Shown here one piece after another: positions 1-64,000 of a stretch of DNA of 64,000 nucleotides. Position 1 is the first letter of the stretch. Each line of letters opens with the position of its first letter. Source of the stretch: Membranipora membranacea (lineage: Eukaryota > Bryozoa > Gymnolaemata > Cheilostomatida > Membraniporidae); the NCBI GenBank assembly GCA_914767715.1, contig OU612071.1, positions 20,454,948 to 20,518,947 of the forward strand, given 5' to 3'. The notes beneath the pieces are model-generated. The model did not search any database and had not been told where the DNA came from. It saw nothing but the letters and a program-made list of their open reading frames with translations. Position numbers and translations under genes: made by a program.

Positions 1-19
1 CACTTCTTTGTTCTCTTAG

Positions 20-3000
20 GACTTTCCTGGCTCATCAGCGACTTTCATTTCCAAAGTGAGTACAGAAGACTACTAAAATAAACACTGTCACACTTTTTTG
101 AGATACGATACAATGAATTTCAGGTTCCTCTTGTCCTTGTCTTGTTATTGATGGCCTAGCTTACGGCAACTTAGTCTGAGTACCGAATATTCAAGTTTCA
201 GGGCACATGATTTTACAATTTCCGCCTTTATGAAATAGCTCGGCACTCAAGATTACTGCAAGTGAATTAGAGATCGGTGACATTGTGCTTGTCTTGTGAA
301 TAATTGATCATTGGAATCTCAACCGATTTCAACCCTTATACCCTAAAAGTAGCTGTTGAAATTCTCTGAGTACTCTAGTAAGTATTCACAGGTTGAAAAA
401 GTTTCCCGTTTTCTAATGCTTAAAATAGCTAAATCGAAGGTGGCTACGCCCTGCTCACCATATTGTATTTATATTACAGATCCGAATATCAACAGGCCAA
501 AATTAAAGGGTTGCTCACAACAGACACCTCAAAACAATTAAAACTAACCTCTAGCTAACATTTCTACAGATGTATTTTTTTCCTTCAGATGTACATGCGA
601 CATGTGCCCTAAGAAATGTTGGAAGTGTTGTCGTAAGAGAGTAGCCTGTGACTGCCTGCCCCCAGATACATGTAGGTACAGCGAGGAAGCTGATAAGGGA
701 GGGGAGAAGCTACCCTTAGATGCCTGGGGTAAAAGAGAGTGGAACACAGCTAGAGAAGAGTGCCAGGTAGGGTGAGGATAAGGATGCATTGGTATTAACC
801 CGTAAGAACTCACACTATAGCTTCATACCTTTTTAAAACTTAATAAATTATCACAGTAATTTGTACTTTTCCTGCAAATTAAACTGGATTATTCCTCTTC
901 CAATTTCTTACTGATTCCAGGCGTGAGTCTGACTATTTATAGTATGATGAGCTGTCTTGAATGCAGTGTAACACATACTATAGTTCTATATCGATGGTTC
1001 TTGAGACATAGTTATCTAACATTCCATCATGATCCATGAATTCATTCAACACAGGCTCTACTGATTTGTGATTATACAGGAGGAGATGGAGACTGTTCTC
1101 TCCCCGTATGATGACTGTCCTGACCCTTGTGATAATGAGTGTCCTCCTTACCCACCGCCAAGGAAATTCCCTCAACCAAGCTGTGCTACGTGTATGTCAC
1201 CTAAAGCTGGCAATAGTAACAACGCTAACTCACTAGACGCTGACAACTGCAAGCCAAGTCGCAGAAAAAGAAGAGGTCTGTTTTCATTATTGAATCAGAG
1301 TTACCCGCTCAGTGACCAGGGTAGACTTGCACAGTGCACACATAGAACGCTGTCGTTACAGTAATGTACAGGCCTTGCTATATGAAGTACACCAATGGGT
1401 TTTCAATTTGCACTGTTTCTGAGCGCTACATGTGCTTGTGTCACTGTTGATTTGTGTCAGAGTCATCGTTGAATCTCCCAGCCAAATATCGAGATGTGTT
1501 GATATTACTCACAGCTCACTGTTTTCAAATCTCCAGGAAAGAGAAGCAAGTCTCGCAGGCGAAGAACTCGCTCACGTGGAGGAAAGGGAAGATCTGGTAG
1601 AAAGCGGATTAAATTTGGTAAAGACCCTGAATTTGGTCCAGTATGTGAAGGTTTGAGCTGTGGGCCATCAGAAGCATGCTATGAAGGACTTCCAGGTAAT
1701 CAAAGCATGATGTCTAGTAATCTTGTTTACAAATGTTACCCCCTATAAACAATAATACTAAACAATTGGTGTCACTTTGATTTGTGTAGTAACATTACTT
1801 TCTCATGAAAGTCTATTGAACACTGTTTGGCCTCGTCTCGTACGCAACAACACAACATGCCTGGAAAAAGATGACCTGCAAAACAGTTGACACTTAATAA
1901 AGTAATCTCATAGCTGTCTTCTCCTGCGATGTGGAATTGGAATAAATTTTAACAAAAAATTATACATATTTCCATATATATTCCCAAATACTGTGGTGTT
2001 ATGGTTGAAATATTTGGCAACTTACTGATGTGTAATTAAATTATTTTATCGTAATAAAACCTTAAGAGTGCAAAATGCTTTTATCTCCGTATGGAAATAA
2101 ATGTGAAACGTTGCCGAAATACAAGCATTGCATTCTAACAACGGGAAAGGTCCAGCCTTGGTTGGGTGGAACTATGTGATGTATGACACAACCCATAACC
2201 TTTTGTCAGCTATTATTAAGCAGTTGTGTGTAGTTGGTTCTCAGACAGCTGATGTGCTTGTTCGAGAAGATGCTGCACACAATGATTTAATATCACTACA
2301 GATGTGAATATTGTATATTGTCTTGTTGTACACTAAGGTATTCTCTCACTACAGGAGAGCTGTTCTGTACACGGGATGATATGACAGGTAAAGTTCTCAC
2401 AGATTATGAAGTCGGAGATGGAGAATACAAATATGACATGTGTGATCCAGAGAGGCAGATTTGCTCTGCGAAGTGAGTACAGAGATATGTGTAGATATCT
2501 AGAAAAGATTCGGTACTATACCAAATAATGGTAGGAGAGCCCTCTAATGTGTGAGCATTGGAGGTCTCAGGTTCGAATGCTGCTGCAGTCTACTGACTAC
2601 TGGGCTCAATCTGCGCCGCAGGTGTTCCGACCTGCCTGCAAACTGAGTGCAACTTGGCGCCGAATATTGCGGCCGCACCCTTAAGGTACCTGTATTTCTC
2701 AGTTATCGGAGAGAGACAAACTCGCGATTTTAACCCACATCGGGCACAAGCATAGCTCCAATATTTTGAAAAATTGCACGAGATGAGTGACCTAAACCTC
2801 TTTTATAGTATACAATATATTTAACATATATTGATTTTTGAGCACTTATGAATGAACCTGATATGTCTCAAGCCCCCATTCGCCTGGATAAACTCCGTTT
2901 ACACCAGACCACACACCAAGTTTTTTTAAGGAAACTGCCCAGCAATAATGCAATATATCGCATTTCAAAACATTTTAATATTGTATTGGTGATCATGTCT

Positions 3001-5516
3001 AATAGTTATTTTCACAGTTGAATCCTCCCAAATATCTGACGTTGAGTCGCAGTGACCTCTGAAAGTTCATTTTGGGGCAGAAAGTGCCCTTTATAAATTG
3101 ATCCCTCTGTGCCTTGTTTTTGAGGTATTTGATTAAGTTATGCTTTCACCATATAGAGGAGGCATGGCACTAACTGGAGGAGTGACATTTTAGTGAAACT
3201 TTATGTTTTTAGGCCTCCTTCCATCAATAGTCTTACCAGCTTACAGATACTAGTTTTCACAACTGGAACAGATAATAGCCCAAATTTTCAATGATTTAGG
3301 TCAAAATTTTCCAGCCAAAATACAGAAATTCAGAAAGATGTCAGTCAAATTTGTTGTCAGCATGATGAACAACAGGAGATTGTCTAGACTTTGATCAAAG
3401 CGATCATTGATTGTGGCTTTACATCTTGAGATATTTGGATTTTTGTAGCTAAACTAGATTTATTTGGTCCAAAACATGCACCCCTTTCCGACCAAAAAAC
3501 TGAAAATAGGTTAAACAACATGTTATACACACCAGTTTCCATTAAACTAGAGAGTATTTCGGAGGTTTTGATCGTGGCGCTTGATTATAAATTCAATGGT
3601 AGAGAAGTAATGAACATGAACATTATTCTCATTCGATGCTAAAAAGTCACCCAAAAATCGTGTTCCATTGTTGTACACAATGTGCTTTGCATAACGTAAT
3701 TTACTGCATCATTTTGCCCATTGCTGCCTATATGCTTTCAATGTATTTTAGTTAATGTACAATTAATCAAGTTAAAAACATTACGGTTTGAAAAAAATCG
3801 CGATATTAAACATAAGCCAGACTATTAGCATAGAATTTTTGAGATTGGGCAAGTAGTTCCTGAGAGACTGAATATCACATTAAATCTTTTCTACAGAGTG
3901 ACTCGTAGGTGTGGGCCGTGTACCCCTCCTCCCCCTCTCATCTCTAAAGAGCATGATGAAGGAGCCTGCTGTAAGTCAGACTGTGAGAAGCCGTGCCTCC
4001 CTCCCCAGCTGATGTCCCCGTGCAATCCCCGACCTGCTTGTGTCTGCAGAAGGGACTGTAAGAAGGAGTACTGTATGATCATGCATGGAAACTGTCTCCG
4101 CTGCAGTCCTAAACAGTATGTATCAGTCTTAAGTCTTGACTTTTACAGTGTCAGTGAAATTTGAAGTCTTTTTTGACTTTTCTTGTCTCTTAAGAGATTT
4201 TCGTCTCCCCCTATTTTCAACAACAAACTGGCTGTTTTCAATGTGTGGGTCGAATGAGTATCTGAAAGAGCTTCCCTATTGTTCGTGGTATTTTTGAGAA
4301 AACAATAGGATTTTGTGATTGCCCACTTTTTATTTATTTTATCGTTCTTTTGGTTTGCTGATAACCTACTACTAATAAAAAGGAAACTCTGTTAGCATGA
4401 AGCATGTGGTGTGTTATCCTAATGCGACTCCAAACCCTTCCAATAAATACCAACTAGCTTCAAATGTACTAAATTTTTAAACAGAGTTGAGAAGTAAGGC
4501 AGCGAACAATCTTAATCTTTTTTCCATTGCTTTAGTCTGCCGGATATGTCAGAATGTAAGCCATGTACTATACCTAAAGGCAGCATTAAAAAGAAACCAA
4601 AACCGAAGAAACACCCCTGTGACGACTCTGAGGAATGTGAGGATCCATGTGAGGCTTTGTTTGGTGAGTGAGTTATGTATACATTTTTTTCTTCATATCA
4701 TTGGAATAACTTGAGAATGTTTCACAAAGTCAGACATAGAAAAAAAAAGAGAAAAAAAAAATTTCAATCAAGATGTCGACAAAGATAATTAGAAAAATTA
4801 TATTCGAATGATTTCAATCTATTTAATCTAAAGTTTGATAAATGATTAATCTATATTTCTGGAAAAATTATTCGAATCAGCGCAGACATATTATGATAAC
4901 ATTGAACAATCAGTATAAAGACAGCACGATCTATAAAGCACATCCACTCATGGCTGGACACAGCACAAACCTTGCCACAAGATATGTACAAAGCTAAACA
5001 TGGTGGCTTAGTTAGCCATATATATTAACAGATACGGACAATTTTTTTAACTATGATTAAGATGTAGTGAACAATGATGCTATCATTTTGTTAAATAAAA
5101 TTGAATTTATTTAAATTTTGATTTCATTTTATAAATTCACTTGAAACAGTTAATTTAAAGTTCAATGGTTTAAATAAATTAAATTCTAAAATAATAATTT
5201 AATTAAAACTTTATTAATAGTTTGATTATGTGAATCAAATGAAGTAACTTGAAATCAATTAAATTAAATGAATATTAAATTAATTTTTCATAAAATTAAA
5301 TTAAAAAAAAAAACTAAAAAAAATTGTTAAAATGTTCATTTTAAAGATTAAACTACTAGCTTTATTTCTAAATGACAGAGAACAGTGTGTATCACACAGA
5401 CAGTATCAGTATCTAATCACACTTTCATCTTTGTTTTAGGCACTTGTGACCCCCCTCAACCGTGTGTGAAGGAGTGTACTACTGGTGAATGTGAGAATGC
5501 CTGTCTCATCATGTAA
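20..5516 (+). CDS. Cysteine-rich, arginine-rich protein, 3' part of a multi-exon gene
   Basis: Exons: 20-55 (tentative), 589-766, 1080-1275, 1537-1695, 2355-2472, 3897-4115, 4536-4663 and 5440-5516, ending in TAA. All introns are GT-AG and every junction phase agrees (2,0,1,1,2,2,1), giving one frame of about 369 residues with the N-terminus outside the window. About 45 residues are cysteine, often as CxC, CC, CxxC or CPxC. Exons 1080-1275 and 1537-1695 encode an Arg/Lys/Ser-rich stretch of about 36 residues (RRKRRGKRSKSRRRRTRSR), like a nuclear-localisation or protamine-type segment. Lys-Pro-rich KKKPKPKKHP lies near the C-terminus, which ends ENACLIM. I do not recognise the family. Cysteine-rich structural proteins of sperm, cuticle or metal-binding type are possibilities only. 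The gene converges on the - strand array. The exon at 20-55 rests on a pyrimidine-rich acceptor, a GTGAGT donor and compatible phase. Confidence 0.85.
2525..2720 (+). mobile_element. tRNA-derived SINE-like element in an intron
   Basis: It lies in the intron between exons 2355-2472 and 3897-4115 of the first cysteine-rich gene. A B-box-like GGTTCGAATGC at 2570-2580 is followed by a GC-richer tail unlike the AT-rich intron. The tail includes TTGGCGCCGAATATTGC and resembles a segment near 60810. The ends are not resolved and no target-site duplication was found. Confidence 0.5.
4740..5345. repeat. AT-rich low-complexity intron block
   Basis: Most of the last intron of the first cysteine-rich gene is AATTAAAT-type low-complexity sequence with short self-complementary stretches. 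A related block lies at 6370-6700. Both end in a similar segment that runs into an AAA-GACAGAGAACA-like motif, so the two probably derive from one repeat. No coding potential. Confidence 0.55.
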
Positions 5517-5770
5517 TCATGTCTGATACGGAGTCATACTTAGTGTGATTATAATACTCTTAACGAGTCTGTCTTATGAATGGTGGTATTTAATACCATG
5601 TGATTTGAAGACTGTGACAATGGATCAAACTTTGTTGAATTATTGTTTTCCAATGCATTTAGCCATCAGGAGAAAACAACTGGTTTGTCCATCTTGCATA
5701 GCTGCAAAGCTGTTGCGTTGCAATTTTTGTTTTTCCATGCTGTACTTTCAAAGTCGTAGGACGATGGTTG

Positions 5771-5776
5771 AATAAA
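5771..5776 (+). terminator. Polyadenylation signal AATAAA
   Basis: A canonical AATAAA lies about 255 bases after the stop codon at 5514-5516 and is the first good signal downstream. The implied 3' UTR is about 270 bases. Confidence 0.55.
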
Positions 5777-6005
5777 AAAACAGATAAAAATCTGTTGATT
5801 ATGATCACAATGTCTCTCTGAATTATTAGTCCGTTTTATTGCTGCTTATGAATAGCCTTCATATCAAACCTCTGAATTATGCAAAATTTGACTACGAGAA
5901 GGCGGTGCGAATCCTGGTCAGCACCAGGTGGTTTTGATACAGATACATTAGAGGTTAAAGTTTTAAGAACTGTATTGAGCATGTTTTTCTGGCTGTTGCT
6001 TCATC

Positions 6006-6040
6006 TGTAATCATAGCAAATAATATTTGCTATGATTACA
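6006..6040. repeat. Perfect inverted repeat, 17-bp arms
   Basis: The arm TGTAATCATAGCAAATA is followed by one A and then its exact reverse complement. It lies in the gap between the convergent + strand gene and the first array gene. Confidence 0.9.
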
Positions 6041-6057
6041 GCATTCTGATTGTAGAA

Positions 6058-6107
6058 TTCTTGTTTTGCACATTGAATATATAATATATCAATGTGCAAA
6101 ACAAGAA
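6058..6107. repeat. Inverted repeat, 19-bp arms with AT spacer
   Basis: The arms TTCTTGTTTTGCACATTGA (6058-6076) and its exact reverse complement (6089-6107) enclose a 12-base AT spacer. It starts 17 bases after the previous palindrome. Confidence 0.9.
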
Positions 6108-6369
6108 CAAGAAGTTGTATGCTAAATCCTGACAAATATGGTAATCCAGAGAAATCATTCAGCTAAAACAGGCTGTTTTGCTTGAGCTTTTATGTGATAC
6201 GTTCTACTGTAAAATTGCGTCCCACCATAATGAAAACTTCCAATTCATCTGTATATAGAGATTATCTTATAAGTGTACAGATAACAAAAATAATGATGTT
6301 TTAGGTAACTTGTTGACGTATTGAACAAGAAAATAAAACATGATAAGCCTACTAACAAAATTAAAATGA

Positions 6370-6700
6370 ATAACATATAACAATATTTGTTAATAATTAT
6401 GATATTATAAAGTATTGAAAAAAAACTGCTAGCTTCATTTTAAAACTGGTTAATAGTTTTTCTTAATTTTTAATTAAATTAAATTAAGTTAAATCTAATT
6501 CTAGATCAATTTGAAATTCAATTTATTTAATTAAATATCAATTAATTTAAATGAAATTTAGATAAATTGATTTTAAAATTTATTAAATAATTTAACTGAT
6601 TAAATTCAATTTTAAATAATTTTTCTTTTTAATTTAAAAAACCACTTAAAAACAATTTTAAATTATTCATTTGAAAATTAAACTGTCAGCTTCATTTTAA
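6370..6700. repeat. AT-rich low-complexity intergenic block
   Basis: Dense AATTAAAT-type sequence related to 4740-5345. Apart from this block and the two palindromes, the gap from 5780 to 7199 holds nothing I can assign. Confidence 0.5.
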
Positions 6701-7199
6701 AAGACAGAGAACAATATGCCTCTTTCCAACAGTTCAATTCTACATTGCTTACTACTTGGAAAGTTGGCCCTTAAGGCTCAATTATTACCCCAACATTATC
6801 TTCTATATGCTGCTGCTGCTGCTATATCTCACTGTGTTTTTGGAAGGGTTGTGTACAATTCTGTTTCTGTTGGTCAAAATATGATTTTTCAGTCACACAC
6901 AAAGTAGCGTTTGGAATACTGCATGCTGGTTTCAAAATTCCATTCCTAACCAAACTGATATAAGAACCACTTCCATAATAATTTTAATGCATGCCTGTCT
7001 TACATGGTGTTTCATTGCAAATTGCTAGAACAATGAATTTTAACTATGCGGAGGTAAAATACAATTATTTATTTGAAGATGTAACACATTTTGATGTAGA
7101 ACTTAAAACAAGGGTACATCATGAAACAATATAATCTAGCATCAAAGGCAAATTATCATTTATCAAAATAATGGCAACTTTCTCCAAAAAGAGCAGTCC

Positions 7200-10100
7200 C
7201 TAGTATCTAGGGCAGTAAGCTGTGTATCTCTTTGTCAGTGCAGGTGTGAAGTAACATCCCCTCTGTGTTATCTCAGCCAGACACTGCACTGTATAATTAT
7301 GCTCGATGCTGCAAAAAGAAGACTTTAGTTGAGACACAGTCATGTGTCACTGCAAAATCAGCGTCGGCTTTTCATTGATTAAATTATATCTGCTAGCAAG
7401 TTCAATATCAAGAAATTGGCACAATCTGAATGAAAATATCTATGACCATCATTTGATGTATATGTAATGGAGTTAGTGATGTATTGATGACATGTGACAA
7501 ACTTACTTGGTCTCTCCACATCTAAAGCTTCCTTCGTTCGTTAGATGAAAGCATTGTTCCAATGGCCAACAACCTAAAATACATAATCATTAATAAATTT
7601 CTTGAATACAGATTTTTTACTCACTTGGCATCGGTTCTTTGGCCACTTACTACTGCCTGCAAAACATTCGATTTTAAAGACTACCGAATTACCAGAGCAC
7701 TACCTAGTCTTGCAGGATGGGTAGTGGTTAGGATTCGAGTATCTCAATCTGAGAGGTGCAGGTTCGAATCCCGGTCACTACCCATGCTGCTGAAGGAGGT
7801 GAGCTCTCTGGACAATAGCCTAGCTTGCCCACTCCTACCTTGTACCGGATTGTGCTAAAATGAATATGTATATGTCTCTTTGTTATATTCCTGTAAAGAT
7901 TGCTGGAGAGCAGCTAATAAAAAATGATTGACATTTATATTAACAATATCGTCAGTAGCTGGAAATTTACGTTCAAACTGGAAAAATACAAAGATCTTCA
8001 GGGGAAAACCTATTTATTGTACTATAAGCTGTGACCCCTGCTAATCAATAAGGTATCTATGACTATGACCTGCACAAGCCCTATAGGCTATCACTCCAAC
8101 ATATATTTGGGTTATTGATATTTCCAGATGAACTAGAAATTAATATATTTTCCTTGAGAGGCGCCATTGTCATAGATTGACCTTTGTAGAGAGTTCTATG
8201 ATAATAATAACAATAAAAAAAAAAATAATAATAAAGTTTATTTATGAAACGCTTAATAAAATGGTTTGAAAACAATGATTTCTAAGCGATGTACATGTTA
8301 TAAAAGGTCAATTAAGAATGGCAACTGCCCAACACCTAAAGATCCACTATAAAACCTACATATTACATGGGGTATATGCTTCACAGAACGGATGCGTTTT
8401 TGACTGTGATTTAAATGAGGAGGTCCATGGAAGAGAGACTGTGAAGGTAAGATGGTAGGGAGTTCCGCACATCTGGTAAAGTGGAATTAATGGATCGACC
8501 ACCCACTGTTTTTAGTTTACATTTAAAATTGCTCACAAGAGTGTTGGCTAAGTTGAATCGAGTGGTTCAGGCATGCTTAGAAGTTGTGAAAGATTGAGAA
8601 ATGTAGACAGGGATGAGATGGGGATGATGGGCGGTTTTATGAGCCATGATTGATATCTTGAATTTTGATCGGGACCTGATGGGTAGCCAGTGCAGTTTAC
8701 CGTGGTAGGTTATTTGGCTTTCACAGTCATAGTCAGCAATAGGTCCTAGATGAGCAGGATAGTCAATTTCTAACACTTTGCATCACTTACTTGGTTCAAT
8801 AGTAGGTTCTGGTAATTCATCACATATCTCATAGAGGAATCGTGTAGCATCGAGGCTCAACGAAAATGCTCCACTGAGGTCTGCGCTATCGTTACATGAT
8901 ACAGTATCATCCCAAAGAAGTGCCATAGCTCTACAAGCATAATAATATTGAAATACATTCTAACTATTTACGTGGTTGATTGGTTTCTGCATGACCGCCA
9001 AGGTGACTACCTTGATTTGAATAGGTTCAAAAGGTCTCAAAAGTCAAGGCGATGTTTAATGTTCATCACCAATATTGAAATAAGAAGAAGTGTTTCCCTT
9101 GTGTGCAACTCAATAATATACTGATACAAGATTGTGATAGGATGTTATTATCAATATCATCTATTGGATGAATTGATGTTTGCTCTACTTCTGCTCACCG
9201 GCTAATATATGCAGAAAACTGCTAACATTGAGAATATATATATATATCTAATTCCCTACTGTTCACTCACATGTCACAGCGCCCAGCCTCAGCTGCTGCT
9301 CTTGCAATGACTCTTGTTCTGTTATCTTGTGCAGCTGCCTCACAACCTGGGAGGCAGAAAACAATTATATTTTAAATTGCTGGCTCACATAGTTTTCTTG
9401 TATACATTTATTATATTGAGTTGTAATATTGTTTTAAATTGGACACAGTATATGATGTAGTAGTGTTCATCAATGTGCTGCTAAGTTTTACAAAGAACCT
9501 ATCCCACTGTTCTGGTCAGACATGTTTTGTGGCATTTTGGCTCGACTGGTTAAGGAAATATACTTACTCCTTGGGCAAAGTTCAGCAAGAAGTTTAGTGA
9601 ATCTCTTTACCAGAACTCCAGCATATGTACATCCATCTCCTGCGTATCGAGAGTAACACCCCAGTGCATTAAACCTTTTCTGGCTGTATAAATCATTCAA
9701 AGCATTAATATGAAACTCTCAACAAGTATATAAGTAGTAGTTTGTCGTATAAATAACCCATCAGCCGATCAGAAAACTGCGATGGGCCATTATATTGAAG
9801 TGGGATGAACAAGTATTTAGAAATATCATTTGTTGGGGCCAAATTTAGAAATCATCAAGTTTTGCCAGTTGATTATTTGTTTGTTATTAATGTTGTATTA
9901 TATTATGTGTGTTTGTAATGCTGGGAGATGCTCAGAACACAACCAGTTTGACTTGCAAGAAGCATGGACCTCATTTAATGGAAACACTAAAACTACATGT
10001 GCATATAATAGTCTGAGACATATGACATAGGTAAAGTATTCAAATACAAGAGTGGGTAATTCCAACCATACTGACTCTCGTGATCTGACTGGGCATGTAG

Positions 10101-13100
10101 ATCACTGATAAACTAGGCTATCATTACCACAAAGAGTATGTCGTAAGGCTAAGTATGTATCATGCGTGACTTGAATTTGCGCATGTGCAAGAACAATGAG
10201 TTTAGTCTGGGTTCTAATTGCAATTTTGGTCTGGGGAGAGAGGACACCCCCCTGCATAAATTGCCAGGCAAATTTAGCTAATTGTGACAATAGAAGATAA
10301 CTCTTTCTAACAATTCTGCACGCATTTGAGAGTGTGCCACCAGAGCAGGTAGCCAATCAGATGGCTTCGGAATTCCGAGACTCAATTTTGCAGAGATCAG
10401 CTCATGCCCAGAGCTGAGCATGCGCAGAATGAATTCCAACAATGACATGAACATGAGAAGACAATAACATATGAACACAATATGGCATGAGAAGACAATG
10501 ATCAATATTATACATGAATGCACTAATACAACATCCCCTCTCTAGTCTCACAAGCTGCAATGCAATATGAACATGAGAAGACAATAACACATGTACACAA
10601 TATGACATGAGAAGACAATGATCAATATCATACATGAATGTACTAATACAACAATTAACACCGGTAACTTGTCAATCCCAAAAAAATTGTAAGTCTCCCG
10701 CTCTGCTTGCTTTAATTTGAGCCTTGTGTATCACTTTATGTCACTGATAAAGACAATGTTTTGGATGATAGATTCTTTACTCACTCATTCACTCCACAGC
10801 CAGCAGTGAAGTCATTTGAAGGGTTCTGAGTAGTGCACTCAACAAGGGTATCACAGGCTGAAAGACAGAGAGAACACATGTGAGATTATGTTTGTTTCCT
10901 GTTGTATGTAAGTTTTTTGTTGGGTTGTTTTAAACACTAATTAGATTTCTACATCATATCCTTCCACATATTGTAGTCCAGTTACATTTGAGCCCAAAGC
11001 ACCATTCAACTAAGCTCGTGTGATTGCTCGATGCTTTAGGCTATTTATTTGCCCTAATGATGTCCACATTCCAAAATCAATTTGTTTGGTATAAGGCACG
11101 GCACTCCACTGCACCGTATCGCAAGGTATACTGCAGGTTTTGACACAGGGTAAGGCATGGGTCTTTTAATTGAGAGGTCCAAAGATCGATTCCCGGCGTG
11201 GCACGGTGGTGTCAGGAAGAGCATCCGACTTCAAATGCTCCTGTGCCCCATCAGGATCCAGTCCGTAGACCCGTACTGATACCAAGACAAAAAACCAAGT
11301 AACATCATGGTTTCTCACACGGTATCACAGGGTTCAAGACTATAAAATGGACGTGAGTTATAATATCAAATGCATATTTATGGTCTTCATTATTGTGTGT
11401 CATCAAATGCTTGAAGCCCCTGTGGAATGCCAGATGTGTATTGAAACCCAGCAACCACACTGATGACGTGATATACTATTGCATGTATATCTCTGATCGA
11501 TAGAGAGTGAATTAATTCACTTAGCCTGAGTGCAGCTGAAATTCAGTATTTAGGAGACGTATGGATGATTACCCAAACTTTTGGATATACACTTATCATT
11601 TTCTCATTCTTTGGTAAAATATTCTAATTTATATTTAGAAAATCTGATATCACCTTTTAACAGTTTTAGAAGAGCATTTAGCACCTGTTTTTGACAAGAA
11701 AAGTGACATCGAAACTGTGTATTGCTAGCCTAAGCTCAGAAAAGAGAACTAATAATGCAGAGCTAGGTAATTCTGTTTCGATCATGTCTGTTTGATAAAA
11801 TTGAAGTTGTCCTCTCTTCTAGCCAAATGTAGGTGCTAAATAGCTATATCGATCAGAGATACACATACTAATAGTGTAATCTCGAAATCAGTGTGCCCAG
11901 CAACAGTAACTTTTGTCATAAATCTGTAGGCCTATTTGAATTAATAAATCAAACTAAAATTTAATCAATTGAGCAATTACAGTTACATGATAAATAGCAA
12001 CTGCTCAGGAATTTTCGAAATTCAATAACAACATCAAACAGGAATCACCATGGATACCACCTGACCTGGTGGAAGAGAAGTTAGATTATCATCATTTTCA
12101 AGACATCCAGCTCCAATATATGTGTAATACAGTGGGAAGAGGGCGTACATGTCCTCTGCCCGGTCAACACCTCTCTGACAGTTCAAATCAAACACAACGA
12201 TATTCTCTCCGGCACTAAAATGTGTGATCATAAAACACTGACGATTTTTTGTGAGTAAGTGAGTGACATGCCAAAGTGGAGACAAAAGTACGATATTATG
12301 TCTCATAATATGTGACATAGTGTGTTGAAGTCATGAAATATGTCAGTGTGGTTATAAAAACAAAACAGAGTGATCTTGTGATACAACATGTGGTAGAGTG
12401 GTTTCAGTTACTCATCGTATGACTGAGTTTTACATTATAACCAAAATGGTAATCGAGTCTAAATTTTTAATTCTGACTGTGAACCTACTTATCTAATCAC
12501 CCTACTTTGATTGAGTGTCCTTTTAATCCAGTATTTTTTTAATCTTTGGTCATCAATTTGGTACATTTTTGGGGAGTTTTATTGTTTTAGGAGAAACAAC
12601 TATGTGGATTTTTTTCAGCACCAGTCAACCTCATGTGCAAATATATTTTAGTCAAATTCTTTATATTTGAATGCATTTTATAAAAGATTGACCTTGAACT
12701 TACTGTCTACAGTCCCCTGCATCAATTGACATATTCACCCGCTCATATACGGAACCAGTATCAAGACAACCTGAATTTGGAAAGAGGAGAGTCAAGACAA
12801 AGCAGATCAAATCTTAAGTTGAAGGACACACGTTTGAGTGTTATAACAAATCAGACACATTTCACTAGTTGCAGTGGAGTATCAGGGTGGTAATGACGAT
12901 TGGCTAACCATCACAATGTCTCTATTATTCATTAGTACACAAGAAAATATATTAATACAGTTTTAATGCTCTGATCATGATATAGTGAGTAGATTAAGTT
13001 AAGAACCCAAGCTATCTCAATGTGACCGGCTTTTTTTGCTTGGAGATAGGCTTGTCTTATATCACATCAATTTTTCATCGAAGCATAGATAGGCTGCCGC

Positions 13101-13853
13101 TGAGCAATGATAATTTGGCTTCAAATAAGTTTGCAATTATTCTACCCGCGATTAAAATTTTTCTTCATTATCAAAGAGCCTGGCTTTGCGCAGTCGATTT
13201 ATCTCATCTAAAAGTTAAATTTTCTGTCTTAGTCAATGCAAAGGTAAGATTAACATTAATTTGATCTGCATTTCTCTTGATACGCAAAGTAGAACTAGTA
13301 GCAATATTTACCCTGCGTTAAGGATCTAAAGCATGGTTGGATATTTTGACTTGCGTATATTACTTACTTTGAGTAGCTTGAGCAGTCAAAGGTGATGCAG
13401 GCTGACCTGTTGGGCCTGCACAGGAGTTTGAACAATCAGTCACATCTGGATGGTCACACACACAGACCCTTGTATTGAATCTCAGACCAGCAGGACAGTC
13501 CAGCTTCCTATCAGGATGACCAGATGTACTTTGCGTAAAGCTAGTGCAGCTGTCAGTTGATGAGACAGTGTACGTGTTACCTTTTCTCTCACATCTACAG
13601 GGTGCTACAAAAAAATTCATTTGTTGACGAACCATGCCTGGAGGAAAAAATCTTTCTGCAAGTAACCATCTTAAATAAGAATCTTGATTTGATTTACATA
13701 CTTCTGCAAGCTTCCTCTTGAAAGACGCCATCCTTGAAAAACAGCGATTTGAAGTTGGCATACAAAGTGATAGAATGTACCTTGAGATAAGACAGGATTG
13801 ATAAGCCCTACAGCTACAACACCAATTGTCAACAGTAATATCTTGTGCTGCAT
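7200..13853 (-). CDS. Array copy 1: secreted CBM14-like plus double ten-Cys module protein (diverged)
   Basis: Ten exons, 5' to 3': 13853-13781, 13604-13368, 12770-12704, 12214-12066, 10857-10785, 9683-9568, 9346-9271, 8930-8791, 7573-7507 and 7308-7200 (TAG). All phases fit and the product is 368 residues. Exon 1 encodes a signal peptide (MQHKILLLTIGVVAVGL...). Exon 2 holds the CBM14-like domain (LDCPAGLRFN...CVCDHPDVTDC) and is 9 bases longer than in the other copies; exon 4 is 3 bases shorter. Exons 3-6 and 7-10 encode the two ten-cysteine modules, and all twenty cysteines are kept. Sequons NMS (module 1) and NRT (module 2) fall between the first two cysteines of each. The intron 1 donor is a weak GTACAT where the other copies have GTGAGT. 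This is clearly the most diverged member. Introns are long and carry a LINE piece, two SINEs and a tandem repeat. Confidence 0.88.
7716..7927 (+). mobile_element. tRNA-derived SINE in intron 8 of array copy 1
   Basis: The head at 7719-7783 has complementary ends GGGTAGTG/CACTACCC, an A-box-like TGGTTAGGATTCG and a B-box GGTTCGAATCC at 7761-7771. An unrelated tail follows, ending in an A-rich AATAAAAAATG. At 65 bases with a shortened D-arm region, the head is too degenerate to be a working tRNA. It is antisense to the host gene. Confidence 0.7.
8200..8776 (-). mobile_element. 3' fragment of a CR1/L2-like non-LTR retrotransposon
   Basis: On the - strand, 8776-8567 encodes a piece with LHWLPIRSRSKFKISIM, the signature HWLP-x-R-x(3)-FKI of the reverse-transcriptase C-terminal tail in CR1/L2/Rex-type LINEs. 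Further on, broken by frameshifts, comes GRSINSTLPDVRNSLPSYL, matching the usual 'WNSLP' tail of the same ORF. It ends in an AT-rich trinucleotide tail near 8210. Dead and 5'-truncated, it sits in intron 8 of array copy 1 about 15 bases from the exon 8 donor. Confidence 0.75.
10447..10680. repeat. 120-bp direct tandem duplication
   Basis: Two units start at 10447 and 10567 with ATGAACATGAGAAGACAATA and run on to an ATACATGAATG-CACTAATACAACA-type segment. Each unit carries GAAGACAAT twice. It lies in intron 5 of array copy 1. Confidence 0.8.
11141..11310 (+). mobile_element. tRNA-Lys-like SINE in intron 4 of array copy 1
   Basis: The segment GGGTCTTTTAATTGAGAGGTCC resembles the anticodon arm of tRNA-Lys(UUU), and a B-box-like GATCGATTCCC follows at 11184-11194. 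The tail holds TCAGGAAGAGCATCCGACT, similar to the 'GGAAGGGCATCCGG' tail motif of several animal tRNA-Lys SINEs. The ends are approximate. Confidence 0.6.
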
Positions 13854-13938
13854 CTCTTCTGATTTCGTCTAGCTTCTTCTGCAAAGGATGAACAGTTAAC
13901 AACCTTAATACTGGGCAGTCACTTGTTAACACCTTGAC

Positions 13939-13946
13939 TCTATATA
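13939..13946 (-). promoter_or_regulatory. TATA box of array copy 1
   Basis: TATATAGA on the - strand, 93 bases upstream of the start codon, in the place where copies 2-5 have TATAAG. Not proven as a promoter. Confidence 0.45.
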
Positions 13947-15447
13947 TCATGTTGTTATGTACAAAGCAAGAGAGTAATTTATCATTTATCACACCTGGGA
14001 TATCTCCAAAAGTTCAGTCATTGACCCTTTGATCATGAGTGTACATATATGGTAAATGCCTCAGTCACCACAATAACTATTTTGTATCGTAACAATAAAT
14101 AGAGATCAGAGTTGACAGGAGCGGAGAATATCATCATTGCCGTAACTGGCCTGTGAAAATCGGAGCATATTTATTGTCCTGTCTTTGATCACTGGAAAAA
14201 AAAGCTAAATAGATAAATAAGCTGTGGTGATACTAATCACTGAGTTAAGGACATTTATGTGCAAGTATCATACATTTGGAATTTGACTTCTTGATTGTCA
14301 TTGTTGTCTTGTCTCGTCAGCTTTGTTGGCATCTCTGGAGTGAATGACCTCTCTGCAGCTGAGGGGTAACTACTATGAGAAAACTACTTGGCTCAATGTC
14401 ATAGTACGGCGGGCAATGAGAAATTGACCTCCATTCTCTAAAATTCGCCTGATGATTTTCAAAACGGTCTAGATAACAAATATGAAGATTACTGGGTAAT
14501 AAGAAATTCTTGTCTTGCGCTAGACAACACAATTATGCGACATTTAGACGATTCCAAAAACTCATTTGATGCCGCCACTAGAACAATTAGAACCATTAGG
14601 CCATGGTGAATAAGATTCTATATATAGTGTAACATGTTTATAAGGACAAGGTTTTTTTAATGGAAAAGACAAGAGTAAACCAATATGCTAAAAATACAGC
14701 AAATCACTATCAATGTGAATAGTGTCCCGCTTATCACCTATCCATCAAAAAGTGGGCTGATTATAGCCAATGTGTTGGCTGTGATTTTTGGGTGGGGAGA
14801 AGAAGAGCCAATGCAAGGTAATACAATACTTTCAGGAAAGTGCTATAGACCTTGCCAACTACCAATCAGAGCCAACACATTGGGTAAACAAGCTGTCCTA
14901 CTATTGAAAGTCTCTTCAAGAAAACGTGACATAAATATCAAATGCATTAAACTCCTAAACAGTTAAGGGTTTTGTTCCGATGCTATAAGTTTAAATTATG
15001 TGCCCAAAAGTATTGATCCTATGTTTATTTGTAGCCACAATATTTGATATTATTACTGGCACCCAAAGCATAATTGGAATCTTTAACAGACAAAGGGCCA
15101 AACCATGTGTAATATAAAGTGTAATATGGTTATCTGGAAGTTGTCTTATCCCCATTTGGAAGATGGTGCCAACATGACTTTATCCGAGAAAATGGCTAAA
15201 TTAACCTTCTAATGTCAACAATTTTAGCCACAAAATCAAGATATAAAACTGGCGCTTGAGTAAAGTTTAAATAATCTGTCAGAAACCATAAGCGGGTTCC
15301 TTTGCCAGCTGTTCTACAGGCTTTGCACTGATGCAGAACAGGAACCTCGATCAAAGCTGATAATCGAAAACATGACCTGTTGCATGAAAGACACGATACC
15401 TTACCAAAAGAGTTAGGGCAGCTTCGAGACTTAACCATGACAGAGAC

Positions 15448-15518
15448 CTGAGATAAGACAGAATTGATAGCCCTTTTGCTGCAATTGTTGTCGATGGTAG
15501 TAACATCATGGGCTTTAT
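15448..15518 (-). pseudogene. Relic exon 1 (signal-peptide exon) of the array gene family
   Basis: On the - strand this aligns with exon 1 of array copy 1, including GGGCTATCAATTCTGTCTTATCTCAG against GGGCTTATCAATCCTGTCTTATCTCAAG, and the alignment continues into the flanking leader. The start ATG is ATA (15516-15518) and the segment is 2 bases shorter than the 73-base exon, so the frame is broken. A GT follows the exon end. I found no exons 2-10 downstream. It marks a lost member of the array. Confidence 0.65.
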
Positions 15519-15619
15519 CTGATCTGATTTCTTCAATAGTGTCTTCTTAGGTCAGAGGCAGCCTGGCGATAAGTGCTCTAAAAAGAGATGGTACGGTCAA
15601 TTTTTGATGGCAGGAAAAA

Positions 15620-16960
15620 AAACAGGTTTTTCTAGGGTAAAAATGCGTGCTGAATCCAAAAATGAGGGTGTACCCGGTTGTATTGATCATCGTCAGCAGA
15701 AGCGGCAGCGTGGCAGCATATCCAAAATGTCTAACAAAATTGTTTTAAGTTGGTGAAAATTTAAACGCTTGATATAGTCAACAGAAAACAAGATTATGTA
15801 TTTTTCTAGGGTAATAAAGCGTGCTGAACCAAAACATGAGGGTGTACCTGGTCGTAGTTTTGATCGTCAGTGGCAGCACGGCAGTGTATGGCAGCATATC
15901 TCACATATTCTCACAAAATTGCTTCTAGTTAGTGAAAATAGTAGTGTTTGATACAGTCAACAGAGAACAAGATTAAAGTTCATAAATACTGACTTAACAA
16001 GAATTTTGTTTGCGGGAGCATAAAGAAGTTTTGTCACTGACATTAGATTTTAATGTGGCTTTGAATGGTCTGTCAAAATATTGTGTTAAAGCATACATAC
16101 AATTGTGTTTCTGCTGACCATATTATACTCATAATTTCTTACTTAACGAACCACTTTTGAGAAAAATTGCTGATATGCTGCCGCTAACATTATTGCTTCA
16201 ACTGGGTACATTCTCAGTTTTGGGTTCAGCACATGGTTTTTCATTTAAAACCACCCTTTTTTAAACTCTTAACATTTCATTCATTAAAAGTGATTTTGAG
16301 AAAAATTGTGGCATGTTGCCGTGCTGCCGCTGACATGATTGCTACAACCGGGTACACCCTAATTATTGAATTCAGCACGTTGTTCTACTCTGGGAACACC
16401 TTTTTTAAACTCTTAACACATCACATATTAAAAATTATTTTGAGAAAAATTGAAGATATGATGCTGCGCTGCCGCTAACGTTCCAACTTGGTACACCCTT
16501 GTTTATGGATTCAGCACATTGTTTTACCTTAGAAACACCCTCTTAATATTCACTCATTTAAAGTAATTTTGAGCAAAATTCTGGTATTTTGCCACGCTGC
16601 CGCTGACATGATTCCTACAACTGGGTACTCCCTTATTTTTTGATTCAGCATGATGTTTACCCTAGAAACAACTTTTTTCTGAATTGCCAACTTCTCACTT
16701 ATTAAATGCGTTTCTGAGCCAAATTGCCTATCTGCTGCCGCGCTGCCACTGACCACCACAACTGGGTACACTCTCATTTTTGGAGTCAGCACTTTGGGAT
16801 ACCTAGAAACTACTTTTTAAAACTTTAAATATTCCACTTAAAATGACTGAGGAAAAATTTGGATATGCTGCCGCGCTGCAGCTAACATCATCCCTTACAC
16901 TGGTTTCACTCTTTATTTTTGATTCAGCACACTTTTTTGCCCTATAGACATATATTTTAT
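15620..16960. repeat. Inverted array of about 140-175-bp satellite units
   Basis: Two units in one orientation start near 15627 and 15801 (TTTTTCTAGGGTAA... then GTGCTGAA, GAGGGTGTACC and GGCAGC motifs). About six units in the opposite orientation fill 16130-16960, marked by TTCAGCAC at about 16224, 16371, 16510, 16640, 16786 and 16922, that is every 130-147 bases. Each unit holds a GC-rich core CTGCCGCGCTGCCGCTGAC, then ACTGGGTACACCCT, then the TTCAGCAC block. No coding capacity. The overall form is two arms of unequal copy number around a 16.0-16.1 kb centre. Confidence 0.75.
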
Positions 16961-17349
16961 TTCAGATTCAGACAGTGAGGCAGTCTTTGAACTCTTTACT
17001 CGTGTTATGCAAAAGATTTCCAGCTAATAGATGACAAAAGTGGCAATTGAGACATCAAAAATGTAGCTTGTAATTAGCCCAAAATATTGGTCTCAGGACT
17101 TTGACCATACACTATTATACTAGCCTCTTAAACTTTTACAGAACATACATTAGTGAAGTATAAAACGTGATCTGTATTCTGCAATCAAATATTGTCCGTG
17201 ACATAACAACTTATGCTATAGCTGCTTCCGGCGTGTCTGTGAAAAAGGAGCGGTAAAATAGATAATGTGAGGAATAGTGGCAATCTGTTGTGCTTTACTT
17301 GGAAAATATCTACAACGCCACAATACAAATAGATGTTGAGCCAATTATT

Positions 17350-17555
17350 GTTATAAAAACTTGGGAACCCAATATATTAAATCTTGGTTAGGAGAGGTAT
17401 ACACCAAACGGTGCTGGGGGGTGGAACTATCAACCTTGAAGGCTCCCCCAATGGGATTCAAACCCACAACTCTTACGGCACTAATCGCCTGGCAGTGAAT
17501 AGCAAGCGCGCTAACCGATTGCGCTAACCGATTGCACCATCTCCGCCATCTCGCC
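17350..17555 (-). mobile_element. tRNA-derived SINE
   Basis: On the - strand it has an A-box region TTAGCGCGCTTGC and a B-box GGTTTGAATCC (+ strand 17454-17464). A tail follows that includes CACCCCCCAGCACCG. The 13-base GCGCTAACCGATT is tandemly duplicated within the A-box region at 17508-17533. Confidence 0.6.
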
Positions 17556-18765
17556 ATTTCACCATCCCCAAAAAAGAGTGGGTTAATGGTTAGCATGCAG
17601 CTTGATCATGATACAGAATTGCAGTGAGAGAAGGAGAGTGTAAAATTATGTAGTAAAAATGATTTATCACTGATTACTTGGAATATTTCTTAAATACCAC
17701 AAATAATGCTTAATTCATCTTATTTAGCAAAGCAATATATTATCCATGACAACTTCTAATAACTTGAATTACTTGATCAGATATCAGCAGCCTCTCAAAG
17801 AGTAGAGACAGAATTGGCAGAGAGCATAGTATAGCTTCAAAAATAATTCAGTGAAGGGCCATTCATTCAGAAAGATTATTTATGACCAGCTCATGGGCCG
17901 GGAATAAAACGAAGCTTTGGCTCGAACTAACTGCAAATTTGGATTGCTCTGCAAAACATCTGATAGATTGGAATTCCAAATACACAACTAACATTCAACG
18001 ATGGATGGGATTGTCTATTGGTAGAAGTACCGTAATATCTATTGGCAAAAAAAAGCATAATGTCAGCCATCAAGAAATACTGATGTGACATTTGTTGGTG
18101 TTTACTGATTAAGGCTTCTTACCAACTTTTTTACAGTGTGATGTTGAGCGGTTACAGACTGAGTTAGTGAACCTAACAGTGCCCTGCCTATTATGAGGAA
18201 GTTTTGAAACGTATATAATTCTAAAATCTCATACCGAGACTAGATAAGTACTGACCCTAGTTGTTGCATTTGCGCAGTTTTTTCCCTGTCACACTTTAAC
18301 TTAAAGCAGAAAATAGGCCTTGCCTATTGCACACAATATACCAAAAGGGCTGCATGACATGTCTTTGGAAAGTATCAGACAAATAGTCTTGTGGCCGCGG
18401 GAATAATCTAGCAACATAGCCTTTGCATTTATAACCCCTTAAACAGTGAGTTTGTTACAGAGAAGAAGAGACGAAAGTCAAAAAAGTTGCATTGGTGTCG
18501 AAGAACTTATATTTTGGAGGAGACAATTAATGAAAACAGCAGGTGTATCAACCATTTTCAAACTCATGTGTAGTCAGAAAATGTGTCCCAACTTGCAAAA
18601 CACTATTAGTTGTACCGTTTCTAATATTGTCAGTGTTGGCTGCAGTTGCATTTGTAATGTTGAATCAAAACTGTGAGACAGTTACTATGTAAAAAAATTG
18701 AATAATAAAGAGACAAGTTAATTCTGTAAGAAAATATTCAATAATTTACTCAAATACAGCATCTA

Positions 18766-21700
18766 TTAGTAATTAGGGCAGTGAGCAGAGAAGCGATCAG
18801 ACAGTGACGGTGTGAAGTAACATCCTCTATCTGTTATCTCAGCCAGACACTTGATAGTGTTCTCATTCTCTCTTCTGTAAAAGAGACAAACAAAGAAACA
18901 TCAGAACAAACTGTGAGAACGAAACCTCAGTCTATTTATTGTAGATCATAGGGTATCTTTTCGGGCCATGACTCATTCCGGAATTATATGATTATTTTCT
19001 CATTTCTCATTTGCTGGTATATTTATTCTAGTCTGCATGGCTTTGAGGTGTTGTGTGAATAGTAGTTTGTCTCTACCAGGTGGTAGAACAATTAATATTA
19101 TTGCTGATCTATTGCTGGTTTGAATAATAATTACCTGCTTGCACCGCATACAAACTTTCCTTCCTCTGTTAGCTGGAAGCATTGTTCCAACGGCCAGCAG
19201 CCTAAAATACAAATTTTGGTGAATTTCACAATACTCAATATAGATATAATGTAGCAAACTGAGATGTTTTTAGTGCCCATGAGAAGATATGGCACGACTA
19301 AATTTATTTCATCCCAGGCGCACCAGATTAGTTTTGTATGCGAGGCCTTATGAGACTGAGTACGGTCCCATGGTAACCTCGTTTTTTTTTGCACAGGAGC
19401 GGTAATGTCAATCATAACTAAGCATTGGCAACTTTCGGTTTAAACAAAATTAATGCGTTTTCATTGCATTAGTGAGCTCAAGCCTAACTCTGGAACTCTG
19501 ACAACTTGAGCAATTCTGGAGCAATTACCAAAGTTGTCGTGACCAATAATTGCCAGTTCAGTGAAATTTTAATTGAGCCCAACTCAGTAAGATAGAAGAC
19601 AATTATGGGAGCGCAAAGCATCGGAGCAAAATGTCTGGATTAGATCCTATCTAACTGAGACTGTGCTCACAAAACATGACTGGACATTAAGAGTGTGTTG
19701 TTTTCACTTACTTGGTTCAATAACTGGTTCTGGCAATTCATCACAAATCTGTGCAAAGAAACGTATAGTATCAATGCCAAACTGAAACGCTCCACTCAAG
19801 TCGGCACTATCATCACATGACGCGACGTCATCCCAGAGGAGTGTCATAGCTCTACAAACAAATTTATATTTACATGTTAGTCAACCGAATTTGATATTCT
19901 ATTGTAGAATATGAATGAGATGATAATTAAGCTATTGACAAGGATTTCCAGTATTGAAGTATCTCAATGTTAGCTAGCCATTACTACGTTTGTAGAATTT
20001 TCCACGAGAAGATAATTTATAACAAGAATTTGTTGACTCCAGCAGATGGTTAGTTTAAATTTCCACACAATGATTAACTCCAAGCACATACTACATCTGC
20101 ACACTGGCTTAATTTGCACACAGGAAATTTATACATGACTTTATTTTTGCACCTAGTTTTTTTATCAAAGGCTTTCAAGATTAATTCTTAGCTTCACTCA
20201 CAAGTCACAACGCCCGGCTTCCGCTGCTGCTCTAGCAATGACTCTTGTTCTGTTATCTTTAGCAGCTGCCTCACATCCTGGGAGGAAAAGTTTGATCATT
20301 AGAAATGGTGTTGAGATAACGAGATTATTTCTACAGGGGACTGTGTGAAACAGATCACAGTGCTACCATTTGCCGCTCAGCTAAACTATTTGAACTTTTA
20401 CTAATACTTACATGTGGTTTTGTTATAAGTTTTGATTTATTCTCTGTAATTCATTCGTATGAACCGGCTCAGCAATGATACTTGGCTTTGCGTTGGAGAG
20501 CTTGACTTACTTGGTGAACAGAGTTCTGAAAGATATTTGGAAAATCTTTTGACAAAAACTGCTGTATGTGTACAGCCGGCTGCTGCCCCGCGGGTGTAAC
20601 AATCCAGAACATTATATCTAACCTGGCTGTAAGAGAAACCGAAAACACGATGCACAAGCTGCATGAGTGAGTATTGTGAGCTTCTAGAAATTAAGATTGC
20701 ATGATTCTGTGGAAGGTGAATAAAATAATCGTACACAACACAAATTACGCAAAGAACACAATGCAATATCACTTAGTTCACTAGGCAATTACTTCTTTCA
20801 ATATAAAAAGACAACAGAATGGTCACCCACTTTAGTTTGCGAGCGCGTAATACAACTAGTACTTTTATTGAAATTCACAATATTTCGAATATTCATCAAA
20901 GTTTCCTACCAATGGACTTTTCAGCATTTTGTAGATTTTTTCCAGGTGAAAGATAGAGAAAACGAAATGAAAAAGTCAGAATTATCAAATTGTAGGTTTT
21001 GATTGGCCTGCATTAAACAATAGAGACAGTCTATATTGGCCTAATTGGAACTCTCAACTTTGCTTTACCTCACTTGTTACCGTAAATGTAATAATAATTA
21101 CTATGATTTTTTACTCACTTATTGACTCCACAGCCAGAGAAAAAGTCCATTTCAGGGTTTGTAAAGGCGCATTCGGATACGGCTACACATTCTACAAGAA
21201 AAAGAACACAGGTTAGGTGGTGTTGGCACCTTAATGATCATCTTTTTTATTATTCGATTCCATAAATTAATCACTGAAATACAGTGGAGGTGGTGTAGAG
21301 GCTACACCACCTCCACTGTATTTTTCTTATTTATATTGGCGAAAGCTTGTGAACTGAGCTGTTCAATCATGCAGTGTGCAATGACAAATCGTACTGCACC
21401 TGATAATTAATTGTCCCACAAGCTTCAAGCTTTAAGGTAATTTTTGGATGGAGGTAAGATTCTAATAATTATTAATTGATGAATTAATGTACATTTTTGT
21501 CTTTGCTTTATTTTATCTCTATAGTTACAAACTGACCTGGCTCAAGAGAAGGAATCTTCGAGATATCAGAACCAAGACATCCAGCATCAACATAGGTTAA
21601 GTACAAAGGCGCCATGGCTCCCAAATCACCTGCCCGATCTACTCCCGGCTGACAAGCCAAGTCAAAGGCTACAAACAATTCAGCGGCCCTAAAAATCATA

Positions 21701-23156
21701 AAACTGCATTCATGAGAAAATGCTTGGTGATACAACAACATGAATGTTGTCTAATAATCGAGAATGGAACAATCCGGTTTAGTATAGAGCATCAGTTTGG
21801 TTCGTAGAAGTCATTTTTTTATTCCATCACAACTAGTTTTGAATTAGTTGAGTCCGGAATATGAAAAGTAACCTTAACACCTTGTATAGTATTGTGTTGG
21901 GGGTAGGGTAGCAAATACGAGTATTTTTTGCATGCAACTGCAAATTTCCTGCCGGCCAAATGATGCCTAGGAGGTGATTGGGGAGCAATGAAATACAGAT
22001 TTACTAGACCAAAAGCAACCCCAGGTTCTTTACTTCAGTATCTGACCTTACGTTTCAAAAATATTTAGGAATTTCTTTGTTTTATCAATGCGAACATAAT
22101 GGTTAGTTTGTTTTTTCACTGAACTTACTTCTCACATTCGCCATTAGCAATTGTAGCATTGAGCTCTTCAAATAAACGGCCATTATCTGTACAATCTGAA
22201 AAAAGAATAAGGTCAGTGATGATCAAGATTTAGTGATATTTAATGTCAGTTTGTGATGAACTGAAGCTATGTTTCGAACAACTAAGGCTGATATAGTTAA
22301 AATTATAACTTAGATGAGTATGATAAATCAAAAGTGAAGAAGAAGGCTTATGCTGTTTTCAACTGGACGCTTCATTGCCAAGGACCCTGATGTTGTTTGA
22401 AAATACAATTATTTATGACTAGAAAGGCAGTGAAGCAAGTATACTTTAAAAATAATAAAATATTCTTCATAGAAAAAGCCAAGTATCTTAATACAAAAGA
22501 AACTTTAGAAGTACTTGGGGAGGCCATATGTGACTTTTATATGTATGTTTAATGTATTAAATGTATCTTGAAAACTAGTCTGAAGAGTATTAAAAATCTG
22601 ATTTCAGTCTAAGAATTTGATTTGTTTGTAACTTACACTGTATAGCCGGTGCAGTCACAGGGGATGGAGGCTGAGACGTACAAGTAGCTGGACAATCAGT
22701 CACAGCTGGATAGTCACAGACACAGGACCTTGTATTGAATATCTGACCAGCAGGACAGTCCAGGTTCCTATCAGGATGACCAGATGTACGTTGGGTAAAG
22801 CTGGAGCAGCTGTCAGCGGGAGACACTGTGTATGTGTTACCTCTTCTCTCACAGCTACAGGGGGCTATTAAAAATAAGATTATCGTTACAAAGCAGCTAC
22901 ATATAAGCTGGCCGCATCCTTATCATCAGCTCTATGATAAATCATAACCACTGATTTCCCAAAATTTAAAGTACTGGAGATGAGTGTTAAAATATAGCAA
23001 AATATACATCACTGTATTTTTAGCTCTGTAACGAAACCGGCATCCAAATAAATCAGTGAAGTATGTGGAGTGCAAACACTCACCTTGAGATGAGACAGAG
23101 TTGAATAGACCTAAGGCTACGACTGCAGCAGTCAACAACAAAATCTGGTGCTGCAT
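18766..23156 (-). CDS. Array copy 2: secreted CBM14-like plus double ten-Cys module protein
   Basis: Ten exons: 23156-23084, 22864-22637, 22195-22129, 21688-21537, 21191-21119, 20626-20511, 20277-20202, 19851-19712, 19201-19135 and 18874-18766 (TAA). Every intron is GT-AG and the phases run 1,1,2,1,2,1,2,1,2 to give 366 residues. Residues 1-24 are a signal peptide (LLLTAAVVALGL core). Residues 25-86 are CBM14-like: C29, C44, C61 (LDCPAGQIFN), C74 (CDYPAVTDC) and C82 follow the peritrophin-A pattern, but the usual third cysteine is absent (FTQRT) and C27, C72 and C86 are extra. A Pro-rich linker follows. Residues 101-236 and 237-366 are two related modules with ten cysteines each. N113 and N245 are N-glycosylation sequons at equivalent positions. 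I do not recognise the ten-Cys module. Its place in the extracellular space is well supported; its ligand is unknown. Confidence 0.92.
21277..21323. repeat. Perfect 22-bp hairpin in intron 4 of array copy 2
   Basis: The arm at 21277-21298 (AAATACAGTGGAGGTGGTG...) is matched exactly by its reverse complement at 21302-21323, with a 3-base loop. I found no such hairpin in intron 4 of copies 3-5. Confidence 0.9.
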
Positions 23157-23229
23157 CTTTTCCGATTCCTTCTGGTGTCTTCTGTGAATGTTGAGCAGTC
23201 AGTGAGGTTGTTGTGTACAGAACCGAACA

Positions 23230-23235
23230 CTTATA
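23230..23235 (-). promoter_or_regulatory. TATA box of array copy 2
   Basis: TATAAG on the - strand; its upstream base is 79 bases from the A of the start codon. The same element lies at exactly the same distance in copies 3, 4 and 5, within a conserved leader of about 180 bases. Confidence 0.55.
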
Positions 23236-23349
23236 CTCAGGAATCAGGTAAACACTTCTTAGTAAAATGATTTTGTAGAAAGAACATAAAGATTTATTGT
23301 TGACTACTTGGAACTCCACAGTTTCAATATTTAATAGTTCCAAGTATAG

Positions 23350-26300
23350 TAACTATATACAATGTAGGACAATTTTTGCTCTTTGAACCTTAAACAATAG
23401 ACCCAGATAATTACTTACTTGTTATTAGATCTAACAGAATTGGCTAGGGCATGGAAAACTGTGATTAAACATTTGAAAAACAAGCATACATTAAAGGGCT
23501 TTTAATCCGAAGGAATATTTATTACAACAACAAAATATTTTAAAATACTTTATGAATAGCATAATCATAAAATTTACAGACAAGATTTTACAGTCTTATC
23601 AACAACATAAAATAATGTGAGCGCGACATTCTTGATTTATGGACCTTTTGTGTGTGTAGTGTACTTATTCAGTATTGAAAAGAGTGATGTTTGTTGCCTG
23701 GAAGACTTTTCTGCAAAACTTTAATATTGATAAGGCTGCAATCTCAAATTACTCACAATTACACAACAATTGATACTGTGACCTCACACGTCCCTAGCAG
23801 TCACTCTTCAAAACTTTGAATTTAAATTCAATCCGATGCTGATCAGCAAACTCACAGGAAGTGAGCTAATATATCATTTAGGGCATGGAACTGGAGTGGT
23901 GTGTACAGCCAAAGCATATCTTTGATATGTCCAAGAATTCTGAAATAGATTTGGGTATGGAAAGTATCTGAGCAATTCACCGGTGGTCCTTATGACTTAT
24001 GGCCCCCGACATAGCTGCCACCTAAAACTTAAAGCAAGTGTACTTCAGGGGTACCAGGGATATGCGTTTTTGAAGTTGTATGGCTAGCACAAAAAGGCTT
24101 GGGGCATGAATACTATGAGCTTTGCCTGATTGAAATTTTGAGATAACAGGTTAGTTGTTTGTCTTTGGGGGACTTGTTAATTCTTGTCTCATATGGGGTA
24201 GAATACATGATTATGTTTTTCAGCGTATATAAGCACGAGACATATTATATTATGCATAGGCAAAACACTTTGTTTGATTTTATCAGCTAAATCGAATCCC
24301 CTGGCCAAAGTATAATGATTTTGGTTATGTTCTCTGGATAACATGCACTGACCAATGAATCCATCAGCTATCTCACAGGAACTTGCTAACACCTTGAATT
24401 ATTTGTAATGAGAAGGCAGTGGCAAAAAACTGCTGGCCATGGGTAGTCCTTCCATCCTGCGAGAGTTGAGATGGCTCCAGCTGCAGAGTCTATCTTCTTC
24501 TACCAGTTAAGCTTCTCAGCCAAAAGCCTTGATACTTGCGTTGCCTTCCCAGCAAATGACTCGACCTCAACCAATCTGTTAAACCAAGTGAAGCGTTATT
24601 TGGACGCAAATATATATGTTGACTGCAGTACAGGAGTGTGTGCCCTATTGGCAATGGAAGCAGTTCTTGGAAAACAAAATAAGGGTCTTTGTTCGCCAAG
24701 AAACAATTGATTTAACATTCATTATTCTGACTACATACCAAAGGGATTTACAATAAAAAAGTTTAAGCCACAGCAGAGAATTAATGTGGCAGTATTTTCT
24801 GCACATTTTCTAGTGATCAGTGCTCTCTATCTGTGGCTCTCTTCCGGCTTGATATAATTTATACAGACATTACAGACAAGGTCACCATGTCACAAAGAAA
24901 CAAAATAAAACGAGGCCATCAGCAATTTAAGGCACATCATCTAACAATCTGTATGTCTTGTTTATAATAAAAAGATAAGAGTGCACTGACTATCCAAATA
25001 AACCATGTGGAGATAACTTTTTTTGGCAAAGCCATGTACATATCATGGGCCTGACAAATGTTTTAACACTTGACTCCTACATGGGTAATCAGTGGTCCCC
25101 CTTCCCGACTCTAACTGTTGTGCAGGTTTGTAAAGGTTAATACAGGTTTTAAATGGCACTGCTTGGTCATTTGGAGGGTCAGAATTCAAACCTTACAGCG
25201 GACATTTCTTGATTCAAAGTAAAGATTTCTATCGATTATCTTGTTTCGACTTAGCCTGATCAAATAGTCCCTTTGGATCAGGACTCAAAATAATGGAGGT
25301 TTTCTGTATGTACAACAGTGTTGTGCATTGGGTAAATCTGTCATGAACTGTATTGTTGGGCCGTTCAAAAGATCTACGCTCCATCAATTTTATTTCAGAT
25401 GACGCATTAAGCAATGATTATTTCTTCGCCTTTTAGTCACATATCTGTGATCCCACGGCTGAGGTTAACTTATCACAAACACGAAAACGGCGGCTGAAAG
25501 TTCTCTGGGAACTGGTTATTTCTTGTCTCATGTGGGGCAGAAAACATGGTACATTTTCAGCGCGCGTAAGCATGAGACATAATCTATGCATATGTCGAAC
25601 ACTGTATTTGATTTCTCAGCTAATTACCTTGGCAATGTATGGAGAGAACAAGATTTGTGTCATGTTCTGTAGGTAACAGATACTGTACCAATGATGCCAT
25701 CAGCTATCTCACACAGATTTGTAAACACCTTAAATTATATGAAATGATAAGGCAGTGGCAAAAAACAGCAGGCGTTGTGTAGGCCCTCAATTCAGGGAGA
25801 GATGAGATGGCTTCGGCTGCAAAGTCTAACTTTTTTTGCTCCTCACATTTTGCAAGGTTATATTTTTATAGTGATCCGCTTGCCTAGGACATTACCCCCA
25901 TCAATCATCTGCTGGCTGGATGAAATGTCAAAAATACATTGATTGATTCTGCTTAATGGAGCTTATCATAGAACAAAATTGATAGTTTACTAATTATTGT
26001 TCATTGTATTGTATGGGTTCATGGATCAAAATTCATCGCTTATTGTTTGGCCGCTCAAAATATCCTCGTTTGATGAAGTTTATTCCAGTTAACAAATTGA
26101 TTGATATCTATTTTCTAACTTTTTCATCAGATATTTTCGAAACCATGCAGGCCGAGACTTTACTTATCACAAACATAAAAATTTTCAGCCGAAAAGTTGG
26201 CATCTCCCCACAAAAAATAAACCCTTAGCCTAATGCCTATGTTTTAGTAGAGTTCACAACCAAACTTAAGACTCACTGCGGTCATTTCTTGATACAAAGT

Positions 26301-26700
26301 AAAGATTTTTATCGAGTATATTTTCAACTTTGTCTGATCAAACAGTCCCTTTAAATCAGGACTCATAATGATGTAGGTCCTCTGTATGTACAACAGCATT
26401 GTGCATTATCCTGGGTAAATCTGTCGTGAACTTTTATAGGCAACAGCAAGATTATATTGTAGATTGGTACAAAAGTAATTACAGCAGTTCGCAGGCAAAA
26501 CTGCCAACAATATACAAGGTGCGGTACTCTATATTGTTTGACTCATAGATGAACTTTGGAGATATTACATATGCAAGTGATATTATTTGTATGGCTACAG
26601 GTGAAATACAGTGTAAAATCTGAATGGTAGGGCACTGTCTTTTTGATAAACTCTTTCAAATGTGCGATGTAAACCAACAAAGGAGCAATTGTATCAGTAC
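23350..26700. repeat. Intergenic repeat blocks between array copies 2 and 3
   Basis: No gene. Blocks here recur in the other gaps. The upstream flank (from 23350) matches that of copies 3-5. 23750-24150 carries the 'AACTGGAGTGGTGTGTACAG' unit. 24505-25250 matches 40190-40950 and 48520-49290. 25500-26280 carries the 'TCATCTGCTGGCTGGATGAAA' unit. 26290-26700 matches 40890-41310 and lies just 3' of copy 3. Short frames in these blocks are broken by stops or indels between copies, so I do not call them genes. Confidence 0.7.
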
Positions 26701-26708
26701 AGCATCTA

Positions 26709-29700
26709 TTAGTAATTAGGGCAGTGAGCAGAGAAGCGATCAGACAGTGACGGTGTGAAGTAACATCCTCTATCTGTTATCTCAGCCAGACACTTGATAG
26801 TGTTCTCATTCTCTGCTCTGTAAAAGAGACAAACAAAGAACCATTAGAACAAACTGTGAGAACAAAACCTCAGTATACTTATTGTAGATCAGAGGGAATT
26901 TTTTGCAGGCTACGACGGATTCCGGATAATTGATTTAATTTTCAATGTTAATTGCTTGAATAACTTTCCTGGTCTGCATGGCTTTGAGGTGTTGTGTGAA
27001 TAGTACTTGAACTTGATCAGGTGGTACACTAATTAATGTTATTGCTGATCTATTGCTGGTTTGTATAAGAATTACCTGCTTGCACCGCACACAAACTTTC
27101 CTTCTTCTGATAGCTGGAAGCATTGTTTTAACGGCCAGCAGCCTAAAATACAAATTTTTGACGAATTTCACAATTCTCAATATGGATATAATGTAGCAAA
27201 CAGAGATGTATTTAGTGCCCATGAGAAGATATGGCACGACTAAATTCATTTCATCCCAGGCGCACCACATTAGCTTTGTATGCGAGGCCTTATGAGACTG
27301 AGTACGGTCCCATGGTAACCTCGTTTTTTTTTGCACAGGGGCGGTAATGACAATCATAACTAAGCACTGGCAACTTTCGCTTACAAAATGTTTTGTGTTT
27401 TCATTGCAGTTGTTAGCTCAAGCCTAAATCTGGAACTCTGACAACTTGAGCAATTCTGGAGCGATTACCAATGTTGTTGTGACCAATAATTGCCAGTACA
27501 GTGAAATTTTTATTGAACAACTCAGTAAGATAGAAAACAATTATGGGAGAGCAAAGCAACGTAGCAAAATTTTAATCCTATGTAATTGAGACTGTTTTCA
27601 CATAACATGGCTTGACATTAAAGTTGTGGCTACACACACCGTATTTTCCACAGGATTGGGGCATCTGTAGCTTTGCCAGATGCATAGGATAGCTAGGTTA
27701 GCTCTGCCAGATGCCTCAGATTGGCTAACCAACTTGTTGGTTCTATCCGTAGCCGTAGCCGTAGTACGGCCAGCTATTCCTTTGTTATTTGTGAAAGAGG
27801 CGGGGCTTAATTAAATTACTAAATAGTGATTGGTTTAATTCATTCAAGTTGAACAATAGGAAGGCAAAGCAGACCCAAATTGTATTGTAATTGAAAGGAA
27901 TAGGCCTAGCTATTAATAGGCGTGTGTAGCACCTTGCCCAATTTGTAGCCTTACTAAAAGTTTCCCAATCCTATGGATAGTACAGCGTGTGTAGCCAGAG
28001 CTTAAGAGTGTGTTGTTTTCACTTACTTGGTTCAATAACTGGTTCTGGCAATTCGTCACAAATCTGCGCAAAGAAACGTGTAGTATCAATGCCAAACTGA
28101 AACGCTCCACTCAAGTCGGCACTATCATCACATGATGCGACGTCATCCCAGAGGAGTGTCATAGCTCTACAAACAAATTTATATTTGCTTGTTAGTCAAC
28201 CGAATTTGATATTCTATTGTAGAATGTGAATGGTAAAAAGCGTTATCTCATATTTTGATAATTTCAACTCAATTAAAATAATCCCTTATTTAAATGAAGA
28301 CTAATTATCCAACAATGTTCTTCTTTTGGAAATTAAATAAAGGATTAGTGACATGACATAATGGGATAATGTAAACTAATTAATAATTGTTTACTGTCAA
28401 GGAAATTTAATCTAAAGTTGGATACCTCTGAATTATTAAAATATGAGATAACGCTTTTTACCAGCAGTGCGCAGAATTATGCTATTGACAAGGATTTCCA
28501 GTCTTGAAGTATCTCAATGTTAGCTAGCCATTACTACCTTTGAAGAATTATCCAGGAGAAGATAATTTATAATAAGTATTTGTTGACTCAAGCAGATGGT
28601 TAGTTTAAATGTCCACACAATGATTAACTCCTAGCACATACTACATCTGCACACTGGCTTATTTTGCACACAGAAAATTTATATATGGACAGTAATTTTG
28701 ACAACAGTTTTCTATCAACAACTTTCAACATTGATTTGAGTCTTCACTCACATGTCACAACTTCCAGCCTCTGCTGCTGATCTAGCAATTTCTCTTGTTC
28801 TGTTATCTGCAGCAGCTGCTTCACAACCTGGGAGGAAAAGCTTGATCATTAGAAATTCTGTTAAGATTGCGAGATTTTTTCTTGGTGAGACTGTGTGTGA
28901 CACCTCACAGTGCTAGCATCTGCTGCTCAGCTTTATACTACTGCTGTCACTCCTAATTCAATAACCACACATTTGATGTTAAGGTGGGATGAGAGACAGA
29001 GAGGGGATATGGGAAGAATCCTAATTAGTATTTGCTTTTGACTGATCAGTATAATTAGAGGCTGAGACTAGCCCTCTCACAGCCAGGCTACGTTGCATTA
29101 GGGTTTTGCATGTAAAGCACTCGATATTTTTCTCAAGTGGTCAGGTGTATTATATAAGAAATTGTGATTCCCATAGACCTGTAATTAATGTTGTATAGCA
29201 GCGTATGCTGTGGTTATTTCTATGTTGATGATATGGCTATTGCTATGTTGGCTCATCACACTTGGGATTATAGGGTTTTATTACAATGTTCCATTTCAAT
29301 TGTGACAATATGGTATCTAGGCAACCTCTGAAACCATAAAACATAAAACGTCAAAATCTACCAATTAGAGCCTGTGAAATTCAAAGCTGATTATTTGAAA
29401 TCAAAGGAACTGGGCAATTTTGTATAACATCAGATGTATTTTCACCACTTTCCATTGCGATTTTTGCCATACAAATTTATTGGGCATGTGTATCACACGA
29501 ATCCGCATCAGCACATCCCATCCAATTGAAAAATATTTATTGCTGCTCCTCTTAATCCCGAAATAGCAGGAGGAATTTGAATGCTGCTAACCCTATTTGC
29601 ATTTGTTGTGGTTGGGTGATCGCTTTATGTTGACTGGGCCCTTTTTACCCCTCTTCCCACATTAATATTGAATTCTGTATAGCTGAAAGATAATTAATTG

Positions 29701-32700
29701 TAGTAAAAATCTTGAAATTTTCACCTAGCAGGCAAATAATATGCATAAACTCTAAATTCTAGGTAGGAAGTTAACCACTAGGTGATAACATCATTAATTT
29801 CAAATAGTAAGACCTTACTTCATCACTACATACAATGAAAAATTGACTTCATAGCCGATTCTGATGGTTAGTTGGTGCAAACTATTTGCCAATCAAGCGA
29901 CAATGCTGAGATTGCAGCTTCATATAATTAGTTTTGGGCTATATGTTATTTATTTAATAAGCACACATTTGCCTGAGTGGCAGCAGCGTTTTTTGTTATA
30001 AGCTTTAGTTTTGCCTCTGTAATTTATTTGTACTTACTTCTTAGACATGATCTTTCAAGATATTTTGAAGTTCTTTTGAGAAATACACCAGCATATCTAC
30101 AGCCCTCTTCTGCCTCTCGGGAAAAACACTCCAGAGCATTAAATCTAATCTGGCTGTAAGAGAAACCACAATATAATAAAACAAATGGCGTGAGGACACA
30201 ATGTAAATAGGGCAAAGTATACAACGTGATTTCACTTAGTTCACAAAGCAAATAACTCATTCAGTTTATCTTGGCAAATAAACATGATAAGTACCACATT
30301 ATGGCCACCCCTCATTGGTTTGCAGCAAAATACCACTAATGCTTTCATCGTTATGCACAATTTGGAATATCTACCAGAGCTTCAAACCAATGGAGACTTC
30401 AGCATGCCCTATGGTAGATTTTCTCTAGGAGAAGGACAAGGGGAAAAAACTAAACGTTTGAAAACATCCAATTGACTGTCTTGATTGACCTGCATTAAGT
30501 AATTATAAAAAATTGATCTCATGAAAAACGAGCAGCCAGGCAGAATTTTATGGTTTAATAGGAACACTCCATATTGCTTCATGCTCCTTGTATACCATAA
30601 ATTCAATATTACTATAATTTTTTGAACTCACTCATTAATTCCACAGCCAGAGAAAATGTCCATTTCAGGGTTTGAAGCGAAGCATTCGGAGATGCCAAGA
30701 CAAGCTACAAGGAAAATAATACAGATTAGGAGATGTTGGCACCTAAATGACTGTCTAATCTTAACTTTGGTTTTCTTGATAACCCATCTGCATTTTTTTT
30801 GTGTTGGAAGAATCTTGTTGACTGGGCTAAGTAGTGTGCAGCGCCCGTTAAATCTTAAAAATAATTAGTGGATCTGAGGTAAGGTTCTAATGTTTATTGA
30901 TCGCTGAATTAAGGAACCTTTTTCTTTGTTTTATATTACCTCTATGGTTTCAAACTGACCTGGCTCAAGAGAAGGAATCTTCGAATAATCAGAACCCAGA
31001 CATCCAACCGCTATATATGTCAGGTACAGAGGTTCCATGACCTTTAAGTCATCTGCCCGATCTACTCCCTGCCGACAAGCCAATTCAAACGCTACAATCA
31101 ATTCTGCAGCTCTAAAAATAAAAATTTAATGGATGTATGATAAAATGCTTGGTAATACAACTTATATAAATTTGATCAAATAATATAAAACAAAACTTTG
31201 TGGTCCAGTTATACATGAGTCTAGCCTGTAGCATCTGTTTTTTTATCTCAATACAACCATTTTTGGATAAGTTGAGCTGGGAATAAGAAAAATACTCTCA
31301 CGTCATTGTGTTGTAGGTTGTTGTGGGTAGGGGAGCTAATTCCAGTTGATTTGCATGCGCTCGCAAGTTTTCTGTTGGTCAAATGGTGCCTTAGAGTTGA
31401 TTGAGGAGCGATAAAATACAGATTCTCCCGACAGAAAAAAACCCTAGGTTTGTTCACTACAGCATTTGACCTTTAGAAAGGGATTTCTTCATGGGCATAG
31501 TAATCATCATCTCTGTTAAAGTGTTTGTAAAGGATCAGGTTTTTCGGTATCATTCTAGAGATCTCAGTCTAGTTAAGAACTTTATTCTATGTTCAAAAGC
31601 AGCCTGTGGCCCAGTTAAGACTTATTTGCCCTCAAAGTTGGGATGAGAAGGTACTGAAAATGTACTATTTTTTCCTTTGGAGTTGTGATCACTTGTTGAA
31701 AAAAGCACCTTTTTAGTACCTCAGATTATAATGGGAACATACAGTACTTTGTTACTAAGGCGTATTCTTATGACACAGTGGTTTTGATATTCTGCATGTG
31801 ATATCAAAACACACAGAATTTATCTATTGAATGAATGAGTGAATACAAGGCATTATTTATCTGTCCCATGTGGTTTAGCTGGTAAAATGGGATAGTGTAT
31901 GACATTTCATAATTCAATGACAAAGCTAACGGTCTAAATCGAACATGGCATAAAATTACAGCTCTAGCTCATCCGGCAGTGAGAATGAAAATTACAGGGA
32001 GATTAACAGCCCTAGTAAGAGCGAGATTGAATATCATCTAGGAAGCATTTGTAGCAAGTCGACGTCGAGTCCATGTGATAATCAGAGGGAAAATATCTCA
32101 TATGTCATACAACATTTTCTGTTAACCATGGTCACTGCATGAGATAGAAATTGGCAATATAAAGGCAGATCAATACATCGCTAAGTATTTCAAGGTTTTG
32201 TTTACATTAATAAGATGAATAAATGAGATTGTGCCTATGCCATTCCAATCAAACTCCGTCTTCAGCCCGCATGAAAACCAGTGATATGCTTCAATTATTA
32301 GCTTCATGAATAGCGGCTTTCAATGGAATTTCAATGGAAGATACAAAATTTACACAGGGAGATTGTGTGTTTTTCTTGAAAATATGTATTTCCAAATCGC
32401 ACAGAAATCTAAAATAAATTCTTTGTAAATCTCGACATTTCAGGCATTAGGATGATGTTGAAATCCAAAGCATGCAATGATTAATACTGAGTGATTTGAG
32501 GTTTTGACAATCTTCTCAACAATTTTTGCAAATATTCTGATGTTTAAACACTAAAGGTTTTTTTTTGGATAAACTGTGTTGTTTATATTGTTTAAAGACT
32601 AGAAATTACAAGTCACAAAGTGAATTCAACTCAGATAATTTGTCATCTAGTTGTTTCGGACCACAGGGTGATGTAAAATGTAAATGAACTTAACTGCCTC

Positions 32701-34694
32701 CTAAAGAGGAGTATTGATAATCGTGTTAGCAATGGGATACCTGGAGAAACTTTCTATTTTTTCATTAGATCTTCTCCACTGTGTGCATCACAGATACTCA
32801 GCACATCTTAACATAGACTATCAGTATTACTGACTGAGTGCAGCAGGTCTTATGAGAGCACATGTCACTGCACACAACAGTCACTTTGGAAATTAATTTG
32901 TCGAGTTTTTGAGTTATTTCGTCAGTATGGATCTGATTTGGGAGGCTAGTGTTGGGTAAATTGTAAGATTTGGTACAAACTATAAAGCATTGCATGAACC
33001 ATTTTTGGGTGAATCTGAAATAAGCAAGGCTTTGTCGGCAGGAAGCATCAATTGCTCCATTATAATCTTATTTTAACAGAGCAAACAAGCGCATCGGTCT
33101 GAAATGAAAATCACTCATTTTCATGCTTGAAAAACAGCTGACAGGGAATGCGTCAAAGTCATAGTCATAAATTGTAATTTAAAGTGGTTCTTCTAATCTT
33201 TTCTTTGACATGGGCTCAAAACAGATATAAAGGTTGTTTTGATTAGCGGTCTCAACTCATCAAATAGTGTGTATACAAATTTATAGAACTTTCTTTTGAA
33301 CTTTTATGTCATCAGACAGACTTATGAGTGACTTTGTCATTTATTTGCAAAAGTTGTTCTCTGACCACAATACTCACTAATATTACAGTATTTCCCCAAT
33401 AACAGGCTCATCACAAATCGCCTGGACTAGTTGGGCGGTGCATGAGTAGGCAACTCAGTGTCGTTAACTTATAACCCCCAAACCTACCAGACCAAATAAC
33501 CCTGAAGACTAATTTCATATGCAAATGCATGTGTGATAGCTGTCTTAATCTGATTTCAAGCTCAAAAATGATACCAAGAAACCTGTTCCTTTACAAACAC
33601 TTTAAAGGAAATTAAATGAACATTGAGAAACACAATACTCTTGTTTTGACTACATGTGACGTGTTTAATTATTGGAACAAAAACATAACATGGCTTACTT
33701 CTCACATTCACCGGTAGCAATTGTGGCATTAACCTCTTCAAATACACGGCCATTATCTGCACAATCTAAAAAAAGGTCAGTGAAGAGCTACAATATTGTG
33801 ATTCAGTCGTATTTCAGGGAAATTGTAATGAACTGTAGCTATATCTCAACCAAATCTCGGAGTAACTGGGGCTGACATAGCTGAAAGTAAACCTTTGATG
33901 AGCAGCATTGATTGAAAGTGAAGCAGGCTTATGCTATTGTAAACTGAATGCTGTATTGCCAAGGACCCTGATGCTTTTTGAGTATACAATTATCTATGCT
34001 AAGATAGGCAGTGAATATTAGAATATCCTTCATAGGAAAAGCCGAGTACATTGGGGGGGGGGGGGGGCATATGTGGTGTTTATACAGGAGTTAAATACTA
34101 TGTATCTTGAAATCTAGTCTAAAGAGTAATAAAGAGATCTTAACTGGCTCTTACACATGACTCAGTAATTAACTTACACGGTATAGCAGGTGCAGTCACA
34201 GGGGATGGAGGCTGAGGTGTACAGGTAGCTGGACAATCAGTTACAGCTGGATAGTCACAGACACAGGACCTTGTATTGAATATCAGACCAGCAGGGCAGT
34301 CCAGCTGTCTGTCAGGATGACCAGATGTACGTTGGGTGAAGCTAGAGCAGCTGTTAGTAGGAGACACTGTGTACGTGTTACCTCTTCTCTCACAGCTACA
34401 GGGGGCTATTAAAAACAAAATTATCGTTACATGGCAGCTACATTTAAGCTGGCGGCAACCTCATCATTAGCTCAGTGATAAATCATAGAGAATGATTTCT
34501 CAAAATCTAAGGTACTGGAGATAAGTGTTAAAATATAGCAAAATATACATCTGTATATTTAGCTCTGTAACGAAACCGGCATCCAAATAAATCAGTGAAG
34601 GATGTGGAGTGCAACACTCACCTTGAGAAAAGACAGAGTTGAATAGCCCTAAGGCTAAGACTGCAGTAGTCAACAGTAAATTCTGGTGCTGCAT
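26709..34694 (-). CDS. Array copy 3: secreted CBM14-like plus double ten-Cys module protein
   Basis: Exons: 34694-34622, 34405-34178, 33765-33699, 31111-30960, 30704-30632, 30153-30038, 28827-28752, 28166-28027, 27142-27076 and 26817-26709 (TAA). Exon lengths and phases are identical to copy 2, giving 366 residues with all cysteines and both sequons (NAT, NRT) kept. The signal peptide reads MQHQNLLLTTAVLALGL. Compared with copy 2, module 1 is changed at many sites (QGVDRADDLKVMEPLY; ACLGISECFASNPEMD; ECFSREAEEGCRYAGV), while exons 8-10 differ by only a few residues. This is the longest of copies 2-5 because three inverted-repeat elements have inserted, one in intron 3 and two around exon 8 (introns 7 and 8). 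No exon is damaged. Confidence 0.9.
27622..28001. mobile_element. 380-bp MITE with TTAA target duplication, in intron 8 of copy 3
   Basis: The ends are inverted repeats: AGTTGTGGCTACACACACCG on the left, and AGCTCTGGCTACACACGCTG when the right end is read inwards. TTAA flanks both sides (27618-27621 and 28002-28005). The same intron in copies 2, 4 and 5 reads GACATTAAGAGT with a single TTAA, giving an empty site. TTAA duplications are typical of piggyBac and Kolobok and some Sola elements. There is no open frame, so it is non-autonomous. Confidence 0.88.
28232..28462. mobile_element. 231-bp inverted-repeat element (MITE) in intron 7 of copy 3
   Basis: The left end GGTAAAAAGCGTTATCTCAT and its near-exact reverse complement at the right end extend to arms of about 34 bp. 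Copies 2, 4 and 5 lack it and run directly from GTGAATG or ATGAATG to the ATTATGCTATTG-type flank. The target duplication is not clear, as the right flank has about ten extra bases. Confidence 0.8.
31520..33601. mobile_element. 2,082-bp non-coding inverted-repeat transposon with TTAA target duplication
   Basis: Terminal inverted repeats of about 34 bp begin AGTGTTTGTAAAGGATCAGG on the left; the right end read inwards is AGTGTTTGTAAAGGAACAGG. TTAA flanks both ends (31516-31519 and 33602-33605). Copy 4 has the empty site CTCTGTTAAAGGAAATT in the same intron. The largest frame inside is about 65 codons and does not look like a transposase, so this is a long non-autonomous element. It lies in intron 3 of copy 3. 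Confidence 0.88.
34053..34067. repeat. Poly-G (15) tract, intron 2 of copy 3
   Basis: On the gene's strand this is poly-C in intron 2, about 110 bases past the exon 2 donor. The equivalent place has 12 G in copy 4, an interrupted run in copy 5 and only GGGGAGG in copy 2 (about 22517). Confidence 0.95.
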
Positions 34695-34767
34695 CTTTTC
34701 CGATTCCTTCTGGTGTCTTCTGTGAATGTTGAGCAGTCAGTGAGGTTGTTGTGCACAGAACCGAACA

Positions 34768-34773
34768 CTTATA
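34768..34773 (-). promoter_or_regulatory. TATA box of array copy 3
   Basis: TATAAG on the - strand, 79 bases from the start codon as in copies 2, 4 and 5. The base before the TATA core differs (TTATAAG rather than GTATAAG). Confidence 0.55.
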
Positions 34774-34859
34774 ATCAGGAATCAGGTTAACACTTCTTAG
34801 TAAAATGATTTTGTAGAAAGAACATAAAGATTTATTGTTGACTACCACAGTTTAAATAT

Positions 34860-37800
34860 TTAGTTGTGCCAACTACGGTAACAAGGTATAATGTAGGACA
34901 ATTCTTGCTCTTTGAACCTAAAACATTAGACCCAGATAATTATTTACTGGTTATTAGATCTAACAGAATTGGCAAGGGGTGGAAAACTGTGGTTCAAAAA
35001 TTGAAAAACGACCATACATTAATGGGCTTTTAATCTGACGGAATATTTATTACCAGTCTTTGAACTTGCATTTCTGGAAAAGACACCTTATAGAATTAAG
35101 GACAAACTCACTCTTTACATACAACAACAAAATATTTTAAAATACTTTATGAATAGCATAATCATAAAATTTACAGACAAGATTATACAACTGTCTTATC
35201 AACAACATAAAATAATGTGAGCACGACATTTTTGATTTATGGACCTTTTGTGTGTGTCATGTGCTTATTCAGTATTGAAAAGAGTTATGTTTGTTGCCTG
35301 AAAGACTTTTCTGCAAAGCTTTAATATTGATAAGGCTGCAATCTCAAATTAAGGCTAGATGAGTACACACACTGAGGGTTATATGCTCCATACCAACACT
35401 ATATAAGGTATAGGTATTCCAAGGATGTAACTGTGTCAGATTTCACACACAATATTGAAAGATCTCACGAGCATTTACTGACCACAATACACAACAATCA
35501 ATACTGTGACGTCATACATCCGTAGGAGTCACCCTACTAAACTTTGTAGTCAAATTCAATCCAACGCTGAGCGGCAAACTCACAGGAAGTGGGCTAATAT
35601 GCCATTTAGGACACGGAATTGAAGTTTTGTGTACAGCCAAAGCATAATCTTTGATATGTCGAAGAATTCTGATATAGATTTGAGTATGGAAAATAGTTTG
35701 AACAGTTCACCTGTATTCCTTATGACGTATGGCCCTTGACATAGCGGCTCACTTGAAAATTAAAGCAGGAACACTTCAGGGGTACCAGGGATATGGGTTT
35801 CTGAACATTTTTTTCAAGAACTGTTGTCTAGCAAAAAAAGCTTAGGTTGTGAACACTCCAGTGAGGACACTAGCTTTTGCCTTATCAACAATTTCAGATA
35901 ACAGGGATATGGTTTGTCTCTGGAGAGTTGAGATGGCTCTGCTCCAAAGTGTCACTATTTTGGATGATTAATTGTTCTCCTCACACTATGCAAGTTGGTC
36001 TATTTATATGTGATCCTCTTGTGGAGGTAATTTCTCCCATTAATCATCCACTGGCTGGATGAAATGTCACAATTACTTGCGTTCGATTCACTGAGCCTAA
36101 TAAAGTTAATAATAGAATACAATTTATTGCCCTTAACCTTCAAGTTCCGGTATGTTTTGTTGTGCCGTTTAAAATATCTTCGCTCCATCAATTTTATTTC
36201 AGATGACAAGTTAAATGATGATGAATTCTCTGCCTTTTAGTCACACATTTGTGATCCCAGGGCTGAGACTTAACTTATCTTGCAAGCATTTACTGAGGAC
36301 AATACACAACAAACAATACTGTGACCTCACACATCACAAACAGTCACCCTTCTTAACTTTGTAGTCGAATTCAATCCGAGGCTGATCAGCAAACTCATAG
36401 GAATTTGGCTAATATACCATTTAGGACACGGAACTGGAGTGGTGTGTACAGCCAAAGCATATCTTTGATATGTCCAGCATTCTGTTATAGATTTGGGTAT
36501 AAAAAAGTATTTGAGTAATATACCAATGGTCCTTATGATTTATGGTACCCAAAATGGCAGCTCACCTGACACTGATAGCAGGTATACTTCAGGGGTACTA
36601 GGAACTATGAAAAATTTTTTTCAAGAACTGTTTGCTAGCAAAAAAAGGCTTTGGTATGAATGCTCCAGTGAGGACACTAGCTTCTGCCTTATCAACATTT
36701 TTTCAGATGACAGGCATATGGTTTGTCTCTGGGGACTGGTAATATTTGTCTAATATGGGGTATACACCATGGTACATTTTCAGATACAGGCACATTGGAC
36801 AGATATTATGCATAGGCAGCAAACTTTGTATGATTTCTCAACTATATCAAATCCCCTGGTCAGTGTATGGAGATACGAGATTTTGGTTATGTTCTGTGGC
36901 TAACAGATACTGTACCAATGAAGCAATCAGCTATCTCACACAGGCTTGCTAACACCTTGAATCACTGATATGACACATGAAGACAGTGGCGGAAACTGCC
37001 GGCATTGTGTAGTCCCTCCATCCAGCGAGAGTTGAGACTGCTCCACCTTCAAAGTATCACTTCTTTGGATGAGGTTATTGCTCCCATTAATCATCCGTTG
37101 GATGGATGAAATATCAAGAGTAATTGCGTTGGATAAAGCTAATATAGTTCCAGCACTTGTTGTTGGGCCGTTCAAAATATCTTCGCTCCATCAGTTTTAA
37201 TCCAGATGACACATTAAAGGATGATTATTTCTCTGCCTTATAGTCACATATTTGTGAGCCCAGGGCTGAGGCCTAACTAATCCCAAACAAGAAAATGGCA
37301 TCTCCCCACATAAATAAACGTTTAGACTGATGCCTATGTTTAGTAGAGCACACATACAATCTTAAGACATTTGTACAAACCAAAATCAGATACTTTGTGT
37401 CTTATTAGGGGGAGGGTTTAAGGCACAGGTGTATGATTCTTACAAACTGAGAATCAACATAGACCAGGCTGGGAACGGCATGTCTAGGTGAGACCAGTCA
37501 GAGCTTCTTATGTAATAGCCTTAGTGCTTGCGTTGTTTTGCCAGCAAATCACTCGACCTCCCTGCACGCCTAAAACCAAGTGAGTGGCTTTCATGTTAGT
37601 ATTTATGTTTGATGCGGCTCGAAGAAGAATGCCTTGTCAAAAGTTTTGATTTATCTAGAGCCTTTCTCAGAAATCATAATTACCTTTGTTGATGCCAAAC
37701 AACACTTAATTTAAAATTAATTTTATTGACTAATCCATACCAAAATTATTTCACCGATAGAATACAACTTTCACCAGAGAAGAATTGTGACGAGGCTTTG

Positions 37801-40800
37801 TATACATTGCCTAGTGGTCGAATATGTATGACAATCTGCTCTATTTGCCCGATTAAACTCTTATAATCAGGCACGGTAATCATCTAACAAAAATTTAAAT
37901 AAGATGAGAACTTCAGAAATTCCACCTACAACATTCAGTAATTCAAATATCTATAAAATGTACGAGTGTTCCAATTACGGTAATAGTGTAGGACAACTTT
38001 TGCTCTTTGAACCTAAAAAAATTAGACCTCGATAATTATTTACTTGTTATTAGATCTAACAGAATTGGCAAGGGTGTGGAGAACAGTGATTTAACAATTG
38101 AAAAACAAACATACGTTAATGGGCTTTTCATCTGAAGGAATATTTATTACCAGTCTTTGAACTTGCATTCCTCGAAAAGACATCTAATACAATTAAGCAC
38201 AAACACACTCTTTACATACAACAACAAAGTTTTTTTTAAATACTTTATGAATAGCAATATCATAAAATTTGCTGACAATATTACAGTCTTATCATTAAAC
38301 ATAGGATTGTGAATATGACACTCTTGATTGATAGACCTTTCTGGTGTGTCGTGTACTAACTCAGTATTGTGAAGAGTGATGTTTGTTGCCTGGAAGGCTA
38401 TCCTGCCAAACTTTAATATTGATAATCCTGCAATCTCAAATAAAGGCTAGATGTGTACACACACTAAGGGTTATATTTTCCTTACCAACACTATATAAGG
38501 TGTAGGTATTCCAAAGATGAGAACTATGCCAATTTTCACAAACAATATTGAAAGGCCTCACGAACATATACTGACCACAATTACACAACAATTGATAATG
38601 TGACCTCACATGTCCCTAGCAGTCACTCTTCAAAACTTTGAATTCAAATTCAATCCGATGCTGATCAGCAAACTCACAGGAAGCTAATATATCATTTAGG
38701 GCACGGAACTGGAGTGGTGTGTCCAGCCAAAGGATATGTTTGATATGTCCAAGAATTCTGAAATAGATTTGGGTATGAAAAGTATATGAGCAATTCACCG
38801 GTGGTCCTTATGACTTAAGGCCCCCGACATAGCAGCCACCTGAAAATTAAAGCAAGTGTACTTCAGGGGTACCAGTGATATGCGTTTGTTTGGCTAGCAC
38901 AAAAAGGCTTGGGGCATGAATACTATGAGCTTTGCCTGATTGAAATTGTTGTATGTGAAAAAGATATAGCCTTGGGGCTTACCATGGTTCTCCAGCAAAT
39001 CACTCAACCCCCTCAACGCCTCAAACAAAGTGAATTGTTTTCATATTAGTATTTATGTTTAATGCAGCTCAAAGGAAAAAGCCACGCCAAAAGTTTTGAT
39101 TTATCTAGAGTCACTATTTTGGATGATTCATTGCTCTCCTTACACTGTGCAAGTTGGTCTATTTATATGTGATCCTTTTGCGAGTTAATTGCTCCCATTA
39201 ATCATCCGCTGGCTGGATGAAATATCAAGAGCACCTGCGTTGGATTCCTTCAGCTTAATAAAGCTAATAAGAGAACAAGATTTTTTGTGAGCTAAAAGCA
39301 GTAACATTTAAGTTCTGGCACTTATTGTTGGGCCGTTCAAAATATCTTCGCCTCCATCAATTTCATTCCAGATGACATATTACACGATGATTATTTCTCA
39401 GCGTTTTACTCACACATATTTGATCTCAGGGCTGAGGCTGAACTTATCACAAACATGAAAACGGCATCTGAAAGTTTGGCTTTTCCCCACAAAAATAAAC
39501 GCTTAGACTCATGCATATGTTTAGTAGAGCACACATATAATCTTAAGACATTTGTACGAACTAAAATCAGATACTTTGTGTCTTACTAGAGGGAGTGTTT
39601 AAGGCACAGGTCTACGATTCTTACACACTGAGCAGCAGAGTCTATCTTCTTTGCTCCTCACATCTTCTCATTTTATAGTGATCCACTTACCTAGGTCATT
39701 ACCCCAATTAATCATCTGCTGGCTGAATGAAATCTGTCTATTGATTCTGCTTAATGGAGCTAATAATAATAGAACAACATTTATTGTTTAGTGATTGTTG
39801 TTCAAATGTTACCGGATCACAATTCATCGCTCACTGTTGGGCCGCTTAAATTAACCCTGTTCGATCAAGTCTATTCCAGTCAACATATTGATAAACTTTT
39901 CAGCCTGTTGGTCATATATTGTTTGTGTTCCAATGCAACCCTGATGTTCAACTTATTACAGACATAACAGTTTGCAGCCGAAAGGTTGGCACCTCCCAAC
40001 AAAAAATAAACATTTAGCCTGATCCCCATGTTTTAGTAGAGTGAACAGCCAAACTTAAGACATAATCACAAACCAGATATTATTTTGGTAATTTATATTT
40101 TTTAGAGGGAGGGGGTTCGAGGCACTCTATTCTTTAGAAACTGAAAAGCAACCAAACAAGGCTGGGAAAGGCATGTTTAGTTTAGACCAGTTAAGCTTCT
40201 CAGCCAAAAGCCTTGATACTGGCGTTGCCTTCCCAGCAAATGACTCAATTTCAACCAATCTGTTAAACCAAGTGAAGCGTTTGGACGCAAATATACATGT
40301 TGACTGCAGTACAGGAATGTGTGCCCGATTGACAATGGAAGCAGTTCTTGGAAAACAAAATAAGGGTCTTTGTTCGCCAAGAAACAATTGATTAAATATT
40401 CATAATTCTGACTACATACCAAAGGGATTTACAATAATAAACTTTAAGCCTCGGCAGAGAATTAATGTGACAGTATTTTTTGCACATTGTCTAGTGATCA
40501 GAGCTCTCTATCTGTGGCTCTCTTCTGACTTGATATTATTTATACAGATATTACAAGACAAGGTCACCATCTCACAAAGATACAAAATAAAATTAGACCA
40601 TCAGCGATTTCAGGCATATCATCTAACAATTTGTATGTCTTGTTTATAATAAAAAGATAAGAGTGCACTGACTATCCAAATAAACCATGTGGAGACAACT
40701 TTGGTGGGCAAAACCATGTACATATCATGGGCCTGACAAATGTTTTAACACTTGACTCCTACATGGGTAATCAGTGGTCCCTCTTCCCGACTCTAACTGT

Positions 40801-41310
40801 TGTGCAGGTTTGTAAAGGTTAATACAGGTTTTAAATGGCACTGCTTGGTCATTTGGAGGGTCAGAATTCAAACCTTACAACGGACATTTCTTGATTCAAA
40901 GTAAAGATTTCTATCGATTATCTTGTTTCGACTTAGCCTGATCAAATAGTCCCTTTGGATCAGGACTCAAAATAATGGCGGTCTTCTGTATGTACAACAG
41001 CATTGTGCATTATCCTGGGTAAATCTGTCGTGAAATTTTATAGGCAACAGCAAGATTATATTGTAGATTGGTACAAAAGTAATTACAGCAGTTCGCAGGC
41101 AAAACTGCCAACAATATACAAGGTGCGGTACTCTATATTGTTTGACTCATAGATGAACTTTGGAGATATTACATATGCAAGTGATATTATTTGTATGGCT
41201 ACAGGTGAAATACAGTGTAAAATCTGAATGTTAGGGCACTGTCTAGTCTGTTTGATAAAATCTTTCAAATGTGCGATGTAAACCAACAAAGGAGCAATTG
41301 TATCAGTACA
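34860..41310. repeat. Intergenic repeat blocks between array copies 3 and 4
   Basis: No intact gene. From the right: the 3' flank of copy 4 (40100-41310, matching 48440-49640); repeat units with GGCTGGATGAAA cores at about 36050, 37096, 39209 and 39719; units with the AACTGGAGTGGTGTGT core at about 36432 and 38707 and a diverged one near 35620; and the upstream flank of copy 3 (34860-35480). A second upstream-flank block with no gene attached lies at about 37950-38950. 36270-37900 closely matches 56160-57920. Confidence 0.7.
37950..38950. repeat. Orphan upstream flank of an array gene
   Basis: This matches the DNA just upstream of the genes at 23350, 34870, 46690 and 54750 (shared landmarks: GTAGGACAA..TTTTGCTCTTTGAAC, TTAGATCTAACAGAATTGGC, GGGCTTTT, AATATTTATTACCAGTCTTTG). 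No exon 1 or gene body follows on the low-coordinate side, which goes straight into repeat sequence. This suggests a deleted gene copy or a partial duplication. Confidence 0.6.
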
Positions 41311-41317
41311 GCATCTA

Positions 41318-44300
41318 TTAGTAATTAGGGCAGTGAGCAGAGAAGCGATCAGACAGTGACGGTGTGAAGTAACATCCTCTATCTGTTATCTCAGCCAGAC
41401 ACTTGATAGTGTTCTCATTCTCTGCTCTGTAAAAGAGACCAACAAAGAACCATTAGAACAAACTGTGAGAACAAAACCTCAGTATACTTATTGTAGATCA
41501 GAGGGAATTTTTTTCAGGCTACGACGGATTCCGGAATAATTGATTTAATTTTCAATGTTAATTGCTTGAATAACTTTCCTGGTCTGCATGGCTTTGAGGT
41601 GTTGTGTGAATAGTACTCGAACTTGATCAGGTGGTACAATAATTAATATTATTGCTGATCTATTGCTGGTTCGTATAAGAATTACCTGCTTGCACCGCAC
41701 ACAAACTTTCCTTCTTCTGATAGCTGGAAGCATTGTTTTAATGGCCAGCAGCCTAAAATACAAATTTTTGACGAATTTCACAATACTCAATATGGATATG
41801 AGAAGATATGACAGAACTCAGTTTATTTCATCCCAGGAGCACCAGATTAGTTTTGTATGCGATGCCTTATAAGACTGAGTACGGTCCCATGGTAACCTCG
41901 TTTTTTATGCACAGGGGCAGTTATGTCAATCGTAACTAAGCATTGGCAACTTTCGTTTAAAAAATGTTATGTGTTTTCATTGCAGTTGTTAGCTCAAGCC
42001 TAACTCTGGAACTCAGACAAATTGAGCAATTCTGGTGCGATTACCAAGGTTGTTGTGACCGATAATTGCCAGTTCAGTGAAATTTTAATTGAGCCCAACT
42101 CAGTAAGAAAGAAGGCAATTATGGGAGCGCAAAGCATCGGAACAAAATGTCTTGATTAAATCCTATCTCACTGAGACTGTGCTCACAAAACATGGCTGGA
42201 CATTAAGAGTATGTTATTTTCACTTACTTGGTTCAATAACTGGTTCTGGCAACTCATCACATATCTGTGCAAAGAAACGTATAGTATCAATGCCAAACTG
42301 AAACGCTCCACTCATGTCGGCACTATCATCACATGATGCGACGTCATCCCAGAGGAGTGTCATAGCTCTACAAACAAATTTATATTTACATGTTAGTCAA
42401 CCGAATTTGATATTCTATTGTAGAATGTGAATGAGATGATAATTATGCTATTGACAAGGATTTCCAGTATTGAAGTATCTCAATGTTAGCTAGCCATTAC
42501 TACGTTTGTAGAATTATCCAGGAGAAGATAATTTATAACAAGTATTTGTTGACTCCAGCAGATGGTTAGTTTAAATTTCCACACAATGATTAACTCCCAG
42601 CACATACTACATCTGCACACTGGCTTATTTTACACACAGATAATTTATATATGGACAGTATTTTTGCCCACAGTTTTCTATCAACAACTTTCAACATTGA
42701 TTTGAGTCTTCACTCACATGTCACAACGTCCAGCCTCTGCTGCTGCTCTAGAAATGTCTCTTGTTCTGTTATCTTCAGCAGCTGCTTCACAACCTGGGAG
42801 GAAAAGCTTGATCATTAGAAATTCTGTTAAGATTGCGAGATTTTTTCTTGGTGAGACTGTGTGTGACACCTCACAGTGCTAGCATCTGCTGCTCAGCTTT
42901 ATACTACTGCTGTCACTCCTAATTCAATAACCACACATTTGATGTTAAGGTGGGATGAGAGACAGAGAGGGGACAAGAGAAGAATCCTAATTAGTATTTG
43001 CTTTTGGCAAGCAAGACTATTGGCTGATCAGTATAATAAGAGGCGGAGACTAGCCTTCTCACAGCCAGTCTACGTTGCATTTGGGTTTTGTGTGTAAAGC
43101 ACTCGATATTTTTCTCAAGTGGTCAAGTGTAATATATAAGAAATTGTGATTCGCATACACCTGTAATTAATGTTGTATAGCAGCGTATCACAGAGTATGA
43201 TATGGTTATTTCTATGTTGATGATATGGCTATTGCTATGTTGGCTCATCACACTTGGGATTATAGGATTCTATTACAACGGTCAACCTCTGAAACCATAA
43301 ATCATAAAACATCAAAATCTACCAACTAGAGCCTGTGAAATTTTAAGCTGATTATTTGAAATCAAAGGAACTGGGCAATTTTGTGTAACATCAGATGTAT
43401 TTTCACCACTTTCCAATGCGAATTTTGCCATAAAGATTTATTGGGCATGTGTATCACACAAATCCGCATCATCACATCCCATCCAATTGAAAACTATTTA
43501 TTGCTGCTCCTCTTAATCCCGAAATAGCAGGAGGAATTTCAATGCTGCTAACCCTATTTGCAATTGTTGTGGTTTGGGTGATCGCTTTATGTTGACTGGG
43601 CCTTTTTTACCCCCTTCCCACATTAATATTGAATTCTGTATAGCTGAAAGGTAATTAATTGCAGTCAAAATCTTGAAATTTTCACCTAGCAGTCAAATAA
43701 TATGCATAAACTCTAAATTCTGGGTATGAAATTAACCACTAGGTGATAACATCATTAATGTCAAAAAGTAAGACCTTACTTCATCACTACATACAATGAA
43801 TAATTGACTTCATAGCGATTTTGATGGTTAGTTATATGCAAACTATTTGCCCATCAAGCGACAATGCTGAGATTGCAGCTTCATATAATTAGTTTTGGGC
43901 TATATGTCATTTAATAAGCACACATTTGCCTGAGTGGCAGCAGCGTTTTTTGTTATAAGCTTTAGTTTTGCCTCTGTAATTTATTTGTACTTACTTCTTG
44001 GACATGATCTTTCAAGATATTTCGAAGTTCTTTTGAGTAATACATTAGCATATCTACAGCCTGCTTCTGCTTCTCGGGACCAACACTCAAGAGCATTAAA
44101 TCTAATCTGGCTGTCAGAGAAACCACAATATAATAAAACAAACTGCGTGAGGACACAATGTAAAAAGCGCAAAGTATACAAAGTGATTTCACTTAGTTCA
44201 CCAAGCAAATAACTCACCCAGTATATCTTGGCAAATAAACATGATAAGTACCACATAATGGCCACCCCTCATCGGTTTGCAGCAAAATACCACTAATGCT

Positions 44301-46504
44301 TTCATCGTTATGCACAATTTGGAAAACGAAACACTTGAAAACATCCAATTGTTTGTCTTGATTGACCTGCATAAAGTAATTATAAATAAATTGATCTCAT
44401 GGAAAATGATCAGCCAGGCTTAATGTTATGGTTCAATAGGAACACCCCTTATTGCTTCATGCTACTTGTATACCATAAATTCAATATTACTATAATTTTT
44501 TGAACTCACTCATTAATTCCACAGCCAGAGAAAATGTCCATTTCAGGGTTAGAAGAGAAGCATTTGGAGATGCTCAGACAAGCTACAAGGAAAATAATAC
44601 AGATTAGGAGATGTTGGCACCTAAATGACTGTCTAATCTTCACTTTGGTTTTCTTGATAACCCATCTGCATTATTTTTGTGTTGGAAGAATCTTGTTGAC
44701 TGGGCTAAGTAGTGTGCAGCGGCCCGTTAAATCTTAATAATAATTAATGGATCTGAGGTAAGGTTCTAATGTTTATTTATCGCTGAATTAAGGAACCTTT
44801 TTCTCTGTTTTATAATACCTCTATGGTTACAAACTGACCTGGCTCAAGAGAAGGAATTTTCGAATAATCAGAACCCAGACATCCAGCCGCTAAATATGTC
44901 AGGTACAGAGGTTCCATGGCTTTTAAGTCATCTGCCCGATCTACTCCCTGCCGACAAGCCAATTCAAACGCTACAATCAATTCTGCAGCTCTAAAAATAA
45001 AAATTTAATGGATGTATGATAAAATGCTTGGTAATACAACCTAAATAAATTTGATCTAATAATACAAAACAAAACTTTGTGGTTCAGTTATACATGAGTC
45101 TAGCCTGTAGCGTCTGTTTTATTTATCTCAATACAACTATTTTTGGATAAGTTGAGCTGGGAATAAGAAAAATACTCTCACGTCATTGTGTTGTACGTTG
45201 TTGTGGGTAGGGGAGCTAATTCCAGTTGATTTGCATGTGCTCGCAAGTTTTCTGTTGGCCAAATGGTGCCTAAGAGTTGATTGAGGAGCGATAAAATACA
45301 GATTCTCCCGACCGAAACAACCCTAGGTTCATTTACTACAGCATTTTACCTTCAAAAAGGGATTTCTTCATGAGCATATTTATTATCATCTCTGTTAAAG
45401 GAAATTAAATAAACATTGAGAAACACAATACTCTTGTTTTGACTACATGTGATGTGTTTAATTATTGGAACAAAAACATAACATGACTTACTTCTCACAT
45501 TCGCCGCTAGCAATTGTGGCATTAACCTCTTCAAATACACGGCCATTATCTGCACAATCTAAAAAAAGGTCAGTGAAGAGCTCCAATATCGTGATTCAGT
45601 CGTATTTCAGGGAAGTTTGTAAAGAACTGTAGCTATATCTCAACCAAATCTCGGAGTAACTGGGGCTGACATAGTTGAAAGTAAACCTTTGATGAGCAGC
45701 ATTGATTGAAAGTGAAGCAGGCTTATGCTATTGTCAACTGAATGCTTCATTGCCAAGGACCCTGATGCTTTTTTAATATACAATTATCTATGCTAATATA
45801 GGCAGTAAAGCGAGTATACTGTAAAAATAATTAGAATATCCTTCATAGGAAAAGCCGAGTACATTGGGGGGGGGGGGCATATGTGGTGTTTATACAGGAG
45901 TTAAATACTATGTATCTTGAAAACTAGTCTTAAGAGTAATATAGAGATCTTAACTGGCTCTTACAACGTGACTCAGTTAATAACTTACACTGTTTAGCCG
46001 GTGCAGTCACAGGGGATGGAGGCTGAGATGTACAGATAGCTGGACAATCAGTTACAGCTGGATAGTCACAGACACAGGACCTTGTATTGAATATCAGACC
46101 AGCAGGGCAGTCCAGCTGTCTGTCAGGATGACCAGATGTACGTTGGGTGAAGCTAGAGCAGCTGACAGTAGGAGACACTGTGTACGTGTTACCTCTTCTC
46201 TCACAGCTACAGGGGGCTATTAAAAATAACATTATTGTTACATGGCAGCTACATATAAGCTGGCGGCAACCTCATCATTAGCTCAGTGATAAACCATTAA
46301 CAATGATTTCCAAAAATTTAAGGTACTGGAGATAAGTGTTAAAATATAGCAAAATATACATCTGTATTTTTCTCTGTAACGAGATCTGCATCCAAATAAA
46401 TCAGTGAAGTATGTGAAGTGCAAACACTCACCTTGAGATGAGACAGAGTTGAATAGCCCTAAGGCTAAGACTGCAGCAGTCAACAGTAAAATATCGTGCT
46501 GCAT
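41318..46504 (-). CDS. Array copy 4: secreted CBM14-like plus double ten-Cys module protein
   Basis: Exons: 46504-46432, 46216-45989, 45558-45492, 44990-44839, 44582-44510, 44110-43995, 42793-42718, 42367-42228, 41752-41686 and 41426-41318 (TAA). Exon lengths equal those of copy 2 and the product is 366 residues, starting MQHDILLLTAAVLALGL. It carries all cysteines, the NAT and NRT sequons, and module 1 variants such as ACLSISKCFSSNPEMD and CWSREAEAGCRYANVLLKR. Exon 10 is identical in protein to that of copies 3 and 5. Together with its flanks it forms an 8.0-8.3 kb unit repeated as copy 5. Intron 3 preserves the empty site for the 2.1-kb element of copy 3. Confidence 0.9.
45866..45877. repeat. 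Poly-G (12) tract, intron 2 of copy 4
   Basis: It occupies the same place as the tract at 34053-34067, followed by the same GCATATGTGG. Confidence 0.95.
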
Positions 46505-46577
46505 CTTTTCCGATTCCTTCTGGTGTCTTCTGTGAATGTTGAGCAGTCAGTGAGGTTGTTGTGCACAGAACCGAACA

Positions 46578-46583
46578 CTTATA
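46578..46583 (-). promoter_or_regulatory. TATA box of array copy 4
   Basis: TATAAG on the - strand, 79 bases from the start codon. Its surrounding bases match copy 2. Confidence 0.55.
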
Positions 46584-46649
46584 CTCAGGAATCAGGTAAA
46601 CACTTCTTAGTAAAATGATTTTGTAGAAAAATCATAAATATTTATTGTT

Positions 46650-49640
46650 GACTACTTTGAACTCATCAGTTTCAATATTTAATAGTTCCAAGTATGGTAA
46701 CTATATATAATGTAAGACAATTTTTGCTCTTTGAACCTTATAAAATAGACCCAGATAATTACTTACTTGTTATTTGATCTAACAGAATTGGCTAGGGTGT
46801 GAAAAACTGTGATCTAACATTTGAAAAACAAGCATAAGTTAATGGGCTTTTAATCCGAAGGAATATTTATCACCAGTCTTTGAACTTGCATTCCTGGAAA
46901 AGACATCTTATAGAATTAAGCGCAAACATACTCTTTACATACAACAACAAAATATTTTAAAATACTTTATGAATGGCATAATCATAAAATTTACAGACAA
47001 GATTTTACTGTCTTATCAACAACATGAAATAATGTGAGCGGACATTTTTGATTTATGGACCTTTTGTGTGTGTCGTGTACCTATTCAGTATTGAAAAGAG
47101 TGATGTTTGTTGCTTGGAAGACTTTTCTGCAAAACTTTAATACTTGATAAGGATGCAATCTCAAATTAAGGCTAGATGAGAACACACACACTGAGGGTTA
47201 TATGTTCCATACCAACACTATATAAGGTATAGGTATTCCAAGGATGTAACTGTGTCGATTTTCACAAACAATATTGAAAGGCCTCACGAGCATTTACTGA
47301 AGTTCAAGAACTGTTGTCTAGCACAAAAAGGTTAGGTTGTGAACACTCCAGTGAGGACACTAGCTTTTGCCTTATCAACAATTTCAGATAACAGGGATGT
47401 GGTTTGTCTCTGGAGAGTTGAGATGGCTCTGCTCCAAAGTGTCACTATTTTGGATGATTGATTGCTCTCCTCACACTATGCAAGTTGGTCTATTTATATG
47501 TGATCCTCTTGTGGAGGTAATTGCTCCCATTAATCATCCGCTGGCTGGATGAAATGTCAAAATTACTTGTGTTCAATTCACTGAGCTTAATAAAGCTAAT
47601 AATAGAACAAAATTTATTGTATACTTATTGCCCTTAACATTCAAGTTCCGGTATGTTTTGTTGTGGGGTTTAAAATATCTTCGCTCCATCAATTTTATTT
47701 CAGATGGCATATTTAATGATGATTATTTCTCAGCCTTTTTATCACACATTTGTGATCCCAGGGCTGAGGCTTAACTAATCACAAACATGAAAACGGCAGC
47801 TGAAAGTTTGGCATTTCCCAACTAAAAAATAAACACTTGGACTGATGCATATGTTTAGTAGAGCACACATATAATCTTAAGACATTTGTACAAACTAAAA
47901 TCAGATACTTTGTGTCTTACTAGAGGGAGTGTTTAAGGCACAGGTCTACGATTCATACACACTGAGCAGCAGAGTCTATCTTCTTTGCTCCTCACATCTT
48001 CTCATTTTATAGTGATTCACTTACCTAGGTCATTACCCCCATTAATCATCAGCTGGCTGAGTGAAATCTGTCGATTGATTCTGCTTAATGGAGCTAATAA
48101 TAATAGAACAACATTTATTGTTTAGTGATTGTTGTTCAAATGTTCCCGGATCACAATTCATCGCTCACTGTTGGGCCGCTTAAAATATCCCTGTTCGATC
48201 AAGTCTATTCCAGTCAACATATTGATAAATTTTTCAGCCTGTTGGTCATACATTATTTGTGTTCCAATGCAACCCTGATGTTTAACTTATTACAGACATA
48301 ACAGTTTGCAGCCGAAAGGTTGGCACCTCCCAATAAAAAAAAAACGTTTAGCCTGATCCCCATGTTTTAGTAGAGTGAACAGCCAAACTTAAGACATATT
48401 CACAAACCAGATATTTGGTAATTTATATTTTTTAGAGGGAGGGGGTTCGAGGCACTCTATTCTTTAGAAACTGAAAAGCAACCAAACAAGGCTGGGAAAG
48501 GCATGTTTAGTTTAGACCAGTTAAGCTTCTCAGCCAAAAGCCTTGATACTGGCGTTGCCTTCCCAGCAAGTGACTCAATTTCAACCAATCTGTTAAACTA
48601 AGTGAAGCGTTTGGACGCAAATATACATGTTGACTGCAGTACAGGAATGTGTGCCCGATTGACAATGGAAGCAGTTGTAGGAAAACAAAATAAGCGTCTT
48701 TGTTCGCCAAGAAACAATTGATTAAATATTCATAATTCTGACTACATACCAAAGGGAATTACAATAATAAACTTTAAGCCTCGGCAGAGAATTAATGTGA
48801 CAGTATTTTTTGCACATTGTCTAGTGATCAGAGCTCTCTATCTGTGGCTCTCTTCTGACTTGATATTATTTATACAGATATTACCAGACAAGGTCACCAG
48901 CTCACAAAGATACAAAATAAAATGAGGCCATCAGCAATTTCAGGCACATCATCTAACAATTTTTATGTCTTGTTTATAATAAAAAGATAAGAGTGCACTG
49001 ACTATCCAAATAAACCATGTGGAGACAACTTTGGTGGGCAAAACCATGTACATATCATGGGCCTGACAAATGTTTTAACACTTGACTCCTGCATGGGTAA
49101 TCAGTGGTCCCTCTTCCCGACTCTAACTGTTGTGCAGGTTTGTACAGGTTAATACAGGTTTTAAATGGCACTGCTTGGTCATTTGGAGGGTCAGAATTCA
49201 AACCTTACCGCGGTCATTTCTTGATTCAAAGTAAAGATTTCTATTGATTATCTTGTTTCGACTTAGCCTGATCAAATAGTCCCTTTGGATCAGGACTCAA
49301 AATAATGGCGGTCTTCTGTATGTACAACAGCATTGTGCATTATCCTGGGTAAATCTGTCGTGAACTTTTATGGGCAACAGCAACATTACATTGTAGATTG
49401 GTACAAAAGTAATTACAGCAGTTCGCAAGCAAAACTGCCAACAATATACAAGGTGCGGTACTCTATATTGTTTGACTCATAGATGAACTTTGGAGATATT
49501 ACATTTGCAAGTGATATTATTTGTATGGCTACAGGTGAAATACAGTGTAAAATCTGAATGGTAGGGCACTGTCTAGTCCTTTTGATAAAATCTTTCGAAT
49601 GTGCGATGTAAACCAACAAAGGAGCAATTGTATCAGTACA
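46650..49640. repeat. Intergenic repeat blocks between array copies 4 and 5
   Basis: No gene. It includes the upstream flank of copy 4 (46680-47290), repeat units with GGCTGGATGAAA-type cores at about 47541 and 48051, and the 3' flank of copy 5 (48440-49640), which closely matches 40110-41310. A 24.5-kb-type block at 48520-48720 has a stop in the frame that stays open in the copies at 24.5 and 40.2 kb. Confidence 0.7.
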
Positions 49641-49647
49641 GCATCTA

Positions 49648-52600
49648 TTAGTAATTGGGGCAGTGAGCAGAGAAGCGATCAGACAGTGACGGTGTGAAGT
49701 AACATCCTCTATCTGTTATCTCAGCCAGACACTTGATAGTGTTCTCATTCTCTGCTCTGTAAAAGAGACAAACAAAGAACCATTAGAACAAACTGTGAGA
49801 ACAAAACCTCAGTATACTTATTGTAGCTCAGAGAAATTTTTTTGCAGGCTACGACCGATTCCGGAATAATTGATTTAATTTTCAATGTTAATTGCTTGAA
49901 TAACTTTCCTGGTCTGCATGGCTTTGAGGTGTTGTGTGAATAGTACTTGAACTTGATCAGGTGGTACAATAATTAATATTATTGCTGATCTATTGCTGGT
50001 TTGTATAAGAATTACCTGCTTGCACCGCACACAAACTTTCCTTCTTCTGATAGCTGGAAGCATTGTTTTAACGGCCAGCAGCCTAAAATACAAATTTTTG
50101 ACGAATTTCACAATACTCAATATGGATATAATGTAGAAAACGGAGATGTATTTAATGCCCATGAGAAGATAGGACAGAACTCAGTTTATTTCATCCCAGG
50201 CGCACCAGATTAGTTTTGTATGCGATGCCTTATAAGACTGAGTACGATCCCATGGTAACCTCATTTTTTTTTGCACAGGGGCAGTAATGTCAATCATAAC
50301 TAAGCATCGGCAACTTTCGTTTAAAAAACGTTATGTGTTTTCATTGCAGTTGTTAGCTCAAGCCTAACTCTGGAACTCAGACAAATTGAGCAATTCTGGT
50401 GCGATTACCAAGGTTGTTGTGACCGATAATTGCCAGTTCAGTGAAATTCTAATTGAGCCCAACTCAGTAAGAAGGAAGACAATTATGGGAGCGCAAAGCA
50501 TCGCAGCAAAATGTCTGGATTAAATCCTATCTAACTGAGACTGTGCTCACAAAACATGGCTGGACATTAAGAGTATGTTGTTTTCACTTACTTGGTTCAA
50601 TAACTGGTTCTGGCAACTCATCACATATCTGCGCAAAGAAACGTATAGTATCAATGCCAAACTGAAAAGCTCCACTCAAGTCGGCACTATCATCACATGA
50701 TGCGACTTCATCCCAGAGGAGTGTCATAGCTCTACAAACAAATTTATATTTACATGTTATAGTCAACCGAATTTGATATTCTATTGTAGCATATGAATGA
50801 GATGATAATAATGCTCTTGACAAGAATTTCCAGTCTTGAAGTATCTCAATGTTAGCTAGCCATTACTACGTTTGTAGAACTATCCAGGAGAAGATAATTT
50901 ATAACAAGCATTTGTTGACTCCAGCAGATGGTTTCGCTTAAACGTCCACACAATAATTAACTCCCAGCACATACTGCATCTGCACGCTGGCTTATTTTGC
51001 ATACAGGAAATTTATATATTCACAGTATTTTTGCCCACAGTTTTCTATCAACAACTTTCAAGATTGATTTGAGTCTTCACTCACATGTCACAACGTCCAG
51101 CCTCTGCTGCTGCTGTAGCAATGTCTCTTGTTCTGTTATCTTCAGCAGCTGCTTCACAACCTGGGATGAAAAGTTTGATCATTAGAAATTCTGTTAACAT
51201 TGCGAGATTTTTTCTTGGTGAGACTGTGTGTGACACCTCACAGTGCTAGCATCTGCTCCTCAGCTTTATACTACTGCTAATTCAATAATCACACATTTGA
51301 TGTTAAAGTGGGATGAGAGACAGAGGGGGGACATTGGAAGAATACTAATCAGTATTTGCTATTGGCAACCAAGACTATTAGCTGATCAGTATAATTGGAG
51401 GCGGAGACTAGCCTCCTCACAGCCAGTCTACGTTGCATTTGGGTTTTGTGTTTAAAAGACTCGATATTTTTCTCAAGTGGTCAAGTGTATTATATAGGAA
51501 ATTGTGATTCACATACACCTGTAATTAATGTTGTATAGTAGCGTATGATATGGTTTTTTCTATGTTGATGATATGGCTATTGCTATGTTGGCTCATCACA
51601 CTTGGGATTATAGGATCTTATTACAACGCACAATTTCAATTGTGACAATATGTTATCTAGGCAACCTCTGCAACCATAAATCATAAAACGTCAAAATCTA
51701 CCAATTAGAGCCTGTGAAATTTGAAGCTGATAATTTGAAATCAAAGGAACTGGGCAATTTTGTGAATAATTGACTTCATAGCCGATTTTGATGGTTAGTT
51801 AGTGCAAACTATTTGCCCATCAAGCGACAATGCTGAGATTGCAGCTTCATATAATTAGTTATGGGCTATACGTTATTTAATAAGCACACATTTGCCTGAG
51901 TGGCAGCAGCATTTTTTGTTATAAGCTTTAGTTATGCCTCTGTAATTTATTTGTACTTACTTCTTGGACATGATCTTTCAAGATATTTTGAAACTCTTTT
52001 GAGTAATACACTAGCATATCTACAGCCGGCTTCTGCCACTCGGGACCAACACTCCAGAGCATTAAATCTAATCTGGCTACAAGAGAGACCAAAGTATGAT
52101 AAACAAACGGCATGTGGACCTAATGTGAATAGCTCAAAGTATACAAAGTGATTTCACTTAGCTCACCAAGCAAATAACTCATTCAGTTTATCTTGGCAAA
52201 TAAACATGATAAGTACCACATAATGGCCACCCCTCATTGGTTTGCAGAAAAATACCACTAATGCTTTCTTCGTTATGCACAATTTGGAAAATCTACCAGA
52301 GCTTCCAACCAATAGAGACTTCAGCATGCCCTATGGTAGATTTTCTCTAGGAGAAGGACAAGGGGAAAAAACGAAACGTTTGAAAACATCCAATGGTTTG
52401 TCTTGATTGACGTGCATAAAGTAATTATGAATAAATTGATCTCATGGAAAATGAGCAGCCAGGCAGAATGTTATGGTTTAATTGGAACACCCCATGTTGC
52501 TTCATGCTGCTTGTATATCAAAAATTTAATATCACTAAAATTTTTGAACTCACTCATTAATTCCACAGCCAGATAAAAAGTCCATTTCAGGGTTTAAAGT

Positions 52601-54553
52601 GAAGCATTCGGCCATGCTCAGACAAGCTACAAGGAAAATAATACAGATTAGGAGATGTTGGCACCTAAATGACAGTCTAATCTTAACTTTGGTTTTCTTG
52701 ATAACCTATCTGCATTTTTTTTGTGTTGGAAGAATCTTGTTGACTGGGCTAAGTAGTGTCCGGCGCCCATTAAATCTTTAAAATAATTAATGGATCTGAG
52801 GTAAAGTTCTAATGTTTATTTATCGCTGAATTAAGGAACCTTTTTCTCTGTTTTATATTACCTCTATGGTTACAAACTGACCTGGCTCAAGAGAAGGAAT
52901 CTTCGAATAATCAGCACCCAGACATCCAGACGCTATATATGTCAGGTGCAGAGGTTCCATGACTTTTAAGTCTTCTGCTCGATCTACTCCCTGCTGACAA
53001 GCCAATTCAAATGCTACAATCAATTCTGCAGCTCTAAAAATAAATATTTAATGGATGTATGATAAAATGCTTGGTAATACAACTTATATCAATTTGATCT
53101 AATAGTACAAAACAAAACTTCGTGGTTCAGTTATACATGAGTCTAGCGTGTAGCGTCTGTTTATTTTTTATCTCAATACAACTTTTTTTGGATAAGTTGA
53201 GCTGAGAATAAGAAAAATACTCTCACGTCATTGTGTTGTACCTTGTTGTGGGTAGGGGAGCTAATTCCAGTTGATTTGCGTGCACTCGCAAGTTATCTGT
53301 TGGCCAAATGGTGCCTAAGATTTGATTGAGGAGCGATAAAATACAGATTCTCCCGACCGAAACAACCCTAGGTTTATTTACTACAGCATTTGCCCTTCAA
53401 AAAGGGATTTCTTCATGAGCATATTAAATATCATCTCTGAAGGAAAGTAAATAAACGTTGAGACACACAATACTCTTGTTTTGACTACATGTGATGTGTT
53501 TAATTATTGGAACAAAAACATAACATGGCTTACTTCTCACATTCGCCGCTAGCAATTGTGGCATTAAGCTCTTCAAATACACGGCCATTATCTGCACAAT
53601 CTAAAAAAAGGTCATTGAAGAGCTACAATATCGTGATTCAGTCGTATTTCAGGGAAGTTTGTAATGAACTGTAGCTATATCTCAACCGAATCTCGGAGTA
53701 ACTGGGGCTGACATAGTTGAAAGTAAACCTTTGATGAGCAGCATTGATTGAAAGTAAAGCAGGCTTATGCTATTGTCAACTGAATGCTGTATTGCCAAGG
53801 ACCCTGATGCTTTTTGAATATACAATTATCTATGCTAAGATAGGCAGTGAAGCGAGTATACTGTAAAATAGTTAGAATATCCTTCATAGGAAAAGCCGAG
53901 TACATCGGGGGAGGGGGGGGGGCATATGTGGTGTTTATACAGGAGTTAAATACTATGTATCTTGTAAACTAGTCTAAAGTGTAATAGAGATCTGAACTCA
54001 CTCTTACAATGTGACTCAGTTAATAACTTACACTGTATAGCCGGTGCAGTCACAGGGGATGGAGGCTGGGATGTACAGGCAGCTGGACAATCAGTTACAG
54101 CTGGATAGTCACAGACACAGGACCTTGTATTGAATATCTGACCAGCAGGGCAGTCCAGGTTCCTATCAGGATGACCAGATGTACGTTGGGTGAAGCTAGA
54201 GCAGCTGTCAGTAGGAGACACTGTGTACGTGTTACCTCTTCTATCACAGCTACAGGGGGCTATTAAAAATAAGATTATTGTTTCATGGCAGCTACATATA
54301 AGCTGGCAGCAACCTCATAATTAGCTCAGTGATAAATCATAGAGAATGATTTCCCAAAATTTAAGGTACTGGAGATAAGTGTTAAAATATAACAAATTTA
54401 ATATACATCTGTATTTTTAGCTCTGTAACGAGACCTGCATCCAAATAAATCAGTGAAGTATGTGAAGTGCAAAAACTCACCTTGAGATGAGACAGAGTTG
54501 AGTAGCCCTAAGGCTAAGACTGCAGTAGCCAACAGGAAAATCTGGTGCTGCAT
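49648..54553 (-). CDS. Array copy 5: secreted CBM14-like plus double ten-Cys module protein
   Basis: Exons: 54553-54481, 54259-54032, 53600-53534, 53033-52882, 52626-52554, 52076-51961, 51160-51085, 50731-50592, 50082-50016 and 49756-49648 (TAA). Same exon lengths as copy 2 and 366 residues, with signal peptide MQHQIFLLATAVLALGL. The CBM14-like domain keeps the copy 2 version (HPDRNLDCPAGQIFN) rather than the RQLDCPAGLIFN of copies 3 and 4. Module 1 is closest to copy 4 (CWSRVAEAGCRYASVLLKR). So the exons of this gene have mosaic affinities. Intron 6 lacks about 430 bases that copies 3 and 4 have. This is the 5'-most member of the array; no further copy follows before 60 kb. Confidence 0.9.
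53907..53922. repeat. Interrupted poly-G tract, intron 2 of copy 5
   Basis: Sixteen bases, all G but one A, at the same place as the tracts in copies 3 and 4. Confidence 0.95.
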
Positions 54554-54626
54554 ATTTTCCGATTCCTTCTGGTGTCTTCTGTGAGTGTTGACCAGTCAGT
54601 GAGGTTGTCGTGCACAGTACCGAACA

Positions 54627-54632
54627 CTTATA
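54627..54632 (-). promoter_or_regulatory. TATA box of array copy 5
   Basis: TATAAG on the - strand, 79 bases from the start codon, in the conserved leader. Confidence 0.55.
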
Positions 54633-54739
54633 CTCAGGAATCAGGTAAACGCTTCTTAGTAAAATGATTTTGTAGAAAGAACATAAAGATTTATTGTTGA
54701 CTACTTGGAACTCATCAGTTTCAATATTTAATAGTTCCA

Positions 54740-57700
54740 AGTATGGTAACTATATATAATGTAGGACAATTTTTGCTCTTTGAACTTTAAAAAATAGACC
54801 CAGATAATTACTGACTTGTTATTAGATCTAACAGAATTGGCTAGGGCGTGGAAAACTTTGATTTAACATTTGAAAAACAAGCATACATTAATGGGCTTTT
54901 AATCTGAAGGAATATTTATTACCAGTCTTTGAACTTGCATTCCTTGAAAAGACATCTTATAGAATTAAGGCAAACATACTCTTTACATAAAACAACTAAA
55001 TATTTTAAAATACTTTATGAATAGCATAATCATAAAATTTACAGACAAGATTTTACTGTCTTATCAACAACATGAAATAATGTTAGCGGACATTCTTGAT
55101 TTATTGACCTTTTGTGTGTGTTGTGTGCTTATTCAGTATTGAAAAGAGTGATGTTTGTTGCCTGGAAGACTTTTCTGCAAAAGTTTAATATTTAATAAGG
55201 CTGCAATCTCAAATTAAGGCTAGACGAGTACACACACTGAGGGTTATATGTTCCATACCAACACTATATAAAGTATAGGTATTCCAAGGATGTAACTGTG
55301 TCAATTTTCACAAACAATATTGAAAGGCCTCACAAGCATTTACTGACGACAATACACAACAATTAGTACTGTGACCTTTTACATCCTTAGGAGTCACCCT
55401 ACTAAACATTGTAGTCAAATTCAATCCAATGCTGAGGGGCAAACTCACAGGAAGTGGGCTAATATGCCATTTAGGACCCGGAATTGAAGTTGTGTGTACA
55501 GCCAAAGCATATCTTTGATATGTCTAAGAATTCTGTTATAGATTTGGGTATGAAAAATAGTTTGAACAGTTCACCTGTATTCCTTATGACGTATGGCCCT
55601 TGACATAGCGGCTCACCTGAAAATGAAAGCAGGAACACTTCAGGGGTACCAGGGATATGCGTTTCTGAACATTTTTTTCAAGAACTGTTGTCTAGCAAAA
55701 AACGCTTGGGTTGTGAATGCTCCAGTGAGGACACTAGATTTTGCCTTATCAACATTTTCAGATAACAGGGATATGGTCTGTCTCTGGAGAGTTGAGATTG
55801 CTCTGCTCCAAAGTGTCACTATTTTGGATGATTGATTGCTCTCCTCACACTATGCAAGTTGGTCAATTTATATGTGATCCTGTTGTGGAGGTAATTGCTC
55901 CCATTAATCATCCGCTGGCTGGATGAAATGTCCAAATTACTCTCGTTCAATTCACTGAGCTTAATAAATCTAATAATAGAACAAAAATTTATTGTATACT
56001 CATTGCCCTTAACATTCAAGTTCCGGTATGTATTGTTGTGCCGTTTAACATATCTTCCCTCCATCGATTTTATTTCAGATGACATATTTAATGATGATTA
56101 TATCTCAGCCTTTTAGTCACACATTTGTGATCCCAGGGCTGAGGCTTAACTTATCTTGCGAGCATTTATTGACGACAATACACAACAAACAATACTGTGA
56201 CCTCACACATCACAAACAGTCACCCTTCTTAACTTTGTAGTCGAGTTCAATCCGATGCTGATCAGCAAACTCATAGGAAGTGGGCTAATATGCCATTTAG
56301 GACACGGAACTGGAGTGGTGTGTACAGCCAAAGCATATCTTTGATATGTCCAGCATTCTGTTATAGATTTGGGTATAAAAAAGTAATTGAGTAGTATAGC
56401 AATGGTCCGTATGATTTATGGTCCCCAAAATGGCAGCCCACCTGATACTGATAGCAATTATACTTCAGGGGTACTAGGAATAAGGAACATTTTTTTTCAA
56501 GAACTGTTGGCTAGCAAAGAAAGGCTTTGGTGTGAACGCTCCAGTGAGGACACTAGCTTCTGCCTTATCAACATTTTTCAAATAACAAGCATGTGGTTTG
56601 TCTCTGGGGACTGGTAATATTTGTCTAATATGGGGTATACACCATGGTACATTTTCAGATACAGGTACATTGGACAGATATTATGCATAGGCAGAAAACT
56701 TCGTATGATTTCTCAACTATATCAAATCCCCTGGTCAGTGTATGGAGATACGAGATTTTGGTTATGTTCTGTGGCTAACAGATACTGTACCAATGAAGTA
56801 ATCAGCTATCTCACCCAGGCTTGCTAACACCTTGAATCACTGATATGTAATGAGAAGACTGTGGCGGGAAACTGCCACTTTGTGTAGTCCCTCCATCCAG
56901 GGAGAGTTGAGATGGCTCCGCCTACAAAGTATCACTTCTTTAAGTGATTTATTGCTCTTTTCACACTGTGCAAGTTGATCTATTAATATGGGATCCTCTT
57001 GCAGAGGTTATTGCTCCCATTAATCATCTGTTTGATGGATGAAATATCAAGAGTAATTGCGTATGATAAAGCTAATATAGTTCCAGCACTTGTTGTTGGG
57101 CCGTTCAAAATATCTTCGCTCCATCAGTTTTAATCCAGATGACACATTAAAGGATGATTATTTCTCTGCTTTATAGTCACATATTTGTGACCCCAGGGCT
57201 GAGGCCTAACTAATCCCAAACAAGAAAGTGGCATCTCCCCACATAAATAAACGATTAGACTGATGCCTATGTTTAGTAGAGCACACATACAATCTTAAGA
57301 CATTTGTACAAACCAAAATCAAATACTTTGTGTTTTATTAGGGGGAGGGTTTAAGGCACAGTTGTACGATTCTTACAAACTGAGAATCAACAATGACCAG
57401 GCTGGGAACGGCATGTTTAGATGAGACCAGTCAGAGCTTCTATTGCAATAGCCTTAGTGCTTGCGTTGCTTTGCCAGCAAATCACTCGACCTCCCTGCAC
57501 GCCTCAAACCAAGTGAGTGGCTTTCATGTTAGTATTTATGTTTGATGCGGCTCAAAGAAGAATGCCTTGTCAAAAGTTTTGATTTATCTAGAGTCTTTCT
57601 CAGAAACCATAATTACCTTTGTTGATGCCAAACAACACTTAATTTAATATTAATGTTATTGACTAATCCATACCAAAAATATTTCACCAATAGAATACAA

Positions 57701-58290
57701 TTTTCACCAGAGAAGAATGGTGACAAGGCTCTGTATACTGTCTAGTGGTCTAACTTGTATCCATGACTGCAAATTCCCTTTTGATTTGCCAGAAATTGAC
57801 AATCTGCTTTATATGCCCAATTAAACTTAAATCATCAGGCACGGTAATCATCTCACAAAAATTAAAATAAGATGATGTTTACAGAAATACAGCATTTGGT
57901 AATTAAAATATCTATAAAATGTACAAGTAAAGTGGACAAGAATGCATCATGGAAACAACTGCGGCAATGTTCACTTGGTGTTGTTTACATACTTTTGGTT
58001 TTGTTTTATATTTATAGCCATTTAGACTGATTAGCACTTACTATCAAGTGAGATCCTATTATTATTCTAGATCATCAGCAGTGACGACGGAAATTCTTTC
58101 ATTCCAGCGAATAGAGGTGTGTGTCATCTGTAGTCTAAATTATTTTTCCTGGGATGATTTATTACTCTCATAACACAGTAACAAGTTATCTTGTTATGAT
58201 CCCTGCTCACCTAGGTCATTGCTCTCATCAATCTTGTGCTTGCTGGATATAATGTAAACGCTCCCATACTAACAAGCTTAATCTTGGGTT
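54740..58290. repeat. Repeat blocks upstream of array copy 5
   Basis: No gene. The upstream flank of copy 5 (54740-55340) is followed by a short repeat unit (about 55340-56150) and a longer one (about 56160-57320), then a block matching 37330-37960. A last diverged unit has its core near 58240. Units recur in the gaps between the other copies, so the whole cluster seems to have grown by duplication of gene plus flank. Confidence 0.65.
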
Positions 58291-58917
58291 ACAGCCAAAT
58301 CCAACGGAATCAAACAAGGCTAGATTAAGCACTATAGCGTGCATCTGGTAGTTTGAATTTTTCTTCCCCTTTTTCAGGAGAGGACAACTATTCAACATCG
58401 TAACTTTTGCTACTGAGAATCGGGGAAAAAATTGTATTATTTGTAGTCCAGTGCAATCCACCTTGCAATGCTCTAATAAAGCAGATTAATTATGGTTATG
58501 CCATTTATGACTTGGACATGGAGTTACGTGGTACAGCAAACTGTCTCTGAATTACGAAACACAGAGTGTTTGACAAATTTAAAAATATATTTTGTATATA
58601 TCATGAACTTTATTGAACTGATCGGTGTAGAGAAGCAAATAAGATCATGTTTTACAATGTTTAAAAAAAATGACCAAGAGACAAGGTAGCGAATAATGAA
58701 GGAAGGATAAAAAACGGATGCGACATGCCTATACACAAAAATGAGAAAATTATGTCATTTGGTCAGGATTTATAAGTAAAAAAAGTGAAGCTAAAAATAT
58801 TTATGCAAAAGACTTCTACCTAGGGGCGATGTTTGGCTCGTTGGTCGGGCTTGCTTTTGGTGATATCTGCCTGTGGTGATAATAGGAAGGTATGGATGTA
58901 GCGGATGGCATACATTG

Positions 58918-59295
58918 CTACGCAGCTTCTTCTCTGAGGCATGTGATGTCAAGATTGACACAGAGCTCATTGAAGTGCGCTAGCCGTTCATCATAATCGT
59001 CAAGAGCAGGTTGAATGAGTCTTAAGCATAGCTTTCGGTGGCACTCAAGCTTCTTCTTTTCTTTGTCACATAGGAATGGATACAAACTCGGTGCTGCATA
59101 GCCTAGTATTGGGAGAACACGAGCCTTGTAAAATAGTAACAAACTCTGTGCCCGTACACAAGCTTTCTTCAGTCGAGTTATTGCATGTACCGCGCCTCTT
59201 GATTTTTCAATGACTTTTTCCACATGCGATGAAAAGTTCATGTGGCTGTCGTACGTCACACCCAGTAAAGTTACTATTAGCTTGCATACCTTCAT
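58918..59295 (-). mobile_element. Fragment of a non-LTR retrotransposon reverse transcriptase
   Basis: A 125-codon frame encodes the end of the reverse-transcriptase domain and the region after it: LLGVTYDSHMNFSSHVEKV, then SRGAVHAITRLKKACV and LFYKARVLPILGYAAPSLYP. This is the 'LGV-x(n)-F/W-x-x-HV' to 'Y-x-x-R-V-L-P-x-L-x-Y' thumb pattern common in Jockey/CR1-type elements. The catalytic region is missing, so it is a 5'-truncated dead copy. It differs from the LINE piece at 8.2-8.8 kb. Confidence 0.8.
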
Positions 59296-59299
59296 GATT

Positions 59300-60306
59300 T
59301 TTATTAATTTAAAATTTTTTTTGCCACTGTGTCTGAAAGAAAAATTATCAATCAGTATCTAACCTATTCTGAGAGATGTGAATCTGGCTCAATGATGAAG
59401 AATTTTAAGTTTTTAGTGTTCCCTACGATAGATCGGGAGTTTGTATGCTAAATTGGTATTGAATAGACATTTACTGCCTCCATGAAATTTTGTGACTCTC
59501 CTTTTGTTTTATTTTACGCTTCCTTTATGTATGGGAGAAGACACCACCTCTGTTAATACATAATGCATTAGAAAAACTATTCAGCCCTTCTATTATCATA
59601 TTCAAATTGTTCCGTGTGTCTGAGTGAAACGATCAGCTCTGTTCATGAATATTGGTGTTGGCTATGAGTGGTAACTTACCCCCCTAAGAACTAAGTAACC
59701 TCCTCTTTTGTCACATTTGCCATTTATTCTGTGCCTCTGATAGAACAAAACACCTACTTATTTATATAAATGAGATCACCATGTTTTCACAGTGAAAACA
59801 CACCTAATTTGCTATGTAGGAATTATTCCTTCAAGAGCAGAGATGCTTTACCTAATAGTACTTGAGCATCACCCTCTTCCGGCTACTATCTATACATGAT
59901 GGTAAGAAAACAAACTTTCACTGTGTGTGGGTTGTGCAAAATGTCTAAGGGCCCTATGGCTATAGTGCAGGGTTTTTTAGTACCGAATAATAATCGACAG
60001 CTGGTGTTTGTATTTGAACACGGATCTTGCCTAACCCAACTTACTAACTACGCATATTTCTGTAATTTTTTTTAAACATCTACGCGTAGCAGAATGAAGA
60101 AATAGTTCTCACTTGACTGCAGTCTGTAAAACAATATCGAGCAGGATGCCACTATAGTGTCAATACCAAGTAGTAACTTATTGTTTAACTTAAATTCAGC
60201 TACTAGCAGAGTCGGCTGGACCGACAAGGCCAGAGTTCAAAGTGATAAAAAGTTTTAAGATTGCTGGCAAGTAGCGTTTAATTTTCTTCTACAACGAAAA
60301 ACAAAA
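59300..60306. other. Intergenic DNA, nothing assigned
   Basis: Between the LINE fragment and the + strand gene starting at 60307. I see no exon, repeat unit or clear promoter element here. Confidence 0.5.
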
Positions 60307-62792
60307 ATGCCCAAAAATGTGAATGCACCGATCAGGACACTGGCTTCTCTGAATCAGAACCAGCAGACTGAAGCTTACAAGCAGTTCTGGGATTACAGGT
60401 GAGTGGTATAAGTCTTTGGCTAGAGGGTTCTCATCTTCTATAGATATTTTACTAAGATATGTTGCCCTTTTTTCAGTGTGTAGGTACAGCGATAATATGA
60501 ATAGTGATATGAATCTGAAGGAAGGCTTTATTGGTCTTGCAACTGAATCCAGCTCCTCTGAACAGCACATTCACTTCAGATGAGATATCTCACTCATTTC
60601 GTTGAACAATTGCTTATACACAAGGGTTCATCTTCTAAATTATGCCACAAAAACGGTTGTCAGTAGGTTAGAGTAAACAGAATTCTTGTGTGACCCAGCG
60701 CCAATTATTTGCTAAGTAAGGTTTCAAATTACAAACCATCAAGCCTTACATGATTTAATTCAGATAAGGGCTAGGGTCAAGATTTGGTTGGCTTCCTAGG
60801 TGTGCTTACTGAGAGCAACCTGGCGCAGACATTGCACCCTCGCCCTCAAGGCAATCAATATTTTGCCGCCTTGCTTCAGGATGTGGCGTGTGAAATGACC
60901 ACCTAATTTTAGTCAATCAATCAATAAACCATTCAATTATTCACCTTTTAATTTTTTGCTTTTATCTAGAGAGAAACTGAGATGTTCTGGTAAAAGTACC
61001 ACCTGCTGTGAGAGGGAGTGCAATCACCATGAGAAGCATAAGGCTAAGTGTATACCCGAAGATTATGGGGATCCGTGCGTCATCAAACAGTGTAACCCCC
61101 ATCACAGACAGCTCAGATTCCCCGAGAACATGGGGCTAGCAGGTAAGTGTTATCTCAGACAAAGTGCTCTTTCAAAGGGAGAAGTTGAAGAGAGCAAATG
61201 ATTAGAATAATTTTTTTGTAGCTTCATATAGACTATGTGCTGACTAAAGGATGCTTCAGTTGGTAGAGCAAAGATAGGGACTGATTAAATTGAAAGGAGT
61301 GATGGAATGCCAGATATGTTGGTAGCAAACTCAGAAGTCAAAATTTTAGAGAGACAAAGCCATGACATTCATTTTGGTGACCATGTTTGTAACCACATCT
61401 ACAGGCAGCTGTTGGAGCTCTCAAACAAAAATGTCACAACAGAAATAGGTCAAAAGGTATATATTTTATTTGGAAAAGTGTTGGTATGTAGTGTATCTAA
61501 TCATATAAATTTTTTATATTCAGATCCACATTATGTTGCTCACATGACAAGAAGGAAGCGAAGACCGTCCAGACCACTTGAGAAACCCTGCTGTCATGGT
61601 AAACTCTCAATTATGCTATTTTAATTAGCATCATTACTTCAAAAGTTTAGAAGCTTGATGAAATCTAGCAAGCCTCTCTGTGAGAATGAGTGCAAGAGAA
61701 AGGCAGCCTTGCTAGAATTAACAGCTCTTCTAGTCAGGGACGTATTGAGTTTATTATTGGACCCCGGAGTGGCATGAAGTGCAAACGATTTTTTGGGGTT
61801 GGTAAGTAATGATCGTGGGTAGAAAATGTCTTTGGTTGAGCTCATTGATCTGGGAAGTCAGTCAAGGGCCAACTAGTTATGTGTAGTGACATGTACCAAG
61901 GAGTCACACCTTGCATGTACTCACTCTTAGCAGTATAATGTATGTAATGTGAACTGACCACAATACTCCCTGATTGCACCTTAATATAATAATTTTATTT
62001 TGATTTCGCTTGCAAACATAACTCACTGGGTGTGGAATGTGATGAAAAGTGGATTCAAGGAGTTAATGAATACTTGGAATGGAGGAACCGCATGTCGAGG
62101 CCTTTCACTGCAGGGATTAGCATAGTTCTTTAGCTGTATTGTATAGTAGCTGTAACAGTGTCATTCAGAACCTTATGGTTCATGAACTTTATGTGACCTC
62201 TATATTATATTACATTCCACCAATCAAAAACGTTAAGAGTGCTATAATAGCCAATGAAATATGATTGTAGTCTGGTAACCTAGTAATAACAAAATGGCAG
62301 AGCCCATAGGCCAAGTCAAGGTCATAGGTGAGTGGGGAGTTTGAGCTTATCTCTAGCCCGTTTTACTTCTCAACGCCAGATTTCTCTCCCAATCCCAGAT
62401 CTATTCAACCTCCGAAAAATTAAGGGTATAAATTCAAACCCCACCCCGATAGGCCGGGGGGGGGGGGGGTAGGGTGCACTCCCTATGCCGCTGCTTCTAG
62501 TTGATAAGGGTTTTGCTTGTTGAGTAATATTTCATTGTTAAAAAAATTGACTATGCAGGGATGTACCAGTATTCGAAAAAGATATGAACACAATCTGGTA
62601 ACGCCATCTACATTTACATGGCTATGATAACCTCAGTGTGACCTGTGCGCTATGTGTTACCTGCAACCACAAAGTGACTTATGACCTCATTCTGACCTAT
62701 AACCCCCGTTTGACCTATCACCTCAGTGCGAACTGTTACTTTATTCACAGGAGATGATTATGAGACAGACTCGGACGATGAGGAGGAGTCAG
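60307..62792 (+). CDS. Cysteine-rich protein, 5' part of a multi-exon gene
   Basis: Exons: 60307-60398 (ATG in good context ACAAAAATG), 60970-61142, 61524-61598 and 62751-62792. Phases 2,1,1 are consistent and the last exon ends in a GTGAGA donor, so the gene continues past the window. The 127 encoded residues begin MPKNVNAPIRTLASLNQNQQ and have no signal peptide, so the protein is probably intracellular. Exon 2 is rich in Cys and His (KLRCSGKSTTCCERECNHH; DPCVIKQCNPHH). Exon 3 has a basic TRRKRRPSRP run and CC, and exon 4 is acidic (DDYETDSDDEEES). The mix of Cys clusters and an RRKRR run recalls the + strand gene at the left end, but I cannot align them. The family is not recognised. Confidence 0.75.
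60780..60880 (+). mobile_element. Possible SINE tail remnant
   Basis: AGAGCAACCTGGCGCAGACATTGCACCC-type sequence resembles the tail of the SINE at 2525-2720. No A- or B-box remains. It lies in intron 1 of the right-hand cysteine-rich gene. Confidence 0.3.
62456..62469. repeat. Poly-G (14) tract
   Basis: It lies in intron 3 of the right-hand cysteine-rich gene, with no sequence similarity to the poly-G tracts in the array beyond the homopolymer. Confidence 0.95.
62637..62735. repeat. Cluster of degenerate TGACCT repeats
   Basis: TGACCT occurs four times within about 100 bases (GTGACCTGTG, ATGACCTCATT, CTGACCTATA, TTGACCTATCACC), with further near-copies between them. It ends just before the exon at 62751. 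It is probably a decayed minisatellite. TGACCT is also the nuclear-receptor half-site, but nothing shows such use. Confidence 0.5.
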
Positions 62793-64000
62793 GTGAGATT
62801 GTACCAGTACATTATATAACTAAGACAGGACGAAACTATGTCTTCTCTATGACTAAATGGATACCTGCTATATGTGCCCTGTTTGTAATGTGTAAGTTAT
62901 AATGCGCTGGTAAAAACAATTGTCTTTCAAGCCCTACTATTTTAAGTTTTTTTAATTCAAAGATTGTTCAATGGTTCACCTGCCTTCATTATATACCTGC
63001 CTTTATTATGCATAAAACAAATCAAAACATTATTATCAAATTTTCTCATGGCAAGTTTTAAACTTCGGTAAAGATGGCTGCTATAAGTTTTCTCAAAATA
63101 ACATTAAAACAAATAAGCAGCAGAAAATTATAATGTTCCGGACTTGGCAAGCCCAGTGTTAAAAAGTTGTATCTTCTAAAGTCAATAAAATTGAGATAGG
63201 ACTACATGTAAAAGTTATTGTTACTGAGCTTAGACAATAACACATTTTGAAATGTTTATGATACTAGTTTTTTTCGGATAATGACCATTATCTCAGTTTG
63301 AAAACTTCACACTTTCTCTTACCTTCCCTCATTTGTATTATCTTGAACGGGCAACTCTGATTATGCTATGTCACGACATCCTCTGAAGTTTATAAATCCA
63401 TTCAAATAATACAAATCTAACTCATATGGGAAAGGTCAGGTCATCGATAATTATATTTGTTGTAGGGATGTTTTTGATGAACTGGGCGATATATGGTAAA
63501 GGGCCTGCAGACACGGAAAGATGATATCACTCTAGGACTATTATGACTTATAAATGGTCTACATTTCATACTGTTCCCGTATCTGTTTTTATGCCAGTCA
63601 AACATCTTGTCAAACATTATAAAACAATACAAAGAGTGGAGCGTCTAATAAAGTTTGTTGAATGCTGTTGTCTTATACAATATCAACCTCTTCTTGATCA
63701 TTTATTATATTATGCATTTGATCATATCCATGATGTGTCACTCTCTCTTCTGCCATCATCTTGGTAATGTTTCGTTATCTCAATTTGCGATCTTCACATG
63801 GCATCAGATTGAATTCAGGACAAAATTCTCATGAATATTTATCTCCGAATAAGATGCAACCATATCTATAGATCAAACTGTAAAAATTAAATTTTGCGCA
63901 ACAATTTGTTGAAGCATCTAGGCCGAAGCTATTATTCTAATGTAACGATGTTAAGCCTTACATATGCCGCCATTGAATCCGGCAGATGTCAGTTACACCT
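62793..64000 (+). other. Intron sequence at the right edge, nothing assigned
   Basis: The donor at 62793 opens an intron whose acceptor I could not place before the window ends. Short frames here lack good splice sites in the required phase. Confidence 0.45.

Follow-up and report, generated by a model that had tools for sequence, protein, structure and literature searches.

A multi-locus gene family in Membranipora membranacea predicted to encode proteins with a leader, a CBM14-like module and two ten-cysteine repeats

Results

Five head-to-tail genes in the window

The window, by which we mean the whole 64,000-nucleotide stretch that was analysed (C7:20454948-20518947; the genome searched comprises 18 contigs totalling 339.3 Mb), carries five minus-strand genes, c1–c5, which lie head to tail and span 7200–54553. 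The gene c5 was assembled by hand from reading frames, and the others were found by exon search.

49648..54553, minus strand: gene c5, 366 codons, hand assembly and exon search; exons 54553-54481, 54259-54032, 53600-53534, 53033-52882, 52626-52554, 52076-51961, 51160-51085, 50731-50592, 50082-50016, 49756-49648
41318..46504, minus strand: gene c4, 366 codons, exon search; exons 46504-46432, 46216-45989, 45558-45492, 44990-44839, 44582-44510, 44110-43995, 42793-42718, 42367-42228, 41752-41686, 41426-41318
26709..34694, minus strand: gene c3, 366 codons, exon search; exons 34694-34622, 34405-34178, 33765-33699, 31111-30960, 30704-30632, 30153-30038, 28827-28752, 28166-28027, 27142-27076, 26817-26709
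18766..23156, minus strand: gene c2, 366 codons, exon search; exons 23156-23084, 22864-22637, 22195-22129, 21688-21537, 21191-21119, 20626-20511, 20277-20202, 19851-19712, 19201-19135, 18874-18766
7200..13853, minus strand: gene c1, 368 codons, exon search; exons 13853-13781, 13604-13368, 12770-12704, 12214-12066, 10857-10785, 9683-9568, 9346-9271, 8930-8791, 7573-7507, 7308-7200
15449..15547, minus strand: degenerate remnant of another (sixth) coding exon 1 and of its 5' flank; identity to c1 72% (blastn E 1.2e-7)

The exon search, which required ATG or AG at the start of each exon, GT or a stop at its end, the phases of c5 and open frames, recovered 50 of 50 exons, ten in every copy, with no internal stop. 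Exon phases (0,1,1,2,1,2,1,2,1,2) are identical across c1–c5. The same kind of search with c1, c2 and c5, considering the top eight candidates per exon, gave no ordered ten-exon chain in any of 17 controls: three runs on opposite strands, 12 on block-shuffled sequence and two on the 55–64 kb segment, one per strand. The observation of five intact gene models, predicted from sequence, is confirmed. An earlier note on this DNA had described five intact head-to-tail genes with fifty exons in consistent phases and stop-free frames of 366 or 368 codons; the search bears out each element, with 366 codons in c2–c5 and 368 in c1, and the outer coordinates that it gave, 54553 and 7200, match the models exactly. 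Scanning the window for Rfam families and tRNAs gave no hits.

All five predicted products share one layout, in which a leader (exon 1) and an eight-cysteine CBM14-like module (exon 2) are followed by two repeats, A and B, and 28 cysteines are kept in each protein. The exon 1 product is a hydrophobic leader, called as a signal peptide by eye. With the first 24 residues removed, the mature array proteins are about 37 kDa and acidic (pI 4.5–4.7). N-glycosylation motifs stand at 113 and 245 in all four of c2–c5; c1 carries five such motifs, at other positions. Inspected by eye, the array proteins contain no low-complexity stretch.

Dispersed relatives and relics

The genome was searched with c5 and with one of its relatives, C5a, and the loci were then read; the matches listed are exon-level. 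Four further genes emerged on two other contigs.

C8:2.41 Mb: gene C8, 383 codons, open, ten exons with array phases
C5:15.43 Mb: gene C5a, 393 codons, open, ten exons with array phases
C5:23.61 Mb: gene C5c, 396 codons, open, ten exons with array phases
Head to head with C5a: gene C5b, exons 3–10 open, repeats only

The 4.6 kb that separate exon 1 of C5a from exon 3 of C5b yielded no CBM exon for C5b. The repeats of the four dispersed genes are 40–47% identical to the array copies. The family therefore counts at least nine genes with intact repeats, a lower bound. The earlier note put forward an expanded, putatively lineage-specific family of extracellular effector or matrix proteins; that family extends beyond this tandem array, with open-frame members on two further contigs. 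These dispersed open paralogues rule out a five-gene local oddity.

Many further CBM14 matches occur elsewhere in the same genome. Profiles of exons 4–10 were run over 20 stretches, namely 18 ten-kb stretches around some of those matches (L012–L029) and the two C8 flanks (L030, L031), and fell below E 1e-3 in one of them, L019, which is the C5c locus; the next-best row was a lone exon-10-like match in L031 (E 0.0093). Three other loci are degenerate.

L032: inverted copy of C5c, about 120–130 kb away from it; CBM exon spread across three frames, at least three cysteines lost
L033: degenerate relative; two pieces on opposite strands, one resembling exon 10 and the other exon 6
L034: degenerate relative; exon 4 split between frames, no CBM exon seen

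These relics differ from the open genes in a way that argues for the latter being functional.

A divergent CBM14-like module

54032..54259, minus strand: c5 exon 2, eight-cysteine CBM14-like module, a symmetrical phase 1-1 exon with Pfam CBM_14 and PDB profile matches
45989-46216, 34178-34405, 22637-22864 and 13368-13604, minus strand: the exon 2 counterparts in c4, c3, c2 and c1

Pfam CBM_14 (PF01607) matches all five window exons over the full profile at 27.6–32 bits, against a cut-off of 22.1, and the exon 2 profile finds a chitinase (6g9c, E 4.2e-6) and tachycitin (1dqc, E 0.014) in the PDB. CBM14 domains have six canonical cysteines that form three disulfides. In the alignments with 6g9c and 1dqc the third of these is replaced, by Arg in c2–c5 and by Ser in c1, and the full canonical set of six is not present; an extra cysteine stands two residues ahead of the fifth canonical one, and exon 2 contains eight cysteines in total. 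The first canonical cysteine falls outside both alignments, and its position was taken from the span of the Pfam match. Pfam finds one CBM_14 stretch per protein in c5 and in C8. None of the three dispersed genes with an exon 2 passes the cut-off, C8 scoring 19.6 bits (below 22.1) and C5a and C5c giving no match. AlphaFold2, run on the CBM exon with a five-sequence input, returned a mean pLDDT of 50, which is unusable.

Exon 2 is thus predicted to encode a divergent CBM14, a call that is firm in the array and weaker in the dispersed genes. The chitin-binding-like domain proposed earlier stands in so far as all five array exons exceed the Pfam cut-off, and is weakened by the missing canonical cysteine and by the scores of the three dispersed genes. 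Filing the protein as a canonical CBM14 protein was rejected on the same two grounds.

Two ten-cysteine repeats of common origin

51961..53600, minus strand: c5 repeat A (exons 3–6), ten cysteines, a phase 1-1 module of four exons
49648..51160, minus strand: c5 repeat B (exons 7–10), ten cysteines, the exon-by-exon counterpart of repeat A

The exon boundaries and phases of A and B match exon by exon, and a comparison of their profiles aligned 108 columns with an hhalign probability of 88% (E 2.9e-6). Ten cysteines are present in all 18 repeats of the nine genes (the five array genes, C8, C5a, C5b and C5c), in support of the double ten-cysteine C-terminus noted earlier, and all 18 fit the spacing C-x18-21-C-x13-C-x23-26-C-x11-14-C-x5-C-x7-13-C-x12-C-x8-C-x13-17-C. 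The tree built from all 18 repeats places A and B on opposite sides of one branch with support of 100/100; the internal duplication is therefore older than the observed gene duplications.

Database searches assigned the repeats to no family. Pfam scans at E up to 10, covering eight of the ten window repeats and six of the eight tandem regions then known, gave chance-level rows below curated cut-offs, the best (E 0.029) in C5c; NCBIfam gave chance-level rows at E 0.14 or worse, and a PDB sequence search began at E 0.11 with no credible match. The GDNF-receptor/GAS1 domain, the Frizzled CRD and stanniocalcin each have about ten cysteines in a small extracellular domain, and Pfam includes models for all three; they were absent from the Pfam matches to the repeats scanned (E up to 10) and from the PDB sequence matches, and filing the repeats under any of these ten-cysteine families was rejected.

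Full-length and tandem-repeat queries had no match among 5.8 billion proteins. Because the coverage of spliced eukaryotes in that set is uncertain, absence from it says little about other animals. The A1 profile had a single match there, a protein of 78 residues corresponding to c1 exon 4 with intron flanks. The residues that precede the exon in this protein differ from those of the window, and it may therefore derive from another individual. In the literature, as far as its text was available in part, no paper describing a protein with a leader, a CBM14-like module and a double ten-cysteine repeat was found. The predicted C-terminal module thus has no credible match in the libraries searched. 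Profile searches in these libraries returned no well-known family for the C-terminal repeats, and the earlier view that neither the whole protein nor its C-terminus belongs to a known family held in Pfam, NCBIfam, the PDB and the protein database.

Constraint and unequal variability among array copies

Protein identity is 89–92% within c3, c4 and c5, 82–83% between c2 and c3–c5, and 63–64% between c1 and the rest. Whole-CDS dN/dS (Nei–Gojobori) is 0.32–0.37 for c1 against the rest and 0.36–0.39 for c2 against c3–c5, that is 0.32–0.39 over the seven pairs that contain c1 or c2; the three pairs within the young copies c3–c5 give 0.60–0.87. These values indicate coding frames that are, for the most part, under constraint. 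Intact frames, cysteines and splice borders, together with the dN/dS of the older pairs, led us to reject a pseudogene array.

The gene c2 is a mosaic. Against c4 and c5, its exons 1–3 and 7–10 are 87–98% identical and its exons 4–6 only 69–82%; its introns 1, 7 and 8 are 88–92% identical, introns 2–6 63–77% and intron 9 82%. This mosaic is best explained by partial gene conversion or unequal exchange.

Repeat A varies more than repeat B. Among c2–c5 the variable residues number 8/24 in the leader, 9/76 in the CBM module, 52/136 in A and 14/130 in B; among c3–c5, a set free of the c2 mosaic, they number 7/24, 8/76, 24/136 and 9/130 respectively. The difference between A and B has a Fisher p of 1.9e-7 among c2–c5 and 0.009 among c3–c5. 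A is also more variable than the CBM module among c2–c5 (p 3e-5); among c3–c5 that difference is not significant (p 0.23). The dN/dS of repeat A is 0.40–1.25 among c3–c5 and 0.44–0.55 for c2 against c3–c5. Among c3–c5 the CBM module reaches 0.64–1.99 and the leader, with 5–6 changes, as much as 3.8; because these values, on few changes, are as high as those of A or higher, they do not demonstrate positive selection aimed at A.

Discussion

The sequence analysis establishes a genuine gene family spread over several loci, with five copies intact in the window and a predicted C-terminal module foreign to the libraries searched. The comparisons show the predicted genes to form an old birth-and-death family, in which A and B were duplicated before the genes split.

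We favour, at a probability of roughly 40%, a secreted protein that is tethered to chitin or another glycan and has a barrier-associated recognition or effector role, with A as its variable face. The CBM14-like module would anchor the protein, once secreted, to chitin or to some other matrix rich in GlcNAc, such as mucus, gut lining, tube or cuticle, and each ten-cysteine module would be a small fold locked by about five disulfides. Repeat B may then be the conserved scaffold or docking half, and A, the more variable repeat, would meet a changing ligand; the likeliest role of such a molecule would be that of a recognition or effector protein at a barrier. The array presumably grows by tandem duplication, while gene conversion partly homogenises its copies. 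The sequence shows the gene structure, the modular composition, the constraint and the duplication history; from these we infer that the protein is secreted, that disulfides lock its repeats, that the CBM14-like module acts as the tether and that A is the variable face. Speaking against this reading are the lack of a significant excess of variation in A over the CBM module among c3–c5, dN/dS values that do not single out A, and a CBM14 call that lacks one canonical cysteine and weakens in the dispersed genes.

Nearly as likely is a purely structural role in a secretion made of chitin or mucus, as in a tube, a cuticle, the gut lining or an egg coat. There the repeats would cross-link the matrix or make it stiffer, and the array would serve to raise dosage. 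An acidic, cysteine-rich protein with a leader peptide and a single CBM14-like module suits such a role, as do the many other CBM14 matches in the genome, and tandem duplication with conversion-like mosaics would keep repeat B and the CBM module similar. Dosage alone, however, would not favour the greater divergence of A than of B between recent copies, and the absence, by eye, of low-complexity stretches from the array proteins also speaks against a structural role. The CBM14-like module would also suit a role in feeding or digestion, in which the protein would bind chitin or compounds from the diet within the gut, acting, for instance, as a cofactor or protector of hydrolases. EHEP is built of CBM14-type modules, but to our knowledge it has no ten-cysteine repeats. 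In the sea hare, EHEP is reported to protect a digestive enzyme (PMC10619976). With no catalytic domain and no credible enzyme similarity in the proteins described here, we consider a digestive role unlikely.

At the other extreme, most copies could be in decay and have survived by chance, no more than one of them still working. Decay does take place in the family, as the relic exon 1 in the window and the degenerate copies at L032, L033 and L034 show, and the dN/dS of the youngest copies, c3–c5, also favours this explanation. Yet each array gene has an open frame with all 28 cysteines and every splice border retained, which sets the five apart from the degenerate copies, and the older comparisons have dN/dS well under 1; we regard this explanation as very improbable. 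The preferred reading, a tethered recognition or effector protein, accommodates the unequal conservation of A and B, and it is this inequality, together with the orphan ten-cysteine repeat, that makes the family worth following up.

If the ten-cysteine repeat is a new domain, domain catalogues would gain an entry, and a search profile, for a secreted module some 130 residues long, with all its cysteines kept throughout an old family. Otherwise, it would be yet another expansion of secreted matrix proteins. Expanded families of secreted cysteine-rich or matrix proteins are common in invertebrates, and the surprise is therefore limited.

Among known systems, the likeness to CBM14/peritrophin-A (PF01607) lies in the array exon 2, which exceeds the cut-off and matches chitinase and tachycitin; here, by contrast, the module is a single copy joined to a C-terminus without a family. 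Peritrophins, obstructors and EHEP are likewise secreted and CBM14-bearing, but mostly contain several CBM14 copies, whereas the predicted proteins combine one CBM14-like module with ten-cysteine repeats and are not multi-CBM14 matrix proteins.

By analogy, the working logic of the family resembles that of VCBPs, in which two immunoglobulin V domains are N-terminal to the CBD. Like VCBPs, the protein would be secreted and would carry a chitin-binding module alongside further modules held by disulfide bonds, two in number, a likeness of working and not of membership. In Pfam, full-length c5 gave CBM_14 and one chance-level row with no immunoglobulin domain, and membership of the VCBPs was rejected. 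VCBPs are reported to have immunoglobulin V domains with which they bind bacteria and to bind host chitin in gut mucus, and VCBP-C is a precedent for a tether plus recognition (PMC4757023, PMC6414549); c5, in contrast, has no such domain by Pfam, and its CBM-like module comes first. The boldest form of our proposal, speculative and rather unlikely when taken whole, would make the ten-cysteine repeat a new animal disulfide-rich domain and would make the family a counterpart of VCBPs that does without immunoglobulin domains. Its products would be secreted recognition proteins tethered to chitin, in which the proximal A diversifies among tandem paralogues while selection and gene conversion hold the distal repeat and the tether steadier. 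Should A prove to be a variable ligand-binding face, the family would represent another way, besides that of VCBPs, to join a chitin tether to diversifying recognition at a body surface.

Relatives of the array family elsewhere in the genome

Exons of CBM14 type are numerous beyond the family, as seen in the 18 ten-kb stretches around other CBM14 matches (L012–L029), where they frequently occur as two consecutive exons; some are clustered, for example at C5:10.56–10.63 Mb. In a profile search, a ten-cysteine exon at E < 1e-3 was absent from 17 of these 18 stretches. Degenerate relatives of the array family lie in three further stretches:

L032, from C5:23475001
L033, from C10:19929701
L034, from C5:3571501

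One of these is an inverted near-copy of C5c, a dispersed open ten-exon gene, and is 120–130 kb distant from it.

Other features of the window and the upstream regions of the array genes

15449–15547 (−), degenerate coding exon 1 together with 5′ flanking sequence, showing 72% identity with c1
16177–16944, tandem repeat, 146-base unit, 5.5 copies
58921–59358 (−), open piece, possible non-LTR retrotransposon reverse transcriptase end, by eye
1065–1361, 1503–1745 and 3829–4161 (+), open pieces rich in Cys and Arg
25870, 36008, 39677, 47498, 48011 and 55872 (−), TATA-box-like sites with a GAGGAG motif after them

The relic at 15449–15547 is what is left of a sixth copy that has been lost. Neither the open piece at 58921–59358 nor the plus-strand pieces matched Pfam; the latter are perhaps exons of an adjoining gene.

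The TATA-box-like/GAGGAG sites sit within repeated units upstream of c2–c5, with two each for c3 and c4, and an acceptor-like CAG lies 25 bases 5′ of the ATG of coding exon 1 in c1 and c5. Because of these two features, the promoters may be duplicated, and a non-coding exon may lie 5′ of coding exon 1.
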